The notes below the pieces were generated by a model, which saw only the letters and a list, made by a program, of their open reading frames with translations, searched no databases and had not been told where the DNA came from. This document shows, piece after piece, positions 1-64,000 of a stretch of DNA of 64,000 nucleotides; position 1 is the first letter of the stretch; every line of letters starts with the position of its first letter. Source of the DNA: a virus; IMG/VR virus record IMGVR_UViG_3300041409_000610, positions 62,001 through 126,000 of that record; one strand, given 5' to 3'. The position numbers were made by a program, and so were the translations under genes.

Positions 1-389
1 ACGGGATCCCGCTCCGGAAGACCGGCGGCCGCCGGGCCGCGTACCTGCCGCCCCACGTCCTGCTGCCGATGGCCCGCAACGGGCTGACCCTGACCCAGAT
101 GGCCCGGACCCTGGGCGTCGGCGAGAGGCGCATCCGGGAAGAGCTGGACAAGCTGGGCGCCGAGCGCCGCCGCCGGGCGCCCAAGGGCGAGGGGCCGCCC
201 CGGCGCTCGGTGGCGAGCTTCGAGGAGGTCGTGGTGGCCCAGACCATGACCGGCCGCGATATCACGCGCCTGGTCGCCCACCTGGAGTGCGGCCACAAGA
301 GCCCGGTCTCCCGCAAGAGACTCCCCCACGACCGGATGACCGCGACGTTCGGCTGCAAGGTCTGCGCGCAGAAAGAGAGTGGATCATGA
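1..389 (+). CDS. HTH and zinc-binding small protein (5' end outside window)
   Basis: The frame is open from the left edge, so the true start probably lies upstream; an internal ATG at 69 is possible but has no clear ribosome site. The visible part has a helix-turn-helix-like stretch (LTQMARTLGVGERRIREEL) and a C-terminal Cys/His set (CGH, later CKVC) that could bind zinc. It overlaps the next gene by ATGA and sits at the head of the packaging block, so a DNA-binding role is likely. The exact function is unknown. Confidence 0.75.
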   Translation, partial: GIPLRKTGGRRAAYLPPHVLLPMARNGLTLTQMARTLGVGERRIREELDKLGAERRRRAPKGEGPPRRSVASFEEVVVAQTMTGRDITRLVAHLECGHKSPVSRKRLPHDRMTATFGCKVCAQKESGS

Positions 390-1075
390 CCAACAACGTC
401 CGCGCGAGCGGCAAGACCGCCGCCGACGAGACAGCCCGGGAGCTGGGCGCTGAGCTGGACCAGCCGCTCAACCCCGAGCTGCCGGACGAGCGCAAGCGCA
501 AGTTCGCCACGGCCGGGCAGTCCCGGCTGCGCGTCGACTGGCGCCCGGAGCAGCGCGCCGAGCTGAACCAGATGCACCTGGTCGTGCAGCGGCGGCTGAC
601 CGACAACTTCGCCGACGCCTTCGCGCTGCTGGTCGAGCTGTGGTCGCTGGTGCGCGAGCCGGTGCAGGTCAACGGCGAGGTGCTGCGCGACAATGTCACC
701 GGCATGCCGGAGTGGCGACGTACCCCGTCCGGGGGATACATCGAGGACTGGGGCAAGCTCAACGTCCGCGAGCGAGAGCGCTTCCTCTACCAGCTGACGA
801 CCCGGCTGGCGATCTGGGAGCAGCGGGCCACCGAGGCCTGGTACGAGTCGATGTACGCCAAGGTCACCTGGGAGATGAGCTTCTCCGACGGGTTCGAACG
901 CCTTGAGGGCACGATGAAAGACACCGTCGAGGCGCGCACCGCGCGCGGCAAGCTGGTCGCCCGGGAAGATCACTTCTTCGCGATCCTGAGCACCTACTAC
1001 AGCCGCAAGGCCGAGGCTCTCGTCCGCTCGATGGAGCGAATTGCTCAGCGACTCAAGGACATTCACGTGGGTTAG
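386..1075 (+). CDS. Conserved-looking phage protein of unknown function, 229 aa
   Basis: Starts at the ATG that overlaps the previous stop (ATGA). The sequence is largely helical and charged, with two Trp-rich segments and no motif I recognise. A longer in-frame start at 287 would overlap the upstream gene by about 100 bases and is less likely. It is followed by a hairpin, so it ends the first transcription unit of the window. Confidence 0.8.
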   Translation: MTNNVRASGKTAADETARELGAELDQPLNPELPDERKRKFATAGQSRLRVDWRPEQRAELNQMHLVVQRRLTDNFADAFALLVELWSLVREPVQVNGEVLRDNVTGMPEWRRTPSGGYIEDWGKLNVRERERFLYQLTTRLAIWEQRATEAWYESMYAKVTWEMSFSDGFERLEGTMKDTVEARTARGKLVAREDHFFAILSTYYSRKAEALVRSMERIAQRLKDIHVG

Positions 1076-1152
1076 TAACCACGGAAGTAGTTGCGAACTC
1101 GTGACCTAATAGGACGCTCTCCTTGCCAAAAAGGATCACGTTGAGTCACGAT

Positions 1153-1183
1153 GAGGCGGGCGGCCCACTAGGTCGCCCGCCTC
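1153..1183 (+). terminator. Hairpin after the first unit
   Basis: A 10-bp GC-rich stem (1153-1162 with 1174-1183) and an 11-base loop in the 152-base gap between two genes. There is no clear T-run, so termination is inferred from position and stem strength. Confidence 0.55.
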
Positions 1184-1227
1184 GGTGTTACCGGGGCCAC
1201 TAAGGGTTCGATAGGGGCTCGGGCTAC

Positions 1228-1935
1228 GTGACGTCGATACAGGCATCCCCGGAGGTCGCAGAGCTACGACAGCTGCTGCGCTACCTGCAAGAGTTCCGGT
1301 CCCTCTACGAGCTGGAGGGGATTGACGAGGTCACCACCCCGCGCGGCGTGACCTGGTCCATCTGGGACCTGGAGTACCTCTACGAGAAGGCCGCCGACCT
1401 GCTCACCGAGTCCCAGTTCACGGCGATCCGGCTGTTCCTGGTCGAAGATCACAAGGAAGCCGACGCCGCCGAGTTGATGGGCGTCTCCCGGACCAACCCC
1501 ATCGGCATGTACGCCGCGCTCGGGCTCTCGAAGCTGGTCGAGTTCGTGGACGCCGGAGGTCTGGACCGCTTCCGCTCTCGCCGTGAGGACTGGGCCCGGG
1601 ACCACTTCCGGATGGCCGTCTGGGCCATGCAGAAGCTGGCCGGGCAGATCAAGGACCAGTCCGAGGTGATGATCAACGACTGCCTACGCTTCAACCTGGC
1701 TCCGGGCGGCCACGTCCCCCGGATCCGCCTGAAATCCCACGCTTCGGCGTCGGGATTTTTCTATGTCCACCCCCTGGAGGTCATGTACGTGGCCCACGTG
1801 GGACTGGTGCCGCCGGGCTACGCCGTCCTGCACCGATACAGCCTCCCCGACTACCGTGCATGCCACCTGGCCTGCGTGAACCATGAGCACGCGCGCCTCG
1901 CCCACAGGGGGATCAACTGGAGGAGGTCAGCGTGA
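1228..1935 (+). CDS. Sigma-region-4-like HTH protein, 235 aa
   Basis: GTG start. Residues about 58-105 (LTESQFTAIRLFLVEDHKEA, then AAELMGVSRTN) look like a sigma-70 region 4 type helix-turn-helix. A role in DNA recognition at packaging or in regulation is plausible; the C-terminal half is not recognised. It overlaps the next gene by GTGA. Confidence 0.75.
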   Translation: MTSIQASPEVAELRQLLRYLQEFRSLYELEGIDEVTTPRGVTWSIWDLEYLYEKAADLLTESQFTAIRLFLVEDHKEADAAELMGVSRTNPIGMYAALGLSKLVEFVDAGGLDRFRSRREDWARDHFRMAVWAMQKLAGQIKDQSEVMINDCLRFNLAPGGHVPRIRLKSHASASGFFYVHPLEVMYVAHVGLVPPGYAVLHRYSLPDYRACHLACVNHEHARLAHRGINWRRSA

Positions 1936-2342
1936 CGGCAACGGATGAGCGGCCCATCTGGAGTGACGAGGAACCCGAGGAAAACGATCTCTTCGACAGC
2001 GTGCTCCCCCGCAGCGGCCGGGTGCGTTACGGCGTCAATCCGACCCTGGAAGAGGCCGCCGACGAGCTGATCTTCGGGCAGCTGCGTGAGATCACCTCGC
2101 GCGAGGAGAAGTCGGACGTCCTGACCCCCTGGAAGATCAAGAACCGGATCGGCCACGAGGTCTACAACGCCAGCGGGTTCCCCGACCCGTCCATCCGTCA
2201 GGGCATGTACGGCCGGGTGCTGAACCGGGCCAAGCCGAACCTGAACAGCCGTGACGGCCTCGCCCGCTCGGCGGCGCGCTCCGAGCACACCATCGCGCTG
2301 AAGTGGTACACCGGCGCCGACTCGGGCCCGGCGGATGGCTGA
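1932..2342 (+). CDS. Hypothetical protein, 136 aa
   Basis: GTG start preceded by a strong AGGAGG, overlapping the upstream stop. Acidic N-terminus and basic C-terminal half; no domain recognised. Its place in the operon leading to the terminase suggests a packaging-related role, but this is context only. Confidence 0.8.
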   Translation: MTATDERPIWSDEEPEENDLFDSVLPRSGRVRYGVNPTLEEAADELIFGQLREITSREEKSDVLTPWKIKNRIGHEVYNASGFPDPSIRQGMYGRVLNRAKPNLNSRDGLARSAARSEHTIALKWYTGADSGPADG

Positions 2343-3036
2343 GGCCAGCGCCGAGGTCGAGCAGCTGCGCGGAGCCCTGATCCAGGTCGAGATCGGCGGT
2401 CAGATCTACGACGCGGTCCGCGAGCCGCGCTGCCACACCTGCATGCACCCCGCTCGGATCGACATCGAGAAGCGCATCCTGAGTGCGCACAGCTACCGCG
2501 ACATCGCCCAGCAGTACTCCGGCACCGAGTACCGGGTCGGCAGCGAGACGCGCGTCTTCCCCGACCTGAGCTGGATGTCGATCTTCCAGCACGTCAAGAA
2601 CAACCACATGCCCCTGGAGGCCGCCGTAGCCCGGCGGATCCTGGACGACCGCACCCGGGCCCTCAGCGAGCACTACGAGGAGGAGACAGAACGGATCGTC
2701 GATGGGTTCGGGTTCGCCCAGCAGGTGCTCCAGCGGAGCCAGGAGCGCCTCGCAACCGGTCTTCTCCAGCCCTCGATCCAGGACGGCCTCGCCGCCGCGA
2801 AATTGATCAAGGACTTCGAGAACGACAGCGCTGGCGACGTGGACTCGGCGATCTGGGCCGAGGCCTTCGTCCGGTACTTCGAGATCACCCGCGACCTGAT
2901 GCCCGACGACATGTGGGAAGCGCTGGGTGCGCGCCTAACTACTGACCCCGTCCTGCGAGCGATCAAGCGGCGGATCGACGCCGCAGCCGAAGAGGCACCG
3001 ATCGACGCCGAGTTCACCGAAGGAGCACCGGAATGA
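2335..3036 (+). CDS. Possible small-terminase-like protein, 233 aa
   Basis: The N-terminal part has CHTCMHPARIDIEKRIL followed by a helix with YRDIAQQY and then VKNNHMP. That spacing (Cys-x2-Cys-x-His-Pro, IE..IL, IA..Y, NHM) recurs in small phage DNA-binding proteins encoded near terminase genes. The rest is helical and ends acidic. Small terminase subunit is a reasonable guess given two genes of spacing logic and the large subunit at 4308, but it is not proven. It overlaps its upstream neighbour by 8 bases. Confidence 0.75.
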   Translation: MAEASAEVEQLRGALIQVEIGGQIYDAVREPRCHTCMHPARIDIEKRILSAHSYRDIAQQYSGTEYRVGSETRVFPDLSWMSIFQHVKNNHMPLEAAVARRILDDRTRALSEHYEEETERIVDGFGFAQQVLQRSQERLATGLLQPSIQDGLAAAKLIKDFENDSAGDVDSAIWAEAFVRYFEITRDLMPDDMWEALGARLTTDPVLRAIKRRIDAAAEEAPIDAEFTEGAPE

Positions 3037-3452
3037 CCCACAGCATCAGCACGCCCTACGACAGCGAGGTGGCGGCTGGCCGGGACCTGCTGTTCCGGCT
3101 CCAGGAGAAGTACCAGGACGCCCGGGTCAACCCGCAGGACCTGGTCGACGACGTGATCGAGCAGTTCGCCCAGATCGGCCTGGTCGTGGACGTCAAGACC
3201 TACGCCACCGGCGAGGTCAAGGGCCAGCACCCGCTCACCGGCGAGTCGATGGTGGAGCACGTGCCGGACCTGTGGAGCTTCGACGTCGAGATCCAGGGAC
3301 GCGTCGACCGGCATGAGTTCGACCACGACCGGATGGCGCACGAGGTCCAGTCCAACCTGCTGGGCCTGAAGAACGACGGCCCGAGCGTGATCAGGGCCGA
3401 GCGCAACCTCGACGACATCGTCCGGCAGTACACGAAGGGACACCACCACTGA
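3033..3452 (+). CDS. Hypothetical protein, 139 aa
   Basis: Starts in an ATGA overlap. Acidic and mixed in structure, with a His-rich end (GHHH). No motif recognised. Part of the compact operon running into the terminase. Confidence 0.8.
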   Translation: MTHSISTPYDSEVAAGRDLLFRLQEKYQDARVNPQDLVDDVIEQFAQIGLVVDVKTYATGEVKGQHPLTGESMVEHVPDLWSFDVEIQGRVDRHEFDHDRMAHEVQSNLLGLKNDGPSVIRAERNLDDIVRQYTKGHHH

Positions 3453-3727
3453 TGAGCGTGCAGGCGACCGCGATCAACGACGACAGGGGCACCCTGGTCT
3501 TCACCGAGGTGCGTGCCGAGACCGTGGAGGCTGCCCGGGAGCGCGCCAACCGTGTCTGCCGGAATCTCGCCAAGGCCGGACGCGAGCCGGTCGGCATCGG
3601 CTACGACATCGGCGACACCCGCCACGTCCGGCTGATCGACGACACCGAGCTGAGCTGGGACGAGTTCCTGGCCAGCAAGGGCCTGAAGGACGAGGGCTTC
3701 GCCGTGGAGCCGTCGGAGGTCAAGTGA
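3452..3727 (+). CDS. Hypothetical protein, 91 aa
   Basis: ATG shares one base with the upstream stop. One helix (TVEAARERANRVCRNLAKAG) between beta-like segments. Function unknown; co-transcribed with the terminase genes by overlap. Confidence 0.8.
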   Translation: MSVQATAINDDRGTLVFTEVRAETVEAARERANRVCRNLAKAGREPVGIGYDIGDTRHVRLIDDTELSWDEFLASKGLKDEGFAVEPSEVK

Positions 3728-4311
3728 GCGAGCGGAAGACCACCGAGGAGCTGGCCGCGCTGCTCGCCGGGTGCGTGGTGGCCGGTCTTCCTGCGCCCCG
3801 AGAGTCCAGCGTCCTGGACGTGCGTGCTGCCTTCCTCGCGTGGCGTCATGCCGCGAGCCAGGACGACTATCGCGGCATCAGCGGCTTCGGGGTGTTCCCC
3901 TTCGACCTTCCCGAGGTCGGTTCGGCGCTGGAGGTCAACGGTGATCAGTTCGACGTCCTTACGAGCCGGTGGGGACGCAAGGCGGAGGGCGACCGGGTCG
4001 AGTACAACCTGATCCTCCGCAAATCCACAAAGGAGCAGAGCATGGCTGTGTACGGCGCGTTCGTGTGCTTCACGAACCGCGATCTGCCCGAGGTCGCCGC
4101 CGAGGAGGACTCGCCGGACAAGGCCCGGGTCTACGCGCTCCAGAAGGCGAAGCTGACCGGCAACGAGCCCGCGTTCGTCAGCTGGGCCACCGACGACGGC
4201 GACATGGTCGAGCTGTGGCCCTCGGGCGAGCGGATGTCGACCAGTGCCTACAGCGAGCGGTTCCCGGACGACGCGCGGCGCTTCCGGGGTTCCGAGACCG
4301 TCCAGGGATGA
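3724..4311 (+). CDS. Hypothetical protein upstream of terminase, 195 aa
   Basis: GTG start in a GTGA overlap. The N-terminal third is helical, the middle reads as a beta-rich domain and the C-terminus is hydrophilic. It ends in an ATGA overlap with the terminase, so translation is probably coupled. No family recognised. Confidence 0.8.
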   Translation: MSERKTTEELAALLAGCVVAGLPAPRESSVLDVRAAFLAWRHAASQDDYRGISGFGVFPFDLPEVGSALEVNGDQFDVLTSRWGRKAEGDRVEYNLILRKSTKEQSMAVYGAFVCFTNRDLPEVAAEEDSPDKARVYALQKAKLTGNEPAFVSWATDDGDMVELWPSGERMSTSAYSERFPDDARRFRGSETVQG

Positions 4312-6278
4312 CCCTCTCGCCTCCGGCCTTCAGCCCCGTGGACTTCGCAGCGTTCACGGGGCTGCCGGTTCCTGACCCCATCACCTTCGCGATCAGCCCG
4401 CGCTGGTGTGGCCGGGGGCAACTCTACCCGCGTCAGGCGACCTTGCTCAAGGTCATCTTCCTGCGCAACGACCTCCTCACCGAGTACGACCACATGGTCA
4501 TCGACGAGTGGGAGGACTCCTTCGATCGCCACGGGAACAACGGCATCGTGCCGAAGATCCGCCAGCGGATGGCCTCGCTCCGGCTCAAGGGCTACTTCTA
4601 CTTCCGCGAGGTCCTGCTGGTCCTCGGCCGCCGCGCCGGGAAGGGCTACGTCTCGGCGCTGGCCATGGCCTACGTGCTCTGGCGCTTCATGGCCAAGGGC
4701 GATCCCCAGGAGTACTACGGGATCGACCGCGACAAGCAGCTGGCGATGTTCATCTACGCCGGGAAGAAGCAGCAGGCCCGGGAGAACCTCTGGAAGGACG
4801 TCGTCAACGTCATCCAGGGCGCCCCGTGCTTCGCCAAGTACATCTCCCGGTCGCTCGGCGAGAACCTGACCATCTACGCCCCGCACGACTTCGTCCGGCT
4901 GCGGCGGCAGAACCAGCGCGGGATCAACACCGCGCGGGACATGGCGACCTTCACGATCCAGCCGAAGGAGGCCACGCTGATGTCCGCGCGTGGCCCGGCA
5001 TCCTTCGGGCTCGGCTTCGACGAGATGGCGCACGTGGTGCCCTCGGGCGCAGGGCGGTCGGCGGAAGAGGTCTACGGCAGCGCGACGCCGTCGCTCGACC
5101 AGTTCAAGATGGACGGCTTCATCATCGATCCGTCGAGCCCCTGGCAGCAGATCGGCCAGTTCTACGCGAACTGGGAGATGACGCTGGCCTTCGACGAGGA
5201 GGGCAACCCCGAGTACCCCGAGATGATGATGCTCCAGTTGGCCAGCTGGGAGATCTACTACGACTGGAAAGACGCGCACATGCTGCCCGTCTTCCCGGCG
5301 GAGTTCACCGGCGACCTCGGGGAGTACCTGGAGCGCCCGCACCCGAATTTCCAGCGGCTCAAGGGCGCCATCCAGGAGTACGACGAGCGGATGGAGAAGC
5401 TGGAGCGGGCCAACCCCGACACCTTCGCCGTCGAGCGGCGCTCGCACTGGCAGTCGGTCGTGGACGCCTACCTGGACCCGAAGAAGGTCGAGGCGATCTT
5501 CCAGAGCGATCTCGCGATGACCCGCACGGCCAAGAACCTCACGACGTTCTACAAAGGACACGCGGACCCATCGAAGGTCAACGACAACTTCGGCCTCGCG
5601 GTCGGCCACGCCGAGGAGCACGAGGACGGCTTCCTCCGTTGCCGCTTCGATCTGCTCCACCACTGGGATCCGGCCGAGTTCCCCGACCACACGATCGACT
5701 ACATCCAGGTCGTGGACGTCGAGCTGTGGGAGATCATCTGGGGCTTCAAGATCGACGAGTTCACCTTCGACCAGCACAACTCGGCCATGCCGATCCAGCG
5801 GCTCAACCGCAAGGTCCGGCAGAACCGCGCGCCGAAGCGCATGACGATCTTCGAGCAGAAGTCCGACGCCAAGCACAACTGGCAGGTGGCCGAGTGCTTC
5901 AAGGTCGCGATCAACCAGGGCTGGGTCGAGGCGCCCTGGTACGAGACCGCCGAGCTGGAGCTGAAGTTCCTCCAGCTGAAGACCACCGCGACCACCAACC
6001 GCGTCGTGCACCAGGACACCGGGCCCGTTGTCCATGACGACGTGGCCAGGTGCATGATGGAAGTGGTCTGGACCATCCTCGGCGAGCAGGTCCGGAACTG
6101 GCAGGCGGGCATGCTGCGCGAGATGAACATCGTGACCGGCCAGCAGGGCGGCTTCAACCCGTACCAGCGCCAGGAGGCCGACCGGCAGGTCTTCGACCAG
6201 CTGATCCCCGGCGGCCGGTCGCGGGTGCGCGCCGGAGGCCTGAACCCCGCGCGCAACCCGCACCGCCGGAGGCGTTGA
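4308..6278 (+). CDS. terL: Terminase large subunit
   Basis: Packaging motor ATPase and nuclease that moves DNA into the prohead. The Walker A variant LGRRAGKG lies at residues 106-113 (Lys112), with Walker B LGFDEM at Asp238-Glu239; the C-terminal half carries acidic residues expected of a terminase nuclease, including an HDDVAR motif near the end. 656 residues fits the family. The ATG at 4308 overlaps the upstream stop and opens the homologous-looking part; the in-frame extension to 3969 lies within the upstream gene and is rejected. Its TGA stop lies inside the -35 hexamer of the next promoter. Unusually, no portal gene follows. Confidence 0.95.
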   Translation: MTLSPPAFSPVDFAAFTGLPVPDPITFAISPRWCGRGQLYPRQATLLKVIFLRNDLLTEYDHMVIDEWEDSFDRHGNNGIVPKIRQRMASLRLKGYFYFREVLLVLGRRAGKGYVSALAMAYVLWRFMAKGDPQEYYGIDRDKQLAMFIYAGKKQQARENLWKDVVNVIQGAPCFAKYISRSLGENLTIYAPHDFVRLRRQNQRGINTARDMATFTIQPKEATLMSARGPASFGLGFDEMAHVVPSGAGRSAEEVYGSATPSLDQFKMDGFIIDPSSPWQQIGQFYANWEMTLAFDEEGNPEYPEMMMLQLASWEIYYDWKDAHMLPVFPAEFTGDLGEYLERPHPNFQRLKGAIQEYDERMEKLERANPDTFAVERRSHWQSVVDAYLDPKKVEAIFQSDLAMTRTAKNLTTFYKGHADPSKVNDNFGLAVGHAEEHEDGFLRCRFDLLHHWDPAEFPDHTIDYIQVVDVELWEIIWGFKIDEFTFDQHNSAMPIQRLNRKVRQNRAPKRMTIFEQKSDAKHNWQVAECFKVAINQGWVEAPWYETAELELKFLQLKTTATTNRVVHQDTGPVVHDDVARCMMEVVWTILGEQVRNWQAGMLREMNIVTGQQGGFNPYQRQEADRQVFDQLIPGGRSRVRAGGLNPARNPHRRRR

Positions 6279-6303
6279 CACGCACTACCCGGTTGGGTAG
6301 TGT
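6275..6303 (+). promoter_or_regulatory. Promoter with embedded palindromic operator (site 1)
   Basis: TTGACA (6275-6280), 17-base spacer, TAGTGT (6298-6303). The dyad CTACCC-GGTT-GGGTAG spans 6285-6300. The terminase stop codon lies in the -35. Drives the gene at 6344 through a CCGCACTGGAGG ribosome site. Confidence 0.85.
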
Positions 6304-6343
6304 TGGAGAGGTCAAGGAACACCGCCGCACTGGAGGCAAAGTC

Positions 6344-6547
6344 ATGGAAGCCACTGCCGTTCACCGGGACCGCGCTGCTCGTCATCACACCCACCACAAG
6401 ATCGTCTGCATCTCGTCCGCCCCCACCGCCGCAAGGACGCTCCAGCGTCGCTCGCGCCGGGCGGCGGAGCGGGCCATGTTGCTCGACCTCGTGGCGGAAG
6501 CGCTCGACGAGCGCTACGCGGTCCAGAACGAGGTGCCGAGCGAGTGA
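6344..6547 (+). CDS. Small basic protein, 67 aa
   Basis: First gene after promoter site 1. The ATG is placed by a GCACTGGAGG ribosome site 7 bases upstream; the longer frame from 6050 runs through the terminase and is rejected. His/Arg-rich N-terminus, helical C-terminus. Function unknown; ends in a GTGA overlap. Confidence 0.8.
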   Translation: MEATAVHRDRAARHHTHHKIVCISSAPTAARTLQRRSRRAAERAMLLDLVAEALDERYAVQNEVPSE

Positions 6548-6858
6548 AATCCAGCCTGCCGCCTTGCAAGAGGTGCGACTGGCCGATGGTCCCGGGGACG
6601 GTGGAAACTCAGCCGCCCCCGGGCTTCGTCGTGCACAAGTCCCGGCACCTCTGCCGCCGCTGCTTCGCCTGGGCCAGGGGGCACGGCGTGCTCGACGACT
6701 ATCCGACGGTCTACCGCCGCGCGGCCGAGGTCATCGAGGAGACCACCTTCCTGGCCGAGCAGGGCCTGAAGCGGATGGAGATCATCGTCAAGCTCGGGAT
6801 GAGCCGCTCGGCCTTCGAGCGGACGCACCAGCGCGCCGGTGTCCAGATGCCTCGTTGA
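6544..6858 (+). CDS. Zinc-ribbon and HTH-like protein, 104 aa
   Basis: GTG start in overlap. Two Cys pairs (Cys8/Cys11 and Cys37/Cys40) form a probable zinc ribbon, followed by a helical domain whose end (LGMSRSAFERTHQRAG) looks like a helix-turn-helix. Likely DNA-binding. Its TGA stop is part of the -35 of promoter site 2. Confidence 0.8.
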   Translation: MKSSLPPCKRCDWPMVPGTVETQPPPGFVVHKSRHLCRRCFAWARGHGVLDDYPTVYRRAAEVIEETTFLAEQGLKRMEIIVKLGMSRSAFERTHQRAGVQMPR

Positions 6859-6883
6859 CCTACCCTACCCATTCGGGTAGTAT
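6855..6883 (+). promoter_or_regulatory. Promoter with embedded palindromic operator (site 2)
   Basis: TTGACC (6855-6860), 17 bases, TAGTAT (6878-6883); dyad CTACCC-ATTC-GGGTAG at 6865-6880. One of the best -10 matches. The leader has CACCTGGAGG rather than the usual ribosome site. Drives 6917. Confidence 0.85.
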
Positions 6884-6916
6884 GAGTGGTGACCCGCCCA
6901 CCACCTGGAGGCTGCC

Positions 6917-7525
6917 ATGACCGATTTCGAGCCCCTGAGCTGGGAAGAGGTCCGCCGCGACTACCGCGAGCAGCCCCCGGCCGAGGACGTCGAGTTCGAC
7001 GTCACCTACGAGGACCAGATCGGCCCGGCCTGGGACGTCTGGGCCCTGAGCTACCCGCAGCGAGAGTCCGACGCGCGCAAGTACCTGGTGCAGATCGACG
7101 TCAGCGACGGCGTCTACTGGTACCGCGACACCCGTGACGAGCGGCTCTACGGCATGCCGGACATCGACCTGGTCCGCCGGGAGAACGAGCGCCTTGCCGG
7201 GGCCGCTGTGCGCGCTGAGAGCCGCCACGACGCCATTCGCCGCGTGCACTACGCGGTCGGCATGTTCGCCTTCCTCTCGCTGGTGCTGCTCGGCCTGGCG
7301 CCGGACGTCATTCCCTGGATCTGGGTCGCGCTGCCCTTCCTCGTAGTGGCCTACCGGCACGCGCTGAACCACGCCCCGGCGCCGCGCTACGACAAGCTGA
7401 CCGACATCCGCTTCGACGTGTTCGTCTCCGACGAGGAGAAGCGCGAGCGCCGCCGCCGCCTGATCGCCAACGTGGTCACCCTGGGCGCCACCGTGCTGCT
7501 GATCTGGCTGTTCAGCCGCCACTGA
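6917..7525 (+). CDS. Membrane protein with three predicted segments, 202 aa
   Basis: A soluble acidic N-terminal domain of about 100 residues is followed by two close hydrophobic segments (about 108-130 and 132-150) and a third at the C-terminus (about 181-199), with a basic cytoplasmic-looking linker (EEKRERRRR). Probably an inner-membrane protein. No family recognised. Preceded by promoter site 2. Confidence 0.8.
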   Translation: MTDFEPLSWEEVRRDYREQPPAEDVEFDVTYEDQIGPAWDVWALSYPQRESDARKYLVQIDVSDGVYWYRDTRDERLYGMPDIDLVRRENERLAGAAVRAESRHDAIRRVHYAVGMFAFLSLVLLGLAPDVIPWIWVALPFLVVAYRHALNHAPAPRYDKLTDIRFDVFVSDEEKRERRRRLIANVVTLGATVLLIWLFSRH

Positions 7526-7557
7526 TCGCGCCCAACGAGCGAACCCGAGGAGGATCC

Positions 7558-9717
7558 GTGGAAGATGATCTGGACCATGTGCAGCGCCACGCCTTGCATC
7601 AGCTGCACGGGTACGACGAGATCATTTCCGGCTCCGACGCCGCCCACCTGATGCGCGAGCACGGCATCCACCACCACGACGAAGATCCGTGGGAGGCCGG
7701 TGATGTCGACGACGACCACATGGTCCATCCCTCGGAGGCTGGCTCGGTGCACCACCCGGCCAACGTCCCGCTGCACACGTCTCAGGACACTCTCTACAAG
7801 AGCGGGCTGGAGCACTACATCCGCCACCCCTACACCGGCGGCGGGGGCATCGGCCCGCGCCCCGGCGAGCCGAGCACCTGGGAGCACAACGGCGAGCATT
7901 GGATCGGCGGTGGCCACCACCGGATCCTCGCGGACCGGATGACCTACCGGAACGGCACCTCAGTGCAGGATCGCACCAACCGGCGGCGCCTGGGTTTTAA
8001 GAGAGCGGCGGCCCGGCCGCTCTACCACGGAACCTCGCGCGACCTGGACAACGTGGTGCCCGCCGACCGACACGGCCAGGGGGAAGTGTCCACCGGCCTG
8101 ACGCGGACCGACCGTGCCTACGCGACGCACGACCCGCAGATGGCACGCAGCTACGCCGAGATGTCCGGCATCGACACCGGCGGCCGCCCCCGGGTCTACC
8201 AGGTCGAGCACTCCGGCCCGGCGCACGCGCTGGAGCCGGACCCGGGCTACGACGCCGACGTGCGGAGCCCGCACGGCTTCCGGGTGCTGCGCGAGGTCCC
8301 CGAGCACGAGCTGACCAGGATGCCTCGGCGCGGGGCCCAGGAGCAGCTCCGCTGCCCCTGCGGATTGCCAGTGGAGTTCGACCCGCAGAACGGCTGGGAG
8401 CACGCTGACGGCTCAATCAGCCACGATGGTGAGTACTCCGACAAGAGCGTCTCGGACCTGATGGAGGAACACGATGGCCGAATCGCAGGGAAGGGAAAGC
8501 CACGGCACGTGGCACCCGACGTGGCGCGCGGAGCTGCGCCGTCGGAAGGCAACTCCGCGCGAGCACTGGCACCGGACTCCGGCGGGGACTCCGACGGAGA
8601 GGGCGCACGAGGAGCACTCCGGCCGCTGACCGAACACCCGAAGGTCTCCCGGGACCTGGCCAAGCTGCCGAGGAACGTCCAGACGGCCTACCACGAGCGC
8701 GTGGACGGCCTCCGGCGCGGCGAGCCGCACCCGTCCACGCACGCGCTCAACGGCGCGCTGAAGGGCTGGCAGGCCACCAACCTGAACTTCCTGAACCGCG
8801 TGGTGCACCGGTACGACGGCGACGAGCTGCACGTGCTCAGCGCGGGCAACCACGACGAGGCCTACGAGCAGGGCGCCCGGCGCAGCGGCCGCTACGTGGC
8901 GCCCACAGAGCGGCTGTTCGGCCCGACCTACGGCCTGGACACCCGGCTCTGGGACGGCGAGCAGCTCAAGCTGGCCGTGCGCAGCTCGGTGGTCCGGCAG
9001 TTCACCGAGTTCTGCGAGCGGCACGGCTACGCGGGCTGGCCGCACTGGGCGAAGATCGTCTTTTTCGGCTCCGAGGCCAGCGAGTGGACGGCGCCGGACC
9101 TGCACGGCAACAGCGACTTCGACCTCTCGATCGGTATCCACTACTTCAGCTACCGGCTGCACAACCACGCGGACGTCTGGGCCTCCGACGCCGACATCGC
9201 CGCGCGCTTCACCCGGGAGATGCACGCCGAGCTGAACGACCCGCAGCACGTCTTCCCGGGCGTCGAGGGCACCTACGACCAGACCTGGTTCGCCAACCTC
9301 CAGGGCTGGGACATCGCCGAGATCCGGCCGTACGCGGCCTACGACGTGGTGACCGACCAGTGGCTCGTGAAGCCGCCGCACCTGCCGGACTGGTCGCTCA
9401 AAAGCTTCCCCGAGGGCCCGGGGATCGCCGAGGAGGTCAAGGGCATGGTCGAGGCGGCCGAGGGCATCCTGGCCATGCCGGAGCCCTACCGGACCCAGAA
9501 CGGCGCCGCCTTCTGGGAGTTCGTGCACGCCAACCGCTCCGACGCCTTCGGCCCGAACGGCGAGGGCTGGTGGGATCCGCGCAACGTCATCGAGAAGGCC
9601 CTGGATCAGAAAGGCCTGATGCAAAAGCTCTTCGACTGTCACCGCCGGGCCACGGAGGACCCCGGTTCCCTCGCCGCTCCGGCAGACTGGAGCAACAGCC
9701 CGGCTCCAGCCCGGTGA
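7558..9717 (+). CDS. Multidomain protein: ParB-like, Arr-like ART, RelE/ParE-like and nucleotidyltransferase-like segments
   Basis: 719 residues, GTG start after GAGGAG. Four segments can be read in order. (1) About 80-130: a ParB-like stretch ending in GGGHHRILADR (His120-His121-Arg122). (2) About 153-255: YHGTS at 156-160, an A-Y-A-T/A-x-S-Y-A run, VYQVEHSGP, EPDPG and RVLREV, matching the layout of Arr-type rifampin ADP-ribosyltransferases. (3) A small CPCG element near 266-290. (4) About 356-436: KVSRDLAKLPRNV, a GALKGW turn, RVVHRYDGDELHVLSAGNH, the pattern of RelE/ParE toxins. (5) About 495-530: GS at 504-505 and SDFDL at 519-523, the nucleotidyltransferase G-S...D-x-D signature. Domain calls are by eye. 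The protein could be an injected or early effector; substrate unknown. Confidence 0.9.
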   Translation: MEDDLDHVQRHALHQLHGYDEIISGSDAAHLMREHGIHHHDEDPWEAGDVDDDHMVHPSEAGSVHHPANVPLHTSQDTLYKSGLEHYIRHPYTGGGGIGPRPGEPSTWEHNGEHWIGGGHHRILADRMTYRNGTSVQDRTNRRRLGFKRAAARPLYHGTSRDLDNVVPADRHGQGEVSTGLTRTDRAYATHDPQMARSYAEMSGIDTGGRPRVYQVEHSGPAHALEPDPGYDADVRSPHGFRVLREVPEHELTRMPRRGAQEQLRCPCGLPVEFDPQNGWEHADGSISHDGEYSDKSVSDLMEEHDGRIAGKGKPRHVAPDVARGAAPSEGNSARALAPDSGGDSDGEGARGALRPLTEHPKVSRDLAKLPRNVQTAYHERVDGLRRGEPHPSTHALNGALKGWQATNLNFLNRVVHRYDGDELHVLSAGNHDEAYEQGARRSGRYVAPTERLFGPTYGLDTRLWDGEQLKLAVRSSVVRQFTEFCERHGYAGWPHWAKIVFFGSEASEWTAPDLHGNSDFDLSIGIHYFSYRLHNHADVWASDADIAARFTREMHAELNDPQHVFPGVEGTYDQTWFANLQGWDIAEIRPYAAYDVVTDQWLVKPPHLPDWSLKSFPEGPGIAEEVKGMVEAAEGILAMPEPYRTQNGAAFWEFVHANRSDAFGPNGEGWWDPRNVIEKALDQKGLMQKLFDCHRRATEDPGSLAAPADWSNSPAPAR

Positions 9718-9793
9718 TCATCACAGATGCTGGCGTGCGGCCAACGGTGTGAGACCATAAGGCCAACCGATCCGCACTGGAGGAGCGAGGGAA

Positions 9794-10147
9794 ATGCCGT
9801 ATTCGAAGGTGAGCGCTCGCTACGACCCCGCAGCCCGGGACTGGCAGTTCGAGCGCAAAGTGACCCGGCTGATTGCCGAGACCGACTTCCTGGACCTGAA
9901 GTTCCCGGAGGACATGCCCCCGGACGTCTACCAGAAGATGCTCTACGACTTCGAGCAGAACAGCATCCCGAACACCGAGCGCAACCGCGAGATGTTCCTG
10001 GAGACCCTCCAGCTCACGCAGGAGCTGAAGGAGTTCGGCGTCACGCCGGAGAAGGTGGCGCCGACGAAGGACGGGCGCGGGTACGTCCGGCTGTCCTTCG
10101 ACGACATGTTCAAGCTGCTCGACCTGATTCCCGAGGAGGGCGAATGA
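9794..10147 (+). CDS. Hypothetical protein, 117 aa
   Basis: ATG follows a CCGCACTGGAGG leader like those of the palindrome promoters, but no dyad is present upstream. Helical, acidic in the second half; no domain recognised. ATGA overlap with the next gene. Confidence 0.8.
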   Translation: MPYSKVSARYDPAARDWQFERKVTRLIAETDFLDLKFPEDMPPDVYQKMLYDFEQNSIPNTERNREMFLETLQLTQELKEFGVTPEKVAPTKDGRGYVRLSFDDMFKLLDLIPEEGE

Positions 10148-10512
10148 CCGCCACGCCCGGCCCCCAGCGGCTGTTCGCGACCGTCGAGCCGTGGTTCGAG
10201 GAGGCCTTCGCCGAGCACGGCCAAGGCCTCGACGTCCGCTGGGAGCTGGGCCTGTGCACCCTCCCGCACCCGACGGAGAAGCAGCGGATGGTCAGCTCGC
10301 TGGTGCTCTACGCCGAGGTCCCGATCAACAACGGTCTCCAGCGGTTCGCCAACACGGTGTTCATCTCGGCTGGCGTGGACGAGGCCTACGCGCGCGAGAT
10401 GGTCAAGGACCTGCTGGGCAACTTCCGGCAGAAGATCGCCGAGGTCGGCAACGGCTTCGCGCCGCCGCCGGGCATCGACCTCGAAGATCTCGCGACTCCG
10501 CCAGCGTCATGA
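10144..10512 (+). CDS. Hypothetical protein, 122 aa
   Basis: ATG in overlap with the upstream stop. Mixed alpha/beta pattern with a Pro-rich tail (APPPGIDLEDLATPPAS). Function unknown; middle gene of a three-gene overlapping unit from 9794 to 10940. Confidence 0.8.
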   Translation: MTATPGPQRLFATVEPWFEEAFAEHGQGLDVRWELGLCTLPHPTEKQRMVSSLVLYAEVPINNGLQRFANTVFISAGVDEAYAREMVKDLLGNFRQKIAEVGNGFAPPPGIDLEDLATPPAS

Positions 10513-10940
10513 GCGAGCCCGGCGGCGGAGTGAGCCTCTTCGATGTCCCGGAGAGGTTCCACTTCGTCGACCTGCTCAGCCTGCACGTGCGCGCCCGCCT
10601 GGACATCCCCGAGAACCAGGGCCTGCTGCCGCTGATGTGGCGGATCTCGGGCATCGGGCTGCCCGCGCTGACCTTCTACCCGCCGCCGGTGGTCGAGTGC
10701 CTCCGCGAGGAGCTGCACCGGCAGCATCCGTGGCTGGCGGGACTCCAGCTTCCCCGGGTCGCCTTCGGCCGCCAGCGCGTCGACTGGGCTTCCTTCTGGG
10801 TCTGGGTGGACGTCGTGCAGAACCGCGTGTGCCGCGAGCAGGGCATCGAGCCGGACGGCTTCCTGATCAAGGAGATCGACCGCGCCCTCCTGCCGCTGCC
10901 GAACGCGATCATCATCATCGAGGCCGAGGACGAGGGTTGA
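10509..10940 (+). CDS. Hypothetical protein, 143 aa
   Basis: ATG in overlap. Trp-rich centre (WASFWVWVDVV) and a hydrophobic run IIIIEAE near the C-terminus; not a clear membrane segment. Last gene of its unit; its TGA is inside the -35 of promoter site 3. Confidence 0.8.
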   Translation: MSEPGGGVSLFDVPERFHFVDLLSLHVRARLDIPENQGLLPLMWRISGIGLPALTFYPPPVVECLREELHRQHPWLAGLQLPRVAFGRQRVDWASFWVWVDVVQNRVCREQGIEPDGFLIKEIDRALLPLPNAIIIIEAEDEG

Positions 10941-10966
10941 CGTCACCCTACCCGAACGGGTAGTGT
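10937..10966 (+). promoter_or_regulatory. Promoter with embedded palindromic operator (site 3)
   Basis: TTGACG (10937-10942), 18 bases, TAGTGT (10961-10966); dyad CTACCC-GAAC-GGGTAG at 10948-10963. Leader includes CAGCACGAAG and CCGCACCGGAGG. Drives 11005. Confidence 0.8.
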
Positions 10967-11004
10967 TCATCTCGACAGCACGAAGCGCCGCACCGGAGGC
11001 AGAG

Positions 11005-11547
11005 ATGAACAGCACCAGCCACGAGACCCGCACCGCGACTCCGGCTCAGGTTGAGACTCTGAAGACGCTCTGCGCCGAGTACGCCGAGTTCAACGTCGAG
11101 GCCGCCCGCGAGACGTGGACGCACCTGGCGCACCTGAGCAAGGGTGGCTCGCTGACCATGAGCCGGGCCAGCCACGAGATCCAGACCCTGATCGACCTCA
11201 AGCGCTCCGCCCGCCGCGCGGCTCACGTCAAGGCGAACGAGCCGGTGCCGTTCATCCCGGCGGGCCGCTACGCGATCGACAACAACGAGGGCGCGCTGGC
11301 TTTCTACCGTGTCGCGGTCAAGAACGACGTCAACACCGCCGTGTACGTCTACGCCTCCGACGAGCAGCGCAAGCTTCCGGCGAAGGCGGCGGCGGGCGTG
11401 CTGCGCAAGCTGGCTGCGACCGACCTGGAGGCCGCCGGGGTGCGGTTTGGCCAGGAGACCCGCACGTGCTGGAAGTGCGGCAAGCGCCTCACCCGGGAGC
11501 ACACCCGCGCGGCGGGCATCGGCGACGAGTGCGCGAGCAAGGCCTGA
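11005..11547 (+). CDS. DUF6011-like zinc-binding protein, 180 aa
   Basis: ATG set by CCGCACCGGAGG 6 bases upstream. The C-terminus has Cys155-x2-Cys158-Gly, a linker, then GIGDEC (Cys176), the pattern of the DUF6011 zinc motif common in actinophage proteins. The first 100 residues are helical and basic. Role unknown, possibly nucleic-acid binding. Followed by a strong terminator. Confidence 0.85.
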   Translation: MNSTSHETRTATPAQVETLKTLCAEYAEFNVEAARETWTHLAHLSKGGSLTMSRASHEIQTLIDLKRSARRAAHVKANEPVPFIPAGRYAIDNNEGALAFYRVAVKNDVNTAVYVYASDEQRKLPAKAAAGVLRKLAATDLEAAGVRFGQETRTCWKCGKRLTREHTRAAGIGDECASKA

Positions 11548-11550
11548 CCC

Positions 11551-11587
11551 AGAAGAGCCGGGAGAGACCCCCTCTCCCGGCTCTTCT
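11551..11587 (+). terminator. Strong intrinsic-type hairpin
   Basis: A perfect 15-bp stem (11551-11565 with 11573-11587) and a 7-base loop directly after the stop at 11547, followed by TCGTAT. Insulates the Lsr2 gene from upstream transcription. Confidence 0.85.
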
Positions 11588-11609
11588 CGTATCGAAGTCC
11601 CTGCGCTTA

Positions 11610-11638
11610 TTGATCGAAAGAGGTGAGTGATATACGCT
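11610..11638 (+). promoter_or_regulatory. Probable promoter of the Lsr2-like gene, without the palindrome
   Basis: TTGATC (11610-11615), 17 bases, TACGCT (11633-11638), or TATACG at 11631. It lies between a terminator and the Lsr2 gene and lacks the CTACCC dyad, so this gene seems to be outside the shared control. Confidence 0.5.
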
Positions 11639-11697
11639 TGAATACCCTCAGAACTCTGCGCAATGTCCAGCAGAATCCGACGGAAAGGGAGGCCGTA

Positions 11698-12063
11698 ATG
11701 GCGGAACAAGTGATCCGTCGCCGGGTCGACGACCTGGAGCGCCAGCGCGGCAACCTCGACATCGCGGCGGACGAGGAGATCGTCTTCGGCATCGACGGCA
11801 CGAGCTACGTCATCGACCTCTCCGACCGCAACGCCAAGGACCTGCGTGCGGCGCTGATCGAGTACGTCACGGCGGCGCGGCCGCTGATCGACGTGGAGGC
11901 CCGCCGGGACATGACCCCGGCGCAGGCCAAGCGCGCCGAGCTGGCCGATGTTCGCGCCTGGGCCAACCAGCAGGGCATGAGGGTCAGCACCCGGGGGAAG
12001 GTCCCGACACCCGTGCTGGACGCCTTCGAGCGGTCCGTGGGCCCTCTCAAGCACCGTCAATAG
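11698..12063 (+). CDS. lsr2: Lsr2-like nucleoid-associated protein, 121 aa
   Basis: Lsr2 bridges AT-rich DNA and silences foreign genes in actinobacteria; phage copies may counter host Lsr2 or silence phage genes. The N-terminal oligomerisation domain is recognisable (VDDLE, EIVFGIDGTSYVIDLS, residues 10-42), and the C-terminal binding domain has VRAWANQQG followed by VSTRGKVP (residues 96-103), where the usual RGR minor-groove hook is RGK. The ATG at 11698 has an AAGGGAGG site; an upstream frame start at 11623 would add a tail not seen in the family. It has its own promoter and terminator. Confidence 0.9.
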   Translation: MAEQVIRRRVDDLERQRGNLDIAADEEIVFGIDGTSYVIDLSDRNAKDLRAALIEYVTAARPLIDVEARRDMTPAQAKRAELADVRAWANQQGMRVSTRGKVPTPVLDAFERSVGPLKHRQ

Positions 12064-12073
12064 ATGAAGAGCC

Positions 12074-12124
12074 AGCAACCCCCTGCCCGGCGGATGCCCT
12101 AGGGCCGCCAAGCAGGGGGTTGCT
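12074..12124 (+). terminator. Two-step hairpin after lsr2
   Basis: A 13-bp outer stem (12074-12086 with 12112-12124) closes over a GC-rich inner hairpin. Positioned directly after the lsr2 stop. Confidence 0.8.
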
Positions 12125-12150
12125 CCAATCCCACACCGAAGGGAGCGGAG

Positions 12151-12369
12151 ATGAGTGCCATCCCGCGTACCGATCAGACCCACCTGGCCTGGCGTCAGGG
12201 CGACACGGCCCACCTGGAGGCCCAGCCCGACCTGGGCAACCCCTACCACCCGACCACGGTGTCCTACCGCGCCTGGCAGCGCGGCTGGCACGGTGAGCCC
12301 TTCGACGAGCGGGGCGGCTTCGAGCCCACCGGCGTGGTCCACACCGACATCGAGGAGGCGGCAGCCTGA
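12151..12369 (+). CDS. Hypothetical protein, 72 aa
   Basis: ATG after GGGAGCGGAG. Short, Trp- and Pro-rich, with an acidic end. Shares one base with the next gene. No function recognised. Confidence 0.75.
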   Translation: MSAIPRTDQTHLAWRQGDTAHLEAQPDLGNPYHPTTVSYRAWQRGWHGEPFDERGGFEPTGVVHTDIEEAAA

Positions 12370-12611
12370 TGCGCAGCACGATCGCCAACAACGGCACCTG
12401 GAACCCGCTGACCACGCGGCTCGGCAAGACCGACGCCGAGATGCGCGAGGCCGAGCAGGCCTACCGGCGCGAGGAGCGGGTGCGGGCGGCTAAGAACCTC
12501 CTGCCCATGTCGGCCAGCCCGGAGGACTACCTGGAGCTGGCCGACATGCTCGGTCTGACCGAGGTCATCCCCGAGGACGTGCTGACCGAGCTGCGTGAGC
12601 TGGCCTCGTGA
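12369..12611 (+). CDS. Hypothetical helical protein, 80 aa
   Basis: ATG overlaps the upstream stop by one base. Predicted mostly helical and charged, ending EDVLTELRELAS. Overlaps the next gene by GTGA. Confidence 0.75.
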   Translation: MRSTIANNGTWNPLTTRLGKTDAEMREAEQAYRREERVRAAKNLLPMSASPEDYLELADMLGLTEVIPEDVLTELRELAS

Positions 12612-12904
12612 GCGGCCGGGTCATCTTCAAGCCCAAGTCGAACCATCGCTGCTACCCGGGCTGGGGACAGAAGCCACCGCTGCCCGAGGGGAACCGGCTG
12701 GGTCTCCCGGCCGGAACGGTGACCTCCGCGCCGCCTCATGGCATGGACTTCCCGGTCGGCTGCCGCTGGCAGTGCGACGACTGCGGGCAGGTCTGGGTCC
12801 GGCGCAAGCCGCCGCGCACCTGCGGACAACAGTTCGTCGGCGGCAAGGTGGTCTTCACCAAGGAGCACTGGTGGGAGCGCCGTCGCCGGGAGCGGGCCTC
12901 GTGA
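12608..12904 (+). CDS. Zinc-ribbon-like protein, 98 aa
   Basis: GTG start in overlap. Cys52, Cys56-x2-Cys59 and Cys72 could form a zinc ribbon; the C-terminus is Arg-rich. Function unknown. Confidence 0.75.
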   Translation: MSGRVIFKPKSNHRCYPGWGQKPPLPEGNRLGLPAGTVTSAPPHGMDFPVGCRWQCDDCGQVWVRRKPPRTCGQQFVGGKVVFTKEHWWERRRRERAS

Positions 12905-13014
12905 CCACGCTGGGGTACATCGGCGTGTCCGGCGCTGCGATTGCGGGTATGGCATTCCTCTGGCTCGGCGTCGAGCCGCTCTTCCGGCGCTGGCGCAAGA
13001 GACGCCGGAAGTAG
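12901..13014 (+). CDS. Tiny single-pass membrane protein, 37 aa
   Basis: GTG start in a GTGA overlap. One hydrophobic segment (about 4-25) followed by a strongly basic tail (RRWRKRRRK), typical of a membrane anchor with a cytoplasmic tail. Short, but supported by coupling and codon use. Confidence 0.65.
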   Translation: MTTLGYIGVSGAAIAGMAFLWLGVEPLFRRWRKRRRK

Positions 13015-13017
13015 GGC

Positions 13018-13047
13018 TTGCGCCTACCCTACCCATTCGGGTACTGT
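13018..13047 (+). promoter_or_regulatory. Promoter with embedded palindromic operator (site 4)
   Basis: TTGCGC (13018-13023), 18 bases, TACTGT (13042-13047); dyad CTACCC-ATTC-GGGTAC at 13029-13044, with one mismatch in the last base. Drives 13083. Confidence 0.75.
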
Positions 13048-13082
13048 GATCAGTACACCACCAAGCCGCACCGGAGGCCACA

Positions 13083-13256
13083 ATGCGCGCCAAGCAGAAC
13101 GAGAACGGCCTGTACGAAGTCACCGTCTCCGTCAGGTTCGTCCTCGACCCCGCCATGGTGGGCTTCGAGCTGAGCGAGACGGACCTGCTCGACGAGGTCC
13201 AGAACGGCCTCAACACGATGTCGGCCGTGATCGACCGTGGCGAGGTCCAGCGGTAA
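13083..13256 (+). CDS. Hypothetical protein, 57 aa
   Basis: ATG 6 bases after CCGCACCGGAGG. Beta-like N-terminus (GLYEVTVSVRFVLD) then an acidic helix. Too short for a confident fold; position behind promoter site 4 supports it as real. Confidence 0.8.
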   Translation: MRAKQNENGLYEVTVSVRFVLDPAMVGFELSETDLLDEVQNGLNTMSAVIDRGEVQR

Positions 13257-13268
13257 TCCGCTGTTCCA

Positions 13269-13301
13269 GAACGTTCCATTCCGTTTCACTTCGTACCGAA
13301 G
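13269..13301. promoter_or_regulatory. Two small palindromes upstream of whiB
   Basis: GAACGTTC (13269-13276) and CTTCG-TAC-CGAAG (13289-13301) lie in the 63-base gap before the WhiB-like gene. They differ from the shared dyad and may be operators for separate control. No clear -35/-10 pair is visible. Confidence 0.35.
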
Positions 13302-13319
13302 CCTGAGAGGAGGCCGATC

Positions 13320-13571
13320 ATGAACGAGCGCATCGGACAGTTCGCGTGGAGCGACTTCGCCGCGTGCAAGGACGAGGACCCGGAGCTGTTCTTCCCGGTC
13401 TCCGAGTTCGGGCCCGGCGAGCGGCAGACGGCGCAGGCGAAGGCGGTCTGCGGCACCTGCCCGGTCAGGGAGGTCTGCCTGGGCTTCGCCCTGGAGAACG
13501 GTCTCGACCACGGCATCTTCGGCGGCACGACCCCCGACGAGCGTCGCAAGCTCACCCGCTCCCGCGTCTGA
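13320..13571 (+). CDS. whiB: WhiB-family iron-sulfur regulator, 83 aa
   Basis: WhiB proteins carry a [4Fe-4S] cluster and act with the main sigma factor at actinobacterial promoters. All four Cys are present: Cys16, Cys44-x2-Cys47-x5-Cys53, followed by the turn G65-IFGG and a basic tail (DERRKLTRSRV). Length fits the family. ATG after GAGAGGAGG. Phage WhiB proteins can dominate host WhiB function, so this is a candidate partner for the TTGACN promoters in this window, which is inference. Followed by a strong terminator. Confidence 0.95.
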   Translation: MNERIGQFAWSDFAACKDEDPELFFPVSEFGPGERQTAQAKAVCGTCPVREVCLGFALENGLDHGIFGGTTPDERRKLTRSRV

Positions 13572-13590
13572 GCTGTTCACCCCCGAACCC

Positions 13591-13628
13591 GAGCCCGGCA
13601 ACTGGTGTGACAACCAGCTGCCGGGCTC
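13591..13628 (+). terminator. Hairpin after whiB
   Basis: A 10-bp stem (13591-13600 with 13619-13628) extended inside by CTGGT/ACCAG. Directly follows the whiB stop. Confidence 0.8.
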
Positions 13629-13657
13629 GGCCCGTCTCCGCCCTGGAGGAAGACATC

Positions 13658-13849
13658 ATGCTGAAGGAGCTGCTGCACCGCGTGTGCAGCCTGCCGCTGA
13701 GAACGCCGCCGACCCTCGCCCGCCACCGTGCGAGCAAGCACAGCGGGTTCAGCTGGCGCGGCCGGTTCGTCCCGCTGGCGGGGTTCTCGCTGGCCAAGCT
13801 CGACGAACTGCGCGCGATGGCGCCGGTGACCTGGTCGTGGCCGCTGTGA
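13658..13849 (+). CDS. Small basic protein, 63 aa
   Basis: ATG after CCTGGAGGAAG; the longer frame from 13346 runs through whiB and is rejected. Basic N-terminus with hydrophobic patches; no clear membrane span. GTGA overlap with the next gene. Confidence 0.7.
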   Translation: MLKELLHRVCSLPLRTPPTLARHRASKHSGFSWRGRFVPLAGFSLAKLDELRAMAPVTWSWPL

Positions 13850-13956
13850 TCGGCTTCGCGCGTCTCGTGCGGCGTCTCGTCCGGGCCTACCGCGAGGGCA
13901 AGCTGTCCAACCGCGAGCGCTCGATACGGCAGGACCGCCGCCGGAAGCGCTTGTGA
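13846..13956 (+). CDS. Tiny Arg-rich protein, 36 aa
   Basis: GTG start in overlap. More than a third of residues are Arg or Lys (ending RQDRRRKRL), so it may bind nucleic acid. Its stop lies in the -35 region of promoter site 5. Confidence 0.6.
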   Translation: MIGFARLVRRLVRAYREGKLSNRERSIRQDRRRKRL

Positions 13957-13979
13957 TCACCTACCCAATCGGGTAGTAT
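13951..13979 (+). promoter_or_regulatory. Promoter with embedded palindromic operator (site 5)
   Basis: TTGTGA (13951-13956), 17 bases, TAGTAT (13974-13979); dyad CTACCC-AATC-GGGTAG at 13961-13976. Leader CCGCACTGGAGG. Drives the 14016-18264 operon, the longest overlapping unit under such a site in this part. Confidence 0.8.
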
Positions 13980-14015
13980 CCCACTGACAACGCATCCGCA
14001 CTGGAGGATGAGGCA

Positions 14016-14273
14016 ATGACCACGCCCGAGCCCGGATCTCTCTTCATCGACAACGACCCGCGCAATCGCGCGACGCGCTTCCTGCGTGTCGACAGCATCG
14101 GCCCGGATCAGCCGATCTACGCCGTCTGCACCACCTGGTACGACGAGCTGGGCGGCTCTGCGGTCCCGCGCCGAGGTGTCCGGATCAAGGTCACTCGCCT
14201 CGACAGCGCGGCCCGGTCCAACTACCGCGCCGCCGACGTCGATCCTTACTACGGGCAGCCGGACCCCGCATGA
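14016..14273 (+). CDS. Hypothetical protein, 85 aa
   Basis: First gene after promoter site 5. Beta-rich pattern (TRFLRVDSIG, IYAVCTTWYDE, VRIKVTRLD) suggests a small barrel or SH3-like fold. Overlaps the next gene by ATGA. Confidence 0.8.
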   Translation: MTTPEPGSLFIDNDPRNRATRFLRVDSIGPDQPIYAVCTTWYDELGGSAVPRRGVRIKVTRLDSAARSNYRAADVDPYYGQPDPA

Positions 14274-14491
14274 GCCTCTACCCGCAGTGCCAGGTCCTGA
14301 ACGTCGAGGAGCTGGACGCCCAGATCGCCAAAGTCGAGAACCGGCTGGTGCTGGCCCAGCGAGAGGCCGCCGAGCGGCAGGCTCAACTGCACGCGCTGCT
14401 CGAAGCACGCCGTGCCCAGCGCGCCGGACTGAAGGTCGTGACCTGGCGGCACCGCTGGGACTCGCCCGTCTACATCGAGGAGAACCCGTGA
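14270..14491 (+). CDS. Coiled-coil protein, 73 aa
   Basis: ATG in overlap. Residues about 12-52 form a heptad-like helix (EELDAQIAKVENRLVLAQRE and on), followed by a Trp/Arg segment. Function unknown. Confidence 0.8.
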   Translation: MSLYPQCQVLNVEELDAQIAKVENRLVLAQREAAERQAQLHALLEARRAQRAGLKVVTWRHRWDSPVYIEENP

Positions 14492-15270
14492 GCCGCATCT
14501 ACTTCCACACCCAGCACGAGGGCGAGGCCGAGGTCCACGGCGCCGAGCGCGCGCACATGGGTCTCATGGTCACCAAACTGGCCGTCTCGCATTTGCCGGA
14601 GTTCTCGGACCGCGAGGTGTTCGCCGCGATGGTGCCGGAGGCCCAGCAGAGGTACGCACGCGACGCCTACCCGGACGGCAGCTCGGTGGACCCGGTCACC
14701 CTGGAGAAGCACGGTCCGCTGCTGGACAAGGCCTACCTGCGCTCGTCGTTCAGCGTCGGCTTGGAGCGGTGTCTCTTCCAGCACGAAGGCAAGCCACTGG
14801 AGACCTTCAGCCTCCAGCTCAACACCATCCTGATGCTCGGCAACGACCCGCTGTGCCTGTTCGCCCGGCTGCACGCCCAGTGCGAGATCCACGCCTGGGT
14901 CGAGGGGCCGGACCGGGCCTGGCTGGCCGACGTGATCCAGCAGGGTCTCGATACCGGTCTCTACCGCGACGGCATGGGCTGGGACAAGGTGCAGACGCTG
15001 TTGCGCTCCGGCTCCGAGCACCCCGTGGTCACCTCGTACTCGGTGACCGACAGCTTCCCGAACCAGTACGTCGCCGGATGGGTCGGCCCTCAGGACGGCG
15101 AGGGCGAGCCGCTCAACGAGGACGCCTGGTACGACGACAACACCGACGACGAGCGCTGGGACCTGGCCATGGCTGGCCTGCGCCAGCAGAAGGGGATGGA
15201 AGCGATGAGCCCGGAGACCCTGCGCAATGGCTTCGGCCACGGCGTCTCGATGCTGGACCTGTTCTCATGA
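14488..15270 (+). CDS. Hypothetical protein, 260 aa
   Basis: GTG start in overlap. One of the longer unknowns here: alpha/beta, with a central segment around FARLHAQCEIHAWVEGPDRA and an acidic Trp-containing tail (DAWYDDNTDDERWD). No catalytic motif recognised. The longer frame from 14086 is rejected because it covers two upstream genes. Confidence 0.8.
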   Translation: MSRIYFHTQHEGEAEVHGAERAHMGLMVTKLAVSHLPEFSDREVFAAMVPEAQQRYARDAYPDGSSVDPVTLEKHGPLLDKAYLRSSFSVGLERCLFQHEGKPLETFSLQLNTILMLGNDPLCLFARLHAQCEIHAWVEGPDRAWLADVIQQGLDTGLYRDGMGWDKVQTLLRSGSEHPVVTSYSVTDSFPNQYVAGWVGPQDGEGEPLNEDAWYDDNTDDERWDLAMAGLRQQKGMEAMSPETLRNGFGHGVSMLDLFS

Positions 15271-15656
15271 GCGAGGACTTCGAGGACCACCTGCGGATCT
15301 ACGTCCCCCAGGACCTGAGTCTCGACGCGGGTTGGGAGCTGGAGGCCCTGCTGAACACGGTCGAGCAGGCCATGCGATCGGCCGCGCGGAGCGGCGGGGA
15401 CGACGAGATCTACCAGATGATCGCCGAGGTTCCGGCTTCGCTGGCCCTCAGCGAGCTGAACCAGTTCTTCGAGGCGATCGCCACGGCCGCCCACGATTTC
15501 GAGGAGCGTTGGCCTGAACGCACCTGGAACGTCTTCGTCGCGGGTGGCGTACTGAGCGAGGAGCACTCCGTCGAGGCCGCCTTCAGCCGGGTCTGCGATG
15601 AGAACGAGCGGCTGCGTGAGCGCATCAGCGAGCTGGAGGCGGAGCGAGATGCCTGA
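15267..15656 (+). CDS. Hypothetical protein with C-terminal coiled coil, 129 aa
   Basis: ATG in ATGA overlap. Helical body and a coiled-coil end (ENERLRERISELEAERDA). Overlaps the next gene by 8 bases. Confidence 0.8.
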   Translation: MSEDFEDHLRIYVPQDLSLDAGWELEALLNTVEQAMRSAARSGGDDEIYQMIAEVPASLALSELNQFFEAIATAAHDFEERWPERTWNVFVAGGVLSEEHSVEAAFSRVCDENERLRERISELEAERDA

Positions 15657-16005
15657 GATGCCCGAGTTGTGGTGGTCGCCGAGCCGTGAGGTGATCTTTG
15701 AGCGGAGCAGTAAGTGGGGGCAGTACGTCCCCGCTATGGGACGTGGCTTCGCCGGTCGCATCCCCGAGAAGCTGCCCGAGGACGTCGTCCGGCTGATGCC
15801 GGTCGAGGACAACGGCCAGCACGTGATCAGCCTGGCCCCGGAGAGCTGGACGATCAAGCACCCGCTGGCCTGCCGCCCGAATCTGCGCGACTGCCCGATG
15901 ACTCGCGCGGCCACGATGCAGCTCCAGCACGCCGTGGTCGAGGGCGACTTCTACTGCCACCTCGACCAGCACGGCGTCTTCATGATCGGAGATGCGGTCT
16001 CATGA
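15649..16005 (+). CDS. Hypothetical protein, 118 aa
   Basis: ATG after GGAGGCGGAG, inside the previous gene's end. Beta-rich; ends with FYCHLDQHGVFMIGDAVS. No family recognised. Confidence 0.8.
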   Translation: MPEMPELWWSPSREVIFERSSKWGQYVPAMGRGFAGRIPEKLPEDVVRLMPVEDNGQHVISLAPESWTIKHPLACRPNLRDCPMTRAATMQLQHAVVEGDFYCHLDQHGVFMIGDAVS

Positions 16006-16415
16006 TCCGCCGGTTCGACGACATTTCCTGGCTGCCCCGCTGGGTCCATCGGGGCTACGCGCTGCTGCTCGGCTACTTCTGGCTGCCCTGCCCGCTGTGC
16101 GGCCGCTTCTCCGGCGGGCACGAGTGGGACGGCTTCAACCCGCGCGCGAACTTCCCGGTGCCCGGCGAGCCGGGTCACCACCAGGGCATCTGCCCGAGCT
16201 GCACCCGGCACAACGCCCTGGAGTGCAGCTGCACCCCGACCCAGAGCGACGCCTGGTGCCGGATGCACAGCCGCCGGGGCTGCTGCGGGGCCTGTGGCTG
16301 CCCGTGCGGCGGCAGCGGCGTGTCCGGCGAGGAGTGCACCGGTGGCTGGTGCTGGGACTGCCAGGGCACCTGTCACCCGCACCTCGGCCCCTGCTCGCCG
16401 GTGGTGGGCTCGTGA
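16002..16415 (+). CDS. Cys-rich protein, 137 aa
   Basis: ATG in overlap. About 20 Cys residues in pairs (CPLC, CPSC, CSC, CCGACGCPCG, CWDC), suggesting several zinc sites or a heavily cross-linked fold. N-terminal hydrophobic stretch ALLLGYFWLPC is too short for a clear membrane span. Function unknown. Confidence 0.8.
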   Translation: MIRRFDDISWLPRWVHRGYALLLGYFWLPCPLCGRFSGGHEWDGFNPRANFPVPGEPGHHQGICPSCTRHNALECSCTPTQSDAWCRMHSRRGCCGACGCPCGGSGVSGEECTGGWCWDCQGTCHPHLGPCSPVVGS

Positions 16416-16606
16416 TCGCGCTGGCCTGGGAGCTGAAGAAGTGCGACACCCCGGCTTGCCTCCGGCAGGTGCGGGTGGTCTACCAGCACTGCTGCACGCC
16501 CTGCGAAGTCGCGCACGAGGGCAAGTTCGAGATCCACGAGCACACGTCCCTCTGCGACTCGCGAGACGACGAGCGCGGTCCCTACGTCGATCCCTGGAGT
16601 CCCTGA
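16412..16606 (+). CDS. Small Cys/His protein, 64 aa
   Basis: GTG start in overlap. Cys at CDTPAC, CC-x2-C and one more near the end, with nearby His, giving a possible zinc site. Shares one base with the next gene. Confidence 0.75.
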   Translation: MIALAWELKKCDTPACLRQVRVVYQHCCTPCEVAHEGKFEIHEHTSLCDSRDDERGPYVDPWSP

Positions 16607-16833
16607 TGAGCATCGAGCTGGGTCCGGAGCACGTCCACGCGCTGAACAAGGCGCGTAACGCGGTGCTGGCCGACCAGCGCAAGTACGAGCGAGCGGCCGA
16701 GACCTACGGCAAGGCGGACCAGCTGCGCACCGTGAAGGCCATGTCCGACGAGGCCTGGGCCTGCCGTCAGGTCGCGCAGTATCTCGCCGAGCTGCGGGAC
16801 GCCGCGCGTGAGCGCGAGACCACGGAGGGCTGA
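16606..16833 (+). CDS. Helical protein, 75 aa
   Basis: ATG shares a base with the upstream stop. Almost entirely helical and charged; no motif. Three bases separate it from the membrane protein that follows. Confidence 0.75.
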   Translation: MSIELGPEHVHALNKARNAVLADQRKYERAAETYGKADQLRTVKAMSDEAWACRQVAQYLAELRDAARERETTEG

Positions 16834-16836
16834 CCC

Positions 16837-17541
16837 ATGGAACACACGGGACACCAGCTCTCCGGGTACGTGGTCGCGCTCGCCGTGGCCCCGGTGGTCC
16901 CGCACCCGGGTCCCGCCAACGCGGTGGTGACCCTGGTCTTCGTCGGGATCGTCGGGATCGGGGCCCTGCTGCCGGACCTGGACATGCCGAAGGCCAAGGC
17001 CGCGAAGCTGCTGGGACCGATCACCTGGATCCTGGCCTGGCTGATCAACAAGCTCTCGATCATCGTCTGGGAGGCGACCCGGACCCCCAAGGACCGGATG
17101 GGCCGATTCCCGGGTCACCGGACCCTGACCCACACGGCCGTCTGGGGCGTCCTGGTGGGTCTCGGGACCTACTTCGGGGTCTCGGCCAGTCCCGCGTCCG
17201 ACTGGGCCCTGTGGGCCTCGCTGGCCATGACCCTGGGCCACTTCGCGCACCTGTGGGGGGACAGCATCACGCTGAGCGGGATCCCGCTCTGGGCCCCCTT
17301 CGTCGAGCACAACGGCAAGCGCTGGTTCTCGGTCTGGACCTGCCCCGAGATCGCCCGCTTCCGCGTCGGCGGCCACCGCGAGAAGGGCCGGGTCAAGACC
17401 CTGTCCCGCTGGTCGTGGGTGAATCTCGGCGAGGGCGCCGTGACGATGGGCCTGGCCGTGGGGGTCGGCCTGCTGGGCACCGCCACGCTGATGACCGCCG
17501 GAAGGCCGTGGTGGGAGATCGTCCAGCTTCTGACCAATTGA
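16837..17541 (+). CDS. DUF457/YdjM-like membrane protein, 234 aa
   Basis: Several hydrophobic segments with the conserved-looking core GHRTLTHTAVWG (about 92-103) and GHFAHLWGDSIT (about 133-144), the His/Asp pattern of the DUF457 (YdjM) family of putative membrane-bound metal-dependent hydrolases. An HE/GP-DLD segment near the N-terminus (GALLPDLDMP) also fits. Substrate unknown. It could alter host membrane physiology. Confidence 0.85.
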   Translation: MEHTGHQLSGYVVALAVAPVVPHPGPANAVVTLVFVGIVGIGALLPDLDMPKAKAAKLLGPITWILAWLINKLSIIVWEATRTPKDRMGRFPGHRTLTHTAVWGVLVGLGTYFGVSASPASDWALWASLAMTLGHFAHLWGDSITLSGIPLWAPFVEHNGKRWFSVWTCPEIARFRVGGHREKGRVKTLSRWSWVNLGEGAVTMGLAVGVGLLGTATLMTAGRPWWEIVQLLTN

Positions 17542-17578
17542 CAGTTCCCGGACACCCGGGGGCTGAGAAGGGAGAGAG

Positions 17579-17929
17579 ATGGCAACCACGAAGGCCGAGG
17601 CGCCGCCCGCGATGGCGGAGGTTCTCGGCGCAGCGCAGGCGGCGAAGGAGCGGCTGGTGCGGATCATGCCGAACCCGGCGGCGCCGATCGAGACCGACAA
17701 GGACCGGTACCACGCGGCCCGGTACTGGGTGATCTCGGAACTGTGCCTCACGGGGGTCGACGGGACCGCGATCGAGGCTGCAGTACCGGCCGACGACTAC
17801 GGCTGGGCCCACACGGACCTGGCCCAGGAGGTCCTCGCGACGGCGTCGATGGACCTGAACCTCGACGGGACCGTGACCCAGGCGAGTCCCGAGCGGTTCC
17901 AGCTCCGCTGGGTCGGGACCATGCCGTGA
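17579..17929 (+). CDS. Hypothetical protein, 116 aa
   Basis: ATG after GGGAGAG. Helical N-terminus, then a mixed domain with many Asp. Overlaps the next gene by GTGA. No function recognised. Confidence 0.8.
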   Translation: MATTKAEAPPAMAEVLGAAQAAKERLVRIMPNPAAPIETDKDRYHAARYWVISELCLTGVDGTAIEAAVPADDYGWAHTDLAQEVLATASMDLNLDGTVTQASPERFQLRWVGTMP

Positions 17930-18264
17930 GCGCCGGTACTGGGACCGGACCCAACCTGGGTCTCGCGCCGAGCGTGGAACACCTCATCATGGAACTCGAC
18001 GCCGTGCGGGACACGACCCGGGACCAGAGCGACTCCGAGTGGTTGCAGGACGCTCTGTTCCACGTCACCTTCGAGCGGTACCGCGATCCCAGCGGGATCA
18101 TGGGCTGGGTCTGGGGACGCAAGGTCGACGCCTTCCTGTGCCAGCAGGCCGGTCCCGTGGTGACCCGGATCCTGACCGAGACCCACGCTCAGTACGGGAT
18201 CCCCGGTGCCGTGCTGGACTACGGCAACGGCCGCTGGCTGTTCCGCTGGGACGACCAGAGCTAG
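17926..18264 (+). CDS. Hypothetical protein, 112 aa
   Basis: GTG start in overlap. Contains FERYRDPSGIMGWVWGRKVD and ends with a beta-like YGNGRWLFRWDDQS. Last gene of the operon, followed by a terminator. Confidence 0.8.
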   Translation: MSAGTGTGPNLGLAPSVEHLIMELDAVRDTTRDQSDSEWLQDALFHVTFERYRDPSGIMGWVWGRKVDAFLCQQAGPVVTRILTETHAQYGIPGAVLDYGNGRWLFRWDDQS

Positions 18265-18280
18265 TCACGCTGCGTCGAGA

Positions 18281-18311
18281 AGAGCCCCCGGGAGACGGTG
18301 CCGGGGGCTCT
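18281..18311 (+). terminator. Terminator of the 14-18.3 kb operon
   Basis: An 11-bp GC-rich stem (18281-18291 with 18301-18311), 9-base loop, followed by TTTC. Directly after the stop at 18264. Confidence 0.85.
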
Positions 18312-18594
18312 TTCATGATCGCGACCCGGAGCGAGACGGGCCGAGACCCCCAGGATGGCCTCTGAGAGTTTCCGCAGGTCAGTGACCTGGGCATATTTGA
18401 TCAATCTCGTGTTCTCGCAGCGTCCGCGCCTGCGCGTGTTACGCATGACGTGAGACATGCGACGTGAGACGCGCAGCGCGCACGTAGCGTGTGCGCATGC
18501 AGTACGTACGTACGTGTTCGCAGGCGCGCGAGGCACGTTTGCGCAGGTCAGGCGCGTGTTAGGCTAAGATGTCCTTCTTCGCAGGGCGGACAGC
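18312..18594. other. Repeat-rich convergent gap; possible cis-acting DNA site
   Basis: No gene seen. It lies between the 3' ends of converging operons and between two strong hairpins. It holds GACCCGGA at 18323-18330, two copies of ACGTGAGAC near 18449-18473, GCGCGTGTTA near 18431 and 18551, GCAGGTCA near 18375 and 18543, and the run TACGTACGTACGT near 18504. Base composition is less GC-rich than its surroundings. Candidates are a TraB-type transfer site or a replication origin. Confidence 0.4.
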
Positions 18595-18632
18595 AGAAGG
18601 CCCCGGGTGGTCGAGCACACCCGGGGCCTTCT
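18595..18632 (-). terminator. Strong hairpin after the transfer-like operon
   Basis: A perfect 15-bp stem (18595-18609 with 18618-18632) and 8-base loop, 43 bases beyond the minus-strand stop at 18676. It would also stop + strand transcription. Confidence 0.8.
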
Positions 18633-18675
18633 GCACTCTAAGCCGCTCATGGGCCGTTGACCTGCGCAAACGGCC

Positions 18676-20733
18676 CTACTCCGCCATCGCCTCGCCCTGG
18701 ATGCTGGCGATCACCACCGGCCCCTCGATCTCCGTACGGGGCTCGGGCACCGGCGTGGTGGTCGTGACAGCGGCCGCCTTCCAGAAGCCCTCGCCGCCGC
18801 CGTTGCGGATGACCAGCTCGCCCTTCTCCAGCTTCTCCAGGTGCCGGTAGATCGTCGCCCGGCTGGTACCGGGCCCGGACCCGCCGGTCTCCTCCTTGGC
18901 CCGGGTCAGGACGTCGGAGATGGTCTCCACCTTCGCCCCGTCCTTGGCCTCGACCCGGAGGTACTCCAGGACCGCGTACTCGGGACCGAAGGTCTCCTCC
19001 GCGATGACTTCACCCTCGACGGTCTCGGGCTCGACCTCGCCGGTGAGGATGGCCCACGCGGTCGGTTCCAGATAGACCTCGCGGTACCCCTTCGGCGCCA
19101 CCTTCTTGACGAGGTCCCGGCGGTCCTTGTTCTCGACCCAGTACCCCTTGCCCGGGTCCGGAGTCCCGTGCTCGTCGTCCTTCAGGAGGAACTGGCCGTC
19201 CCGTAGGTTCGTCGAGTTCCAGCCCCGGTGCATGTCGTTCTGCCAGAGGTTCTTCGACTGCTGCGGGTCCAGGCTCAGACCCACGATCGCGCGCAGCTGG
19301 GCCTGCATCTCCTTCGAGCCCAGGTCCGCCTTGGTCCCGTTCTGAGAGGCGATGACGATCCGGACCCCGCACTTGCGCGCCTTCTTCGCGATGCGCGACA
19401 GCAGGGCGATGACGTAGGCCAGGTAGTTGCCGTCGGCCTTGCCGTCTTCGTTGTACTTCGTGGTCGCCTTCGCCTCGGCCAGCAGGTCCGGGAACTCGTC
19501 GATCACCAGGATCAGCCACGGGGTCTTACGCGAGGGCTCGAAGCTGTCCTCGGCGTCATCGTCGTCTTCCGAGGCCAGACCCAGCCGGGCCTCCCGGTCC
19601 CGGATCACGCCGAAGACGCGCTCCAGGATGATGATCGCCGCGTCGATCTCCTCGGCGAGCGGGAGCGCCAGGGTCTTGCGCCAGACGCCCAGGGTCGCCC
19701 CGGCGGCCATGTCGATGCCGACCACCACGACGTCGCAGAAGCTGACCAGCCACGTCATCAGTGAGTGCAGCCAGCCCGACTTGCCCGAGCCGGACGCGCC
19801 GACGACGAGCGTGTGCTGGAGCTGGTACATGATGCGTTCGCCGTGGGCGTACAGACCCATGGCGAAGCGCTTGCCCATCGACTTCAGGCTGGTCTCGCCC
19901 GGCTTGACGTCGCCGGTGAAGACCGGGTGCGCGATCTTGCCGCTCCAGGGGTCCTTCGGCAGGAACGTGATCATCACATTGCGAGCCTGATCCTCGTCCG
20001 GCGCGATGAACACCGACTGCGGCCGCATGCCGAAGAAGCTCGCCAGCGCGTCACGTAGGTGCGCCACCGAGTCCACGGTGTGGCCCTCGCCGAGCCGGAT
20101 CTTCAGCTTCGAGGTCTTCCCGTACGCCCGCGCGTCGACCACCTTCGAGTTGACCAGCGGCACGAGCCGGGGCGGGCAGGTCGTCTTGTCGGACAGCTTC
20201 GGCCACTTCTTCGCGAATCGGTCGGCGCGCCCGGCGACCCGCACCCGGCGGTGGTACCACCAGGCGCCGCCGAAGCCCGCCACGCCGAGCTGCCACATCC
20301 AGCCCGAGAACGAGCTGGAGCCGTCCACGATCCGCAGGACCATGTAGGTGCCGATGTAGGTCGTCAAGGTGCCGAAGTAGACCCGCTCCACGAGCCGGTC
20401 CAGCACCCCGTCCTTGCCCTTGTCGAGCCCGCTGGGCACCAACGCCATCGCCACCCGGGACCAGCGGTCCGACAGCTTCGGCCCGAAGATCGCCAGCAGC
20501 AGGCCGCCGACCGGCACGGTCAGCACGACCGGCCACCACTGCGGGATCTGCCAGCGCCAGATGACGCAGGTGAGGAAGATCAGGAACCCGAACCACAGCG
20601 GGGTGAGCGCGCGCCGCCAGCGGAACATCAGCCTGCGGCCGCGCTTCCACCCCCGCCCGATCCCCTCGGCAACGAGGACTCCGCCCGCCGTGCCGAGGAT
20701 CTCCTTCACCACCCCCTTTGACTCTCCGCTCAC
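18676..20733 (-). CDS. TraB/FtsK-like DNA translocase, 685 aa
   Basis: FtsK/SpoIIIE-type motor ATPase. N-terminal hydrophobic segments (about 30-75, with two more near 120-160) anchor it; the motor has Walker A GASGSGKS (Lys318) and Walker B LILVIDEF (Asp412-Glu413), plus an ASQ sensor-like IVIASQNG. The C-terminus is a winged-helix-like domain (SRATIYRHLEKLEKGELV), like the gamma domain of FtsK and the DNA-recognition domain of Streptomyces plasmid TraB. The GTG at 20733 has GGAGGAG; the frame extending to 21378 lies in the upstream gene. Next to a SpdB-like gene, it looks like a conjugative-plasmid module rather than a packaging motor. Confidence 0.9.
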   Translation of the reverse strand: MSGESKGVVKEILGTAGGVLVAEGIGRGWKRGRRLMFRWRRALTPLWFGFLIFLTCVIWRWQIPQWWPVVLTVPVGGLLLAIFGPKLSDRWSRVAMALVPSGLDKGKDGVLDRLVERVYFGTLTTYIGTYMVLRIVDGSSSFSGWMWQLGVAGFGGAWWYHRRVRVAGRADRFAKKWPKLSDKTTCPPRLVPLVNSKVVDARAYGKTSKLKIRLGEGHTVDSVAHLRDALASFFGMRPQSVFIAPDEDQARNVMITFLPKDPWSGKIAHPVFTGDVKPGETSLKSMGKRFAMGLYAHGERIMYQLQHTLVVGASGSGKSGWLHSLMTWLVSFCDVVVVGIDMAAGATLGVWRKTLALPLAEEIDAAIIILERVFGVIRDREARLGLASEDDDDAEDSFEPSRKTPWLILVIDEFPDLLAEAKATTKYNEDGKADGNYLAYVIALLSRIAKKARKCGVRIVIASQNGTKADLGSKEMQAQLRAIVGLSLDPQQSKNLWQNDMHRGWNSTNLRDGQFLLKDDEHGTPDPGKGYWVENKDRRDLVKKVAPKGYREVYLEPTAWAILTGEVEPETVEGEVIAEETFGPEYAVLEYLRVEAKDGAKVETISDVLTRAKEETGGSGPGTSRATIYRHLEKLEKGELVIRNGGGEGFWKAAAVTTTTPVPEPRTEIEGPVVIASIQGEAMAE

Positions 20734-21536
20734 GACTCCTCCTTCTTCAGCAGCTCGGTGATCTGGGCCCAGCGCGGCGCGCCGATGCCGAATCGCGTCA
20801 TCACGCCACGCTTGGTGAGGTCCGGGCTCTCCCGGCGCTCGATCTCCGCGCGCAGCACGGCGGCGATCTCCTCGTCGCTCTTGCCCGACGTCCGGCGCGC
20901 GGGCGCCTTCGGGCCGCTCTTCAGCGCGGTCGACACCCGGTGGCCGTTGGTGCGCTGCACCGGGACGTCGTGCTCCAGGTCGGCCAGGGTCAGCGACTCC
21001 TCGGCAGGCGAGGGCTTGCCCAGACCGACGATGTTCGACTCGTTCACCGGCCGCAGCATCGACTTCGGGGCCTTGGGGGTGACGTCCTGCTCCGGCTCGT
21101 CCTTGCCCGCGAGCAGCTTGCGCAGCGTGCCCGGCTTGGCCAGCATCGCCACACCGCAGATGACCATCAGGCCGTCGATCACCAGCGGGCCGACGCCCTG
21201 ACTCAGCCACTCGTAACCCCACGAGGCCAGCACGTGGTTGATGTGCTGGTAGGAGATGACGAACGCGCCGCTGGCCACGATGCTCAGGCCGCCGAAGCGC
21301 GCGACGCTCCACCAGAGGCCCTTGGGCCAGGCGACCCGGGCGAGCACCTCGATCGAGAGCAGCAGAGCCAGCGGCCACACGGCCGAGCCCAGCTGGGTGT
21401 CAATGCGGGGCGCCCAGTCCGGCGCGGCGTGATCCGGCGGGATCCGGGCGGCCAGCACGTTCGCGGCGACCGACACCGCCGTGCCGAAGATGAAGCCCGC
21501 CCAGGACACGAGCTTGCCGCCATCGGGCAGCTTCAC
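20730..21536 (-). CDS. DUF2637/SpdB-like membrane protein, 268 aa
   Basis: Four hydrophobic segments in the first 150 residues with the DUF2637 pattern SVAANV, LLLSIEVLAR, SYQHINHVL and VIDGLMVICG; then a long hydrophilic tail that ends in a helical domain. DUF2637 proteins occur in Streptomyces plasmids beside traB and are linked to intramycelial plasmid spread. GTG at 21536 follows GAGGAGG; it overlaps the translocase start by GTGA. Confidence 0.85.
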   Translation of the reverse strand: MKLPDGGKLVSWAGFIFGTAVSVAANVLAARIPPDHAAPDWAPRIDTQLGSAVWPLALLLSIEVLARVAWPKGLWWSVARFGGLSIVASGAFVISYQHINHVLASWGYEWLSQGVGPLVIDGLMVICGVAMLAKPGTLRKLLAGKDEPEQDVTPKAPKSMLRPVNESNIVGLGKPSPAEESLTLADLEHDVPVQRTNGHRVSTALKSGPKAPARRTSGKSDEEIAAVLRAEIERRESPDLTKRGVMTRFGIGAPRWAQITELLKKEES

Positions 21537-21802
21537 AGGATCCCTCCTCGCTCGATCGTTCCGCCGCCGTCTCGCCAGGTCCGGTCCCGACGGCGCTTCT
21601 CCAGCCACGTCCGCACGAACATCCAGGTCACGTAGGCGCAGATCAGCATGATCAGCAGCATCCAGTTCCCGGTCGCTGCCAGTCCGACCCCGGCGCCGAG
21701 CGCGCCGATGACGACCTTGGTCCGCAGGCGCATGCCCTCACGGACCTCGGTCACCTCGCCCTCGTAGCTCGGGGTCTCGTCACGCTCGGAGTCGTAAGTC
21801 AT
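21533..21802 (-). CDS. Small membrane protein of the transfer-like operon, 89 aa
   Basis: Two adjacent hydrophobic segments (about 25-65) with an acidic N-terminus and a very basic C-terminus. A -10-like TATCCT lies only a few bases before the ATG at 21802 and no clear ribosome site is seen, so the mRNA may be leaderless. Overlaps the DUF2637 gene. First gene of the operon. Confidence 0.75.
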   Translation of the reverse strand: MTYDSERDETPSYEGEVTEVREGMRLRTKVVIGALGAGVGLAATGNWMLLIMLICAYVTWMFVRTWLEKRRRDRTWRDGGGTIERGGIL

Positions 21803-21817
21803 GACCGTAGGATACTC

Positions 21818-21836
21818 ACCCCGTAGGCTACGGGGT
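21818..21836. promoter_or_regulatory. Divergent-promoter palindrome at the head of the transfer-like operon
   Basis: A 19-bp dyad with 9-bp arms (ACCCCGTAG, centre G, CTACGGGGT) in the 80-base gap between divergent genes. On the minus strand it fills the spacer between TTACCC and TATCCT. Different from the shared dyad, so a separate repressor is likely, as with Kor-type control of plasmid tra genes. Confidence 0.6.
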
Positions 21837-21882
21837 AACATACCCTGCGAGAACGCAATCCTGAACCACCCCTGGAGGGATC

Positions 21883-22326
21883 ATGGCCAAGCCGAAGAAG
21901 CGGCCGAAGAAGAAGGGCCCGAGCATCCTGGCGCAGATGGCCAAGGAGTTCTGGCGGATCTTCGACGGGTCCGCCGAGTTCGTCGCCAAGCACACCGGCC
22001 CCAAGGCCGCGAACCAGCGGCGCGCGAGTCTGGAGTGGACCTCCAAGGCGCAGGGCAACGGCGAGCGCCTGCCCTTGCAGCCCCGGGACGTGACCTGGAA
22101 CCACCAGACCCAGAAGGACAAGGAGATCTGGCGGGTGACCTTCATGGACGGCTACGTCACGACCTTTGTCACCTGGCCGCCGCGCGATCATGTCGAGGCG
22201 GTGAAGCTGGCCAAGGAGCACGTGGAGAAGCTCTACGGCGCCTACACGTTGAGTTGGGAGGTGGCCACCGTGGAACGTGTCGGCATGGCCGTCGAGGACG
22301 AGCTGACCGAGGACGCCAAGGCGTGA
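21883..22326 (+). CDS. Hypothetical basic protein, 147 aa
   Basis: ATG after CTGGAGG. Lys-rich N-terminus (KPKKRPKKKGP), then beta-rich segments and a helix. Divergent from the transfer-like operon and possibly controlled by the same palindrome. Function unknown. Confidence 0.8.
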   Translation: MAKPKKRPKKKGPSILAQMAKEFWRIFDGSAEFVAKHTGPKAANQRRASLEWTSKAQGNGERLPLQPRDVTWNHQTQKDKEIWRVTFMDGYVTTFVTWPPRDHVEAVKLAKEHVEKLYGAYTLSWEVATVERVGMAVEDELTEDAKA

Positions 22327-22751
22327 CGATCGAACGCATCGGCCGGTACGCACGCGGCTATGCGCAGGTGGCCCGAATTCAGGCCACGTTCTCGAAGATC
22401 CTGGCTCAGCACGGCATCGACCCGGCGCAGGAGACCTTCGAGGCGGACATCCTGCTCGACGCGGAAGTGAACCGGCTCGCCAGCAAGCGCGCGGAGAGCG
22501 ACGGAGTGGACTACGCCGCCGTCGCTCGCGCCTTGCTGTTCGCGGCCGCCGCCGAGGCTCGGCCGGACCCGCAGTACGACCCCGCGCGGCGCCCGCCGTT
22601 CCGCGCCAAGACGCCCCGCGCCCGGCTGCGCTTCATCGTGCCGCGCGCACCGTACGACGAGGCGAAGGCGGCCATCCTGGCCAGCCGTCACAGCGTCTCG
22701 CACGCGCTGGAGGACCAGCTGCGCATCTACGCCGAGAAGGGATTCGGATGA
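22323..22751 (+). CDS. Possible ribbon-helix-helix-type protein, 142 aa
   Basis: GTG in overlap. The C-terminal 40 residues (ARLRFIVPRAPYDEAKAAIL, then SVSHALEDQLRIYAEKG) resemble a ribbon-helix-helix DNA-binding motif; the N-terminus is helical. Its position next to the divergent palindrome makes it a candidate regulator, by context only. Confidence 0.75.
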   Translation: MTIERIGRYARGYAQVARIQATFSKILAQHGIDPAQETFEADILLDAEVNRLASKRAESDGVDYAAVARALLFAAAAEARPDPQYDPARRPPFRAKTPRARLRFIVPRAPYDEAKAAILASRHSVSHALEDQLRIYAEKGFG

Positions 22752-23317
22752 TCGACTTGAAGGAAGCCTGGGCAGACGTCAAGTATCGCTGGGGGCAGTA
22801 CCGCGACTGGCGTCAAGCTCAGAGCCTCGACGATCTGGCCCTGCGCAGCGCCAAGTGGGCCAGAGGTGAGCTGGGCTCGCACCCGAGTGGCTACGACGTG
22901 CCGGACCCCGAGACCGTGCCGCTGCTGTCCATGCTCGCGCGAGTGAACACCGCCGGGTTCTTCACCCACCAGAGTCAGCCCGGCGGCCGGTGGGAGATCA
23001 ACGGTGTGGTGGTCGAACAGCGCGCGTACGTCAGCGGCTACCTGGCCCGGGTCGACATGCTGGAGTTCCGGCGTCACCTGGAGGGCGCCGGGATGCTCGT
23101 GCTGGATAGCCTGCTCCACGACGAGCCACTGTCCAAGGAGGACGGTGTGGTGGTCACCGGCGGCCGGTGGACCACTGACAACTGCCTCCCCTACATCTCC
23201 TCGGCCGCTCAGCACGACCTGGACAACGCGGCGAACCTGGACGTCATCGACACGGTCTGGTGCCGCGAGCGGGCTCTGTGGGATGTCCTTGAGGGCTGGG
23301 CGGCCAGCCGTGGCTGA
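22748..23317 (+). CDS. DUF6919-like protein, 189 aa
   Basis: ATG in overlap. Residues about 8-85 (WADVKYRWGQYRDWRQ, PSGYDVPDPETVPLL, NTAGFFTHQSQPG) match the layout of a family seen in Streptomyces, which I recall as DUF6919. No known activity. Confidence 0.8.
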   Translation: MIDLKEAWADVKYRWGQYRDWRQAQSLDDLALRSAKWARGELGSHPSGYDVPDPETVPLLSMLARVNTAGFFTHQSQPGGRWEINGVVVEQRAYVSGYLARVDMLEFRRHLEGAGMLVLDSLLHDEPLSKEDGVVVTGGRWTTDNCLPYISSAAQHDLDNAANLDVIDTVWCRERALWDVLEGWAASRG

Positions 23318-23501
23318 GGTCACCGAGCACGCCATCGTGATGTCCGGAGGCTCGATGGCGGTCCGGCCGAACGATCCGGAGGTGGAGCAGGTCTACCCGC
23401 TCACGGAGTGGATCACGCACAAGCAGCGGGACGGCGGCAGGGTGTACCAGCGCCGCATCATCATCGTCGAGGACTGGATCGAGGTGCCTCCTCGTGCGTG
23501 A
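23310..23501 (+). CDS. Hypothetical protein, 63 aa
   Basis: GTG inside the end of the previous gene, 8-base overlap. Beta-rich, ending RIIIVEDWIEVPPRA. Overlaps the next gene. Confidence 0.75.
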   Translation: MAEVTEHAIVMSGGSMAVRPNDPEVEQVYPLTEWITHKQRDGGRVYQRRIIIVEDWIEVPPRA

Positions 23502-23673
23502 ACCGGACATCGGCACCGAGGTGGCGGGTATCGTGCCGGAGACCGGCGACCGGGTGGAGGGCACCTACCTGGGCAGCTTCTCCCACGGCCGCCACGGCAT
23601 CGACATGGCCGCACTCATCGTGGACGGCAAGCGCGTGGCGGTGGAGTACGACTCTCTGGAGCTGTCGAGTTGA
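23494..23673 (+). CDS. Small beta-rich protein, 59 aa
   Basis: GTG start overlapping the previous gene by 8 bases. Pattern of short strands (EVAGIVPETG, VEGTYLGSF, ALIVDGKRVAVEYD) suggests a small barrel. Its TGA stop is part of the -35 of promoter site 6. Confidence 0.75.
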   Translation: MREPDIGTEVAGIVPETGDRVEGTYLGSFSHGRHGIDMAALIVDGKRVAVEYDSLELSS

Positions 23674-23699
23674 CACTACCCATTCGGGTAGGGTACCGT
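23670..23699 (+). promoter_or_regulatory. Promoter with palindromic operator, shifted register (site 6)
   Basis: TTGACA (23670-23675) runs straight into the dyad CTACCC-ATTC-GGGTAG (23676-23691); -10 TACCGT (23694-23699) lies beyond it, giving an 18-base spacer. Drives 23738. Confidence 0.75.
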
Positions 23700-23737
23700 C
23701 AACCCCGTCAAGCACCGAGCCGCACCGGAGGCAGATC

Positions 23738-24181
23738 ATGAAGCAGACGACCGCCATCACGTGGAAGCAGGGTGGCTACAGCGTCAAGTACGGCTATGTC
23801 GGCAAGACCCGGGTGTTCAGCACTATCTACGGCATGGTGCGCGGGTCGGACACCCCGTGGCAGCTGAAGGCCAACCTGCCCGGGATCAAGCAGACCACCG
23901 AGCACGCTACGGAGGCGGCCGCGCAGGAGACTGCCGAGACCATGCTGAAGATCCACCTCAACAGCCTGCTCGCGGCGGGCGTCGAGGCACCGAAGGCCGA
24001 TCGCATCGACGCCGCTCTGGACTCGGAGCAGCTGGAGGCCGCTGCGCAGGCGATCGCCCGGGTGACGCTCCGGGGTGAGTTCGCGTGCGACGACGAGATG
24101 TGGAGCGCCATCTGGAAGGGGCTGTCCCCCCAGGCTCGTCTGGGCTACCGGCTCAAGGCGCAGGCCGCGATGAAGGCCTGA
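23738..24181 (+). CDS. Hypothetical protein, 147 aa
   Basis: ATG 7 bases after CCGCACCGGAGG. Beta-like start (YSVKYGYVGKTRVFSTIYG) followed by three helices. No family recognised. First gene after site 6. Confidence 0.8.
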   Translation: MKQTTAITWKQGGYSVKYGYVGKTRVFSTIYGMVRGSDTPWQLKANLPGIKQTTEHATEAAAQETAETMLKIHLNSLLAAGVEAPKADRIDAALDSEQLEAAAQAIARVTLRGEFACDDEMWSAIWKGLSPQARLGYRLKAQAAMKA

Positions 24182-24183
24182 CC

Positions 24184-24378
24184 GTGTACGACGACCTGTT
24201 CACGCTCTACGTCGCGAGGTGGGTCGGCTGGAGCGTCCTGATGCTGCTCCGGCTGACCCATCAGCTGGCCTGGGTTCTCACCGTCCTGGTGATGTGGCTG
24301 ATGACCATCAGCCCCCTGCCGCCGGGGATCTTGCGTCAGGGCCTGCGCGTTCTTCCTCGACCCCGGGCACCCTGGTAG
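24184..24378 (+). CDS. Small membrane protein, 64 aa
   Basis: GTG 3 bases after the upstream stop. One long hydrophobic segment (about 14-41) with basic flanks. Ends one base before the -35 of site 7. Confidence 0.75.
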   Translation: MYDDLFTLYVARWVGWSVLMLLRLTHQLAWVLTVLVMWLMTISPLPPGILRQGLRVLPRPRAPW

Positions 24379-24407
24379 TTGACACTACCCGAATGGGTAG
24401 GTAGGCT
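24379..24407 (+). promoter_or_regulatory. Promoter with palindromic operator, shifted register (site 7)
   Basis: TTGACA (24379-24384) fused to the dyad CTACCC-GAAT-GGGTAG (24385-24400); 17-base spacer to TAGGCT (24402-24407). Leader has CAGCACGAAG and CCGCACCGGAGG. Drives 24450. Confidence 0.8.
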
Positions 24408-24449
24408 TCCTCACGTCAGCACGAAGCGAGCGCCGCACCGGAGGCCAGA

Positions 24450-24818
24450 ATGACCCGCACCGCAATCCCCGCCAGCCAGGCCCGCCCCATCGATCAGCTG
24501 GAGGGTCGCGGCGCCTACGCGGAACTGCCGGACGCCACGCTCACCGGCATCGTGTGCGGCTCGTGCACCCAGCACGCTCGCCGCGCCGAGTGGGACGCTG
24601 GGCAGGTCAAGATCCGTGACGTCATCCGTCACGCCACCGTCGAGCACGTGCGCTACTGCTTCGGCGTGAACTACGACGCGGAGGCCGAGGCCCGCGCCGA
24701 GATGCTGGCCGAGCGCCGCACCGAGATGTACTTCGAGGGCGCCTTCCGTGCGCCGACCGCCGAGGACCTCGAAGAGGACGCCCGCGAGCGCTACTACCTC
24801 AGCCTCCAGGGCCGCTGA
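24450..24818 (+). CDS. Hypothetical protein, 122 aa
   Basis: ATG after CCGCACCGGAGG. Contains CGSC and a later YCF, perhaps metal-binding, with a helical acidic C-terminus. Followed by a terminator. Confidence 0.8.
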   Translation: MTRTAIPASQARPIDQLEGRGAYAELPDATLTGIVCGSCTQHARRAEWDAGQVKIRDVIRHATVEHVRYCFGVNYDAEAEARAEMLAERRTEMYFEGAFRAPTAEDLEEDARERYYLSLQGR

Positions 24819-24825
24819 CCCCCGG

Positions 24826-24850
24826 GCGGGACGCCACACCGGCGTCCCGC
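24826..24850 (+). terminator. Hairpin terminator
   Basis: 10-bp stem (24826-24835 with 24841-24850) and 5-base loop just after the stop at 24818. Confidence 0.8.
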
Positions 24851-24872
24851 CACTTCCACGAAGGGATCCGAC

Positions 24873-25106
24873 ATGCTGAATCTCTACCTGATCGAGCGCC
24901 CGGCAGACAAAGTCGACCACGACGAGATGGCGTCGCTCGTCGTGGCGGCGGCCACGCCGAAGCTCGCTCGCGAGCTGGCGAAGGGCACGCGTGGCGACCA
25001 GTCGCCGGAGGTCTGGGCGCACGGGAAGGCGAAGCTCCAGAAGATCGGCACGGCGGGACCCCGCGTCAAGCAGGGCATCGTGCACGAGCACATCAACGCG
25101 GGCTGA
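24873..25106 (+). CDS. Hypothetical protein, 77 aa
   Basis: ATG after GAAGGGATC. A small alpha/beta protein (LNLYLIERP, then a helix with LVVAAATPKLARELAKG). Function unknown. Confidence 0.75.
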   Translation: MLNLYLIERPADKVDHDEMASLVVAAATPKLARELAKGTRGDQSPEVWAHGKAKLQKIGTAGPRVKQGIVHEHINAG

Positions 25107-25135
25107 CCGCTCGCAGATTTCTTCCGCTCCACCCC

Positions 25136-25164
25136 TTGACCCACACTACCTAAATGGGTAGTGT
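25136..25164 (+). promoter_or_regulatory. Promoter with embedded palindromic operator (site 8)
   Basis: TTGACC (25136-25141), 17 bases, TAGTGT (25159-25164); dyad CTACCT-AAAT-GGGTAG at 25146-25161. Flanking bases extend the symmetry to ACCCACAC...GTGTGGGT. Leader CTTGTCAGCAAAG. Drives ardC. Confidence 0.85.
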
Positions 25165-25206
25165 GGGTCTTGTCAGCAAAGAACACAGTCCGCACCGGAG
25201 GACACC

Positions 25207-26154
25207 ATGGCCGCGAAGACCACCGCCACCCGCAAGCCCAAGGTCGATGTCTACGACGTCGTCACCACCAAGATCCTGGCCGCGCTGGAGAACGGCACCG
25301 CGCCGTGGAGCAAGCCGTGGGACAGCGTCACCGGCGCGCCGAAGTCGTTCTCCTCGCGCAAGGCCTACCGGGGCGTCAACGCCATCCTGCTGGGCCTGGA
25401 GCAGGCCGAGAAGAACTACCGCAGCGCGTACTGGCTGACCTTCAACCAGATGGCCAAGCTTGGCGGCCGCCTGAAGGGCGAGAAGGGCACGCAGAAGGGC
25501 ACCCTGGTCACCTTCTGGAAGCTGCTGCCGATCGAGGACGAGGCGACCGGCAAGAAGAAGATGATCCCGCTGCTCAAGCACTTCTACCTGTTCAACCTGG
25601 ACCAGACCGAGGGCATCGAGAAGCTGCCCAAGGACGCCTTCCCGGTCGCCCGCCCGGTCCCCAGTGCCGAAGAGCGCCACGCGGCCGCGCAGTCCGTGGT
25701 GGACGCCTGGGCCGCCAAGCCGGTCATTGAGCACGGCGGCGACTCGGCCCACTTCACCTGGTCCACGGACGTGCTCACGATGCCGCCGGTGGAGAGCTTC
25801 AAGGGGCTCGACGAGTACCACGCGACCCTCTTCCACGAGCTGACCCACTCGACCGCCGCCGAGCACCGCCTGGACCGTAAGGAGAGCCGGGGCAACGCCT
25901 TCGGCAGCCACGCCTACGGCCGCGAGGAGCTGATCGCCGAGATGGGCGCCGCGTTCCTCTGCGCCGAGACCGGCATCCAGGCCACTCTCGACAACTCGGC
26001 CGCCTACCTGGCCTCCTGGATCAAGACGATCAAGGAGGACCCGCGCGCGATCATCGTGGCCGCCGGGAAGGCCCAGAAGGCCGCTGACATGATCCTCGGC
26101 CGCGAGCAGGCCAAGACCGAGGAGACCGACGAGCAGGCCACCACGGCCGCCTGA
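25207..26154 (+). CDS. ardC: ArdC-type anti-restriction protein, 315 aa
   Basis: ArdC proteins bind single-stranded DNA and protect incoming DNA against restriction. The N-terminal ArdC domain shows VYDVVTTKILAALENGTAPW (15-34) and YRGVNAILL; the C-terminal zincin part has HELTH (His210, Glu211, His214) with a downstream YGREELIAEMGAAF that supplies a likely third ligand (Glu245). Length matches the family. Under promoter site 8, so probably expressed at the time of DNA entry. It fits with the plasmid-like transfer genes. Confidence 0.92.
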   Translation: MAAKTTATRKPKVDVYDVVTTKILAALENGTAPWSKPWDSVTGAPKSFSSRKAYRGVNAILLGLEQAEKNYRSAYWLTFNQMAKLGGRLKGEKGTQKGTLVTFWKLLPIEDEATGKKKMIPLLKHFYLFNLDQTEGIEKLPKDAFPVARPVPSAEERHAAAQSVVDAWAAKPVIEHGGDSAHFTWSTDVLTMPPVESFKGLDEYHATLFHELTHSTAAEHRLDRKESRGNAFGSHAYGREELIAEMGAAFLCAETGIQATLDNSAAYLASWIKTIKEDPRAIIVAAGKAQKAADMILGREQAKTEETDEQATTAA

Positions 26155-26159
26155 AAGCT

Positions 26160-26196
26160 CCGGACGGGGCGGCAATTCTCTTCCCGCCCCGTCCGG
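26160..26196 (+). terminator. Terminator after ardC
   Basis: 13-bp stem (26160-26172 with 26184-26196), 11-base loop, directly after the ardC stop. Confidence 0.85.
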
Positions 26197-26215
26197 TCTA
26201 TCCCTGGAGGTCAGC

Positions 26216-26371
26216 ATGATCCGCAGAGTCTGGCTTTCGCCCACCCGCGAGGAAATCGCGTGGGAGGACGAGTTCGGCATCACCGAGTTCGACACCATCA
26301 CTGGGCGGGACAACACCGTCGATGCAGCGCAGCCGCATTGGACCGAGGTGCAGCTGCCGGACAACCGCTAG
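26216..26371 (+). CDS. Hypothetical protein, 51 aa
   Basis: ATG after CCTGGAGG. Acidic, Trp-containing, no motif. Lies between a terminator and promoter site 9, so it may be expressed by read-through. Confidence 0.7.
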   Translation: MIRRVWLSPTREEIAWEDEFGITEFDTITGRDNTVDAAQPHWTEVQLPDNR

Positions 26372-26395
26372 TAACTGTCCAGCTTCTGTCCAGTC

Positions 26396-26417
26396 TTGAC
26401 CCTACCCGATCGGGTAG
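26396..26417 (+). promoter_or_regulatory. Palindromic operator with incomplete promoter (site 9)
   Basis: TTGACC (26396-26401) fused to CTACCC-GATC-GGGTAG (26402-26417). Unlike the other sites, no TAnnnT lies 17-18 bases downstream; TAGGGT at 26415 is only 13 bases away. Leader CTACCTGGAGG. Upstream of 26452. Confidence 0.6.
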
Positions 26418-26451
26418 GGTCAAGGTCTCACCGACCTACCTGGAGGACCCG

Positions 26452-26829
26452 ATGACCATCGCCCTGGACCACGTCGAGCTGACCAGCGTGCCCACTCCGG
26501 TGCTGGGCGAGCCGACGCTGCTGCGGTACTGGCAGGCCCCGATCCCCGGCACCGACCTGTACGCGGTCACCGAGGAGGGCTTCACGCGCACCGGCGAGCC
26601 GGGCGAGGGCGCGGCCTACGTGCACATCACGCAGTTCTTCGTCTGCGAGACCCCGGCGAACGAGCAGGGCCCGGCGGGACCGATCGTGATCCGCGACGAC
26701 ACCTACAACTACGGCAACGGCCCGATCGGCAAGGCGATCGAAGCCTTGACCGGCCCCACCTCGTGGGACGACGCCCCGCGCCAGCGCATGCTGGCCGAAG
26801 CACTCGACCGCGCCGCCCAGAACGCCTGA
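26452..26829 (+). CDS. Hypothetical protein, 125 aa
   Basis: ATG after CTGGAGG. Beta-rich (LLRYWQAPIPGTDLYAVTEE), with Tyr/Asn-rich middle and helical end. Function unknown. Confidence 0.8.
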   Translation: MTIALDHVELTSVPTPVLGEPTLLRYWQAPIPGTDLYAVTEEGFTRTGEPGEGAAYVHITQFFVCETPANEQGPAGPIVIRDDTYNYGNGPIGKAIEALTGPTSWDDAPRQRMLAEALDRAAQNA

Positions 26830-26863
26830 GCGGTAGATCGCTACACCGGAAGAGGAGCACTAC

Positions 26864-27220
26864 ATGAAGATGATCACGATCCAGCCGCAGCCGCGCGAAG
26901 ACGGCGTGCTGCCGTACCCGTTCCACCTCGTGGCCGAGGGCGACGAGCGCGGCCAGGTCGGCCGCCAGGACTTCTGGAACGGCACCCCGAGCCGCCTGGT
27001 GGGCTTCGTGCAGGACCCGGAGACGCAGCAGATCGACCTGGGCTTCGCCGACTTCTTCGCGGAGCCGGGCAAGGCCCGGGGCATGCACCCGGTGATGGAG
27101 GACGACGAGGGCGGCTGGGCCACCTACGCGGGTGCGATCGAGGGCGTCCAGGACTGGACCGCCGCCGAGAACGAGGACGTGCTCGTCCGGGTGCCGGAGA
27201 GCGCGGGCGCCGAGCTGTAG
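26864..27220 (+). CDS. Hypothetical protein, 118 aa
   Basis: ATG after GAAGAGGAG. Acidic protein with short strands and a GFADFFAEPGKARG segment. No family recognised. Last gene before promoter site 10. Confidence 0.8.
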   Translation: MKMITIQPQPREDGVLPYPFHLVAEGDERGQVGRQDFWNGTPSRLVGFVQDPETQQIDLGFADFFAEPGKARGMHPVMEDDEGGWATYAGAIEGVQDWTAAENEDVLVRVPESAGAEL

Positions 27221-27237
27221 ATCCAGCGCTTCAGGGC

Positions 27238-27266
27238 TTGACCCACACTACCCAGACGGGTAGTGT
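27238..27266 (+). promoter_or_regulatory. Promoter with embedded palindromic operator (site 10)
   Basis: TTGACC (27238-27243), 17 bases, TAGTGT (27261-27266); dyad CTACCC-AGAC-GGGTAG at 27248-27263, extended to ACCCACAC...GTGTGGGT. Same core and flanks as site 11. Drives 27303. Confidence 0.85.
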
Positions 27267-27302
27267 GGGTCTTGTCAGTTAAAGGCCACACCGGAGGTCA
27301 AC

Positions 27303-27695
27303 GTGTCCCACACCCCGCAGCTCATCACCGGCTATGTCTACGTCCGGCTCATCCCGCAGAGCGTCACCGGCTGGCTGGTGCAGCGCCCGAACCTCAACGG
27401 CCTGGGCGCTGACAAGGTGGTCCCGGTCACCCTGCTCACCGCCGATGGCGACCGCTGGCGCAACGTGCTGGTCCGCGTGATCGACATCCTGGGAGTCGAG
27501 GTTCGCAACTTCGCCCACTTCACCGACCACATGCTGTGGCGCGTCGCCGAGACCGACATGGGCGGCCTGGGCGAGCGGGCGCTGGCCGAGCTGGCCTATC
27601 GCGAGCGCCTGGCGCTGAAGGAGAAGCTCCGCGAGCAGTCGGCCCGCCTCGAAGGCTCGAAGCGCGCCGCCGCGATGCTGATGGGTCGGGTGTGA
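27303..27695 (+). CDS. Hypothetical protein, 130 aa
   Basis: GTG 5 bases after ACCGGAGG. N-terminal beta-like domain, C-terminal helix rich in Arg, Glu and Ala. Single-gene unit between sites 10 and 11. Confidence 0.8.
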   Translation: MSHTPQLITGYVYVRLIPQSVTGWLVQRPNLNGLGADKVVPVTLLTADGDRWRNVLVRVIDILGVEVRNFAHFTDHMLWRVAETDMGGLGERALAELAYRERLALKEKLREQSARLEGSKRAAAMLMGRV

Positions 27696-27709
27696 TTGTC
27701 GCCTAAGGC

Positions 27710-27738
27710 TTGACCCACACTACCCAGACGGGTAGTGT
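27710..27738 (+). promoter_or_regulatory. Promoter with embedded palindromic operator (site 11)
   Basis: TTGACC (27710-27715), 17 bases, TAGTGT (27733-27738); dyad CTACCC-AGAC-GGGTAG at 27720-27735. The region is a near copy of site 10, including CTTGTCAGTTA in the leader, which suggests recent duplication. Drives 27777. Confidence 0.85.
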
Positions 27739-27776
27739 GGGTCTTGTCAGTTAGAGAGACCGCACCGGAGGTCGCA

Positions 27777-28025
27777 ATGTCGCTCGACACCTTCCGCACC
27801 GAACACCTGCTCAAGGCCGCCTTCCGTTTCACTCCGGCTCGGGAGATGACCGGGTGGACCGCGACCAAGGGGTGCGCCTGGATTCGCAAGGGTGACGAGT
27901 GGCAGGGCATCGAAAACGGTCAGGTCGTCGACACCGCTTCGGATGCGGACTTCCGCGAGATGCTGCTGGAGCAGTTGGCCGAGTACGAGGTCACCGAAAG
28001 CCGAATCAACTTCGCCCTGTCCTGA
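27777..28025 (+). CDS. Hypothetical protein, 82 aa
   Basis: ATG after CCGCACCGGAGG. Helix-strand-helix pattern; no motif. The in-frame extension to 27735 would start inside the promoter and is rejected. Confidence 0.8.
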   Translation: MSLDTFRTEHLLKAAFRFTPAREMTGWTATKGCAWIRKGDEWQGIENGQVVDTASDADFREMLLEQLAEYEVTESRINFALS

Positions 28026-28046
28026 CCCCACGCTGGAGGATTGATC

Positions 28047-28700
28047 ATGACTCTCGATACCCGCATCGCGATCCGCACCGCCGAGAAGGCGACCCCTCGC
28101 GAGATCTTCGAGTACTGCCGTGCTCTGCTCAGCACGCCGTCCGGAACGCCGATCATGACCGAGCTGGACAACGCCAGCGGCTCGTCGCGGGCTCCCGGCG
28201 TCAAGGAGTTCTGGCACCAGCCCGGTCTCGGCCTGGAAGCGTGGCTGATCATGTACTACAGCCCCGACGGCCTGCTGACCCACGACTGCGACAAGTTCTG
28301 TGCCCGGCGCGTGGGCTGGGCCGAGTGGGACCTGCCGCAGGAGCGCTACTGGGTCAGCGCCGAGGACGTCGCCGAGCATGACGCCGATGTGGTGGCCAAC
28401 CCGCGCGAGTGCGGCTGGGCCGATGTCGAGATCTCGATCGACACCACCTACAGCTTCATGAACGACCGGGGTGAGTCGTGCTCGCAGCGGCACGCGCGGT
28501 TCATCCACGAGCTGGGCGAGTGGCTCGACGAGCGCGGCTGCGAGTGGGCCTGGCAGAACGAATACCAGTGCCAGTGGTACATCGGCCGAGACGGCCTGGA
28601 GTACTTCGGCAACTTCCACACCGGCACCGGCGGCCCGGCGGAGTGGTTCGCGACCAAGGTCCTGCCCGCGATCGCGACGATGGCGGGGGAAGAGCTGTGA
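28047..28700 (+). CDS. Hypothetical protein, 217 aa
   Basis: ATG 6 bases after GGAGGA; an in-frame TTG at 28041 is too close to the ribosome site. Contains several Cys and Trp residues (CDKFCARRVGWAEWD, CEWAWQNEYQCQWYIG). No catalytic motif recognised. Overlaps the next gene by GTGA. Confidence 0.8.
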   Translation: MTLDTRIAIRTAEKATPREIFEYCRALLSTPSGTPIMTELDNASGSSRAPGVKEFWHQPGLGLEAWLIMYYSPDGLLTHDCDKFCARRVGWAEWDLPQERYWVSAEDVAEHDADVVANPRECGWADVEISIDTTYSFMNDRGESCSQRHARFIHELGEWLDERGCEWAWQNEYQCQWYIGRDGLEYFGNFHTGTGGPAEWFATKVLPAIATMAGEEL

Positions 28701-28969
28701 GCGACGTCTGGCGCAGTCCCATGCACGACATCGTGCGACCGATCCTGTTGATCACGGAGCACACCGGCATCCCCATGGTCCGCAAGGACGACGAGGGCTG
28801 GGCAATCCGCGAGAGCCTCTCGTTGGACCTCGACGAGTGGATGCCGGTCACGTTCGCGCCGACCGCCGCTGCGCTCGACGACATGCTCGCGTGTGGCGAG
28901 ATCGTCATCGACGAGCAGCACACCGCCCATGTGACCTACGGACCCTGGGGGTTGACCCACACTACCTGA
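28697..28969 (+). CDS. Hypothetical protein, 90 aa
   Basis: GTG in overlap. Alpha/beta, acidic. Its stop codon lies inside the centre of the site 12 palindrome, so the last residues (LTHTT) are dictated by promoter sequence. Confidence 0.75.
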   Translation: MSDVWRSPMHDIVRPILLITEHTGIPMVRKDDEGWAIRESLSLDLDEWMPVTFAPTAAALDDMLACGEIVIDEQHTAHVTYGPWGLTHTT

Positions 28970-28980
28970 ACGGGTAGTGT
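28952..28980 (+). promoter_or_regulatory. Promoter with embedded palindromic operator (site 12)
   Basis: TTGACC (28952-28957), 17 bases, TAGTGT (28975-28980); dyad CTACCT-GAAC-GGGTAG at 28962-28977 with extended symmetry. Overlaps the end of the upstream coding region. Drives 29020. Confidence 0.85.
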
Positions 28981-29019
28981 GGGTCAGGTCAGCACACCAC
29001 GACCGCACCGGAGGTCACC

Positions 29020-29346
29020 ATGCAGAACACCATCACCCTCGCCGAGATCGAGGCGCTGCGCGGGCAGTTCAGCTCGGTGCTGCGCATGCTCTTCGTCGAG
29101 ACTGACCAAGGTGGACGCTACGACCTGGTGGCCATCACTCCGGCGGGCCTGATCGTTGAGGGCTTCACTGGCAAGCAGCTCGCTCGTGTCGAGCGGACTG
29201 GCCAGCGCGTCAACTCGCACGGTCTGGTTCGGTGCCGGGTCACCTTCGCTCGCGACTTCGACTATGCGGAGGGCACGCTGGCGTTCGACGGCGAAAAGAC
29301 CGGCGCCGTCGCGCAGGTCTCCTTCTTCGAGCTGGCGGGAGTCTGA
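29020..29346 (+). CDS. Hypothetical protein, 108 aa
   Basis: ATG after CCGCACCGGAGG. Beta-rich, with a hydrophobic central segment (LVAITPAGLIVEGFTG). Function unknown. Confidence 0.8.
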   Translation: MQNTITLAEIEALRGQFSSVLRMLFVETDQGGRYDLVAITPAGLIVEGFTGKQLARVERTGQRVNSHGLVRCRVTFARDFDYAEGTLAFDGEKTGAVAQVSFFELAGV

Positions 29347-29348
29347 TC

Positions 29349-29957
29349 ATGAAGAAGCCCACCCCCGAGCTGGCGCTGCTGCTGCGGCGCATGCACGTGA
29401 CCAAGTGCTATGACAAGCACAGCGATGTGCCGATAGCGATCGGCAAGGCCGACTGGGAGCCGCAGCTGCCCGCCGAGGTGAAGCGTCAGTTACCCGGCGC
29501 GAAGGCTCTGCGGGACCTCGGCCTGGAGCACGACGAGGAGTGGAACGGCCACCAGCGGTTCTGGTTGCCCGAGGGCTTCGCGGTGCCCACCGTGGCCGAC
29601 GTGCTCGCGCACATGAACCCCGGCGGCAAGACCTCGGTGAACGAGCTGACCGCGTACATCCTGCTCAAGGGCAAGGTGTTCGGTCAGTACGGCAGCTACG
29701 CGTGGCAGGACGAGCTGATCCACACGCTGCTGTGTGGCATCGACTGGGACAAGAGCAGCGAGCCGCAGAACGACACGTGGAGCGAGTTCGCGGGCACCTT
29801 CGCCGACGACGACCGCGTGACGATGACCGAGGTCCAGCTGTACTGCCTGTGCGCCCACGTGGACAAGTGGCACCACTCCTGCCACGTGGGCGTCGAGGCG
29901 CTCTCGATCGCGGAACTGCTCAAGATCGCCGAAGGCGAGATGCGCGACGCCCTGTAG
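29349..29957 (+). CDS. Hypothetical protein, 202 aa
   Basis: ATG 3 bases after the upstream stop. Mostly helical, with clustered Cys and His near the end (LYCLCAHVDKWHHSCHVG) that could bind metal. Followed by a terminator. Confidence 0.8.
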   Translation: MKKPTPELALLLRRMHVTKCYDKHSDVPIAIGKADWEPQLPAEVKRQLPGAKALRDLGLEHDEEWNGHQRFWLPEGFAVPTVADVLAHMNPGGKTSVNELTAYILLKGKVFGQYGSYAWQDELIHTLLCGIDWDKSSEPQNDTWSEFAGTFADDDRVTMTEVQLYCLCAHVDKWHHSCHVGVEALSIAELLKIAEGEMRDAL

Positions 29958-29962
29958 AGACC

Positions 29963-29998
29963 GGCGGCCCCCGTCACTCCGGTGGGACGGGGGCCGCC
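29963..29998 (+). terminator. Terminator
   Basis: 13-bp GC-rich stem (29963-29975 with 29986-29998) ending in TTCT, just after the stop at 29957. Confidence 0.85.
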
Positions 29999-30039
29999 TT
30001 CTACCCACCACCGGAACCAAAGTCGCAGGTCAGAGGGTA

Positions 30040-30069
30040 TGGACACTACCCGGATAGGTAGTGTAGAGT
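30040..30069 (+). promoter_or_regulatory. Promoter with palindromic operator, shifted register (site 13)
   Basis: TGGACA (30040-30045) fused to CTACCC-GGAT-AGGTAG (30046-30061, one arm mismatch); 18-base spacer to TAGAGT (30064-30069). Leader has CATGTCAGCACGGAA. Drives 30110. Confidence 0.75.
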
Positions 30070-30109
30070 TCCTCATGTCAGCACGGAACGAGCCGCACCG
30101 GAGGCCACG

Positions 30110-31003
30110 ATGACCACCTCGATCGCCCGCCATGATGTCCACACCGCCGCTCACGTCAACTTCGACCCGGCCGACTACAAGTTCATCGGCGTGCTGGACA
30201 CCGACACCAGCCCGTTCCGTGCCGACGACAGCCGGGGCCGCAAGGCGGTCCGCGCGATGGAGACCGAGGGCTTCCCCTACGTGCTCGTCCACCCGCACTA
30301 CCAGTGCGACGCCTGCGGCCAGCACCTGCGCTACGTCGCGGTCCTCTTCCACCACCCGTCGAACGCGCTGGTCGAGGTCGGTCTGAACTGCCTCGTCGGC
30401 CGCTTCGCGATGGCCAAGGACGAGGTCAAGCGGATGATGGCCGAGGCCAAGGCCGCCCGCGAGGCGCACAAGCTGCTGGACGGCTTCCTGGCCGCCTGCG
30501 ACGCCTACCAGGACCTTGCCTACGCCACCTACGCCTGGAACATCGAGGCTGCCGCTCCCGCCGGTGCGGACATCTGGGGCGTTGGCCCGCTCGCCGACAT
30601 CGCCCACAAGGCTCGCCAGTACGGCGGCGACGTCTCCGTGAAGCAGCTGGCCTTCGTGAGCCGGATCCTGACCCAGCTCGACGAGCGCTTCGCCGAGCAG
30701 GAGCAGCGCAACGCGGAGATCGCGGCGGTCAAGAGCGACGCCGGTCCGGCCCCCGAGGGCCGCGTGGTGATCGAGGGCACCGTGACCAAGCTGGACACCC
30801 GGGACAACGACTTCACCGGCGGCATCCGCATGGTGATGACCGTGACCCTGGACAACGGCGCCCGGGTCTGGGGCACCGTCCCGGCCGCGATCGCCGACGT
30901 CGAGCAGGGCACCCGGGTGGCCTTCACCGCCACCTTCGAGCAGGCCTCGGACGACGAGACCTTCGCCTACTTCAAGCGGCCCGCCAAGGCCGTCATCCGC
31001 TGA
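30110..31003 (+). CDS. Zinc-binding protein with OB-like C-terminus, 297 aa
   Basis: Cys66-x2-Cys69 and Cys94 in a GLNC context give a zinc motif related in layout to DUF6011. A helical middle (about 100-225) is followed by a beta-rich end (GRVVIEGTVTKLD, IRMVMTVTLDNGARVWGTVP) that looks like an OB fold. A nucleic-acid-binding role is plausible. Single-gene unit with its own promoter and terminator. Confidence 0.85.
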   Translation: MTTSIARHDVHTAAHVNFDPADYKFIGVLDTDTSPFRADDSRGRKAVRAMETEGFPYVLVHPHYQCDACGQHLRYVAVLFHHPSNALVEVGLNCLVGRFAMAKDEVKRMMAEAKAAREAHKLLDGFLAACDAYQDLAYATYAWNIEAAAPAGADIWGVGPLADIAHKARQYGGDVSVKQLAFVSRILTQLDERFAEQEQRNAEIAAVKSDAGPAPEGRVVIEGTVTKLDTRDNDFTGGIRMVMTVTLDNGARVWGTVPAAIADVEQGTRVAFTATFEQASDDETFAYFKRPAKAVIR

Positions 31004-31010
31004 GACAACC

Positions 31011-31038
31011 GGCGGGGGCTCCCGGTGGAGCCCCCGCC
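31011..31038 (+). terminator. Terminator
   Basis: 12-bp stem (31011-31022 with 31027-31038) and 4-base loop, followed by A-rich sequence, after the stop at 31003. Confidence 0.8.
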
Positions 31039-31053
31039 AGAAAGGAGTCCGCA

Positions 31054-31242
31054 ATGGACCCCAATGCTGCACTGGCCGAAATCCGCAGGCTGAACGAGGA
31101 GCACGCCAACTACGGCGAACTGAGCGCGGGGAAAACCGCGCGCCTCATCGAGCTGGTCGAGGGGCTGGACAACTGGCTCTCCGGCAACGGCTTCCTGCCG
31201 GAAGCCTGGGCGGGCGGACACAGTCAGGCTGGTGACTTCTGA
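31054..31242 (+). CDS. Hypothetical protein, 62 aa
   Basis: ATG after AAAGGAG. Helical, acidic. Shares one base with the next gene; may depend on read-through of the hairpin upstream. Confidence 0.75.
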   Translation: MDPNAALAEIRRLNEEHANYGELSAGKTARLIELVEGLDNWLSGNGFLPEAWAGGHSQAGDF

Positions 31243-31550
31243 TGACCGACGAATTCGGCGACTGGGACCCGGCCGCCAAGGCACACCAGCACAACCCCGA
31301 TCCGCTGGACATGCTCGACGAGTACCGCGCGATGACCGTGATCACGGTGTTGCGTCCGGCGGGCCACTTCTGCTGGGAGATCACCCGGCCGAGTAACGGC
31401 AAGCGGATGGCCAGCCCGAACTTCGACTACGTCGCGGCCGAGGCGCTGCGCGAGGTCCGCCGGGCCGGGGGCAACGCCATCGTGATCTACGACGACCAGA
31501 ACGGCATCGAGGCCCGCCTACGGGCGCAGCAGGACAAGGAGGGTGAGTGA
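31242..31550 (+). CDS. Hypothetical protein, 102 aa
   Basis: ATG overlaps the upstream stop. Beta segment (TVITVLRPAGHFCWEITRP) then a helix with AAEALREVRRAGG. No function recognised. Confidence 0.8.
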   Translation: MTDEFGDWDPAAKAHQHNPDPLDMLDEYRAMTVITVLRPAGHFCWEITRPSNGKRMASPNFDYVAAEALREVRRAGGNAIVIYDDQNGIEARLRAQQDKEGE

Positions 31551-31861
31551 TCATGGACGTCGAGCTGACCGAGCGGCTCATGGCCGCCTACCAGTTCCTC
31601 ACTCCGGCACTGGGCAACCCACAGCCGCTGGCGGACATCCGCCTGCACCTGCGCGACGTGGAGCCGCACCGGCTGAACCCGCTCTTGCGCGAGCTGAACG
31701 GCTCTGTGGTGCCCTTCTGGTTCCCCGACAATGACCGCCAGCAGCAGGGCGTCTTGAGCCTGCACGAGGCCGCTCAGGACGCGCCGTGGCGTGAGCTGGA
31801 CGACGGGGTCGAGATCGACGGCATCACCTACACGCACATGGCGGTGCAGCCCAGCGGTTGA
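31547..31861 (+). CDS. Hypothetical protein, 104 aa
   Basis: GTG in a GTGA overlap; an ATG at 31553 is also well placed relative to AAGGAGG and would give 102 residues. Mixed fold, no motif. Its TGA stop is within the -35 of site 14. Confidence 0.75.
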   Translation: MIMDVELTERLMAAYQFLTPALGNPQPLADIRLHLRDVEPHRLNPLLRELNGSVVPFWFPDNDRQQQGVLSLHEAAQDAPWRELDDGVEIDGITYTHMAVQPSG

Positions 31862-31887
31862 CACTACCCGAACGGGTAGGGTAGGGT
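31858..31887 (+). promoter_or_regulatory. Promoter with palindromic operator, shifted register (site 14)
   Basis: TTGACA (31858-31863) fused to CTACCC-GAAC-GGGTAG (31864-31879); 18-base spacer to TAGGGT (31882-31887). Leader CCTTGTCAGCACGAAGG. Drives 31929. Confidence 0.8.
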
Positions 31888-31928
31888 CGTCCTTGTCAGC
31901 ACGAAGGCCCGCACCGGAGGAGCCCACC

Positions 31929-32309
31929 ATGAAGCACGAACTCATCGCCACCAAGCGCCTGCGGGGCGGCAGCCCGATCAAGGGCATGCGCGGTACGTCG
32001 GGCACCGACGTGAAGTGCACCTGCGGCGGTTGGACGAGCTACACCAACGAGGCGCCCCCGTCGCGCTCGCAGGCCTGGCAGAAGAAGGTCTTCGCCGCTC
32101 ACCTGGCCGGAGTGACGCTGGAGAGCGACATCGAGCTGGGCCGCGCGAAGCTGGTCAAGGCCAACGAGCGGCTGACCAAGCTGCTCGTCGAGGGCGAGGA
32201 CCTGCCCTCGTTCATCGAGAGCACGACGCAGGCCATCGCCAACCTGGGCAAGGAGCTGGCCGCCGACCTGCACGAGGCGCGTTACGGCTTCCGCCCGAAG
32301 ACTGCATGA
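31929..32309 (+). CDS. Hypothetical helical protein, 126 aa
   Basis: ATG after GCACCGGAGG. One Cys pair (KCTCGGW), then a long helical region. Function unknown. Single-gene unit. Confidence 0.8.
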   Translation: MKHELIATKRLRGGSPIKGMRGTSGTDVKCTCGGWTSYTNEAPPSRSQAWQKKVFAAHLAGVTLESDIELGRAKLVKANERLTKLLVEGEDLPSFIESTTQAIANLGKELAADLHEARYGFRPKTA

Positions 32310-32352
32310 TCATCTGGAGCTGACAACCGCATAACCGCAGGTCAAGAGGGGG

Positions 32353-32381
32353 TTGCACTACCCAAGTGGGTAGTGTAATCT
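32353..32381 (+). promoter_or_regulatory. Promoter with palindromic operator, shifted register (site 15)
   Basis: TTGCAC (32353-32358) overlaps the first base of CTACCC-AAGT-GGGTAG (32358-32373); 17-base spacer to TAATCT (32376-32381). Leader CTTGTCAGCAAGAAC. Drives 32421. Confidence 0.8.
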
Positions 32382-32420
32382 CATTCTTGTCAGCAAGAAC
32401 GAGCCGCACCGGAGGCCCAG

Positions 32421-33329
32421 ATGATCGCCAACCTCGCCACCGCCACCCCCGCCGAGATCGACACCCGCTTCGCCGCCGTCATGGTCCGCCGCGCCGAGAT
32501 CGAGATGGGCATCCGCCGCGCCGAGTACACGATCGATGGCGGCGTCTACGTCACCGATCAGGCCAAGGCGAAGGCCGAGACCGACATCCGCAACTTCGTC
32601 ATCGAGCGCAACACGCTGATCGAGGAGCGCGAGACGCTGGACGACGAGTACCGGGGCCGTGGCGGCTGGACCCGCTACTACCTGGTCACCAACACCGGCG
32701 GCCACGTGCACACCTCGACCTCGTGCGACACCTGCTTCGACGACACCGACTTCGGCTGGCTGACCCAGTTCTCCGGCACCGAGCAGGACGAGATGGGCAA
32801 TCTCTCCGGCGAGGCCGCCTGCGCCCGCTGTTTCCCGAACCTGCCCGCCGAGGTCATGCAGGCCAAGCGTGACGCCCGCATCGACACCCCGGCCCGCATC
32901 GCCGCTCGTGAGGAGCGCGAGGCCGCTGCCGCCGCCCGCGACGCCAAGAAGGCCACCAAGGCCGCGAAGAACGCCGCCGAGGCGATCACCAACCCGGACG
33001 GCACCCCGGTTCTGGACGGCATCGGCTACGAGATCAAGCGCGAGTCCAAGGTCCGCAGCGAGTACATCGAGGACGCGGCGATGTCGATCTTCTTCGGCAC
33101 CCCGGCGCAGGTCTTCCAGGGCGCCACGGACAACGCCTACCACGTCCGGGTCTGCGGCGAGTACGCCGCCAGCCACGCCAAGGACGCGCAGCGCTACCTG
33201 GCCGCGCTGGCCCACAAGGCGGGCGTCACCACCGAGGAGATGGCCACCCAGCTGGACAAGAAGGTCCAGGCGAAGGTCCGCTCGGCCATCAGGGGCGCCC
33301 AGGCGGAGATGGCTCGCTGGAGCCACTGA
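32421..33329 (+). CDS. Hypothetical zinc-motif protein, 302 aa
   Basis: ATG after CCGCACCGGAGG. Two Cys pairs (CDTC near 98-101, CARC near 134-137) around a beta segment, then a long Ala/Lys/Arg-rich helix (AAREEREAAAAARDAKKATK) and a helical end. The layout suggests a zinc-stabilised domain with a coiled-coil arm. No family recognised. Confidence 0.85.
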   Translation: MIANLATATPAEIDTRFAAVMVRRAEIEMGIRRAEYTIDGGVYVTDQAKAKAETDIRNFVIERNTLIEERETLDDEYRGRGGWTRYYLVTNTGGHVHTSTSCDTCFDDTDFGWLTQFSGTEQDEMGNLSGEAACARCFPNLPAEVMQAKRDARIDTPARIAAREEREAAAAARDAKKATKAAKNAAEAITNPDGTPVLDGIGYEIKRESKVRSEYIEDAAMSIFFGTPAQVFQGATDNAYHVRVCGEYAASHAKDAQRYLAALAHKAGVTTEEMATQLDKKVQAKVRSAIRGAQAEMARWSH

Positions 33330-33337
33330 CCTACCCC

Positions 33338-33364
33338 GGCCGGGGCGCACACCGCGCCCCGGCC
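33338..33364 (+). terminator. Terminator
   Basis: 11-bp stem (33338-33348 with 33354-33364), 5-base loop, directly after the stop at 33329. Confidence 0.8.
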
Positions 33365-33383
33365 CTGATCCACAGGAGAGATC

Positions 33384-33617
33384 GTGATCGCTGACGAGCT
33401 GGAACCGGGCGACGTGTACTTCGACAAGGGCGTCCCGGAGATGACCGTGGTCGAGGTCGAGGGCGTCAACGGAGACGGGGACCTGGTGGTGGTCGTGCGC
33501 CACCGCGACGGCGGACACAGCAACCGCCTGTTCTACCCGGGCCAGGACGTGCCCTACGTGCGCAAGGGCACATGGCAGTACGCGGCCAAGGCCGCTGTGC
33601 CCGAGCAGTTTTCCTAA
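33384..33617 (+). CDS. Small beta-rich protein, 77 aa
   Basis: GTG after CAGGAGAG. Strands ELEPGDVYFD, MTVVEVEGV, LVVVVRHRDGG suggest a small barrel. Function unknown. Confidence 0.75.
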   Translation: MIADELEPGDVYFDKGVPEMTVVEVEGVNGDGDLVVVVRHRDGGHSNRLFYPGQDVPYVRKGTWQYAAKAAVPEQFS

Positions 33618-33639
33618 CCCGAATCGAGAGGAGCCCATC

Positions 33640-34167
33640 ATGGGCCTGGACATCACCGCCTACAGCCACCTGAAGGCCATGGGCCAGCACGAGAAGGACC
33701 CCGAGCTGAACGATGGCGAGCCGGGCAGCCTGACGAGCTGGTGCTACTACGACAACCACGTCAGCGCCTACGTCTACGACAGCTTCCCGCTCTCGTTCCT
33801 CGCCGTGCCGATCCTGGAGCGCCGCGACGATCTCCTGATCGGCGGCTGCTACGAGATCACCGAGACCACGCAGACCCACGGCTTCCGCGCCGGTTCCTAC
33901 GGAGGCTACGGCCGGTGGCGCGAGCAGCTCCAGGAGAAGTACAACCCGGACCGCAAGGAGACCGAGCCCTTCTTCGAGCTGATCTGGTTCGCCGACAACG
34001 CGGGCACGATCGGTTCGCTGGCCGCGCAGAACCTGCTGGCCGACTTCGAGGCCTACGGCCCGGACCACGAACTGGGCGCGCTCGACGATCCCTACAACGG
34101 CCCGTTCGCCGACTTCCACAAGGCGTGCAAGCTCGCGGCCGAGGACGGGCTCATCGCCTTCCACTGA
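33640..34167 (+). CDS. Hypothetical protein of the MGLDI type, 175 aa
   Basis: ATG after AGAGGAG. Begins MGLDITAYSHL and contains a GSYGGYGRWREQL segment; proteins starting this way recur in phage genomes with unknown function. The gene at 62754 starts similarly (MGCDIHMYAEKK) and may be distantly related. Followed by a hairpin-rich gap. Confidence 0.8.
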   Translation: MGLDITAYSHLKAMGQHEKDPELNDGEPGSLTSWCYYDNHVSAYVYDSFPLSFLAVPILERRDDLLIGGCYEITETTQTHGFRAGSYGGYGRWREQLQEKYNPDRKETEPFFELIWFADNAGTIGSLAAQNLLADFEAYGPDHELGALDDPYNGPFADFHKACKLAAEDGLIAFH

Positions 34168-34169
34168 CT

Positions 34170-34234
34170 CCCCAGGTGTGCCTGGGGACGCGGAGAGGCT
34201 CGCTGAGCATCGTGGGGCCGCCGAGCCTCTCCGC
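34170..34234 (+). terminator. Double hairpin terminator
   Basis: A 7-bp hairpin (34170-34176 with 34181-34187) precedes a 13-bp hairpin (34190-34202 with 34222-34234), right after the stop at 34167. Confidence 0.75.
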
Positions 34235-34352
34235 ACCGCTCTACGGCGAAATGAGAGGCCTGCTCGGACCTCCTCGCCCTACCCTGATGATCACCTGGAT
34301 GCTCCAGGTCGGCGGGCGGCGCGGGGCGTGTGCGCCCGCCCTCAAACGGCGG
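34235..34352. other. Gap with a further perfect hairpin
   Basis: No convincing gene. It contains the inverted repeat ACCTGGA-TGC-TCCAGGT at 34293-34309 and a GC-rich inverted repeat near 34310-34342 before promoter site 16. Confidence 0.4.
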
Positions 34353-34381
34353 TTGACTCACACTACCTGAATAGGTAGTGT
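34353..34381 (+). promoter_or_regulatory. Promoter with embedded palindromic operator (site 16)
   Basis: TTGACT (34353-34358), 17 bases, TAGTGT (34376-34381); dyad CTACCT-GAAT-AGGTAG at 34363-34378. Both arms carry the same change, keeping symmetry. Drives 34417. Confidence 0.8.
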
Positions 34382-34416
34382 CATGAGTACACCGCAAGAC
34401 CGCACCGGAGGTCACC

Positions 34417-34686
34417 ATGGACATCACCGCTCAGGCCAACGCCGCGATCAGCGCCTCGATCGCCCGCGACACCCGACCCAAGGCCACCTGTCGCGACTGC
34501 GGCTGCACCATGGTCGCCTGGGTGACCTCGACTCGCACCGGGCGCCCGTACCTTGCCGACGCGACGCTGTCCAGCGCGATCGCTGGTGGCCGTATCCCGG
34601 CCAAGCACCTGCCGCACTTCAAGCGCTGCGCCAAGACGCCGTGCGAGTGCGCGATGTGCCGCGTGGGCGCCAGCCTCCACTCCTGA
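34417..34686 (+). CDS. Cys-rich zinc-binding-like protein, 89 aa
   Basis: ATG after CCGCACCGGAGG. Cys pairs CRDCGC and CECAMC with HFKRC between them resemble a small zinc finger domain. Function unknown. Followed by a terminator. Confidence 0.8.
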   Translation: MDITAQANAAISASIARDTRPKATCRDCGCTMVAWVTSTRTGRPYLADATLSSAIAGGRIPAKHLPHFKRCAKTPCECAMCRVGASLHS

Positions 34687-34690
34687 TCAC

Positions 34691-34721
34691 CCGGCGGGGC
34701 GCACCCTCTGCGTCCCGCCGG
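34691..34721 (+). terminator. Terminator
   Basis: 13-base arms (34691-34703 with 34709-34721) with one mismatch and a 5-base loop, just after the stop at 34686. Confidence 0.75.
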
Positions 34722-34759
34722 ACCTTCTCCGCTTCTCGACCACACTGGAGGTCAAGATC

Positions 34760-35014
34760 ATGTCTCGGCTCACCTGGACCACGAAGCACTCGTTCAGCGG
34801 CACGCAGCACGTCGGCAACCTCGGACAGCTCACCTGCGCCTTCGTCTCGGGGCAGACCGAGCAGTTCACCGTCGAGGTCACCCTGGGCGGTAAGGACCGC
34901 GACCGGCACTTCACCTTCGCGGACCTGGAGGCGGCCAAGGCCGAAGCCGAGCGTCGCGTGGTCAAGGTCCTGAATCTGGCCGGTCTGCTCAGCGAAGATG
35001 GAAAGGACGCCTGA
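34760..35014 (+). CDS. LTW-family protein, 84 aa
   Basis: ATG after CACACTGGAGG, a leader resembling those behind the palindrome but with no dyad upstream. Starts MSRLTW and resembles the starts of the proteins at 37694 and 38236. It looks like a short paralogue: beta-rich half then one helix. Function unknown. Confidence 0.8.
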   Translation: MSRLTWTTKHSFSGTQHVGNLGQLTCAFVSGQTEQFTVEVTLGGKDRDRHFTFADLEAAKAEAERRVVKVLNLAGLLSEDGKDA

Positions 35015-35016
35015 TC

Positions 35017-35400
35017 ATGTCTCTCACTAACGCCCAGGTCCGCTTCGAGGCCGCCGTGAACGGCGTCCGGGCGCGAGGTGTGCACCTCGCGCTGAACGTC
35101 ATGACGTGTTGCCGGAGCTGCACCACCTTCTCCGACCTGGGTCTGCCGAGCGCCGAGGCTCGTACGGAGCAGCCCCACGCCTGGCACTTCGGCGGTCAGG
35201 GACAGCAGCTGGTGTGGCGCAACGGTCAGCCCCTCTACCGCAATGGTCGCGCTGAGGGCGAGGCGTACGAGATCTTCTTCGGCCACGGTGGGCCGGACCT
35301 GGTGGCCGCCCAGACGCTCACCGAGGTATTCCGGGGCGAGGGCTTCGAGGTCGAGTGGACGGGCGATGACGCTCACGCGGTCATCGTCCACCTCTCCTGA
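35017..35400 (+). CDS. Possible DUF6891-like protein, 127 aa
   Basis: ATG 3 bases after the upstream stop. CCRSC at 31-35, then AWHFGGQG, a FFGHGG segment and a final FEVEWTGD strand, the order seen in proteins I associate with DUF6891. No activity known. Family call tentative. Confidence 0.75.
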   Translation: MSLTNAQVRFEAAVNGVRARGVHLALNVMTCCRSCTTFSDLGLPSAEARTEQPHAWHFGGQGQQLVWRNGQPLYRNGRAEGEAYEIFFGHGGPDLVAAQTLTEVFRGEGFEVEWTGDDAHAVIVHLS

Positions 35401-35408
35401 TTCACCCC

Positions 35409-35437
35409 TTGACCGACCCTACCCATTCGGGTAGGGT
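35409..35437 (+). promoter_or_regulatory. Promoter with embedded palindromic operator (site 17)
   Basis: TTGACC (35409-35414), 17 bases, TAGGGT (35432-35437); dyad CTACCC-ATTC-GGGTAG at 35419-35434, flanked by GACC/GGTC that extend the symmetry. Drives 35474. Confidence 0.85.
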
Positions 35438-35473
35438 CGGTCATACCCGCTGAACGCCGCACCGGAGGCCACG

Positions 35474-36028
35474 ATGCTGAACGACTTCGACGAGATCACC
35501 GAGACCGCCGAGCTGACCGAGGACGCGCAGGACCTGATCAACCTCTACCGCGTCCAGCGCAACAAGCTGGAGGAGATGGTCGCCGCCCTCGGGTCGGGCC
35601 ACGCCGAGGTGCTCAAGTACGTGAAGGTCGTCTCGCTCACCGCCCGCGAGCTGCTCGCCGAGCACAGCGTGGACGCCGACGAGGTCGTGGACGCGATCGA
35701 GCTGAAGGCGCGCGCCACCGAGATCCTGGGCCGCATCAGCGCGGACAACCGCCGGGCCTTCGCCTTCGCGCTGCGTTCGGTCACGGCCACCACCGTGGTG
35801 CACCGCGCCGACGAGGACAGCCTGCTGGACCGGAACTTCTGCGAGGTCATCGGGCGCCTGCCCATCGGGATCCCGGAGGAGCGCCGCCAGGCCCTGCGCC
35901 GCCTGCGCAACCTCAAGGCCCTGGCCTACGACATCCGCCCGGCGAAGGTCAACGCCACGACGGTCGCCTACCACCAGGTCATCCTGACCGACCTCGGCGA
36001 GGCCCTGCTGGCGGAGCTGGACAAGTGA
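35474..36028 (+). CDS. Helical hypothetical protein, 184 aa
   Basis: ATG after CCGCACCGGAGG. Predicted mostly helical, with an Arg-rich segment (EERRQALRRLRNLKAL). No motif recognised. Overlaps the next gene by GTGA. Confidence 0.8.
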   Translation: MLNDFDEITETAELTEDAQDLINLYRVQRNKLEEMVAALGSGHAEVLKYVKVVSLTARELLAEHSVDADEVVDAIELKARATEILGRISADNRRAFAFALRSVTATTVVHRADEDSLLDRNFCEVIGRLPIGIPEERRQALRRLRNLKALAYDIRPAKVNATTVAYHQVILTDLGEALLAELDK

Positions 36029-36498
36029 TCATCGAAGACCGTTTCCTCGACGTCCTGCGCGGCCACCGCACGCCGCAGGAGATGGCCGTCACCGACCTGT
36101 GGACCGGCCACTGGGTCGTCAAGGGTCTGGACGCTGCCACGGCCTCTCAGGTGGCCCAGGAGGCCAACGAGAGCTTCCGTGCGGCCGCCTCCCGCCGCAT
36201 CGCCCAGGCGCCCGATGAGCTTGAGCTGGAGGTGCTGCTGGAGATGCGCAAGGGCACGCTGCTGGAGCACAACGCGTGGTCGTGGCGCTTCTACGAGCGG
36301 ATGGGCACCAGCGAGTGGCGTGCGCTGCCCTCGGCGGTGCGCACCATGCTGTGGCGCTGGCGCCAGGACGACAGCCTCGCGCTCAAGTCCAAGGTGATCT
36401 TCGACGGTGTGAGGAAGCCGCCGATCGGCTGTTTCCAGCAGCTCATGTTGTCGCCCGTTTCCGCTGCATGGCTTGACGCACACTACCCGAACGGGTAG
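36025..36498 (+). CDS. Hypothetical protein ending in the operator, 157 aa
   Basis: GTG in overlap. Helical with many Trp (WSWRFYERMGTSEWR, TMLWRWRQD). The last codons (HYPNG and stop) are the site 18 palindrome itself, and the TAG of the right arm is the stop codon. Function unknown. Confidence 0.75.
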   Translation: MIIEDRFLDVLRGHRTPQEMAVTDLWTGHWVVKGLDAATASQVAQEANESFRAAASRRIAQAPDELELEVLLEMRKGTLLEHNAWSWRFYERMGTSEWRALPSAVRTMLWRWRQDDSLALKSKVIFDGVRKPPIGCFQQLMLSPVSAAWLDAHYPNG

Positions 36499-36501
36499 GG
36501 T
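36473..36501 (+). promoter_or_regulatory. Promoter with embedded palindromic operator (site 18)
   Basis: TTGACG (36473-36478), 17 bases, TAGGGT (36496-36501); dyad CTACCC-GAAC-GGGTAG at 36483-36498. Lies inside the 3' end of the upstream gene. Drives 36538. Confidence 0.85.
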
Positions 36502-36537
36502 TCAGGTATCACCAACCGAGCCGCACCGGAGGCCACC

Positions 36538-36771
36538 ATGCAGATGCTCACCGCCGAGAACGCCACCGCCGACCTGGTGGGGCTCACCCTCGTCGACATC
36601 GAGCTGCACGCGCGGCTCATGATCGACGAGGTGGTCCCCGAGCCGGGCGCCGTCATCGTGGTGGCGCGCGTGATCGAGGCGGGCGACCACTACGACATGG
36701 AGGCCATCCACGAGATCCCCGTGGGCCCGGCCCACGACGCCGCCAACCGCCACCTGCGCATCCAGGCCTGA
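36538..36771 (+). CDS. Hypothetical protein, 77 aa
   Basis: ATG after CCGCACCGGAGG. Alternating strands and a long hydrophobic VIVVARVIEAG; could be a small soluble beta domain. Function unknown. Confidence 0.8.
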   Translation: MQMLTAENATADLVGLTLVDIELHARLMIDEVVPEPGAVIVVARVIEAGDHYDMEAIHEIPVGPAHDAANRHLRIQA

Positions 36772-36781
36772 GGAGAGCATC

Positions 36782-36982
36782 GTGTTCGACACCTACATCA
36801 GCATCGAGACCCCCGGCGGCGGCGACGAGCGCCACGACCTGTACCCGCTGCTCCCCGAGGGCACGGTCTTCCGGACCGGCGGCCACTTCTACGTGGTCAC
36901 CAGCTCGTTCGTCGACCTGGATGACGCGCCCGACTTCGACGCGGAGGCCGTGCAGTACGTCAGCGCCTTCCCGCGTAGCTGA
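36782..36982 (+). CDS. TYxSx-type small protein, first copy, 66 aa
   Basis: GTG after GGAGAG. Begins MFDTYISIE and shares with its neighbour at 37017 a P-L/F-x-P-x-GT-x-F core and a closing VQ-V motif, so the two appear to be tandem paralogues. Beta-rich; function unknown. Confidence 0.8.
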   Translation: MFDTYISIETPGGGDERHDLYPLLPEGTVFRTGGHFYVVTSSFVDLDDAPDFDAEAVQYVSAFPRS

Positions 36983-37016
36983 ACCACTTACGCCGTGCAC
37001 TTCTTCGAAGAGAGCG

Positions 37017-37223
37017 ATGATGCTGAAGACCTACGTGAGCGTGATCAGCAGCCGTCACACCCGCGACTGGGTAGGGATGATGCCCTTTGTGCCTGTGGGC
37101 ACCATCTTCCATCGCGAGGGCTTGAAGCTGGTTGCCGTCGAGGCTCATATCATGCTGACCGACGGTGAACTGAGTGAAGACGGTGTCGCCGTCCAGCACG
37201 TCACGTTGACGCAACCCTGCTGA
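37017..37223 (+). CDS. TYxSx-type small protein, second copy, 68 aa
   Basis: Two adjacent ATGs (37017 and 37020) could start it. Begins MLKTYVSVI, then PFVPVGTIFHREG and VAVQHVTL, matching the gene at 36782. Its base composition is a little less GC-rich than its neighbours. Function unknown. Confidence 0.75.
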   Translation: MMLKTYVSVISSRHTRDWVGMMPFVPVGTIFHREGLKLVAVEAHIMLTDGELSEDGVAVQHVTLTQPC

Positions 37224-37228
37224 ACCCC

Positions 37229-37258
37229 TTGCGCCCACCCTACCCGATCGGGTAGGGT
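37229..37258 (+). promoter_or_regulatory. Promoter with embedded palindromic operator (site 19)
   Basis: TTGCGC (37229-37234), 18 bases, TAGGGT (37253-37258); dyad CTACCC-GATC-GGGTAG at 37240-37255, flanked by CCCAC/GTGGG. Perfectly symmetric over its core. Drives 37298. Confidence 0.85.
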
Positions 37259-37297
37259 GGGCGTATCAGTTCAAGACCGCACCGGAGGTCGGTTTCC

Positions 37298-37690
37298 ATG
37301 CCGCAGCTCAAGATCTACGAGGCCAAGCAGTCCTGCGACAGCTACCTGCCGCGCGACACGCGCGAATTGCTGGGCGCTCGGCTGGGCCAGTCCCAGGGCA
37401 CGTGGTACATCGTGGCGCACACCGCCGCCGAAGCCGTGGAGATCGCCGACCACGCGGGCATCCCGCACGTCTCCAGCCCTCGCTCGCTGCGGGTCTGGGG
37501 CGGCAGCGTGCACGCCGAGGCGCTGAAGGTCGTGGGCTACCTCCGGACGCACGGCGAGGTCGTCGCGCACATGGACAAGGGCGGCACCAACCCGGTCGCC
37601 CGCTTCACCGGCAACGGCTGGCTGATCATCGGCCAGTTCGAATACGACGCCCGCGCTCGTCGCGAGGTCTTCATCCCCGAGGAGAGCTGA
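37298..37690 (+). CDS. Hypothetical protein, 130 aa
   Basis: ATG after CCGCACCGGAGG with a longer gap. Alpha/beta pattern with a strand-rich end (GNGWLIIGQFEYDARARREV). Function unknown. Confidence 0.8.
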   Translation: MPQLKIYEAKQSCDSYLPRDTRELLGARLGQSQGTWYIVAHTAAEAVEIADHAGIPHVSSPRSLRVWGGSVHAEALKVVGYLRTHGEVVAHMDKGGTNPVARFTGNGWLIIGQFEYDARARREVFIPEES

Positions 37691-37693
37691 TCC

Positions 37694-38233
37694 ATGAGCA
37701 CACTTACCTGGCGCCGCGTCCTCAGCCCGGTCGACAACACTTGGCAGGCTCGCCTGGGTCGCGTAGTGGCTTTCACTCTCATCGCCGACGTCCCTCAGAC
37801 GCTGGACGAGACGCTGACCGGCGTCTACCGGTGCGAGTGGCAGCTGAAGAGCCACCTCCTGGGCGGTCAAACGGAGCGGCTGGTTCCGATGAACCAACTC
37901 GACGCCCGCAAACACGCCGAGGTCGAGCTGGAGCGTTTCCTGAGCCTGACCGGCCTGGTGACCCCGCCGGAACCCGTCGGCCCCTCGCGCGCCGAACAGA
38001 TCACCGATGAGGTGGCCAAGACCCTCTCCGGGATCATCGACGAGCCGTGGACCACGCTGCGCGTCGAGGGAGCCCGCGCCGCCTTCACCACCACCCAGCA
38101 GGCGCGCACGTACCTGGGCGAGATCGCGGGCGAGCTGGTCGACGGCGGCGGCCACGCCTTCGCCGAGTTCGACCTGCGGCTGGACGACCTGCTCACCGAG
38201 CTGCGTCGCCTCGGCTGGGACAGGGAGCGCTGA
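37694..38233 (+). CDS. LTW-family protein, 179 aa
   Basis: ATG 3 bases after the upstream stop. Starts MSTLTWRRV, with W and G spacing like the proteins at 34760 and 38236; the C-terminal half is helical (ARTYLGEIAGELVDGGGHAF). Probably a paralogue of its downstream neighbour. Function unknown. Confidence 0.8.
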   Translation: MSTLTWRRVLSPVDNTWQARLGRVVAFTLIADVPQTLDETLTGVYRCEWQLKSHLLGGQTERLVPMNQLDARKHAEVELERFLSLTGLVTPPEPVGPSRAEQITDEVAKTLSGIIDEPWTTLRVEGARAAFTTTQQARTYLGEIAGELVDGGGHAFAEFDLRLDDLLTELRRLGWDRER

Positions 38234-38235
38234 TC

Positions 38236-38748
38236 ATGGGACGCATCACGTGGCAGCTTCAGCAGGACACCAGCCACTGGCTGGGCAATGTGGGCGCGCG
38301 CGTGGCCTTCGTGGTCAAGCCCAGCCCTGACAACCAGGCCTGGGACATCCTCTTCAACTGGACCGGCGTGACGTTCGAGGGCTTCCCCAACATCGCCAGC
38401 ACCCGGGACGCCTGCGAGCGGAAGCTGGTGATGTTCGCGGAGCAGACCGGCTTGACCCTGCCTGAGCCCGTCGAGGAAGAGGCTTCGCTGGCAGAGGCCC
38501 TTGCCGAGCGCCTTCGGGGTGAGATGCGGTGGTTCAAGGCCGAGGACACCCCCGAGAAGCGCGCCGAGTACCTCACGGTCCAGGCCATCAGCACCTTCCT
38601 GGAGCTGGTCGTCAAGCCGCGCAAGTACGTCGTGGACGGGCTGAGCAACGACATCGAGTACACCGCCGCGATCATCGAGCTGAACGACATGCACGAGCAG
38701 CTCCAGAACGCCCTGGTGGACCTGGGCGTCGAGCTGGATGACAAATGA
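38236..38748 (+). CDS. LTW-family protein, 170 aa
   Basis: ATG in a TGATCATG context. Starts MGRITWQLQQD and has FVVKPSPDNQAWDILFNW; C-terminal half is helical. Third member of the LTW set. Function unknown. Confidence 0.8.
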   Translation: MGRITWQLQQDTSHWLGNVGARVAFVVKPSPDNQAWDILFNWTGVTFEGFPNIASTRDACERKLVMFAEQTGLTLPEPVEEEASLAEALAERLRGEMRWFKAEDTPEKRAEYLTVQAISTFLELVVKPRKYVVDGLSNDIEYTAAIIELNDMHEQLQNALVDLGVELDDK

Positions 38749-38763
38749 CCGATCTTGCGATAG

Positions 38764-38782
38764 GTCCTGCATTCGCAGGGAC
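38764..38782. promoter_or_regulatory. Atypical inverted repeat upstream of 38863
   Basis: GTCCTGC-ATTC-GCAGGGAC: 7-base arms (one bulged G) around the same ATTC spacer found in sites 2, 4, 6 and 17, but different arm sequence. TTGCGA lies just upstream and TACATT at 38790. It takes the place of the shared dyad before a gene with the usual type of leader. Confidence 0.45.
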
Positions 38783-38862
38783 TTCTTGCTACATTGCGCA
38801 CCACAAAGTCTTACAAAGAAGATGACTTTCGCCCGCATTACCGCCGCATTGGAGGCCCACAA

Positions 38863-39654
38863 GTGACTGAATTGATGAGCAGCCTGGAGAAGCTGCACCG
38901 CACGTTCACCGGCAGGACGGTGGCGCTCAAGAGCATCGACATGCTGACCGCCGAGGAACGCCGTGGCCTGCTCCGGTACCTGTTCGACGAAAACGTGACC
39001 CCGCACCCGGCCGAGGTCGTCGAGCCCTACTCGCAGACCGGCCTGCCGCAGAAGCTGCGTGGCAGTATCCACGAGCTGACCCGCAACTACCCGGCCAACC
39101 TGGTCGTGGACGCGGCCATGCTGGAGATGCCCGAGGACCGGCGTGAGGCCGTGGCCCGGTGCTTCCTGCCGGTCGAGCCCGAGAACAAGCACGAGGTGCA
39201 GCGGTACGAGCTGGTGGACAGCGAGACCGGCGACGAGCTGTGGGAGGGCGACGAGCCCTTCACCCCGCAGCGCTTCGACTACGTGGCCGCCGACGGCTCG
39301 GTGAAGGGCTACCAGCGTGAGGGCTTCATGGCCTACGAGTTCGGCCCGGGTGCCGAGGGCATCACCGGCCGGAGCTACTACCGCAGCCTGGAGGACATCG
39401 CCGAGCAGGAGGAGGCGAGCCTGCGGGAGCAGCTGGCCAAGCTCAAGCCCGCGCCGAAGCCCGAGCCGAAGTACACCTACATCGACTCCAACGGTGACCA
39501 GCTGCTCCAGAGCGACATCGTCGAGACCAACTTCTTCATGCGGGACGTGAGCGGTGAGGTCACGCACTACCGCCTCATGGACACGATGCCGGAGTACGGC
39601 CCGGACGGCACCCGCCGCGTCCTCGCGCGCTACGTCGAGGTCGTGGTGAAGTGA
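38863..39654 (+). CDS. Hypothetical protein, 263 aa
   Basis: GTG 7 bases after CCGCATTGGAGG; the longer frame from 38794 would begin in the promoter region. Helical N-terminus, then a Pro/Glu-rich middle and a beta-rich end. No catalytic motif recognised. Overlaps the next gene by GTGA. Confidence 0.8.
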   Translation: MTELMSSLEKLHRTFTGRTVALKSIDMLTAEERRGLLRYLFDENVTPHPAEVVEPYSQTGLPQKLRGSIHELTRNYPANLVVDAAMLEMPEDRREAVARCFLPVEPENKHEVQRYELVDSETGDELWEGDEPFTPQRFDYVAADGSVKGYQREGFMAYEFGPGAEGITGRSYYRSLEDIAEQEEASLREQLAKLKPAPKPEPKYTYIDSNGDQLLQSDIVETNFFMRDVSGEVTHYRLMDTMPEYGPDGTRRVLARYVEVVVK

Positions 39655-39908
39655 GCGCGCCGCGCCCGCACCACGACGAGATCGTCGCCTCGGCCCAGTC
39701 GCTGATGGACGCCCTGGACCTGGGCGAGATGCACGCCTTCGTCGACCGGCAGATGGACGCTCTGGAGGCCGTTACCGGCATCCTGCGCCAGGTCACCGAA
39801 CTCGACCCCGCGTACGCGGTCAACGCCGAGGAGAACGCCTACATCCGGGGCAAGCAGAGCCTGGCCCGGCAGCTGCTCGAAGCGATCGTGCGGGTGGCGG
39901 AGGCATGA
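39651..39908 (+). CDS. Helical protein, 85 aa
   Basis: GTG in overlap. Almost wholly helical and acidic, with one His pair near the start. Overlaps the next gene by ATGA. Confidence 0.8.
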   Translation: MSAPRPHHDEIVASAQSLMDALDLGEMHAFVDRQMDALEAVTGILRQVTELDPAYAVNAEENAYIRGKQSLARQLLEAIVRVAEA

Positions 39909-40174
39909 GCGAGTTCGCCAAGGAAGCGCGGGACCTGCACCACGGCATCCAGGAGACCCGCCAGCAGCTCCGTGACGAGCACTTCCCGTACGAGGGGAGT
40001 ACCAGCCCCTACGAGGCCCTGCACGCCGCTCTGGGCGTGATGGAGGAGGCCGTCGAGAGCTTCGTGAAGTGGGCCGAGTACTTCCCCGCCCAGGAGCCCG
40101 CCCGCGACGAGGGCATGGCGCGCTTCCGCTTGATCAGCCTCATCCACCACTCGATCACGGAGGTCCTGGGATGA
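39905..40174 (+). CDS. Helical protein, 89 aa
   Basis: ATG in overlap. Helical; contains YEALHAALGVMEEAVESFVKW. The general layout resembles the neighbours at 39651 and 40171, which may be distant paralogues. Confidence 0.8.
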   Translation: MSEFAKEARDLHHGIQETRQQLRDEHFPYEGSTSPYEALHAALGVMEEAVESFVKWAEYFPAQEPARDEGMARFRLISLIHHSITEVLG

Positions 40175-40419
40175 GCGACGAGTACGCCTGGCTGCTGGCC
40201 GACGTCGTGGCGCTGGTGGACACGCTGGAAGCCCGCCTGAGGCCAGGCCAGGTCATCAGGCAGCAGCAGGACGCGCTGTTCGCCGTGCTGGACGGGCTCG
40301 CCGAGGTCGGGAATCTCAACGCCGAGGCGAGCGGCACCGACTTCGGCGAGGGACACACGGCCGGGCAGCTGTACCTCGCTCGCGGGCTACTGGTGAAGAT
40401 CAAGAAGGAGCTGGTATGA
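40171..40419 (+). CDS. Helical protein, 82 aa
   Basis: ATG in overlap after ACGGAGG. Helical, ending with a short Lys-rich helix (LVKIKKELV). Function unknown; overlaps the next gene by ATGA. Confidence 0.8.
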   Translation: MSDEYAWLLADVVALVDTLEARLRPGQVIRQQQDALFAVLDGLAEVGNLNAEASGTDFGEGHTAGQLYLARGLLVKIKKELV

Positions 40420-40937
40420 GCGACATCTGGGATCTCTTGGCGGGGCTTGGAGACCTGCGACATGAACACGGCCCCTTCACCACGGCCAGCACCGCGACAG
40501 ATCTGCTGCACCCCAAAGCGATCAAGCTGCTGATCGAGCGCAAGTTCGTCCAGCTGCCCTACGAGGACCGGCTCTCTGTGCTGATCTCGCTGGAAAGCCT
40601 GTTGAGGGCCCCTAAGGAGGATTCCATGACCGACACGATCAGCAAGGCGCGGCAGGCGCTGCGCGACTACGCGCGCACGGCGCACGAGATCGAGCTGTCC
40701 ACCCAGCCCGGCTGGGTCAGCGCGCCGGTGGGCGCCATGGTCGGCGTACGGCGCGGCGAGGCGGCGGGCAAGGCCTTCATGGCCGCCCAGGAGGCGCTCA
40801 CGGTGGCCGAAGAGCTGCGTGAGGAGTCCAAGGGGTGGGTCGAGGGCACGAGCCCTGATGAGGCCTTCGCATGGCGGCAGGCTCAGGAACAGATCGCCGA
40901 CCGCATCGAGGCCGCCGTGCTCAAGGTCTTCAGCTGA
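40416..40937 (+). CDS. Hypothetical protein with a strong internal start, 173 aa
   Basis: ATG in overlap. An in-frame ATG at 40626 follows a full AAGGAGG, so a second, shorter product of 103 residues (starting MTDTISKARQ) is likely, or two genes have fused. The N-terminal part is a separate small domain; the C-terminal part is helical. Function unknown. Confidence 0.75.
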   Translation: MSDIWDLLAGLGDLRHEHGPFTTASTATDLLHPKAIKLLIERKFVQLPYEDRLSVLISLESLLRAPKEDSMTDTISKARQALRDYARTAHEIELSTQPGWVSAPVGAMVGVRRGEAAGKAFMAAQEALTVAEELREESKGWVEGTSPDEAFAWRQAQEQIADRIEAAVLKVFS

Positions 40938-41233
40938 TGGCCGCCGAGGAGATCAACGAGAACCGCGTGCTGCTGGCCGAGCAAGCCGATCGGCTCGTGG
41001 TCGTCAACGTCAACGGCACGGAGTACCGCCGGGCCCTGGGCGTGCTCGGCGGCGAGGTCTTCCGTGCTCTGGAGGACGTGATCACCTTCGCCGAGGGGCT
41101 GCGTGCGCTGGGCTACGCGCCGCTGGCGAGCGCAGACCCCTACGGCACTATCGCGGAGCGCTCGATCAAGGCTGAGCAGCGCCGGGTGGCCGAGCTGCTG
41201 GAGCATACGATCCGCAAGGCCCTGGAGAGCTGA
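40937..41233 (+). CDS. Hypothetical protein, 98 aa
   Basis: ATG overlaps the upstream stop by one base. Beta start (RLVVVNVNGTEYRRA) then helices. Last gene before site 20. Confidence 0.8.
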   Translation: MAAEEINENRVLLAEQADRLVVVNVNGTEYRRALGVLGGEVFRALEDVITFAEGLRALGYAPLASADPYGTIAERSIKAEQRRVAELLEHTIRKALES

Positions 41234-41242
41234 ACGACCCGC

Positions 41243-41271
41243 TTGACCGACCCTACCCACTCGGGTAGGGT
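41243..41271 (+). promoter_or_regulatory. Promoter with embedded palindromic operator (site 20)
   Basis: TTGACC (41243-41248), 17 bases, TAGGGT (41266-41271); dyad CTACCC-ACTC-GGGTAG at 41253-41268. Leader CCGCATCGGAGG. Drives the lipoprotein gene at 41311 and the operon behind it. Confidence 0.85.
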
Positions 41272-41310
41272 CTACCCATATCTACCTGCCCCGCATCGGA
41301 GGAGCACCCC

Positions 41311-41613
41311 ATGAACAAGAAGATCGCCATCGGCGCCAGCGCCATCGTCGCGCTGTTCGCCCTGAGTGGCTGCGCCGGTCTGTCCCAGCAGTCCGGTCCG
41401 GACCCGCTCCCGGCCAACGTCAAGCCCCCGAAGATCGTCGGCGCCTACCAGCTGCCGGACGGCTTCCGCAACGTCATCGAGTTCTGCAACACCGCAGGCG
41501 ACTCGCTCGCCGTCACCTCGCGAGGCTCGGACACCGCCGGTGGCCAGAACGGCGGCGGCCTGACCTCCACCGTCACGCTGGTCAAGCTCGCCGACCCGCG
41601 CTGCTCTCGCTGA
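41311..41613 (+). CDS. Phage lipoprotein, 100 aa
   Basis: Lys at positions 3-4, a hydrophobic core, and the lipobox LSGC with Cys21 as the lipidated residue: a type II signal peptide. The mature part is about 80 residues with two Cys that could form a disulfide. Phage lipoproteins of this kind often block superinfection at the cell surface, which is inference here. First gene after site 20. Confidence 0.88.
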   Translation: MNKKIAIGASAIVALFALSGCAGLSQQSGPDPLPANVKPPKIVGAYQLPDGFRNVIEFCNTAGDSLAVTSRGSDTAGGQNGGGLTSTVTLVKLADPRCSR

Positions 41614-41819
41614 TGATCATCCCCGAGTGCCCCGTGTGCGGCACGTGGGTGTGCGCCCAGTGCGGGTGGAAGCGCTCCGGCGCCAGCCTGACCTGGCGGC
41701 ACGCCTGCCACCGCTGCGGCGGCACTCGGGGCGTGCTCATCCCCTCCCGGCACCGCAACGAGGCGATCCGAGCCGATCACGCTGCGGCCGCCGCCGAACT
41801 CAAGCAGGAAGGCGAGTAA
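41613..41819 (+). CDS. Double zinc-ribbon-like protein, 68 aa
   Basis: ATG overlaps the upstream stop. Cys pairs CPVC, CAQC and CHRC, spaced for one or two zinc sites, then an Ala/Glu helix. Possible nucleic-acid binder. Confidence 0.8.
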   Translation: MIIPECPVCGTWVCAQCGWKRSGASLTWRHACHRCGGTRGVLIPSRHRNEAIRADHAAAAAELKQEGE

Positions 41820-42010
41820 TGCTGCCCATGATCAGCACCACGGAGCACGTGGTCTGGGGCTACGTGCTCCCGGCCGACGACCCCGAGGACGAACAGTTCC
41901 TGCCCTGCGGCAACGAGGCGGACGCGCGCGAGTGGGTGCGGCTGTCGCTGCCCGGCGCGCGGAAGCTCGCCAAGCGCACCATCGGCCCCGTCGAGCGGGT
42001 GGACGAGTGA
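41819..42010 (+). CDS. Hypothetical protein, 63 aa
   Basis: ATG overlaps the TAA stop upstream by one base. Mixed small domain ending acidic. Overlaps the next gene by GTGA. Confidence 0.75.
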   Translation: MLPMISTTEHVVWGYVLPADDPEDEQFLPCGNEADAREWVRLSLPGARKLAKRTIGPVERVDE

Positions 42011-42255
42011 TCCACTTCGACGACCCCATGACCCAGGCGCAGTACGAGCGCCTGCGCACCGAGCCCTGCATGCAGCGAGGGATGCTCGCCCACAACCTCT
42101 TCTCGATCGAGAAGCGCGTGCGCTGGTTCCGACGGGCGAAGCGCACACACTGGCGTTGCACCGAGTGCTCGCTGGACGTGGTCCGCGCCAAGGGTGTGTG
42201 TCAGGTCGCCTGCGCCGGGATGTGCAGCTATCCGAAGTGCCTCGGAGAGGGTTGA
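42007..42255 (+). CDS. Cys-rich small protein, 82 aa
   Basis: GTG in overlap. The C-terminal half has CTEC, CQVAC and CSYPKC, a possible zinc-binding or disulfide-rich domain; the middle is basic. Function unknown. Confidence 0.75.
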   Translation: MIHFDDPMTQAQYERLRTEPCMQRGMLAHNLFSIEKRVRWFRRAKRTHWRCTECSLDVVRAKGVCQVACAGMCSYPKCLGEG

Positions 42256-42257
42256 GC

Positions 42258-42446
42258 ATGACGTTCCATTCCAGCCGCAACGCGGCCAACGAGGCGCTGA
42301 AGGAGGCCGCGAAGTCCGACGGCCTCAAGCGTGAGCAGTCGATGGAGCTGGCTCAGGCGCACATCGCCCTGGCCCAGGCCGAGGCCTTCCACGACCTGAG
42401 CACCGAGCTGGGCAACGTCGTCCAGGCGATCGGAAGGCTGCGGTGA
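42258..42446 (+). CDS. Helical protein, 62 aa
   Basis: ATG 3 bases after the upstream stop. A long amphipathic helix; no motif. Overlaps the membrane protein gene that follows. Confidence 0.75.
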   Translation: MTFHSSRNAANEALKEAAKSDGLKREQSMELAQAHIALAQAEAFHDLSTELGNVVQAIGRLR

Positions 42447-42670
42447 TGAGCGGCCAGCATCGCAGCTCGGAAGAGCACCGGCCCGGATGGTGGGCTCTGG
42501 CGGGCGTGGGCTTCGGCCTGATCATGGTCGCCCTGACCTTGCTGATCTGGTTCCCGTGGTGGGGCGCGCTGCTGCTGGCCGCGAACTTCACGATCATGGC
42601 AGGCCTGGCCTTCATGCTCGACTTCTTCGTGGGCTGGAACCACATCTGGAAGGAGCTGACCGGCCGGTGA
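42443..42670 (+). CDS. Two-span membrane protein, 75 aa
   Basis: GTG in GTGA overlap, with an ATG next to it at 42446. Two hydrophobic segments (about 17-36 and 41-62). Forms a pair with the next gene, also a membrane protein. Confidence 0.78.
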   Translation: MMSGQHRSSEEHRPGWWALAGVGFGLIMVALTLLIWFPWWGALLLAANFTIMAGLAFMLDFFVGWNHIWKELTGR

Positions 42671-42951
42671 AGAGGAACAACGCCTACCTGCTGGTGGGGC
42701 TGATTTTCCTGGCCGACCTGACCACACTGGTCGGCCCCTGCATGCTGCTCAACCTCGGCCTGACCTACTGGGCCCGGGACGTGATGAAGGTGGACCTCGA
42801 CGGGTCGATCCTGGGGCTGATCATGTTCTGCCTCGGCGCGGCCAGCCTGGCCCTGTGGTACCCGTACTGGGCCAGGCTCTGGATGGAGCGCCTCACCGAA
42901 GGCCCCCGGAAGCGACTTATTGCTCGCGCCCGGGAAGACGACAAGGACTGA
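42667..42951 (+). CDS. Two-span membrane protein, 94 aa
   Basis: GTG in overlap. Two hydrophobic segments (about 6-31 and 45-68), basic C-terminal tail. Probably acts with its neighbour at the host membrane. Confidence 0.78.
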   Translation: MKRNNAYLLVGLIFLADLTTLVGPCMLLNLGLTYWARDVMKVDLDGSILGLIMFCLGAASLALWYPYWARLWMERLTEGPRKRLIARAREDDKD

Positions 42952-42956
42952 TCATC

Positions 42957-43388
42957 ATGCCCATCGCGAACTACACCTCGACCGTGGCGCCGACCAAGAG
43001 CGTCAACGAGATCACCGAGATGCTGATCAAGGCCGGTGCCCGGGGCATCGCCACCGAGTACGACGACGCCCGGCGCGTCACCGCGCTGACCTTCGCGCTC
43101 GTCTTCGACGGCGACACGTACCACTACACGCTGCCGGTGCACGTCGACAAGGTGAGTGCCACGCTGAAGGCCCAGAAGGTCGACCGCCGGTACTGGACCT
43201 TCGAGCACGCCGAGCGTGTGGCCTGGCGCATCCTGCGGGACTGGGTACGCGCGCAGATGGCGATCATCCAGACGGAGATGGTCACCACGCCGCAGGTCTT
43301 CCTGCCGTACATGCGCACCAGCACCGGCGGCACCGTCTACGACAACTGGGAGATCGGCCGCCAGCTGCCCGCAGGGAGCCCGGCGTGA
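42957..43388 (+). CDS. Hypothetical protein, 143 aa
   Basis: ATG after GGGAAGACGAC in a TGATCATCATG context. Mixed alpha/beta; no motif. Overlaps the next gene. Confidence 0.78.
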   Translation: MPIANYTSTVAPTKSVNEITEMLIKAGARGIATEYDDARRVTALTFALVFDGDTYHYTLPVHVDKVSATLKAQKVDRRYWTFEHAERVAWRILRDWVRAQMAIIQTEMVTTPQVFLPYMRTSTGGTVYDNWEIGRQLPAGSPA

Positions 43389-43597
43389 TGCGCCAGCCGC
43401 TGCGGTGCAGCGTGTGCCTCTTCCTGGAACCCGGGGAGCGCCCGGTGGCCTGGCTGGACGCCGCGCTGACCGTGGTCAACGGCTACCTCATCTGCATCGA
43501 CCACGCGCACTTCGCCGGGCCGAACCATGCCATGACGAGCTGGTCCAACAACGAGCTGGCGCACGGCCGTGCGCCGAAGGGATCGGGACCAGCATGA
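43388..43597 (+). CDS. Hypothetical protein, 69 aa
   Basis: ATG (or adjacent GTG 43385) overlapping the upstream stop. Cys pair CSVC near the start and a CIDHAHF later, possibly a zinc site. Overlaps the next gene by ATGA. Confidence 0.72.
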   Translation: MRQPLRCSVCLFLEPGERPVAWLDAALTVVNGYLICIDHAHFAGPNHAMTSWSNNELAHGRAPKGSGPA

Positions 43598-43818
43598 ACC
43601 CCCTCAGCGATCGCCAGCAGGAGCTGCGCAAGACCGGGCCGGTGGAGAACGACGAGGACACCGTGCTCAGCGCGCTGTACGACGTCGAGGACCTGGAGCA
43701 GGACGCGAAGCAATGGCCCGACGGCCAGGAGATCATGGACCGCGCCGGGGACGCCGCCAAGGCTCTCGACGACCTGCACGGTGCGGTCAAGGCCTGGTTC
43801 GAGCGGCATCCGGAATGA
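43594..43818 (+). CDS. Acidic helical protein, 74 aa
   Basis: ATG in overlap. Strongly acidic, helical. Function unknown; overlaps the next gene by ATGA. Confidence 0.78.
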   Translation: MNPLSDRQQELRKTGPVENDEDTVLSALYDVEDLEQDAKQWPDGQEIMDRAGDAAKALDDLHGAVKAWFERHPE

Positions 43819-44159
43819 CGGCCCCGAGCCTCTTCGACGAGGAGCAGCCGGTATGCGAGTGCGCGCGGTGCTGGGCGGCCAACCGGGACAACGACCCTAA
43901 GGCCTGGCCCACGATCCCGCCATGGCACACCTGGTCACAGGGCACGATCCGAGTGGCGATCCCCTGTTTGGTGCGCACCCCGCTGGGCTTTTTGCGGGAC
44001 ATCGACATCACCAGCGAATGCGAGTTCTTCGGGCACTCGCTGAACGAGGCGCGCCGCGCTGCCCGGCTGCACCTGCGCGACGCCAAGCACTGCCCCATCG
44101 CGAGCGAGCACAACACCATGCTGATCTGGCCGAACGGGTCGATCGAGCGGTACCCGTGA
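43815..44159 (+). CDS. Hypothetical protein, 114 aa
   Basis: ATG in overlap. CECARC near the start could bind metal; a helix with NEARRAARLHLRDAKHC lies in the second half. Overlaps the next gene by GTGA. Confidence 0.78.
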   Translation: MTAPSLFDEEQPVCECARCWAANRDNDPKAWPTIPPWHTWSQGTIRVAIPCLVRTPLGFLRDIDITSECEFFGHSLNEARRAARLHLRDAKHCPIASEHNTMLIWPNGSIERYP

Positions 44160-44380
44160 ACGACATCACGAGGGTGCCTGTCCGATTCCTCGGCGAGCCC
44201 TGGAGGGTCGGGCCCTGGACCATCGTGAGCATCGGCGACGGCTACCACTGCGAGGTGCTCTTCACGCCGAGGCGCACCGAGATCGAGCAGGGCGACATCC
44301 TCTGGGTGCACGCCTACCTGCGCTCCGAATCGGCGCGGAATGCCCGCGTCGACCCGCGTATGTGGCGCTACGTAGAATAA
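44156..44380 (+). CDS. Hypothetical protein, 74 aa
   Basis: GTG in overlap. Beta-rich pattern with several Trp. Ends with TAA and is the last gene of the operon started at site 20. Confidence 0.75.
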   Translation: MNDITRVPVRFLGEPWRVGPWTIVSIGDGYHCEVLFTPRRTEIEQGDILWVHAYLRSESARNARVDPRMWRYVE

Positions 44381-44512
44381 ATCACAGAGAGTAGTAATTG
44401 ATCTCCAGGTGCCGAGGTAGCGCCTGAGGCGACTCGACACTTTCCCCAGCTCAGAAGCTATGTGACAATGTGTAGTCACGACACGTCTTATGCTGGGAAA
44501 GTGGAGATTCTC
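44381..44512. other. AT-richer gap with small inverted repeats
   Basis: No gene seen. GTGAC-N8-GTCAC (about 44462-44479) and a second hairpin near 44406-44432 lie here, ahead of promoter site 21. Clearly lower in GC than the coding sequence around it. Confidence 0.4.
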
Positions 44513-44541
44513 TGGTCAGAACCTACCTAATCGGGTAGTCT
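44513..44541 (+). promoter_or_regulatory. Promoter with embedded palindromic operator (site 21)
   Basis: TGGTCA (44513-44518), 17 bases, TAGTCT (44536-44541); dyad CTACCT-AATC-GGGTAG at 44523-44538. Weakest -35 of the set. Drives 44581. Confidence 0.7.
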
Positions 44542-44580
44542 GATTGGAGCAACCCGCACCGGAGGGAATGGAGGCTGATT

Positions 44581-45390
44581 TTGAGCAACCTGAGGGCCAA
44601 GAAGATGCCGGTCACACCGCAGCTGGCGAAGAAGTGGCTGCTCACGAATAGCGACAACCGCTCACCGTCGCCTTCGTGGGTCGGCAAGATGGCCCGGGAC
44701 ATGCGGAACAACCAGTTCCCCAACATCGGCGAGACGATCAAGTTCGACGAGGACGGTCACCTGATCGACGGCCAGCACCGGCTGGAAGCGCTGGTCGAGG
44801 CGGGCGTGACGGTCGAGTTCTTCATCATCGAGGGCATCCCGCGCGAAGACCGCTTCAAGATGGACCGGAACCGGCGCCGGACCGCGTCCGACGAGCTGAA
44901 GATGGGCCACGACGTCCCGTCGGCGAAATCGGCCTCGGCCGTGGCCCGGCTCGCGCTGCTCTGGGAGGTCGAAGAAGTCCGGGGCGAGGTCTACAAGCCC
45001 ACCGACACCGAGATCGTCGACTACGTCGTGGCGAACCGCGACGCGATCGGCCAGGCAGTGCGTTACGGCATGGGGCTGCGCAACGAGATCGGCGGGCTCC
45101 CGGCGGCGTTCGGCTGCCTGTACTTCCTCACCTTCCGGATCGACGCGGCCACGGCCCTGGAGTTCTGGGAAGGCGTCATGCGCGGCGAGGGGCTGCACCA
45201 GGGCGATCCGGAGCTGGCCCTGCGGGCGTTGATCATCCGCCACGCGCAGAAGGGCGGCGAGAAGCCGGTGAAGCCGTTCCTGGCCGCCGGAACCAAGGCC
45301 TGGAACGCCAAGCGCGAGGGGAAGAAGATCAAGGTCCTCGTGCTCAAGGGGCTGCCCGAGCTGACCGACGAGCACTTCAAGCTGGCGTGA
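44581..45390 (+). CDS. ParB-like DGQHR protein, 269 aa
   Basis: TTG start 6 bases after GGAGG; no better start fits. The N-terminal domain has the pattern of ParB-like phage proteins: LLTNSDNRSPS, a dM..NQFP helix, then LIDGQHRLEALVEAG (Asp63 to Arg67) and FKMDRNRRRTASDEL. Such domains can bind nucleotide or DNA or act as nucleases; which applies here is unknown. The C-terminal part is helical. Confidence 0.85.
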   Translation: MSNLRAKKMPVTPQLAKKWLLTNSDNRSPSPSWVGKMARDMRNNQFPNIGETIKFDEDGHLIDGQHRLEALVEAGVTVEFFIIEGIPREDRFKMDRNRRRTASDELKMGHDVPSAKSASAVARLALLWEVEEVRGEVYKPTDTEIVDYVVANRDAIGQAVRYGMGLRNEIGGLPAAFGCLYFLTFRIDAATALEFWEGVMRGEGLHQGDPELALRALIIRHAQKGGEKPVKPFLAAGTKAWNAKREGKKIKVLVLKGLPELTDEHFKLA

Positions 45391-45809
45391 TGGACGAGGC
45401 CACCGAGGAGATGCTGCGCAACTCCGCGCGAGAGTTCGATCATGCTGCACGAGCCGTGAACAGGGTCGACGACTACGACGCGCCGACCGGGCCGCTCACG
45501 CCCGGCCAGGTGAAGTGCATCAGCTGCCAGGAGAACGAGCGCTCGCGCGCGGCCAGCAGCACGGCTGACGGCCTGTGCACCTTCTGCCGGGACAGCGGGG
45601 ACGCGCGGCGCGGCCACCAGTTCCACTTCCAGGTCATGGTGCAGGGCGCCTACCGCGACGGCGATGGGTACTACCGCGACGGCGCCGAGCCGGTGGAGTA
45701 CGAGCCCTTCACCCTGACCGTGCGCGCCTGGAACCTCCAAGCCGCGTGCCGCCGGGCCGCCGAGACGCCGCTGGCCGGGTGGAAGCACGCCGGAGAGGAG
45801 CAGTCATGA
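45390..45809 (+). CDS. Zinc-motif protein, 139 aa
   Basis: ATG overlaps the upstream stop. CISC and CTFC give a possible zinc site in the first half, followed by a beta-rich domain. Overlaps the next gene by ATGA. Confidence 0.8.
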   Translation: MDEATEEMLRNSAREFDHAARAVNRVDDYDAPTGPLTPGQVKCISCQENERSRAASSTADGLCTFCRDSGDARRGHQFHFQVMVQGAYRDGDGYYRDGAEPVEYEPFTLTVRAWNLQAACRRAAETPLAGWKHAGEEQS

Positions 45810-46174
45810 TCTTGCCCGAGGTATACCAGAGCCCGGAGGGGACCAGCCTCGCGGTCGAGACGTCGGACGGCGAGTTCATCGAACTGGGGCGCAACATCCT
45901 CGGCTCCTGGGACAAGCAGGGCATGATCGAAGTCATCCCGGACTCCTGGAGTCAGCTCGTGCCGAGCCCGCAGATGGGGCGCGTCTTCCTCGCTGGAGAG
46001 ACCGTGCCCGCCGGAGTGCCGGTCATCGACTACGCAGGCAACATCTGGCGCGACCGCCGGGGCCGCGCGCTCCACGGCTGGGCCATCGAGATCGTGCTGC
46101 CCTCGGCCGAGGCCCTGGAGGAGCACGTTCAGCGACGGCGCTGGGTCGACCAGATGATGGAGGAGAACCGGTGA
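45806..46174 (+). CDS. Hypothetical protein, 122 aa
   Basis: ATG after GGAGAGGAG. Beta-rich with a helix at the end (EALEEHVQRRRWVDQMMEE). Overlaps the next gene by GTGA. Confidence 0.8.
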   Translation: MILPEVYQSPEGTSLAVETSDGEFIELGRNILGSWDKQGMIEVIPDSWSQLVPSPQMGRVFLAGETVPAGVPVIDYAGNIWRDRRGRALHGWAIEIVLPSAEALEEHVQRRRWVDQMMEENR

Positions 46175-46563
46175 GCGACTACACGCCCGGCATGTTCTAC
46201 GACGTCGGCAGCGCGGTCGCGCTGTTCTGGCCGGATCAGCACCCGGAGTTGAAGGAGCCCGCCGAGCAGCGCTGGATCGTGTTCGACTCGTGGGGTGGCC
46301 TGGAGGTCATCACCGGCCGCCTGCCGCGCGAGGATGGCGTCGGCCGCGAGATGGGCATGGTGCCGTTCCTGGTCCCCTCGGGAAAGCCGGTGCTGCTCGC
46401 GGTGCGCGGCCAGTCCGGCGAGGGCAGCCAGGCGGTCGCGCCGATCCACGGCCCGTTGTGCTCGGAGATCAACGGCGTGTGCGTCAGCATGCACTGCACG
46501 CGCTGCGGCGGGCCGACCGGTCCGCAGGGGCACATGGGCTGCTTCCCCGAGTTCAAGCAGTAA
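46171..46563 (+). CDS. Hypothetical protein, 130 aa
   Basis: GTG in overlap. Beta-rich; the C-terminus has a Cys pair (CTRC) with a further Cys and His that could bind zinc. Last gene before the structured gap. Confidence 0.8.
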   Translation: MSDYTPGMFYDVGSAVALFWPDQHPELKEPAEQRWIVFDSWGGLEVITGRLPREDGVGREMGMVPFLVPSGKPVLLAVRGQSGEGSQAVAPIHGPLCSEINGVCVSMHCTRCGGPTGPQGHMGCFPEFKQ

Positions 46564-46566
46564 ACC

Positions 46567-46668
46567 AGGGGCGGCGTGGACAGCCGCAGAACGACCGCGA
46601 GTAGCGCGCTGGGCTGGTCGGGCGCGGGCCGCTTCGGCGGAAGTACCGTGCTCGCGGTGGCCGCCCCT
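46567..46668 (+). ncRNA. Candidate structured RNA in a 125-base gap
   Basis: A 9-bp closing helix (46567-46575 with 46660-46668) surrounds an 8-bp helix (46594-46601 with 46651-46658) and an inner CCGC-TTCG-GCGG tetraloop hairpin near 46630. This is more elaborate than a simple terminator and lacks tRNA signatures. It may be a regulatory leader, an attenuator or a small RNA. Confidence 0.4.
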
Positions 46669-46688
46669 CCACACCGAAGGAGAAGATC

Positions 46689-47069
46689 GTGAAGTTCATT
46701 AAGCTCACCGAGGAGAACGAGCACGAGGGTGAGACCTGGCGCTTCTGGCTCCAGGTCGACGGCAACGAGACCGAACTGGAGCGGCTGTACATCGCCCTGG
46801 CCGCGCTCAAGGTGCTCTACGACGACGGCGAGCCCGGCTCACCCTTCGTGCTCGACTCGACCGACCACGCCAAGGACGAGTCCTACGTGGACGTCCTGAT
46901 CGAGCAGGCCGACGAGGAGGAGGGCGGCTACATGGCCAGCGACCACAAGGTCACCGGCGTGCTGCGGGTGCCGAACTGGCCCGCGCCGATCGACTTCGGC
47001 AGCCGCATGGAGCGGGACCTGTACAAGGGCGGGGTCGCCAAGCTGTTCCACGAGACGGCGACCACGTGA
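46689..47069 (+). CDS. FWLQVDGNET-type protein, first copy, 126 aa
   Basis: GTG after GAAGGAG. Contains FWLQVDGNETELE near 19-31 and ends with a DLYKGGVAKLF motif; the protein at 47365 has the same two landmarks, so they are paralogues split by one gene. Acidic; function unknown. Confidence 0.8.
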   Translation: MKFIKLTEENEHEGETWRFWLQVDGNETELERLYIALAALKVLYDDGEPGSPFVLDSTDHAKDESYVDVLIEQADEEEGGYMASDHKVTGVLRVPNWPAPIDFGSRMERDLYKGGVAKLFHETATT

Positions 47070-47353
47070 GCAGGATCGACGACGACGCGGGCAAGCTGCG
47101 TTTCCTGGCCGACTGGTTCGACGAGCAGGACCGCAAGTCCGGCGCTCGCAGCACCGGAGACGAGGTGCAACAGGATCTGCGCCGGATCGCGGGCTACCTG
47201 TCCACGCACGTGGTGGTCGGCCCCAACCGGTACAAGCGCCTGATCGAGGACCAGGACAAGCTCAACGCCCTGGAGCAGTACGGCGTGGACAACTGGGTCG
47301 GTTACGACGACGCGATGCGCGAGCTGCGCGCCGCCGACACCGACGACGACTGA
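47066..47353 (+). CDS. Hypothetical protein, 95 aa
   Basis: GTG in overlap. Helical and acidic, with an Asp-rich end (RAADTDDD). Lies between two paralogous genes. Confidence 0.8.
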   Translation: MSRIDDDAGKLRFLADWFDEQDRKSGARSTGDEVQQDLRRIAGYLSTHVVVGPNRYKRLIEDQDKLNALEQYGVDNWVGYDDAMRELRAADTDDD

Positions 47354-47364
47354 GGGAGACGATC

Positions 47365-47670
47365 ATGCAGTTCCGCAAGTACCTCGACAGCGTCAAGGGC
47401 ACCTTCTGGCTTCAGGTGGACGGCAACGAGACGGCCCTGGCCGACCTCGCCGAAAAGCTGAGCTGGCTCAACTACACCAACCCCGAGGACGAGCCGGTCC
47501 GGCTGCTCGACGACCTGGCCGACGAGGCCACGGTGGAGGGCTACCTCGACGACCCGACCGTGGACATGCTCGTGGGCACGCTCACGGTGCCGGGCTGGAC
47601 CAACGCCGAGCAGGTCGAGGGCGAGCTGTACGACGGCAAGATCGTCGACCTGTTCGACGTTCCTGCCTGA
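47365..47670 (+). CDS. FWLQVDGNET-type protein, second copy, 101 aa
   Basis: ATG after GGGAGAC. FWLQVDGNETALA near 14-26 and ELYDGKIVDLF near the end match the gene at 46689. Shorter by about 25 residues. Followed by a terminator. Confidence 0.8.
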   Translation: MQFRKYLDSVKGTFWLQVDGNETALADLAEKLSWLNYTNPEDEPVRLLDDLADEATVEGYLDDPTVDMLVGTLTVPGWTNAEQVEGELYDGKIVDLFDVPA

Positions 47671-47680
47671 TCGAGCACAC

Positions 47681-47718
47681 CACGGGCCCCGCCTGGCTTC
47701 GGCCGGACGGGGCCCGTG
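47681..47718 (+). terminator. Terminator with TTCG loop
   Basis: 11-bp stem (47681-47691 with 47708-47718) with an inner GGC-TTCG-GCC hairpin, after the stop at 47670. Confidence 0.8.
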
Positions 47719-47788
47719 TCATGACGGCAGAAGTACCCTCAACGAACGGCCTACAGCCTGTCTGGCCTGTGATCATCCGGTTGGCCTC

Positions 47789-47817
47789 TTGAGCCGATCT
47801 ACCCGAACGGGTAGCGT
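47789..47817 (+). promoter_or_regulatory. Promoter with embedded palindromic operator (site 22)
   Basis: TTGAGC (47789-47794), 17 bases, TAGCGT (47812-47817); dyad CTACCC-GAAC-GGGTAG at 47799-47814. Leader ACCACACTGGAGG. Drives 47862. Confidence 0.8.
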
Positions 47818-47861
47818 GATGCCCATCCATCTGCACGTGCAGGACCACACTGGAGGTCAGG

Positions 47862-48152
47862 ATGAGCGAGACGCGCGAGATCGCGTGGACGCCCGAGCGT
47901 CAGGAGACGCTGGTGGCAGCCGAGGACGGCGACCTGCATTCCTTCAACCCGGGCGGCCTGGGCGTCAGTTACCTCCAGCGCGAGGTGTTCGTCCACAAGC
48001 CGCAGGACCGGCACCCCGTGCTGCTGCTGCTCGCGGCCGAGGCCATCGTGCACAGCGAGCACATCATGGTCGGGCACCAGGCCCGCCGCCGTCTGCGGGT
48101 CACCTCGAAGGGCGCCGACCTGCTGGCGAAGTGGCGCGCCCGGCGCGGGTAG
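47862..48152 (+). CDS. Hypothetical protein, 96 aa
   Basis: ATG after CACTGGAGG. Second half is helical and Arg-rich (ARRRLRVTSKGADLLAKWRA), with a look of a winged helix end. Its stop touches the -35 of site 23. Confidence 0.8.
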   Translation: MSETREIAWTPERQETLVAAEDGDLHSFNPGGLGVSYLQREVFVHKPQDRHPVLLLLAAEAIVHSEHIMVGHQARRRLRVTSKGADLLAKWRARRG

Positions 48153-48178
48153 ACAACCACTACCCGAACGGGTAGTAT
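48150..48178 (+). promoter_or_regulatory. Promoter with embedded palindromic operator (site 23)
   Basis: TAGACA (48150-48155), 17 bases, TAGTAT (48173-48178); dyad CTACCC-GAAC-GGGTAG at 48160-48175. The upstream stop codon TAG is the start of the -35. Drives 48215. Confidence 0.8.
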
Positions 48179-48214
48179 CGTGGGGAACGCACCCAAGCCG
48201 CACTGGAGGCCGCG

Positions 48215-48493
48215 ATGCCCACGAACGTCTGGACCTACACGCTCGACCTGAGCGACTTCTACCACGACGACACGCTGACCCTGGGCGAGAAGGCCAGCAA
48301 GGTCGCCGGGCGTATCGAGATCTCTGCGTTCTTCCGGAACGACTGGACGTTCGAGATCCAGGACATCCTCGACGAGTTCAGCGACTTCGCCAAGTTCGGC
48401 AGCTCGGTGGGGATGTTCGACGAGATCATGCGCGGCCTCTACGACTACGCCGACGGTGACCGCATCTGGATCAAGACCACCGAGGGGATGTAG
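48215..48493 (+). CDS. Hypothetical protein, 92 aa
   Basis: ATG after GCACTGGAGG. Acidic with many aromatic residues; alpha/beta. Function unknown. Confidence 0.8.
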   Translation: MPTNVWTYTLDLSDFYHDDTLTLGEKASKVAGRIEISAFFRNDWTFEIQDILDEFSDFAKFGSSVGMFDEIMRGLYDYADGDRIWIKTTEGM

Positions 48494-48496
48494 ATC

Positions 48497-48739
48497 ATGC
48501 TGAGCCACCACATCGGCCGGAGCTGGTCCGGCCACCCGCTCGAAGACGAGTGTCCCTGCCCGAAGGCGCCGTGCGGATTGGTCCCAGAGGACCAGACCGT
48601 GCCCGAGTGCCCGGAGCACGCGCCGGAGCGTTGCAAGTCCATGCGCCAGCGCCACTCCCCCGAGCAGTGTCCTGGTCCTCCGGCGGGCAAGCCGTGTACC
48701 GGCCCGGACTGCCCCGAATGCCGTCTCATCGAGGAGTGA
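48497..48739 (+). CDS. Cys/Pro-rich protein, 80 aa
   Basis: ATG 3 bases after the upstream stop. Nine Cys among many Pro (CPCPKAPC, CPEH, CPGPP, CTGPDCPEC), probably metal-binding or disulfide-linked. Function unknown. Confidence 0.75.
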   Translation: MLSHHIGRSWSGHPLEDECPCPKAPCGLVPEDQTVPECPEHAPERCKSMRQRHSPEQCPGPPAGKPCTGPDCPECRLIEE

Positions 48740-48742
48740 TCC

Positions 48743-48958
48743 ATGAAGCTCAGCGAGACCCAGCACCAGGTGCTCTCCGAGGTCGACTGGCGCGGGCCGG
48801 ACGTCACGTTCCTGGCGAAGTCGACCTACGTCCGGACGCTCGACGCCCTCGTCCGGCGCGGCTTGATCACCGCCGAGCTGGCGGACGAGGACCGGGTCTG
48901 GAAGTGCAACATCACCTCGGAGGGCCTGTATGTCCTGCGCGAAGCGATGGAGTCGTGA
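48743..48958 (+). CDS. Winged-helix-like protein, 71 aa
   Basis: ATG after GAGGAG. The layout (TQHQVLSEVDW, FLAKSTYVRTLDALVRRGLI, then a beta wing with VWKCNITSEG) fits a minimal MarR-like winged helix. It is a candidate DNA-binding regulator but nothing links it to the shared dyad. Confidence 0.8.
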   Translation: MKLSETQHQVLSEVDWRGPDVTFLAKSTYVRTLDALVRRGLITAELADEDRVWKCNITSEGLYVLREAMES

Positions 48959-49026
48959 CCACGCCGGTCGAGCACCCGCCACGAGAGCGAAGGGAAGTCG
49001 TGAAGCACCGACTGAAGGAGGATCCG

Positions 49027-49296
49027 ATGGATGGCACCACCGCAGCGCTCATCGAACGGATGCGGACGCACGGCGTGGCGGCACTGACCGTCCAGCAGGC
49101 CGACCGTGCGCTGAGCCTGCTCGAAGAGGCCACCACCTGCGAAGCGGTCGATCAGGTCGCCAGCCTGCTGACCGCGCTGCGCGACGCGTCCCAGTACTGG
49201 GACGACGCCCAGCGCAAGGCCTTCGAGGACTACCTCAAGGTCAAGGAGACCGGGTGGCCGGACGAGTTCCCGTCGAGTCAGCCGGAGGGCGTGTGA
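49027..49296 (+). CDS. Helical protein, 89 aa
   Basis: ATG after AAGGAGG, the best start in a frame that could begin at GTG 48955. Helical throughout. Overlaps the next gene by GTGA. Confidence 0.78.
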   Translation: MDGTTAALIERMRTHGVAALTVQQADRALSLLEEATTCEAVDQVASLLTALRDASQYWDDAQRKAFEDYLKVKETGWPDEFPSSQPEGV

Positions 49297-49541
49297 GCGA
49301 CTACTTGGAGATCACCTCGCGGACTTCTTTCGAGGAGATCCCGGACGAGGTCAAGTGCGCCGTGGACGACATCGTGGACGGCTGGTACCAGGCCATCCAG
49401 GTCGACTGGGAGGACGTCTGGGACCGACTCGACGGCACGGTGCTCGACGACGGCCGGGTGGTCAGCGTGGAGACCCTGACCGGCCCCGCGATCGCGGGCC
49501 TGAAGGCCTACGCGCTGAAGATGAACGCGAGGAACCGATGA
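49293..49541 (+). CDS. Acidic protein, 82 aa
   Basis: GTG in overlap. Acidic with several Trp; no motif. Overlaps the phosphoesterase gene by ATGA. Confidence 0.8.
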   Translation: MSDYLEITSRTSFEEIPDEVKCAVDDIVDGWYQAIQVDWEDVWDRLDGTVLDDGRVVSVETLTGPAIAGLKAYALKMNARNR

Positions 49542-50356
49542 CGGACCCCGGAGCCGTGGTGCTGGCGGGCGACTGGCACGGCAACAGCGGCTGGGCTCGC
49601 CACGTGATCGGGAAGGCCCGGCAACTGCTCAAGCGCGAGGAGCGCAAGATCATCCTGCACGCGGGCGACTTCGGCGTCTGGCCGGGCGCGACCGGGCGCC
49701 AGTTCCTGGACGACATCTCGTTCTCGCTCCAGCTCGCCGACATCGAGCTGTGGTTCGTGGACGGCAACCACGAGTGGCACCCCGAGCTGATCGCGCTACG
49801 CGAGGAGGAGCTGAGCCACGGGAATCACGGGCTCGTCCCGATCGACCGCCCCGGGCCGGAGGCGTCGATCTTCTGGATCCCGCGTGGGCACCGCTGGACC
49901 TGGCACCGCAAGACCTGGGTGGGCCTGGGTGGCGCTGTGTCGGTCGATGCGGCCGTGCGGGTCAAGGGCCGGTCCTGGTGGCCCGAGGAGACCCTCACCG
50001 GCGAGCAGATCAAGCACGCCCAGCGGCCGGGCAAGGTGCACGCCATGCTGACGCACGACTCGCCGAGCGCGGTGAAGATGGCCTTCGGCCAGCCGCCGAG
50101 CATCTGGGACGTGATGGACCTCGCGCGCAGCGACGCGCACCGCGATCAGCTCCAGGACGTCGTGGACAAGGTCCAGCCCGAGCTGCTCGTCCACGGGCAC
50201 TACCACCGCGTCGTCCGGCAGACGATCGAGCCGTACGGCACCCGCGTGATGGGCCTGGACATGGACGGCGAGCCGGGCAACTTCGTGCTGCTCGACACCA
50301 GGACCCTGCAAGAGGTTCCGGCCCCGCACCTCTGGCTTGAGGAGATGGACGGATGA
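49538..50356 (+). CDS. Calcineurin-like metallophosphoesterase, 272 aa
   Basis: All the metal-binding blocks of the family are in order: GDWHGN (Asp12, His14), GDFG (Asp44), DGNHEW (Asn77-His78), THDSP (His173) and HGHYH (His221, His223). This predicts a two-metal phosphodiesterase or phosphatase. The target could be a nucleotide or nucleic acid. ATG after GAGGAACC in overlap with the previous gene. Confidence 0.92.
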   Translation: MTDPGAVVLAGDWHGNSGWARHVIGKARQLLKREERKIILHAGDFGVWPGATGRQFLDDISFSLQLADIELWFVDGNHEWHPELIALREEELSHGNHGLVPIDRPGPEASIFWIPRGHRWTWHRKTWVGLGGAVSVDAAVRVKGRSWWPEETLTGEQIKHAQRPGKVHAMLTHDSPSAVKMAFGQPPSIWDVMDLARSDAHRDQLQDVVDKVQPELLVHGHYHRVVRQTIEPYGTRVMGLDMDGEPGNFVLLDTRTLQEVPAPHLWLEEMDG

Positions 50357-50697
50357 CCGCGCCGAAGGGGCCGATGATCAAGATCGGCGATCAGTTCTAC
50401 CCGGCGCACCCGACGATCGCCGAGGAGCTGAACAAGGTCCGGAGGGAGCTGCGAGACGCTCAAGTCCTCATCGGACTGACGCTCTCGCCGGACCAGCAGT
50501 ACTACTCCGGCACGCCCGCCTTCGAGGTGATGACCGAACTGCACCAGCTGCGTGACTTCCGCAAGAGCGTCGAGAAGATCCTGGCCGAGAGCACCGAGTA
50601 CTTCGACTGGGCCGAGGCTATCGCGAGCATCGACCGCATCCGCCAGCAGCTCAAGTCGCTCATGGACGAGCTGAAGAAAACCGAGGAGCAGACATGA
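50353..50697 (+). CDS. Helical protein, 114 aa
   Basis: ATG in overlap. Two helical blocks, the second coiled-coil-like (SIDRIRQQLKSLMDELKKTE). Overlaps the next gene. Confidence 0.8.
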   Translation: MTAPKGPMIKIGDQFYPAHPTIAEELNKVRRELRDAQVLIGLTLSPDQQYYSGTPAFEVMTELHQLRDFRKSVEKILAESTEYFDWAEAIASIDRIRQQLKSLMDELKKTEEQT

Positions 50698-51155
50698 TCG
50701 AACCGATGAAGCGAGGCGCGCTGGCGCGCGTCAACAACAACAACACCAAGGACCTCGTGCTGATCCGGCAGAACGGCCTCGACGGCGAGCGTCTCTACCT
50801 GAAGGGCTTCGAGTTCGAGGTGGAGGACTACATCCCGGACGGCGAGGTCGACGGGAAGCCGTGCGCCTTCTACTGGGGCAACGCCAACGGCGGCGTGAAC
50901 AACGTCTGCGTGCTGGCTTCCGACGTCGAACAGGCCAAGAGCGCCGAGGAGATGGCCGAGCGCGAGCTGCCGGAGCCGAAGGAGCTGCTCGACTTCATCG
51001 TCTCGGCTCTACTGACCGACAGCGACGGCATCCGGGTCAGCGAGGTCGGGCGCAGCGGTGGCGTGATCGAGGCGTTCGGCAAGACCGAGGACGGCCTGGC
51101 CTTCGGCTTCTCCTTCCCGGTCACCGAGGTCAGCATCTGGCGGACCGATGACTGA
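50694..51155 (+). CDS. Hypothetical protein, 153 aa
   Basis: ATG in overlap. Beta-rich N-terminal half, helix in the middle, beta end. No family recognised. Overlaps the next gene by 8 bases. Confidence 0.8.
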   Translation: MIEPMKRGALARVNNNNTKDLVLIRQNGLDGERLYLKGFEFEVEDYIPDGEVDGKPCAFYWGNANGGVNNVCVLASDVEQAKSAEEMAERELPEPKELLDFIVSALLTDSDGIRVSEVGRSGGVIEAFGKTEDGLAFGFSFPVTEVSIWRTDD

Positions 51156-51327
51156 TCCCTTTCTGGAGGACATCTCGGCAGCCGAGCGCGAGTGGCTGAC
51201 CTGGGTCGAAGAGCAGCGCCGGAGGATCCCTCTGACGCCGGGCTGGTTCAGGGCTCGCAAACAGCGACGCCGGGCCTGGGATCGCTTCCTCACCGCCTAC
51301 CTTCGAGCGGGTGGACGGTCTCGTTGA
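51148..51327 (+). CDS. Small basic protein, 59 aa
   Basis: ATG inside the end of the previous gene. Basic, with Arg clusters (EEQRRRIPL, ARKQRRRAWDRF). Its TGA stop is in the -35 of site 24. Confidence 0.75.
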   Translation: MTDPFLEDISAAEREWLTWVEEQRRRIPLTPGWFRARKQRRRAWDRFLTAYLRAGGRSR

Positions 51328-51352
51328 CCAACCCTACCCGTTCGGGTAGTCT
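51324..51352 (+). promoter_or_regulatory. Promoter with embedded palindromic operator (site 24)
   Basis: TTGACC (51324-51329), 17 bases, TAGTCT (51347-51352); dyad CTACCC-GTTC-GGGTAG at 51334-51349. Leader CCGCACTGGAGG. Drives 51381. Confidence 0.85.
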
Positions 51353-51380
51353 GGGTGGATCCGCACTGGAGGAGGAACCC

Positions 51381-51746
51381 ATGTCCTACGTGAACTACGG
51401 CGTCGACCCCGAGGCTGACAGCCACCGGCACCGCGACGACGTGCACTACCGGCTCTACGACCACGCGACGATGGGCCCGGTCACGATCTGCATGCAGTGG
51501 TTCGACTACTCCGGCTACGACGCGATGCGGATCATGACGCCCGAGGCGTACGACACCGAGGAGGGCGCCGAGCTGGCGCTGGACCTCCTGCGGGTGCGCC
51601 GCGCGCTGGCGACCTCGGGCGGCGATACCCGGCTGCTCATGCGCGCGCTGGACGGCATGGAGCAGATCGCCCGTGACCACGACGGTGACTCGGCCGTCGA
51701 GCTGCGCAACCTGATCGCCGAGATCCTGCGGGACGTGCGCCGATGA
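51381..51746 (+). CDS. Hypothetical protein, 121 aa
   Basis: ATG after GCACTGGAGGAGG. His/Tyr-rich N-terminal part, helical C-terminal part. Overlaps the next gene by ATGA. Confidence 0.8.
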   Translation: MSYVNYGVDPEADSHRHRDDVHYRLYDHATMGPVTICMQWFDYSGYDAMRIMTPEAYDTEEGAELALDLLRVRRALATSGGDTRLLMRALDGMEQIARDHDGDSAVELRNLIAEILRDVRR

Positions 51747-52042
51747 GCTGGGAGATGTTCGGCTATCCCAAGGGCGACGGCGAGTGGATCGTGATCAGCG
51801 ACTGCCGCACGGTGAAGATGCACGGGTGCGCGAACCCGGTGCCGGTCGAGGTGATCCAGAGTCCCAACGGCGACTACCTCGGCTGGCTGGACGATCGCGA
51901 GGGCCACCCGCGCAACACGGGCGTACCGGAGATGATCACCCACAAGAGCCTTTTCAACATCAACTTCGCCCATGGCTACAAGGCCGAGGAAGCAGCCGGG
52001 CGCGGCCGCGCGATCCGGCTGCGGATCGAGGAGCGGCCGTGA
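51743..52042 (+). CDS. Hypothetical protein, 99 aa
   Basis: ATG in overlap. Mixed fold; PVPVEVIQSPNGDYLGWLDD in the middle. Precedes the membrane protease gene. Confidence 0.8.
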   Translation: MSWEMFGYPKGDGEWIVISDCRTVKMHGCANPVPVEVIQSPNGDYLGWLDDREGHPRNTGVPEMITHKSLFNINFAHGYKAEEAAGRGRAIRLRIEERP

Positions 52043-52079
52043 TCGCCGGATACCGTCTCCCCCAACAGGAAGAAGACCA

Positions 52080-52853
52080 ATGAGCGCACTCTGGATCACC
52101 CTGGCGGCGGTGCTGTTCCTCGGCACTATCGTCGCTCACGAGGCCGGGCACTACGCGTCCATGCGCCGCGCGGGCGTCCGCATCCACTCGGCGGGGGTGG
52201 GCTTCCCCTTCCCGCCCACGTTCACCGTCTACCGGAAGAAGAACCCGGACGGCACGGTGACAAAGTTCCAGCTGTCCCCCTGGGTGCTCGGCGCCTTCGT
52301 GCGCGCCGACGAACGGGACGAGAAGCGGATCGACGAGCTGCCCTACCGGCAGTTCACTTGGATCATGGGCTCCGGCGTCGTGATCAACCTGGCGCTCGGC
52401 TTGGTTCTGCTCAGCCTCGCCGCGCTGACGATCGGCAACTGGACCGGCTGTCTGGCCTACCTCGCCGCCGCGACGCTGCTGTGGCTGGGACGTAAGCTCT
52501 TTGCGGCCTACGTGGTGCCGGTGCTCGGGATCCCTGCGCTCGGCCTGCTCATCTGGGGCACCGTCCTCGCCGTGATGGATCACAGCCAGATCGGCGTCGT
52601 GGGCACCGTCCGCCTGTTCAGCCTGGCGGACAACGCCTCCCTGGCGCTCGTGCTGGCCGGGTTGCTCTCGGTCTCGCTCGGCATCCTGAACATGATCCCG
52701 CTGTTCCCCTTCGACGGCGGGCGGATCTTCAGCCGGGTACTCAGCGCCGCCGGGCTCAGTCCCCGCGCGGTGCTGGCCTTCGAGGTGGCGACCTCGATAC
52801 TGGCGGTCGGCACGATCGCCTTCACGCTGCTCACCGACGTCATCTTCGCCTGA
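52080..52853 (+). CDS. Site-2-protease-like (M50) membrane metalloprotease, 257 aa
   Basis: HEAGH at 20-24 in the first membrane segment and NMIPLFPFDGG at 204-214 in a later one give the full zinc site of M50 proteases (His20, His24, Asp212, catalytic Glu21). Five or six hydrophobic segments in all. Such enzymes cut regulatory proteins within the membrane, for instance anti-sigma factors. Rare in phages as far as I know; it could release a host sigma factor or act on a phage membrane protein. ATG after AGGAAGAAG. Confidence 0.9.
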   Translation: MSALWITLAAVLFLGTIVAHEAGHYASMRRAGVRIHSAGVGFPFPPTFTVYRKKNPDGTVTKFQLSPWVLGAFVRADERDEKRIDELPYRQFTWIMGSGVVINLALGLVLLSLAALTIGNWTGCLAYLAAATLLWLGRKLFAAYVVPVLGIPALGLLIWGTVLAVMDHSQIGVVGTVRLFSLADNASLALVLAGLLSVSLGILNMIPLFPFDGGRIFSRVLSAAGLSPRAVLAFEVATSILAVGTIAFTLLTDVIFA

Positions 52854-52867
52854 CCCAGCCAGTAGGC

Positions 52868-52896
52868 TTGACCCACACTACCCACTCGGGTAGTGT
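52868..52896 (+). promoter_or_regulatory. Promoter with embedded palindromic operator (site 25)
   Basis: TTGACC (52868-52873), 17 bases, TAGTGT (52891-52896); dyad CTACCC-ACTC-GGGTAG at 52878-52893, extended to ACCCACAC...GTGTGGGT. Leader CTTGTCAGTTCAAGG. Drives 52934. Confidence 0.85.
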
Positions 52897-52933
52897 GGGT
52901 CTTGTCAGTTCAAGGACCGCACCGGAGGTCATC

Positions 52934-53248
52934 ATGGGAGCCCACTCCGACAGCTACATCCTCGGCCCGGCCTGGGCGGGGGACGGCAGCTCGCTCGAAG
53001 CGGCCATCAGCGCCACCGTGGCCATCGACGCCGCGAAGTTCTACGACGTCAACGTCCGCGAGTTCAACTCCGCCGGGCACCACGCGGCCGAGCTGCCCAA
53101 GGGCCGCGTAGAGATCGCCTGGTACGGCAAGGAGGCCTGGACCCTGGAGTACGTCGAGAGCGAGACCGGCAAGTCGCTGGCCGCTGAGCAGGACTGGACC
53201 TTCGAGGTCCGCGACGAGTACGCGCTCGTCATCGTCTGGAAGGACTGA
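52934..53248 (+). CDS. Hypothetical protein, 104 aa
   Basis: ATG after CCGCACCGGAGG; the longer frame to 52868 would start in the promoter. Alpha/beta, acidic. First gene of a unit of membrane proteins. Confidence 0.8.
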   Translation: MGAHSDSYILGPAWAGDGSSLEAAISATVAIDAAKFYDVNVREFNSAGHHAAELPKGRVEIAWYGKEAWTLEYVESETGKSLAAEQDWTFEVRDEYALVIVWKD

Positions 53249-53250
53249 TC

Positions 53251-53490
53251 ATGGACAAGACCCAGGCTGAAATCGAGGCCTCCGTCCGGCGTGAGGGGCG
53301 TGTGTTCGTGGCCATCGTGGTCACGTGGCTCGTGCTGTTCTTCGGCAGTCTCGCCGTGGTCTGCATCGGTGCGATCAACCAGAACGAGACGCTGGGCAAT
53401 GTCGGGTTGTGGATCTTCGTCCCGACCACGCTGCTCGCGGTGATCGCCATCTTCGGCATGGCGTGCTCCGTCGCAGGATCGAGGTTGTGA
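53251..53490 (+). CDS. Two-span membrane protein, 79 aa
   Basis: ATG 3 bases after the upstream stop. Two hydrophobic segments (about 18-42 and 50-75) with a charged N-terminus. First of four small membrane-type genes. Confidence 0.78.
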   Translation: MDKTQAEIEASVRREGRVFVAIVVTWLVLFFGSLAVVCIGAINQNETLGNVGLWIFVPTTLLAVIAIFGMACSVAGSRL

Positions 53491-53492
53491 TC

Positions 53493-53576
53493 ATGGACCC
53501 GTTGCCGGGCTTCTACGTCGAGATGTGGAAGCGCTACGCGCTGCTGTGGCTGTTCGTCAGAGCGGGGGTGCGCTGA
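53493..53576 (+). CDS. Very small protein, 27 aa
   Basis: ATG 53493, or GTG 53487 in a GTGA overlap. Short hydrophobic stretch with basic ends (MWKRYALLWLFVRAGVR), probably membrane-associated. Included because the coupling pattern is kept on both sides. Confidence 0.5.
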   Translation: MDPLPGFYVEMWKRYALLWLFVRAGVR

Positions 53577-53680
53577 TGTACGCGATCGAGCTGAGCGACG
53601 ACGGCTTCTGGACGCTGATGTGGGTCCTCGGAGCCCTGCTGTTCATCGTGGGCTGCATCCTCTTCGCGAAGGTGCGCTGA
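53576..53680 (+). CDS. Tiny single-pass membrane protein, 34 aa
   Basis: ATG overlaps the upstream stop by one base. One hydrophobic segment (about 11-30) then KVR. Coupled to both neighbours. Confidence 0.6.
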   Translation: MYAIELSDDGFWTLMWVLGALLFIVGCILFAKVR

Positions 53681-53859
53681 TGTTCTGGGAGTACTTCTGG
53701 ATCATCCTCTGGCTCGCCACCGGCGTGTTCTTCTGGCTCGCCGCAGTACTACGCGCAGCTCAGGATCGTTGGGCTGAGGTCATGCTCCTCGTGACGTTGG
53801 CCTCTGTGATCTCGGCAGGGTTCCTGGCTACCGGAGCCATCTACATCCTCGGGAGGTGA
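53680..53859 (+). CDS. Two-span membrane protein, 59 aa
   Basis: ATG overlaps the upstream stop by one base. Two hydrophobic segments (about 3-24 and 33-56). Last of the run of small membrane proteins. Confidence 0.75.
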   Translation: MFWEYFWIILWLATGVFFWLAAVLRAAQDRWAEVMLLVTLASVISAGFLATGAIYILGR

Positions 53860-53864
53860 TCCGC

Positions 53865-54113
53865 ATGTCCGTCTTCACCGTTGATGTCCACGTCGTCGAG
53901 CACAGCGCGATGAAGCGCCCGCCGGGCGCGCCGGACCAGCTCTGGGGCGGCCCGTGGTTCACCCCCGAGGTGCTCGTGGTCGAGGTCGAAGCCGAGAGCG
54001 CCTTCGAGGCCCGCCTGGTGGCCGCGCAGATGGGCCACTGCACCCACGCCTTCGCCGATCCGTACGTGGTCGCCGCAAAGGTCCGATCTCAGTCCACCCC
54101 GCACACCGGCTGA
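53865..54113 (+). CDS. Hypothetical protein, 82 aa
   Basis: ATG 8 bases after GGGAGG; a GTG at 53856 is too close to it. Begins with a strand (FTVDVHVVEHS), then a helix with AFEARLVAAQMG. Followed by a terminator. Confidence 0.78.
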   Translation: MSVFTVDVHVVEHSAMKRPPGAPDQLWGGPWFTPEVLVVEVEAESAFEARLVAAQMGHCTHAFADPYVVAAKVRSQSTPHTG

Positions 54114-54154
54114 CGCAGCGTTTCTTGCCCCCAGGGCGTAAGGAACGCTGCGTC
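54112..54154 (+). terminator. Terminator
   Basis: 11-bp stem (54112-54122 with 54144-54154) extended by an inner TCTT/AAGG pairing; overlaps the stop at 54113. Confidence 0.8.
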
Positions 54155-54183
54155 GCTGTCAACGTTCAGCAAGGAGAGATCCG

Positions 54184-54555
54184 ATGATCGAACCCGAAAC
54201 TGTCACCTGGCCCGAGGGCTGGGTGGTGTCACGGGAGAAGAACGCCAGCAACAATCTCTTCTCCGTGCGCGTCGACCTGAACAACTACGGCATCTACCAG
54301 TCCGGCGGCAACGAGAAGCTCTGGTACGTCGTCCAGTACTGGCTCGGCTCGCCGGAGGAACACGACACCGACATCACCGGTCAGTGCACCACGCTGGAGG
54401 GGGCCGTCGAGTGCCTGAAGACCTGGCTGGCGGGTGGCTACGTGCCCGATGGGGACGAGATCGTCGTGCGCGTCGGCGAGAAGAGCACCGGCTACATGCC
54501 GATCTTCCACAACCGCAGGGGCGAGAAGTACGTCGCGATCTCGGAGGTGATCTGA
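54184..54555 (+). CDS. Hypothetical protein, 123 aa
   Basis: ATG after AAGGAGAG. Beta-rich with Asn/Gly turns (VDLNNYGIYQSGGNEKLWYV). Function unknown. Confidence 0.8.
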   Translation: MIEPETVTWPEGWVVSREKNASNNLFSVRVDLNNYGIYQSGGNEKLWYVVQYWLGSPEEHDTDITGQCTTLEGAVECLKTWLAGGYVPDGDEIVVRVGEKSTGYMPIFHNRRGEKYVAISEVI

Positions 54556-54557
54556 TC

Positions 54558-54857
54558 ATGGGCCGCAGCGTCGCGAACCCCCGGGGTCCGATCATCTCCG
54601 CACTCCGGCGTGTAGCCGAGCTGGCCCAGCGGGCCGGGAAGGAGCGTACGAGCGCCTGGTTGCGCGCGTGTGCCGAAGTCGTGGAGGCCGAGGGGTACGA
54701 CGCCCCGTGGCCCGTGGCGCCCGCGTACAAGGGCCCTGTGGTCCACATCGAGGACCCGCAGAGCGACCTGCTCAGCATGGGATACATCGAGCTGGAAGAC
54801 CTCGCCCGCGCGATCGCCAACGAACAGGCTCGCCGCAAGTGGCAGGAGAAGGGCTGA
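54558..54857 (+). CDS. Hypothetical protein, 99 aa
   Basis: ATG in TGATCATG context after CGGAGG. Helical N- and C-termini around a Pro-rich middle. One-base overlap with the next gene. Confidence 0.8.
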   Translation: MGRSVANPRGPIISALRRVAELAQRAGKERTSAWLRACAEVVEAEGYDAPWPVAPAYKGPVVHIEDPQSDLLSMGYIELEDLARAIANEQARRKWQEKG

Positions 54858-55072
54858 TGGCCACCTGCGCACTCATGCTCTGCGGCGTCCGGTGCTCGTG
54901 CGCGGGCACCAACTCGTCCCACCCGACCGTCGAGGACCAGCACGAGCAGCTGGTCGAGGACCTGATGGCGGGCGGGCTGTCCCGCAGGCACGCGAGCATC
55001 GCGGCCGTGACCGTCAAGGCCAGCTACTTCATCGAGCGCAAGGAGCGGCCGCACCCGCGCCGCCGCGTTTGA
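54857..55072 (+). CDS. Hypothetical protein, 71 aa
   Basis: ATG overlaps the upstream stop. Four Cys near the start (MATCALMLCGVRCSC), then helices, the second with GLSRRHASIAAVTVKASYF. Its TGA stop is in the -35 of site 26. Confidence 0.75.
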   Translation: MATCALMLCGVRCSCAGTNSSHPTVEDQHEQLVEDLMAGGLSRRHASIAAVTVKASYFIERKERPHPRRRV

Positions 55073-55097
55073 CCGACACTACTCGATCGAGTAGTGT
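55069..55097 (+). promoter_or_regulatory. Promoter with symmetric variant operator (site 26)
   Basis: TTGACC (55069-55074), 17 bases, TAGTGT (55092-55097). The dyad is CTACTC-GATC-GAGTAG (55079-55094): both arms differ from the common site by the same change, so symmetry is kept. Leader CCTGCATCGGAAGG. Drives 55132. Confidence 0.85.
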
Positions 55098-55131
55098 CGA
55101 CTCGCAACATCCTGCATCGGAAGGAATCCCC

Positions 55132-55821
55132 GTGATCCGTGACCTGTTCTTCAACGTCCCCGACGCCGACGCGGCCGCCAAGCTGGTCAAGCTCGGCGAG
55201 ATCGAGGGCTGGACCGTCGGCTCCGTCTTCAACTACGCCAAGGGCGAGCCGTTCTCCGAGGCCGACGACCCGCTGTCCGTCGCCGACCCCTACATCCCCG
55301 AGGAGACCTACTCGTCGGTCACCCTGCACAAGCCGGACTTCGACTACGACGAGATCCAGGCCGTGCACGAGAAGGCCGACGAGCTGGCCAAGCAGGTCGG
55401 CGGGGAGTGCACCGGCGGCGGCTGCGCCATCGGCGAGATCGACATCGAGCCTGCCGTGGACGTCATCCCGTTCGAGGAGGACGCCCAGCCGATCGTCGAC
55501 TACATCGTCTCCCAGGTCGGCTCGCTGGAAGGCGGCATGCGGGACCAGGCGATGGAGATCCGCGCGCTGCTCCTCGCGGCAGGCTGGACGCCGCCGCCCG
55601 CCGTCTACCTGGAGGGGGACGACATCCCCAGCCACCTGCCGATGATCGACCACCACGGCGAGGTCGAGGACGACTACAAGGAGTACGACCCGGGCGAGGT
55701 CCACACCGCGAACTACGACGTCGTCCACATGAACATCGACTACGACGCCGCCGTGACGCGGGCGCGCAAGGAGCGCGGGGTCAAGAACCCTCGCGCGCAC
55801 CTCGCCGACGAGAAGGACTGA
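55132..55821 (+). CDS. Acidic hypothetical protein, 229 aa
   Basis: GTG after CGGAAGGAATC. Strongly acidic, with many Asp and Glu and few Lys in the second half (GEVEDDYKEYDPGEVHTANY). A DNA-mimic role is conceivable on charge alone, but no family is recognised. Confidence 0.8.
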   Translation: MIRDLFFNVPDADAAAKLVKLGEIEGWTVGSVFNYAKGEPFSEADDPLSVADPYIPEETYSSVTLHKPDFDYDEIQAVHEKADELAKQVGGECTGGGCAIGEIDIEPAVDVIPFEEDAQPIVDYIVSQVGSLEGGMRDQAMEIRALLLAAGWTPPPAVYLEGDDIPSHLPMIDHHGEVEDDYKEYDPGEVHTANYDVVHMNIDYDAAVTRARKERGVKNPRAHLADEKD

Positions 55822-55823
55822 TC

Positions 55824-56279
55824 ATGGGCTGGCTCGACAAGATCACTGACGCCCTCTTCGACCGCAGGGTCACCAAGCCGATCTCCTACGGTGGCGGCCT
55901 AACCCGGCTGCCGGACGAGAACCCCGCGTCCGGCATGACCTACGGCCACGACGGCTGGATCACGTTCGACGCCTGGGCCGCGAGCAGGTGGGAGAACTAC
56001 GAGGTCGGGCGCCTGCACTGCCAGCTCACGCCGAACACCGGGCAGGTGTGCCCGTACTGCTACGCCGTGTACCTGGAAGAGCAGTCGGCCTTCATGGCGG
56101 CCAACCACGACGACTCCGGCGCGCGCAAGCGCTGGGCCGTCGGTGTGGAGGAGCAGCGTCGCATGCGGGACGCTCTCGTCGCCTGCCGGTGCGAGATGCA
56201 GCTGCGCGCGGCCGACGCGGCCGAGATCGTCGAGCACCTGAACCGGCGGTACTTCCCTCTCCGGGCCGAGTCGCTGTAA
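55824..56279 (+). CDS. Hypothetical protein with a Cys pair, 151 aa
   Basis: ATG in TGATCATG context. CPYC near residue 75 with nearby Cys and His may bind zinc; helical C-terminus. Function unknown. Confidence 0.8.
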   Translation: MGWLDKITDALFDRRVTKPISYGGGLTRLPDENPASGMTYGHDGWITFDAWAASRWENYEVGRLHCQLTPNTGQVCPYCYAVYLEEQSAFMAANHDDSGARKRWAVGVEEQRRMRDALVACRCEMQLRAADAAEIVEHLNRRYFPLRAESL

Positions 56280-56286
56280 GACGGGG

Positions 56287-56315
56287 TTGCCCCACACTAC
56301 TCGATCGGGTAGTGT
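56287..56315 (+). promoter_or_regulatory. Promoter with half-variant operator (site 27)
   Basis: TTGCCC (56287-56292), 17 bases, TAGTGT (56310-56315); dyad CTACTC-GATC-GGGTAG at 56297-56312. Left arm like site 26, right arm like the common site. Flanks CCCACA/TGTGGG extend the symmetry. Drives 56349. Confidence 0.82.
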
Positions 56316-56348
56316 GGGGTCATCACCGAGACCGCACTGGAGGTCAGC

Positions 56349-56930
56349 ATGGCGCTCCCCGAGTACCGCCTCTCCCCGACCAACCGCAACGCCCGCGAGG
56401 TGGCGCGGCAGATGGTCCCGCAGATGGACATGAACCCGCCCTACCAGCGCGACCACGTCTGGACCGTTGGCCAGCGCCGTGAGCTGGTGCGGTCCTGGAT
56501 CATGGGCGTCCCGGTCGGCATCGTGATCATCAACCTGCGCGACAACCCCGGCTGGAAGAAGACGACCGGCGACGTCTACGAGCGCGAGGACGCGATCGTC
56601 TACGGCTGCGTGGACGGCAAGCAGCGCATCGAGACCGCGCGCTGGTGGTTCGAGAACCAGCTCACCGTCCCGGCCGACTGGTTCGACCCGGAGCACGTCG
56701 AGCAGACCATCGACTTCGGCGGCGCGCAGACCGGGCAGAAGTGGGTCAAGTACAGCTGGCTCACGCTGCCGATGCAGCGCCACCAGGGCCACGGGTTCCA
56801 GTTGCCGATGGTCGAGGCGCAGCTGCCCAGCCCGGAGTCCGAGGCCGAGCTGTTCCTGCTCGTCAACGGCGGCGGCACGGCGCAGGAGCCCGGCGTCATG
56901 GAGCGTGCGCGGAAGCTGGCGGGCCGATGA
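56349..56930 (+). CDS. DUF262-like protein, 193 aa
   Basis: NPPYQRDHVWT (29-39) with Tyr32-Gln33-Arg34 and Trp38, then GVPVGIVIINL and the DGKQR block (Asp89-Arg93), are the hallmarks of the DUF262 domain, the ParB-related N-terminal part of GmrSD-type restriction enzymes. Here only that domain is present, with no DUF1524 nuclease part. It could act against, or as part of, a restriction system. ATG after CCGCACTGGAGG. Confidence 0.88.
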   Translation: MALPEYRLSPTNRNAREVARQMVPQMDMNPPYQRDHVWTVGQRRELVRSWIMGVPVGIVIINLRDNPGWKKTTGDVYEREDAIVYGCVDGKQRIETARWWFENQLTVPADWFDPEHVEQTIDFGGAQTGQKWVKYSWLTLPMQRHQGHGFQLPMVEAQLPSPESEAELFLLVNGGGTAQEPGVMERARKLAGR

Positions 56931-57190
56931 ACATCACCGACACCCACGTGTCCGCCAACAACCCGTTCATCAGTCACCAGGGCCCGCGCGACGTCTGCCA
57001 GTTCCACGACTGCATCGCTCGTCGGGTGCGCTACGTGATCCTGATCGAGACCGAGGCGCCGTCTGCCGACGTGGCTCGACTTCAGAGGTGGCTGCCCACG
57101 GCCACAGAGCGGGAACTGCACATCGCCAGGCTCGTGGCGCGCGAGCGAGACCAGTTCTGGGCCGAGACCCTGCTGGAGGACAAAGAATGA
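56927..57190 (+). CDS. Hypothetical protein, 87 aa
   Basis: ATG in overlap. CQFHDC near the N-terminus, then helices. Overlaps the next gene by ATGA. Confidence 0.78.
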   Translation: MNITDTHVSANNPFISHQGPRDVCQFHDCIARRVRYVILIETEAPSADVARLQRWLPTATERELHIARLVARERDQFWAETLLEDKE

Positions 57191-57369
57191 CCGCGACCGC
57201 ACGGCGCCGGGTCCGAGCTGCGCTCTACGTCGTCTTCAGCGTGTCGCTGGCGACGACCGCCCTGACCCTGTTCCTGGGCGGCTCGGCCGCGATCGGCGTA
57301 CCCACCGCCTTGCTGGCCGTTGTGCTCGGTGGCCTGCTGAACAACGGCTATCCCTGGAGGAAGAGCTGA
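57187..57369 (+). CDS. Two-span membrane protein, 60 aa
   Basis: ATG in overlap. Basic start (TATARRRVRA) then two hydrophobic segments (about 11-31 and 34-52). One-base overlap with the next gene. Confidence 0.75.
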   Translation: MTATARRRVRAALYVVFSVSLATTALTLFLGGSAAIGVPTALLAVVLGGLLNNGYPWRKS

Positions 57370-57584
57370 TGGGCATGTGGGACGGCTTCGATGAGCCAGC
57401 CTGGGCCCGGCGGAAGCCGGGTCACCGGCCGTGGTGGCAGCGGCTGCACGTCTACCTCACGGGCAACGACCCGTGGAACAAGCCGCCGAAGCCGCCCGCA
57501 AGCGGCGGTGGTGGCGCACTGGATCCGAACACCCAGCTGGCGGTCAACATCGCCATCGCAGGAGCAGTGGCAGGCGGTAACTGA
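57369..57584 (+). CDS. Hypothetical protein, 71 aa
   Basis: ATG overlaps the upstream stop. Trp- and Pro-rich N-terminal half, Gly-rich linker (SGGGGA) and a weakly hydrophobic end (LAVNIAIAGAVAGGN), so possibly membrane-associated. Confidence 0.75.
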   Translation: MGMWDGFDEPAWARRKPGHRPWWQRLHVYLTGNDPWNKPPKPPASGGGGALDPNTQLAVNIAIAGAVAGGN

Positions 57585-58069
57585 TGTCGATCCCCTACGG
57601 CCAGTTCGTCGGCATGCCCGTGCAGCAGCCACTCAACAACGGCTATGAGCGCTGGCAGCTGGTGCACCTCGATTGCCCGCGCCCTGGAGAGCACGCCGTG
57701 CTCGGCGAGTCCGTCGCCTTCCTGCCGCTGAACCAGCTGATCGAGGCGGCCGACGAGCACTGGGCAGCCTGCCACCAGACGGGGCGGCTCCCGCGCATCC
57801 CGGACGGCAAGTACCACTTCCGGCGAGAGCCGCCGAAGTTCATCCGGATGCCCGCCTTCGGCTCGGAGTGGTTCCTGATGGGGATGTCCGGCGATCTCCC
57901 TCTCGGCGCCGAGGTCGAGGTCGCGCGCTTCAGCGACCCGGACAAGTCGCGGGTGCTGATCACCGAGGAGGTGGCCGAGCGCGTGGTCAAGCACCGAGCG
58001 AACAGCTACCTCGGGCCCGGCGAGACGCGCTTCGTCCTGGTGCGCTTCGAGCCGTTGGTGGAGCAGTGA
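57584..58069 (+). CDS. Hypothetical protein, 161 aa
   Basis: ATG overlaps the upstream stop. Beta-rich; no motif. Overlaps the next gene by GTGA. Confidence 0.8.
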   Translation: MSIPYGQFVGMPVQQPLNNGYERWQLVHLDCPRPGEHAVLGESVAFLPLNQLIEAADEHWAACHQTGRLPRIPDGKYHFRREPPKFIRMPAFGSEWFLMGMSGDLPLGAEVEVARFSDPDKSRVLITEEVAERVVKHRANSYLGPGETRFVLVRFEPLVEQ

Positions 58070-58419
58070 CGCCGCCTCCACGCCGCGAGTGGGCGATCAG
58101 CCATCTGCGTCCGGGGATGTTCATCTACCACGGAGGCTGGTGGCTGCTGCTGGCGCGCCCGGTACGAGATGGGCGATCCTCGTGGCCGATTGCGCACGTG
58201 ATCGGCGCTGAGGGACAGGTCCGACACAACTTCCGGCTGCGCGCTCTCACGGTGCCGGTCACCTTCGAGCGCCCGGACAGCTTCTCCGTGGAGTCGGTCA
58301 GGGACCGCATCGCTCGACGACGGAAGCGCATCGAGCTGTGGGAAGGGGAGATCTCCGATCTTCAGGCCCTCCAGCAGCTCCTGGAGCAGACCGACAACAT
58401 CACACCGAAGGAGAAATGA
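58066..58419 (+). CDS. Hypothetical protein with C-terminal coiled coil, 117 aa
   Basis: GTG in overlap. Beta-rich first half (GMFIYHGGWWLLLARPV) and a helical second half (EGEISDLQALQQLLEQ). Function unknown. Confidence 0.8.
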   Translation: MTPPPRREWAISHLRPGMFIYHGGWWLLLARPVRDGRSSWPIAHVIGAEGQVRHNFRLRALTVPVTFERPDSFSVESVRDRIARRRKRIELWEGEISDLQALQQLLEQTDNITPKEK

Positions 58420-58421
58420 CC

Positions 58422-58901
58422 ATGGGCACACGAGCGGACTTCTACGTGGGGCGCGGCCGCAAGGCTGAGTGGCTGGGCTCCATCACCTGGGACGGCTACC
58501 CGGCCGGGATCGACGACGCCGTCTTCTTCCCGACGACCGAGCACGAGTACCGCACGGCCGTGACGGCGTTCTTCGCCGCGCGCGACGACGTCACGCGGCC
58601 GACCGAGCCGTGGCCCTGGCCGTGGGAGAACTCGGGCACGACGGACTACGCCTACGCGTACGAGAACGGCAAGGTCTTCGCGTCCAGCTTCGGGCACGCC
58701 TGGTTCGAGGTGGACCCGAACGCCGAGTGCTACGGCGAGCCGGAGGAGCGCGAGGACGAGGAGAAGATGGTCTTCCCGGACATGTCCTCGCGCATGGGCT
58801 CGACGAACCACATCATGCGCAAGTCCGGGCTGATCACCGTGGCCACGGACCAGGAGGGCAACTCGTCGGTCCTGACCTCGAAGGACTGGCCGGAGGACTG
58901 A
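58422..58901 (+). CDS. Hypothetical protein, 159 aa
   Basis: ATG 8 bases after AAGGAG; the ATG at 58416 is too close. Starts MGTRADFYVGRG and has a DGYPAGIDDAVF segment; such proteins recur in phages with unknown function. Acidic C-terminal half. Confidence 0.8.
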   Translation: MGTRADFYVGRGRKAEWLGSITWDGYPAGIDDAVFFPTTEHEYRTAVTAFFAARDDVTRPTEPWPWPWENSGTTDYAYAYENGKVFASSFGHAWFEVDPNAECYGEPEEREDEEKMVFPDMSSRMGSTNHIMRKSGLITVATDQEGNSSVLTSKDWPED

Positions 58902-58904
58902 GCG

Positions 58905-59072
58905 GTGGGCGGCTTCGAGTACGGCATCCGCTACCCCGACCAGGCCCCGAACCAGACCCTGGGGCCCTTTCCCACCGAAGAGCGGGCCCGCCACTGGGTG
59001 GCCCAGAACAGCGAGCGGATCCTGATGCGGCGCCCTGCCGGGACCGACGATCACTGGAGGAACGCGCCATGA
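58905..59072 (+). CDS. Hypothetical protein, 55 aa
   Basis: GTG 3 bases after the upstream stop. Starts GGFEYGIRYPD, a small domain with one helix (EERARHWVAQNS). Overlaps the next gene by ATGA. Confidence 0.7.
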   Translation: MGGFEYGIRYPDQAPNQTLGPFPTEERARHWVAQNSERILMRRPAGTDDHWRNAP

Positions 59073-59173
59073 GACGACTGTGGAAGACCGTGCTGTCTGT
59101 GCTGCACCCGGACCAGTGCACGATCTGCGGCGGCTGGCCGGATGGCCACATCGGGAAGTGCCCGCGCCGCTGA
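59069..59173 (+). CDS. Tiny Cys-containing protein, 34 aa
   Basis: ATG after ACTGGAGG. CTIC and a third Cys near the end (GKCPRR) could bind zinc with a His. Followed by a terminator. Confidence 0.6.
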   Translation: MRRLWKTVLSVLHPDQCTICGGWPDGHIGKCPRR

Positions 59174-59181
59174 TTTCCTGC

Positions 59182-59225
59182 GGTCCGGCGGCCTTATGCA
59201 CCTCAACTGGTGAAGCCGCCGGACC
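59182..59225 (+). terminator. Terminator
   Basis: 11-bp stem (59182-59192 with 59215-59225) over an inner CACC/GGTG pairing, after the stop at 59173. Confidence 0.8.
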
Positions 59226-59236
59226 AAGGAGATCAG

Positions 59237-59602
59237 ATGACTGCACTGGGTGATCACGCCATCGCCGAGTTGACCGCGATCAACGCGCCGGATGTGATCA
59301 AGACGCCGCTGATCACCATCGTCGGCAACTTCGCCGACGTCCCGAACCCCGAGACGAACTGGCCGCTCATGCGGACTTACCTGGAGAAGCTGCTGGCCTT
59401 CAGCCCCCTGACGCCGCTGACGAACAACCCGGCGGAGTGGGTCAGCCAGTTCACCCTCGTCGGCGAGATCGCGATCTGGCAGTCGACGCGCTGGCCGGAC
59501 GCCTGGTCCAAGGACCCGAGCCACAACAACTACTTCCTGATCTCGGAGCTGAGCGCGGACGGTACGCTCCAGCTCCACCCGACCGTTCCCTTTACCCCGT
59601 AG
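59237..59602 (+). CDS. Hypothetical protein, 121 aa
   Basis: ATG after AAGGAG; an in-frame start at 59210 lies in the hairpin. Mixed alpha/beta; no motif recognised. Confidence 0.78.
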   Translation: MTALGDHAIAELTAINAPDVIKTPLITIVGNFADVPNPETNWPLMRTYLEKLLAFSPLTPLTNNPAEWVSQFTLVGEIAIWQSTRWPDAWSKDPSHNNYFLISELSADGTLQLHPTVPFTP

Positions 59603-59609
59603 GAGATCC

Positions 59610-59705
59610 ATGTCTTCGACTGGGCTGCGCATCGCGCGCGCCTTCGTCGGCAGCGCCGCCGCCATCGTGTTCCTCACGCTCGCGGCGGCGTACTGCTTTC
59701 TGTAA
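59610..59705 (+). CDS. Tiny single-pass membrane protein, 31 aa
   Basis: ATG after AGGAG. One hydrophobic segment (about 10-31) with a basic start; no tail. Ends just before promoter site 28. Confidence 0.6.
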   Translation: MSSTGLRIARAFVGSAAAIVFLTLAAAYCFL

Positions 59706-59709
59706 CCGG

Positions 59710-59739
59710 TTGACCCTACCCTTCTGGGTAGGGTAACCT
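59710..59739 (+). promoter_or_regulatory. Promoter with palindromic operator, shifted register (site 28)
   Basis: TTGACC (59710-59715) fused to CTACCC-TTCT-GGGTAG (59716-59731); 18-base spacer to TAACCT (59734-59739). Leader CCGCACTGGAGG. Drives 59773. Confidence 0.78.
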
Positions 59740-59772
59740 GGAGGCTCACCCGACCGCACTGGAGGTCCGATC

Positions 59773-59874
59773 ATGCCGGAGACCGAAGCCGAGAAGCAGG
59801 CCCGCGAAGCCCGCGAGAGGGAGACCCAGCGCGCGCTGGCCAAGGCCCTCAAGGACGCGCGGGAGAAGAACTGA
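59773..59874 (+). CDS. Tiny charged helix, 33 aa
   Basis: ATG after CACTGGAGG. A single charged helix (EKQAREARERETQRALAKAL). One-base overlap with the next gene; position behind site 28 supports it. Confidence 0.65.
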   Translation: MPETEAEKQAREARERETQRALAKALKDAREKN

Positions 59875-60083
59875 TGGCGGACCTCGTCCCCATGCCCTCG
59901 TGCCTCCACGACCAGGGCTTTCACGAGCGCTCCTGCTGGCCCACCGGCATCCCGGTCGACGGCGAGCCGCACGCGTCCACCTACGTCTGCAATCTGCCCG
60001 GCTGCAAGGAGGCAGCGGCCGCGTGGGTTCTGTATGTCACCGGCCACGAGGCCGTCATCGTCCCCCTGGAGGACAGGTCATGA
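59874..60083 (+). CDS. Hypothetical protein, 69 aa
   Basis: ATG overlaps the upstream stop. Cys and His spaced as C-x-H, C, C-x4-C with a strand end (VLYVTGHEAVIVPLED); a possible zinc site. Confidence 0.78.
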   Translation: MADLVPMPSCLHDQGFHERSCWPTGIPVDGEPHASTYVCNLPGCKEAAAAWVLYVTGHEAVIVPLEDRS

Positions 60084-60568
60084 GTACTGACGAAGAGCTG
60101 CGCGCACTGCGCGTCGAGGCGCTCTACGCCTTCCGCCGAGCCGCGATCACAACCCAGGACGCCGGGCAGGCGTTCGCGGGCGGAGCCGAGGTTTACGAGC
60201 GCGAGCTGCGCAAGGCGACCGAAGGGCGCGTCATGACGGTCACGGTGGCGGACGAGGGCCTCCAGGCCGCAAGCAGGGCGCGCGACACCGCCTATCAGAT
60301 GCTGGACCGGGAGCCGGACTTCACGCCCGAGAGCTACGGGCTCCAGGTCATCATCGCCGAGCTGGACAAGGTGCTCGGACCGGACCTGGTGCGCGAGGCC
60401 GACCCGACCGGCAAGGTGCTCAAGCCGCTGCCCTACGAGGACCGGAAGCGGATGCTCGCCGCTCTCGACAAGGCGGGTCTTCCGGAGCCGCGTCCCCGAG
60501 GGCCGCGCGCGCCGGGCTACTTCATCGACGAGCAGGCCGAGGACGTGGCGCGGGGTGAGGGAGAGTGA
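60080..60568 (+). CDS. Hypothetical helical protein, 162 aa
   Basis: ATG after CTGGAGG in overlap. Helical, charged, Pro/Arg-rich near the end. Overlaps the next gene by GTGA. Confidence 0.8.
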   Translation: MSTDEELRALRVEALYAFRRAAITTQDAGQAFAGGAEVYERELRKATEGRVMTVTVADEGLQAASRARDTAYQMLDREPDFTPESYGLQVIIAELDKVLGPDLVREADPTGKVLKPLPYEDRKRMLAALDKAGLPEPRPRGPRAPGYFIDEQAEDVARGEGE

Positions 60569-60777
60569 GGGACCTGCTGGCCGTGCGCGCCGAGGCGTAT
60601 CACGAGTACACCTACCCGCGCCCCATCGTCGAGATGCCGCCGGAGACCGAGGACACCGCGTTCAACCGCGCGGCCCGGGTCTACGAGGCAGAGATCAAGA
60701 AGCTCCAGGCCGAGCTGGCCGCTGCCCAGCGCCGCGTCGCTGACGCGGGCTCCTACCTCAACCACTGGGAGTCCTGA
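60565..60777 (+). CDS. Hypothetical protein with C-terminal helix, 70 aa
   Basis: GTG in overlap. Long helix in the second half (YEAEIKKLQAELAAAQRRVA). One-base overlap with the zincin gene. Confidence 0.78.
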   Translation: MRDLLAVRAEAYHEYTYPRPIVEMPPETEDTAFNRAARVYEAEIKKLQAELAAAQRRVADAGSYLNHWES

Positions 60778-61229
60778 TGAAGTGGCCTGACGAGATGGTT
60801 GCCGCGCACGAGCTGGGGCACCTCATCACGGCCAAGGAGGTCGGCCTGGGAAGCCGGGGGATCACGCTGGAGACCTCCTTCTGGTCCAGCGAGATCACCG
60901 GCGCCTACTGCGACCTGAGGAGCTTCAAGTACCCGGCGGACGGCAGCGCCAAGGACTGGACTCTCTACCGGGGGATGCTGCTGGTGGATGCCGCTGGCCA
61001 GGCCGCTTCCGAGTACTGGTTCCAGCTGCATGGTCTGCCGATCGAGTTCACCGCCGGATCGGACTTCGGGTTCTTCACCGAAGACGCGCCGCTGATGCCG
61101 AACGCGCCGACCTGGGACGAGGCGAAGGAGGAGGCCCGGCAGATCATCGTTCCGCGTTGGGATGAGGTCGTCGAGCTGACTCCTGGGCTGATCGCGGACC
61201 GGCGTCTGTCCGGGGGGCGGGTCGCGTAA
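60777..61229 (+). CDS. M41-like HELGH zincin, 150 aa
   Basis: VAAHELGHLITAKEVG (residues 8-23) provides two zinc His (His11, His15) and the catalytic Glu12; a second helix LLVDAAGQAASEYW could supply a third ligand, as in the FtsH peptidase domain. No ATPase part. It may be a stand-alone protease; the substrate is unknown. ATG overlaps the previous stop. Confidence 0.85.
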   Translation: MKWPDEMVAAHELGHLITAKEVGLGSRGITLETSFWSSEITGAYCDLRSFKYPADGSAKDWTLYRGMLLVDAAGQAASEYWFQLHGLPIEFTAGSDFGFFTEDAPLMPNAPTWDEAKEEARQIIVPRWDEVVELTPGLIADRRLSGGRVA

Positions 61230-61579
61230 TGGAGCTGTTCACCTTCGGCAGTCCCGAGGCCGTCGAGGCACTCGTCAAGGCGATCGAGCGCGATGGGCAA
61301 ACCCTCCACTCGCTCACCGGCTGCGAGGGCTGCCGCCAGGACATGGCCAACGCCCTGGAGATCGCCTTCTTCTGCGGGTGGGCCTGGGGAGAGGACTACA
61401 CGGGGATCCCGATCCAGGAGTCCTACCGCTGGCCCGAGCGCCTCGGCGCGATGAACCTCACGCGCAACCAGCTGGTCGGATTGATCTACGCGCTGCGACA
61501 GGCGATGCAGCTGGGCGACGCGTGGGCCGGGAGCTGGCTCTCCGGCCTGGCCGAGGAGTACGAAATGGAATGGGTCTGA
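61229..61579 (+). CDS. Hypothetical protein, 116 aa
   Basis: ATG overlaps the upstream stop by one base. CEGC near residue 32 and a later Cys; helical. Function unknown. Confidence 0.78.
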   Translation: MELFTFGSPEAVEALVKAIERDGQTLHSLTGCEGCRQDMANALEIAFFCGWAWGEDYTGIPIQESYRWPERLGAMNLTRNQLVGLIYALRQAMQLGDAWAGSWLSGLAEEYEMEWV

Positions 61580-61599
61580 CTGTCCACATTGGAGGACAC

Positions 61600-61992
61600 A
61601 TGGGTTACTACAGCAGCCTGGAAGGCCGCATCGAGATCGATCCGCCGCTGCCCTGGAGCGCGGTCGTGGGCAGCGAGTACGTGGATTCCCTCGGCGCGTT
61701 GCGGGGTGTCTGGTTCGAGCTGGCCGTGAAGACGCGGACCGAGGGTGACGACGAGATCATCACGCGCACGGCCGTCGCGGTCGTCGGCCCCGAGGAGCGG
61801 CGCAAGCACTACAAGCTGGAGAACCACCTGAAGGAGATCGCCGAGCTGATCGGCCCCGACCGCGACACGGTGGGCTGGCTGGTGCGCGAGGGCGAGGAGC
61901 AGGGCGACATCGTGCGATACGGCATCCGCCGGGGCAAGCTGATCATCGAGAAGGCGGACGTCCGCTGGCCGGACGGCACCTCGGTCTACTGA
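61600..61992 (+). CDS. Hypothetical protein, 130 aa
   Basis: ATG after CATTGGAGG. Alternating strands and a helix (ENHLKEIAELIG); no motif. Last + gene before a convergent gene. Confidence 0.8.
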   Translation: MGYYSSLEGRIEIDPPLPWSAVVGSEYVDSLGALRGVWFELAVKTRTEGDDEIITRTAVAVVGPEERRKHYKLENHLKEIAELIGPDRDTVGWLVREGEEQGDIVRYGIRRGKLIIEKADVRWPDGTSVY

Positions 61993-62004
61993 CCCCGGAC
62001 ACAA

Positions 62005-62058
62005 CGAACCCCCGCGCGGAGAGCACTGTCCTAGGGAGACAGATCCGGCGGGGGTTCG
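62005..62058. terminator. Hairpin between convergent genes
   Basis: 11-bp outer stem (62005-62015 with 62048-62058) over an inner CTGTC/GACAG stem, in the gap between genes ending at 61992 and 62102. Could serve both strands. Confidence 0.8.
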
Positions 62059-62101
62059 CTGCGTTGAGGCGGGCCCCTAACCCACGGGTCAGGGTAGCCG
62101 A

Positions 62102-62629
62102 TCAGGCCTGCTTGCGGGCCGCACCCTCGCTGACGTTCACCACGGCGACGTCGCCCGCGACCACGTCCACCGCGTGGGTCACCGTGATGCTGCCCAGGGT
62201 GATCGTGCCGACCGCCGAGCCCGGCATCCCGGCGACGACCGTGGCCTGGCGCGGGTCGTTCGAGTCGATCCGGTAGGTGAAGACGCTCTCGTCCGAGCTG
62301 ACGAACGCCGGGTCGTCGGAGGTGTCGCCCGCCTTGTCGAGGACCTCGGCGCCTTTGGCGTCGGCAGCGGTGAGCGAGACGTCGAATTCCTCGTCGTCGT
62401 GGATCTGGGCCATGGCAGTACCAGCCTTTCCGGTGGGTTCCAGAGTGTTCTGCTTCACGATGGGGCCGAAGGCCACTGTTGCCGTCGCGGGGCCGGTGAG
62501 GAAGGCGTAGAAGCGCACCGCCGTGGCGAGCACCGCATCTCGGTCTTCCTCGAACTGTTTGTCGCCGAACGATCCGGCGTGCAGCTTGACGGCCTCGGTC
62601 AGGGCCAGCGCCCGTTCCGGGTTCACCAT
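62102..62629 (-). CDS. Ig-like-domain protein on the minus strand, 175 aa
   Basis: The C-terminal 100 residues (from HDDEEFDVSLTAADAKGAEV through VVAGMPGSAVGTITL) have the strand pattern and AGxxGxA/T turn of bacterial Ig-like domains. The N-terminal 70 residues are a helical domain. Ig-like domains often decorate virions, but this gene stands alone and reversed among accessory genes. ATG with AGGGGG upstream. Confidence 0.82.
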   Translation of the reverse strand: MVNPERALALTEAVKLHAGSFGDKQFEEDRDAVLATAVRFYAFLTGPATATVAFGPIVKQNTLEPTGKAGTAMAQIHDDEEFDVSLTAADAKGAEVLDKAGDTSDDPAFVSSDESVFTYRIDSNDPRQATVVAGMPGSAVGTITLGSITVTHAVDVVAGDVAVVNVSEGAARKQA

Positions 62630-62694
62630 GCTGGCGTTGCCCCCTCGGTTCCTGAGCGATGCTCGAACTCTGTCAGCCTATCTGGCGGGTGACC

Positions 62695-62724
62695 TTGCCA
62701 CATCTCTACCCGAACGGGTAGTGT
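62695..62724 (+). promoter_or_regulatory. Promoter with embedded palindromic operator (site 29)
   Basis: TTGCCA (62695-62700), 18 bases, TAGTGT (62719-62724); dyad CTACCC-GAAC-GGGTAG at 62706-62721. Lies between the divergent minus-strand gene and 62754. Leader CCGCACTGGAGG. Confidence 0.82.
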
Positions 62725-62753
62725 TGCGGGACCACCGCACTGGAGGAGGCCTC

Positions 62754-63485
62754 ATGGGCTGCGACATCCACATGTACGCCGAGAAGAAGATCGGCGACAC
62801 CTGGTACCCGTTCACCCCGCCCGAGCACAACAAGTGGTACGAGCCGGGCGACGAGAAGGAGGGTGGGCCCGCCAGCCGCCCGCTGGCCCTCAACCACGAC
62901 GACGTCATCTGGGAGGACCGGAACTACCGCGTCTTCTCGATGCTCGCGGGCGTGCGCAACGGCATCGGGTTCGCCAGCGTCAAGACCGGCGAGCCGATCA
63001 CTCCGATCTCCAAGCCGCGCGGTGTGCCGGAGGACGTCAGCGCCGAGGTGAAAACCGAGATCGACGAGTGGGGCTGCGATGGCCACAGCCACTCGTGGCT
63101 CACCCTCAAGGAGCTGGAGGCCGTTCCCTGGGACCACAGGCTGATTCGCCAGTGCGGTCACGTGGACGCCCGGCAGTTCCAGACCTACGAGAAGGACGGC
63201 GAGCCGGACTCCTGGGGTCAGCCGCTCAGCTTCCGGGGCTTGCAGGTCGTGACCAATGACGAGATGCGTGAGCTGATCGCGGCCCACGGGATCGAAGTGC
63301 CCGAGGACTCGTGGCACGATTCGAAGATCAACGGAGTCGCCTACCTGACCGAGGTCGCCTGGTCGCACACCTGGGCCGAGGTCGCCCGGGGGCTGCTGGC
63401 CAGCATGGCCAACCTCAAGATCGCCGGGGCGGCCGAGGGCTTCGAGCCGGACCAGCTGCGGTACATCTTCTTTTTCGACAACTGA
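62754..63485 (+). CDS. MGCDIH-type protein, 243 aa
   Basis: ATG after CACTGGAGGAGG. Starts MGCDIHMYAEKK, followed by WYPFTPPEHN, a YRVFSMLAGVRNG segment and GHSHSWLTLKEL; proteins with this start recur in phages and their function is not known to me. Single gene under site 29. Confidence 0.85.
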   Translation: MGCDIHMYAEKKIGDTWYPFTPPEHNKWYEPGDEKEGGPASRPLALNHDDVIWEDRNYRVFSMLAGVRNGIGFASVKTGEPITPISKPRGVPEDVSAEVKTEIDEWGCDGHSHSWLTLKELEAVPWDHRLIRQCGHVDARQFQTYEKDGEPDSWGQPLSFRGLQVVTNDEMRELIAAHGIEVPEDSWHDSKINGVAYLTEVAWSHTWAEVARGLLASMANLKIAGAAEGFEPDQLRYIFFFDN

Positions 63486-63540
63486 TCTTTTCTCATCCGG
63501 GGATCGCCCGCTGCTGCAACAGCGGCCCGGAGGTCGAGGA

Positions 63541-63571
63541 CCCGCGTCTGCTTGGGCGAGCCGGACGCGGG
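63541..63571 (+). terminator. Terminator
   Basis: 8-bp stem (63541-63548 with 63564-63571) downstream of a CCGCTG/CAGCGG hairpin near 63509-63525, after the stop at 63485. Confidence 0.7.
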
Positions 63572-63580
63572 CCCTCCCGC

Positions 63581-63609
63581 TTGCGTGACCCTACCCGATC
63601 GGGTAGGGT
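63581..63609 (+). promoter_or_regulatory. Promoter with embedded palindromic operator (site 30)
   Basis: TTGCGT (63581-63586), 17 bases, TAGGGT (63604-63609); dyad CTACCC-GATC-GGGTAG at 63591-63606. Leader CCGCACTGGAGG. Drives 63647. Confidence 0.82.
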
Positions 63610-63646
63610 GGGCCACATCACCACCCGAGCCGCACTGGAGGCCACC

Positions 63647-64000
63647 ATGAGCGTCGAATTCAACGTCGAGTGCACCAACTTCGACCACGACTCGGTGTGG
63701 GAGGCCTCGCCCGGCATCAACGTCAACAACGCCAACGCCGGGATGCTCCTGGAGACCCTCGGCCTGCCGACGGACCCGTGGAACCTCCCGGCGGACTTCG
63801 AGTACCCGACGGGGCACGACTTCCTCGGCCGGGTGCTGATCGCCCTGGGTCTCGCGCCGAAGGACGAGGGCCGCCCGGCGGTGGCCGATCTGGACAACCC
63901 GCGCTGGATCGAGGGCGGCCGCCGGTCGGGCTATACCCAGGACAAGCTCGGCGAGCTGCTCGCGATCGCCGAGTACGCGGTCGCCCACAACCGTCGCGTG
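63647..64000 (+). CDS. Hypothetical protein, 3' end outside window
   Basis: ATG after CCGCACTGGAGG; 118 codons visible, open at the right edge. Asn-rich start (SPGINVNNANAGMLL), then LGRVLIALGL and a helical region. No family recognised. Confidence 0.8.
   Translation, partial: MSVEFNVECTNFDHDSVWEASPGINVNNANAGMLLETLGLPTDPWNLPADFEYPTGHDFLGRVLIALGLAPKDEGRPAVADLDNPRWIEGGRRSGYTQDKLGELLAIAEYAVAHNRRV

Follow-up and report, generated by a model that had tools for sequence, protein, structure and literature searches.

The same short palindrome, CTACCC-N4-GGGTAG, lies within nearly every recognisable host-type promoter of an actinobacterial phage with a 155-kb genome and of the phages closely related to it. 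When we scanned the window (the whole stretch of 64,000 nt analysed here) for this dyad with 0 to 2 mismatches, we recovered the same 30 places at gene starts that the first-pass annotation had listed, while shuffled versions of the window held a mean of 1.96 dyads and at most 7. At all 30 sites, a predicted + strand gene begins 31 to 49 bp downstream of the dyad start. The first-pass annotation had proposed extending the motif search to the whole genome and related phages. We found about 40 sites genome-wide (37 with no more than one mismatch, compared with 0 to 1 in Markov copies). One of them (contig 134237) is upstream of a tRNA cluster, which fits a promoter element and not an RBS element. 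The density of dyads within genes, which had been predicted to be lower than outside them, was indeed so: of 26 exact copies genome-wide, 25 lie in non-coding DNA, which makes up only 9.3% of the genome (p ~4e-25). A tandem dyad inside a gene (contig 52893) was left out of the counts.

The dyads occupy two registers relative to the promoter elements. In register A, seen at 23 of the 30 window sites as counted before, the right arm of the dyad makes the -10, supplying its TAG. In register B, seen at six of the remaining seven (dyads at 23676, 24385, 30046, 31864, 32358, and 59716), a TTGACA, TTGACC, TTGCAC, or TGGACA lies directly against the left arm, and the -10 follows 17 to 18 bp on, 4 to 5 bp beyond the dyad. 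The dyad at 26402 is the only one in the window without a good -10. The sites are given below by window position, with the promoter written as -35, spacing, and -10.

6275-6303, + strand: register A, TTGACA-17-TAGTGT; dyad 6285-6300
6855-6883, + strand: register A, TTGACC-17-TAGTAT; dyad 6865-6880
10937-10966, + strand: register A, TTGACG-18-TAGTGT; dyad 10948-10963
13018-13047, + strand: register A, TTGCGC-18-TACTGT; dyad 13029-13044 (1 change)
13951-13979, + strand: register A, TTGTGA-17-TAGTAT; dyad 13961-13976
23670-23699, + strand: register B, TTGACA-18-TACCGT; dyad 23676-23691; a register A promoter is readable on the - strand too
24379-24407, + strand: register B, TTGACA-17-TAGGCT; dyad 24385-24400
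25136-25164, + strand: register A, TTGACC-17-TAGTGT; dyad 25146-25161; 14-bp hairpin arms; upstream of an ArdC-like gene
26396-26417, + strand: abutting TTGACC without a good -10; dyad 26402-26417; 30-bp perfect palindrome CTTGACC...GGTCAAG
27238-27266, + strand: register A, TTGACC-17-TAGTGT; dyad 27248-27263; 14-bp arms
27710-27738, + strand: register A, TTGACC-17-TAGTGT; dyad 27720-27735; 14-bp arms
28952-28980, + strand: register A, TTGACC-17-TAGTGT; dyad 28962-28977; long arms
30040-30069, + strand: register B, TGGACA-18-TAGAGT; dyad 30046-30061
31858-31887, + strand: register B, TTGACA-18-TAGGGT; dyad 31864-31879
32353-32381, + strand: register B, TTGCAC-17-TAATCT; dyad 32358-32373
34353-34381, + strand: register A, TTGACT-17-TAGTGT; dyad 34363-34378 (2 changes)
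35409-35437, + strand: register A, TTGACC-17-TAGGGT; dyad 35419-35434; long arms
36473-36501, + strand: register A, TTGACG-17-TAGGGT; dyad 36483-36498
37229-37258, + strand: register A, TTGCGC-18-TAGGGT; dyad 37240-37255; long arms
41243-41271, + strand: register A, TTGACC-17-TAGGGT; dyad 41253-41268
44513-44541, + strand: register A, TGGTCA-17-TAGTCT; dyad 44523-44538; upstream of a ParB-like GQHRL gene
47789-47817, + strand: register A, TTGAGC-17-TAGCGT; dyad 47799-47814
48150-48178, + strand: register A, TAGACA-17-TAGTAT; dyad 48160-48175
51324-51352, + strand: register A, TTGACC-17-TAGTCT; dyad 51334-51349
52868-52896, + strand: register A, TTGACC-17-TAGTGT; dyad 52878-52893; 14-bp arms
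55069-55097, + strand: register A, TTGACC-17-TAGTGT; dyad 55079-55094; CTACTC/GAGTAG, a symmetric double change
56287-56315, + strand: register A, TTGCCC-17-TAGTGT; dyad 56297-56312; long arms; upstream of a GmrSD_N-domain gene
59710-59739, + strand: register B, TTGACC-18-TAACCT; dyad 59716-59731
62695-62724, + strand: register A, TTGCCA-18-TAGTGT; dyad 62706-62721
63581-63609, + strand: register A, TTGCGT-17-TAGGGT; dyad 63591-63606

Relative to the dyad, the -35 starts at -10/-11 or -6/-5 and at almost no other position, and 94 of 102 sites have TAnnnT at position 14 of the dyad core. A strict promoter points toward the gene at 45 of 98 sites and away from it at 1 of 98. Genome-wide, the + strand has 18 strict TTGAC-17/18-TAnnnT promoters, each of which holds a dyad. 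The near-constant leader and ribosome site described by the first-pass annotation also recurred: by a loose pattern, a leader/RBS of the CCGCAYYGGAGG type follows 29 of the 30 window dyads, and 28 of 32 + strand copies of CCGCACYGGAGG in the genome come after a dyad.

The placement of every site on the + strand holds for the genes of the window and not for the dyad itself, as this is palindromic; strand is a property of the genes. Indeed, the cassette faces minus-strand genes at contig 39155 and in relatives. The two larger claims, that the dyad is integrated into promoters and that the operons form one regulon, drew strong support at the sequence level and reach further than first stated, given the second register, the genome-wide sites, and their retention in related phages. 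That the regulon takes in most accessory operons is true among genes with a recognisable promoter; of all same-strand gaps of at least 50 nt in the accessory region, 35 of 58 have a dyad.

The same cassette is present in four related IMG/VR contigs (G001, G002, G003, and L039) and not in dyad-less relatives. A TTGACN4-dyad pattern, which has the wrong -35 spacing, matched in unrelated contigs only. Against phage records, blastn of an 8-kb stretch returned no DNA relatives, and blastn of one cassette returned only weak partial matches, most of them in haloarchaeal viruses and in a Clavibacter phage.

Conservation extends beyond the dyad core. Register A sites conserve A(-3) and register B sites conserve T(+3), and since neither position is required by a promoter element, the putative operator is about 22 bp long, with the consensus ACM-CTACCC-RWWY-GGGTAG-KRT. 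The dyad centre is RNNY at 88 of 98 sites and YNNR at none of the 98. The operator overlaps the -10 in register A and the -35 in register B.

We propose that the cassette is a host-type (sigma-A/70-like) promoter carrying an operator inside its 17 to 18 bp spacer. As the best account of these sites, we infer that a dimeric protein on the operator, at about -17 to -23, would exclude RNA polymerase, so that a single protein could turn down some 40 accessory operons together, most simply as an early-gene shut-off during the lytic cycle. With the candidate regulator described below, we hold this repressor reading with slightly better than even confidence.

The best candidate for the regulator is gp250, a single-domain GerE/LuxR-type protein of 90 residues encoded outside the window (contig 142,092-142,364). 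It matches PF00196 at 44.5 bits (cut-off 23.5), and its predicted structure is a four-helix fold (core pLDDT >90) with fold matches to DNA-bound LiaR, GerE, and NarL. By analogy with such homologues, gp250 would bind an inverted repeat as a dimer. GerE gene and dyads occur together in G000, G002, G003, and G007, which are all four dyad-bearing contigs covering the gp250 locus, while six dyad-less relatives of full length had nothing that matched gp250 by tblastn. A variant dyad precedes the gene and is conserved in all four contigs; through it, gp250 may control its own gene as well. GerE-domain genes are also present without the CTACCC-N4-GGGTAG dyad in G021 and G024, and the recognition helix of the G021 protein differs. 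The geometry of the phage dyad equals the 6-4-6 inverted repeat of ComA, whose site is two hexamers with a 4-nt spacer (PMC4797271), and its half-site, TACCCRW, is similar to the heptamer TACYYMT of NarL (PMC4886647). However, the ComA, NarL, and GerE operators belong to host regulons, and those of ComA are placed upstream of where RNA polymerase binds, whereas the phage dyads are inside the spacer.

The same operator might instead serve gp69, gp79, or a dimeric regulator of the host, which we consider unlikely. Both phage proteins are encoded in G001 and G002 and missing from six dyad-less relatives, and so fit the presence/absence pattern as far as contig fragments can test it. gp69 has two or three HTH regions, with matches to HTH_28 and Sigma70_r4, but its own gene lacks a dyad. 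gp79 has one weak HTH match, and a 6-4-6 dyad is not known as a typical site for either type of HTH. With regard to a host protein, TTGACN5-dyad gave 11 scattered, non-actinobacterial single matches in 84,980 prokaryote genomes, where simple base counting predicts about 30; as this does not exceed chance, no host regulon of the TTGAC-dyad form was seen. Lsr2, an HTH_17 protein, and two ParB-like proteins were rejected as regulators because their relatives occur in dyad-less phages too. WhiB, searched by family, had no match in three dyad-less relatives.

At about a quarter of the sites, the arms reach about 14 bp with compensatory changes. The stem is lengthened by at least 6 Watson-Crick pairs at 22 of 98 sites, compared with 1.8 on permutation, and flank pairs co-vary out to -8, ending at the TT of the -35. 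The 8 nt after the stem contain more T at long-stem sites (3.2 versus 1.3; p ~5e-8), which mostly start 15 to 28 nt downstream of a stop codon, and at four core-only sites a second, near-perfect hairpin, distinct from the dyad, abuts the -35 or lies within a few bases of it. All of this favours an RNA hairpin as the selected element, terminating read-through from the upstream operon (or acting as a processing site), with the promoter overlapping it for compactness. For the sites as a whole, we regard this as quite improbable: at 53 sites the stem gains no more than 2 pairs and is weak (mean -6.6 kcal/mol), the core sequence is conserved beyond mere pairing, an RNA would give no reason for the RWWY centre or for the two registers against the -35/-10, and the tails are not true U tracts. 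A protein operator alone, on the other hand, leaves the outer-arm covariation unexplained. The long arms suggest a second role as terminator hairpins, one that probably applies to a subset of sites alongside the operator. Tentatively, and with some doubt, we envisage a cassette of 30 to 40 bp that would combine three functions: promoter for the operon that follows, operator for a genome-wide GerE-type switch, and, at sites with arms of about 14 bp, terminator for the operon before it. If so, accessory genes could join or leave as insulated, automatically regulated modules.

It is very unlikely that the binder is an activator that turns the operons on through promoter remodelling or contact with sigma. 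GerE/ComA/NarL-type proteins are commonly activators, ComA among them (PMC4797271), but good -35 hexamers and a normal spacing of 17 to 18 bp are already present here, so that realignment is unneeded, and a dyad centre near -17 or -23 is the usual position for repression. We also rejected the idea of hairpin promoters of the N4 type, served by a virion RNA polymerase, as a normal -35/-10 is present and no gene is large enough (longest product, 1,629 aa).

Large actinophages carry at least 100 small accessory genes, the timing of which is little understood; those of this phage include ArdC-like anti-restriction, predicted Thoeris-inhibitor, and predicted RecBCD-inhibitor genes. One operator in effectively every recognisable host-type promoter offers a direct, testable handle on this accessory regulon, and, under the repressor reading, a small phage protein of the GerE type would act as a global switch for early genes. 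The existence of two registers and of sites with long hairpin arms suggests that promoter, operator, and possibly terminator can be compressed into a single palindrome.

The first-pass annotation named cluster A and cluster K mycobacteriophages as precedents; both bear comparison, and the phiC31/L5 operators and the Corndog dyads also belong among the nearest systems. Cluster A stoperators are likewise repeated regulatory sites across a phage genome, but they are 13-bp, asymmetric, monomer-bound, and orientation-dependent (PMC9283540), whereas the phage sites are palindromic and within promoters. Cluster K SAS/ESAS are likewise found at gene starts, roughly half of them having an inverted repeat, the ESAS being 17-bp imperfect repeats with 4 to 13 bp spacers beside a translation-start motif; the available text of that report describes no promoter integration (PMC3203893). 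The near-constant RBS leader is a likeness to cluster K, but the phage arms are 6 bp with a fixed N4, at the -35/-10, and are not of the ESAS form. Cluster O (Corndog) has a 17-bp dyad, TGTTCGG-N3-CCGAACA, in 34 copies per genome, presumed to be a dimer site; about one-third are in coding sequence and most are away from promoters, which led its authors to doubt a role in initiation (PMC4351075). The phage dyad differs in sequence and spacing, and its exact copies are almost all non-coding, at promoters. In phiC31/L5-type systems, 18 to 30 repressor sites are dispersed over an actinophage genome (PMC4557955). Site sequences aside, the present phage is alike in its many dispersed sites, including all strict + strand promoters; it differs in that its site is palindromic and lies in the spacer of about 40 promoters, and in that its candidate regulator is of the GerE type. 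We found no integrase match among about 220 scanned, mostly non-structural phage proteins. The dyads are thus of a known kind, the dispersed phage operators of phiC31 and L5; what is new is their integration into promoters and the probable GerE-type regulator.

All 30 dyads (CTACCC-N4-GGGTAG) that the first-pass annotation had placed at gene starts in the window were recovered at their positions, where about 2 were expected. Across the whole record (155,347 bp, 67.6% G+C, the window being its positions 62,001-126,000), we found 37 dyads with at most one change and 40 sites that look like cassettes, that is, -35/-10 promoters with the dyad in the spacer. Exact copies were non-coding in 25 of 26 cases. 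All cassettes fell between 68 and 143 kb of the contig (the whole record) except a single one at contig 39,155, which points to a minus-strand gene, and the structural genes (contig 1-36 kb) held no dyads other than two-mismatch matches within genes. Further arrangements were observed:

Contig 130886-130918 (L011:10886-10918): tandem dyads with a 1-bp gap preceding a gene, a doubled operator
G002 (a dyad-bearing relative) 18845-18877: a similar tandem pair
Window 21803-21882: a divergent gene pair that lacks the usual dyad and carries a different palindrome, ACCCCGTAGGCTACGGGGT

Pooling 98 sites from this phage and its relatives revealed two registers of promoter and dyad. At 78 sites (register A), the -35-like hexamer starts 10-11 bases 5' of the dyad, whose right arm supplies the TAG of the -10, while at 20 sites (register B) the hexamer starts mostly 5-6 bases 5' of the dyad, so that the left arm adjoins the -35 and the -10 lies another 4-5 bp downstream. 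Of 102 sites, 94 have a TAnnnT that starts at core position 14. Spacers measure mostly 17-18 bp in either register, so the dyad stays in the spacer and the promoter shifts around it. A(-3) and T(+3) are conserved even in the register where the promoter elements do not require them, and the operator is therefore best read as about 22 bp. Strict promoters faced the gene at 45 sites versus 1 facing away, and the dyad was present in every strict + strand promoter of the genome (18/18) and in 15 of 16 looser ones. The contig 134,237 cassette lies about 250 bp upstream of a tRNA cluster (Phe, Trp, Lys; contig 134237-135009), which fits a promoter rather than a translation signal.

The same cassettes occur in the IMG/VR contigs G001 (49 kb), G002 (150 kb), G003 (41 kb), and L039, with a few in G007. 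Further relatives recruited through the gene-260 protein (34-63% identity, several full length) had no dyad, nor did G011, recruited by a 53%-identical terminase. The close fragments G012 and G013 hold 0-1 dyads; judging from their location next to gene 260, they probably represent the structural region, which is dyad-free in this phage also. A purpose-made simple gene caller predicted 265 genes, 252 on the + strand. The virion and DNA polymerase genes are about 30% identical to those of large actinophages (Myrna, Phabba, Pupper, Streptomyces phages), making this phage a distant relative of the Myrna type, and a blastn search of 50,697 phage records with one stretch as query found nothing that matched at the DNA level. 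Other features are as follows:

Window 11698-12063: Lsr2-like protein encoded by the phage and shared with G001 and G002
Window 13320-13571: WhiB-like protein of the phage, present too in G001 and G002, unmatched in G011, G014, and G026
Window 44581-45390 and contig 136801-137622: two ParB-like paralogues (DGQHRL, ~270 aa)
Window 25207-26154: ArdC-like, probable counter-defence gene
Among the proteins of window 37298-63482 (right half): a Tad3-like and a T7 gp5.9-like one, probable counter-defence
Window 56349: GmrSD_N-domain protein, probable counter-defence
Contig 151643-155347 (final 3.7 kb): no confident genes

A Pfam scan of nearly all non-structural proteins identified gp250, a 90-aa GerE-domain protein beyond the window (contig 142,092-142,364), which is the favoured candidate regulator. 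It is present in all four dyad-bearing records spanning its region (G000, G002, G003, G007), of which G003 and G007 are fragments and which, as relatives, are not independent samples, and tblastn against six dyad-less relatives of full length found nothing related to it. Only six proteins are common to G002, G003, and G007 yet missing from those six (2, 3, 4, 240, 250, and a 39-aa frame that is probably spurious), and gp250 is the sole one in which a DNA-binding domain was found. G021 and G024 have GerE-domain genes without the dyad; the recognition helix of the G021 protein differs. In 4/4 records the gp250 gene is preceded by a degenerate dyad that is conserved and has a TAnnnT of its own, as autoregulation would predict. 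The AlphaFold model has a confident helical core whose best fold matches are LuxR-family proteins, among them DNA-bound LiaR and NarL, and the invariant Lys of the recognition helix corresponds to NarL K188. Because G003 and G007 are fragments, gp69 and gp79 are still candidates; gp69 (contig 61700-62389, 229 aa, +22 charge, two or three HTH regions), which of the records compared only G001 and G002 share with this phage, is a second candidate.

A promoter this close to consensus and normally spaced should fire unaided, and a dimer bound at -17 or -23 would mask it, which favours repression. In the scheme that we infer for binding, sign, and timing, early operons would fire at entry, gp250 would build up through the variant operator of its gene, and the accumulated protein would shut down the whole set. 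No integrase was detected among the Pfam-scanned, mostly non-structural proteins, which makes a switch that times the lytic cycle likelier than immunity in lysogens.

Some dyads may also act as terminators. Complementarity of the arm flanks was bimodal, with 44 sites adding no Watson-Crick pairs and 22 adding at least 6 (1.8 with flanks permuted); counting G-U pairs, the long-arm sites number 25. In register A, flank pairs co-vary at 7 of the first 8 positions and end at the TT of the -35. Long-arm sites mostly begin 15-28 nt past a stop codon, and the DNA behind them is T-richer. Four cassettes without the extension have a separate near-perfect hairpin of at least 10 bp that abuts the -35 or lies a few bases from it:

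Contig 138727
Contig 142435
G002 11724
G002 26483

Most simply read, these boundaries are places where transcription from upstream has to stop, through either a separate hairpin or an extended dyad. Long arms could also arise when imperfect palindromes undergo mutational correction, and sites in related phages are not independent of one another, so we advance termination as a hypothesis.

The dyad geometry is that of the ComA site (PMC4797271), and its half-site resembles the NarL one closely (PMC4886647). Dispersed phage operators were already known from phiC31 and L5 (PMC4557955) and cluster A (PMC9283540), unexplained repeated dyads from Corndog (PMC4351075), and start-associated repeats from cluster K (PMC3203893). 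Within the open-access literature searched, what is new is a dyad embedded, in two registers, within nearly all host-type promoters, the leader common to the cassettes, a likely GerE-type regulator, and a possible terminator role for a subset of dyads.

Follow-up and report, generated by a model that had tools for sequence, protein, structure and literature searches.

The question raised by the region downstream of the terminase gene in the viral genome analysed here is what kind of protein is encoded by a long open reading frame in which motifs of several unlike enzymes follow one another, and what this protein may do for the phage. The window, that is the whole analysed stretch of 64,000 nucleotides (bases 62001-126000 of a 155,347-bp viral record), contains on its plus strand, on which all its features given with coordinates below are located, an ORF at 7558..9717 that starts with GTG, is preceded by GAGGAGG at 7547-7553, and encodes 719 aa. 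A sequence-only reading of this DNA had described the product as one polypeptide joining segments similar to ParB, Arr, RelE/ParE, and nucleotidyltransferases (NTases). The single ORF and all the motifs named in that reading were found in their places: GGGHHR at residues 117-122, YHGTS at 156-160, VYQVEHSGP, GS at 504-505, and D520/D522. Direct searches of Pfam, PHROG, NCBIfam, and PDB with the whole protein (P0001) as a query gave no significant match.

As judged from codon use, the presence of relatives, and purifying selection, the ORF is confirmed as a real gene. Over almost its whole length, GC3 stays at about 0.8-1.0, with a dip to 0.67-0.8 only at residues ~281-350, where composition alone could point to a different frame. 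Because the related protein of locus L101 keeps the GKGKPRHxAPDVAR sequence, conserved in the linker that precedes the RelE-like module (8464..8613, residues 303-352), and because third-position differences dominate over the dip (12/13/21 differences between L101 and the window by codon position), this stretch is read in the main frame as well. The modules are 68-81% identical between the window protein and proteins of independent contigs, with dN/dS values against relatives of 0.19 for the ParB-like module, 0.30 for the Arr module with the adjacent CPCG segment, and 0.41-0.51 for the NTase domain. In the case of the RelE-like module, the value is 0.93 with few synonymous differences behind it, which leaves open decay or positive selection. 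A 50-aa ORF in the +1 frame, preceded by a Shine-Dalgarno sequence (~8470), is open at 8470-8630 of the window and also in L101. It was rejected as a possible RelE antitoxin gene, as frame-0 third positions vary most there and it is the main frame that is constrained. A sequencing frameshift or a chimera is made unlikely by L101 and L014.

The C-terminal NTase-like domain occupies 8902..9642 (residues 449-695, with G504 S505, D520 D522, D585, and H657 R660). The combined use of a pattern and tblastn identified 139 viral relatives of it, and 80 loci were kept. Among the 54 aligned sequences, G504, D520, D522, T576, P591, Y592, W602, H657, and R660 are invariant, position 505 is always S or G, and D585, which may be the third carboxylate of a pol-beta NTase, is present in 51. 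The structural model of the domain is confident except for the C-terminal tail, and its neighbours among the BFVD viral structures include a protein named nucleotidyl transferase. Comparison of the domain with PDB sequences gave no match, and the top 50 of the PDB fold list for the RelE-NTase model contained RelE-type and other non-NTase matches, so that solved structures did not supply a name for the NTase. The Pfam families PF01909, PF22014, and PF15738, looked for in seven viral records, did not match the effector protein. Little could be learnt from a comparison with five stretches of Streptomyces NTP_transf_2 domains, four of which were read in the wrong frame; a single bacterial protein (L129) showed the motif, its GS and DLD being in register with those of the domain at P=0.05 only. 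The earlier description of this segment as nucleotidyltransferase-like is upheld by the near-invariant GS/DxD motifs and the confident model, but not by any solved homologue; residues 449-695 are probably a pol-beta NTase. In L047 (4390-5000), the domain is divided between two ORFs, and what separates them looks like a gene for an HNH homing endonuclease. The L022 ORF (2778-6104) carries in this domain an in-frame insertion of ~210 residues (residues ~520-740), near the L047 break site.

Sequence comparisons indicate, as a new observation, that this C-terminal domain stays fixed in a protein family encoded by ~150-kb actinobacterial myoviruses and Streptomyces phage-plasmids, while other modules are exchanged. 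For instance, the L014 protein, 75% identical to the window protein over the shared parts, has the order GNAT-Arr-CPCG-NTase, and that of L101 has the order ParB-ART-PolyVal-RelE-zincin-NTase. Relative to the window protein, GNAT replaces ParB in the former, while in the latter ART-PolyVal replaces Arr and a zincin is inserted between RelE and NTase. Adjacent genes of the Streptomyces plasmid pRLB1-9.1, which is also an IMG/VR virus, encode GNAT-ParB-NTase and zincin-RelE-RelE-ART-PolyVal-2H, and about 50 further long ORFs show other orders with GNAT, 2H, a NUDIX motif, zincin, ParB, and ART. These module maps were made with profiles grown from single seeds in the fetched loci, and their individual boundaries are approximate. 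Within one and the same protein pair, dS is 0.92 for ParB, 0.49 for NTase, and 0.22 for RelE; such inequality is as expected for mosaics, and its weight is lessened by GC3 saturation. No second protein with precisely the order ParB-Arr-CPCG-RelE-NTase turned up in the collections searched. The class of polyvalent proteins, to which such architectures belong, has been described before (PMC5512222).

The NTase domain was found in 86 ORFs, of which 40 are fused (39 loci, 35 distinct sequences) and 46 stand-alone. A terminase gene is located upstream on the same strand, at a distance of up to 2.4 kb, in 30 of the 40 fused ORFs and in 0 of the 46 stand-alone ones; the window's own copy, which has the same arrangement, is not included in the 40. 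A search of genome contigs with the NTase alignment pointed to two Streptomyces contigs. Terminase and polyvalent genes are present together in Streptomyces replicons or contigs of ~150 kb, namely NZ_CP041653.1 (pRLB1-9.1, 154 kb), NZ_MULI01000008.1, and NZ_SSBL01000019.1. These replicons, annotated as a plasmid or genome contigs, are probably phage-plasmids.

In the window, the terminase large subunit gene, which served as the syntenic marker, is located at 3969..6278 (PHROG_2, E=1e-9), and its product resembles terminases of large mycobacteriophages and of Rhodococcus phage E3. Identity to the counterparts in Myrna/Bxz1-type mycobacteriophages and phage E3 amounts to 57-59% for the major head protein and 31-34% for the terminase; the phage is therefore a distant relative of Ceeclamvirinae, and it is a myovirus, as it has tail sheath and baseplate genes. 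As the sequence-only reading had it, two genes, 6544-6858 and 6917-7525, lie between the terminase gene and the effector gene. The notion that it forms a transcription unit of its own is doubtful, since only 32 bp separate it from the upstream gene (6917..7525, conserved in L014 and L101), with which it is probably co-transcribed, and the sole promoter-like site, TTGACC-17-TAGTAT at 6855..6883 (a consensus match only), precedes gene 6917. The downstream gene (9794..10147, 117 aa) is a conserved neighbour in L014, L101, and L022. While the packaging gene is near the effector gene, the head and tail genes are located elsewhere in the genome. In the nearest isolated relatives examined, Rhodococcus phages E3, HyRo, and Finch, small genes directly follow the terminase gene and no such effector is encoded there, which argues that the effector gene is not a core virion gene.

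Of the remaining modules, the Arr-type ADP-ribosyltransferase (8014..8298, residues 153-247) is identified firmly. Although the window protein alone gave no significant Pfam match in this module, a profile of 24 relatives matched Arr-ms (2HW2/9IAF) at 8e-12 and ARR-2 at 1e-10, and several relatives scored above the PF12120 cut-off. The core of the AlphaFold2 model has pLDDT mostly above 90, and its three best Foldseek matches are Arr structures. Residues H157, Y188, and D228 align to H19, Y49, and D84 of Arr, which are required for its activity (PMC6092378, PMC13246000). This agreement of profile, fold, and triad bears out the Arr-like assignment and is strong support for a predicted Arr-type ADP-ribosyltransferase. 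Two or three Arr modules per protein, across adjacent genes, occur in L041 and L020. On the Euzebya pacifica plasmid NZ_CP031166.1 (126089-126625), a gene named rifampin ADP-ribosyltransferase, with a product 36% identical to the phage Arr module, adjoins GNAT and NUDIX genes, so that the same kinds of modules are present there as separate genes.

Between the Arr and RelE-like modules lies a segment overlooked in the sequence-only reading (8329..8457, residues 258-300, CPCGLPVEFDPQNGWEHADGSISH; CPCG...GWxHADGSISH at 266-290). It is shared with L014, L017, and L025, and the spacing of its Cys and His residues makes it a candidate small zinc-binding element.

In the case of the RelE/YafQ-like module (8614..8877, residues 353-440, with H395, H417, R418, and H432), the evidence comes from structure prediction. 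An alignment of 17 sequences gave PDB profile matches below significance, YoeB and RelE among them, the RelE-like toxin family PHROG_1213 matched the window protein at E=0.13, and no Pfam family matched above its cut-off. The model of this module has pLDDT above 90 and matches Vibrio cholerae YafQ with a TM score of 0.81 and rmsd of 1.7 Å, followed by Mtb RelE1, HP0894, RelBE2, and YoeB. This strongly supports a predicted RelE/YafQ fold of the BECR type, in line with the RelE/ParE-style segment recognised before. By sequence alignment, H395 corresponds to YafQ His50 and H432 to His87, while His63, Asp67, Arg83, and Phe91 have no clear counterparts. RelE and YafQ are classic toxins, and destruction is the commoner role of the RelE fold. 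No cognate antitoxin was recognised next to the module, the +1-frame ORF not being constrained as a gene. A scan of contigs with the close RelE pair recovered only the contig of L101.

The ParB-like N-terminal module (7558..8001, residues 1-148, GGGHHR at 7906-7923) has a close copy only in L101 (75-76% identical); no homologues were found in the phages or plasmids searched, with this one viral contig as the exception. When a profile built from the ParB modules of relatives was used for scoring, the GHHR motif exceeded all 2376 scored controls (1886 shuffles and 490 antisense slices), in an alignment of ~20 residues. The fold model has pLDDT of 28-54 over most of the module. The ParB-like designation is retained for the short motif, but the poor fold model does not extend it further, and the module may be called ParB-like at the motif level only.

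Taken together, the reading that we favour, and consider fairly probable, is that the protein serves a large actinobacterial myovirus as a polyvalent effector, with a constant C-terminal NTase-like domain and other enzyme modules exchanged between related phages. Architecture, module swapping, and terminase synteny all agree with the earlier proposal of a polyvalent effector, a class described by Iyer et al. in 2017 (PMC5512222), for which an early, possibly injected role has been proposed. The effector would be produced together with the products of late or packaging genes, or else at an early stage of the following infection, and might be carried in the virion. Once inside the host, the Arr module would ADP-ribosylate a factor of the host or of a rival, and the RelE/YafQ module might cleave RNA or bind the ribosome. 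The NTase would attach a nucleotide to either RNA or protein, and an NTP-binding or nuclease function could belong to the ParB-like module. Jointly, the modules may bring the host to a halt, re-direct it, or weaken its defences. Host RNA polymerase, RNA, and tRNA, put forward as substrates in the sequence-only reading, are hypothetical targets. A virion-delivered or early role in host takeover or counter-defence is the best reading, and the swapping of modules fits an arms race against host targets.

Possibly, the delivery of such proteins involves a short tag. In Streptomyces-type relatives, the motif SATxFFRQAA is present at the N-termini of both neighbouring genes' products and again at module junctions; FFRQAA-like sequences occupy such places in L032, L040, L046, L025, L099, L100, and others. 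The pattern F[RK]xA[AS] occurs 22 times, whereas shuffled sequences give a mean of 2.1, and other ORFs contain it less often; the comparison is a descriptive one, as the tag was spotted by eye and some loci are closely related. In the window protein, RLGFKRAAA at the ParB/Arr junction (7987..8013, residues 144-152) is possibly a degenerate tag; it is not among the top scores. It is a tentative and rather doubtful suggestion that the terminase-linked locus is a cassette system for delivered effectors, with the NTase-like anchor, freely exchanged modules, and the tag as a packaging or processing signal. If the tag were such a signal, it would be a handle for finding delivered proteins.

Other explanations differ in how well they agree with these data. 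A role in counter-defence or RNA repair, in which the NTase, with 2H, NUDIX, and ART in relatives, would act by removal or repair on nucleotide signals of the host or on damaged RNA and would not attack the host itself, seems rather unlikely. Although motifs of NUDIX and of 2H, the 2'-5' RNA ligase family (with one weak Acb1 match), are often present in relatives, the window protein has neither module, and its RelE fold is of a kind associated with destruction rather than repair. Pol-beta NTases serve RNA repair in jumbo phages (PMC7824862), which speaks for such a role. Unlikely, too, is a resident, non-injected effector of a phage or phage-plasmid that would work against rival phages or would stabilise its carrier in the manner of a toxin, the toxicity coming from RelE. 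Relatives are located on the circular plasmid pRLB1-9.1 and on 150-kb Streptomyces contigs, and some are therefore carried stably, which together with the toxin nature of RelE/YafQ agrees with residence; against it, no antitoxin gene was found, and terminase synteny favours a link to packaging.

Phage-borne rifamycin resistance is very improbable, despite the Arr family membership, the intact triad, and the known presence of Arr-family ARTs in actinophages (PMC9503650). The rifampin-binding motifs of Arr, SN[YF] and DPN[VL] (PMC6092378), are not kept in the window Arr module, in which the loop reads ADRHGQGEVSTG and DPGYD, and the Arr module therefore probably acts on a target other than rifamycin; moreover, L101 has ART-PolyVal in the Arr position. 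An assembly chimera or decayed fusion, to which the unusual module order and the composition dip at residues ~281-350 might point, can practically be dismissed, as the same junctions are partly kept in independent contigs (Arr-CPCG in L014, linker-RelE in L101), the frame has no stops, and dN/dS is below 1 for most modules, L101 and L014 having largely refuted it already.

With the effector reading, polyvalent proteins come to include a well-populated family of large actinobacterial phages and Streptomyces phage-plasmids, the fixed part of which is a highly conserved NTase-like domain with no Pfam family above the cut-off and no solved sequence match. The papers found in our literature search cover the polyvalent class, and none of them describes this NTase-anchored family. 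Close relatives of 68-75% identity that differ by whole modules are natural experiments on which activity meets which host defence.

Comparison with known systems may be made module by module. The same NTase-like domain, 23-28% identical, is present in BRock gp39 and LuckySocke gp186, which are stand-alone single-domain proteins of no named function. Minimal NTases fused to ArdC-N occur in polyvalent proteins mainly of Firmicutes elements, whereas here the domain is ~250 aa long and fixed near the terminase. With Arr (PF12120, PDB 2HW2), the window module has the profile, fold, and H-Y-D triad in common, but it is embedded in a phage multidomain protein and does not keep the rifampin-binding motifs. 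With the YafQ, RelE, and YoeB toxins, the RelE-like module shares the fold and, by alignment, histidines at the places of YafQ His50 and His87; unlike them, it is fused, with no antitoxin seen, and not all the other catalytic residues are kept. T4 Alt, a virion-delivered ART, belongs to a different, R-S-E clade, while delivery of the window protein is hypothetical; a possible working likeness to Alt and other virion-delivered ARTs would be a phage ART that acts on the host at once.

The closest likeness in organisation is to the phage polyvalent proteins (PMC5512222). The ART described there is of the HYD2 clade and here it is Arr-type, and the polyvalent domains named there include PBECR but no RelE-type module. 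ARTs have also been noted near terminase and head genes (PMC9503650). A polyvalent protein combines at least two unlike catalytic domains in one phage polypeptide, and the window protein carries Arr, the RelE fold, and a probable NTase. Likewise, in the described polyvalent proteins, many unlike enzyme domains, ART, ParB, GNAT, 2H, and zincin modules among them, are joined in one polypeptide encoded near the packaging genes.
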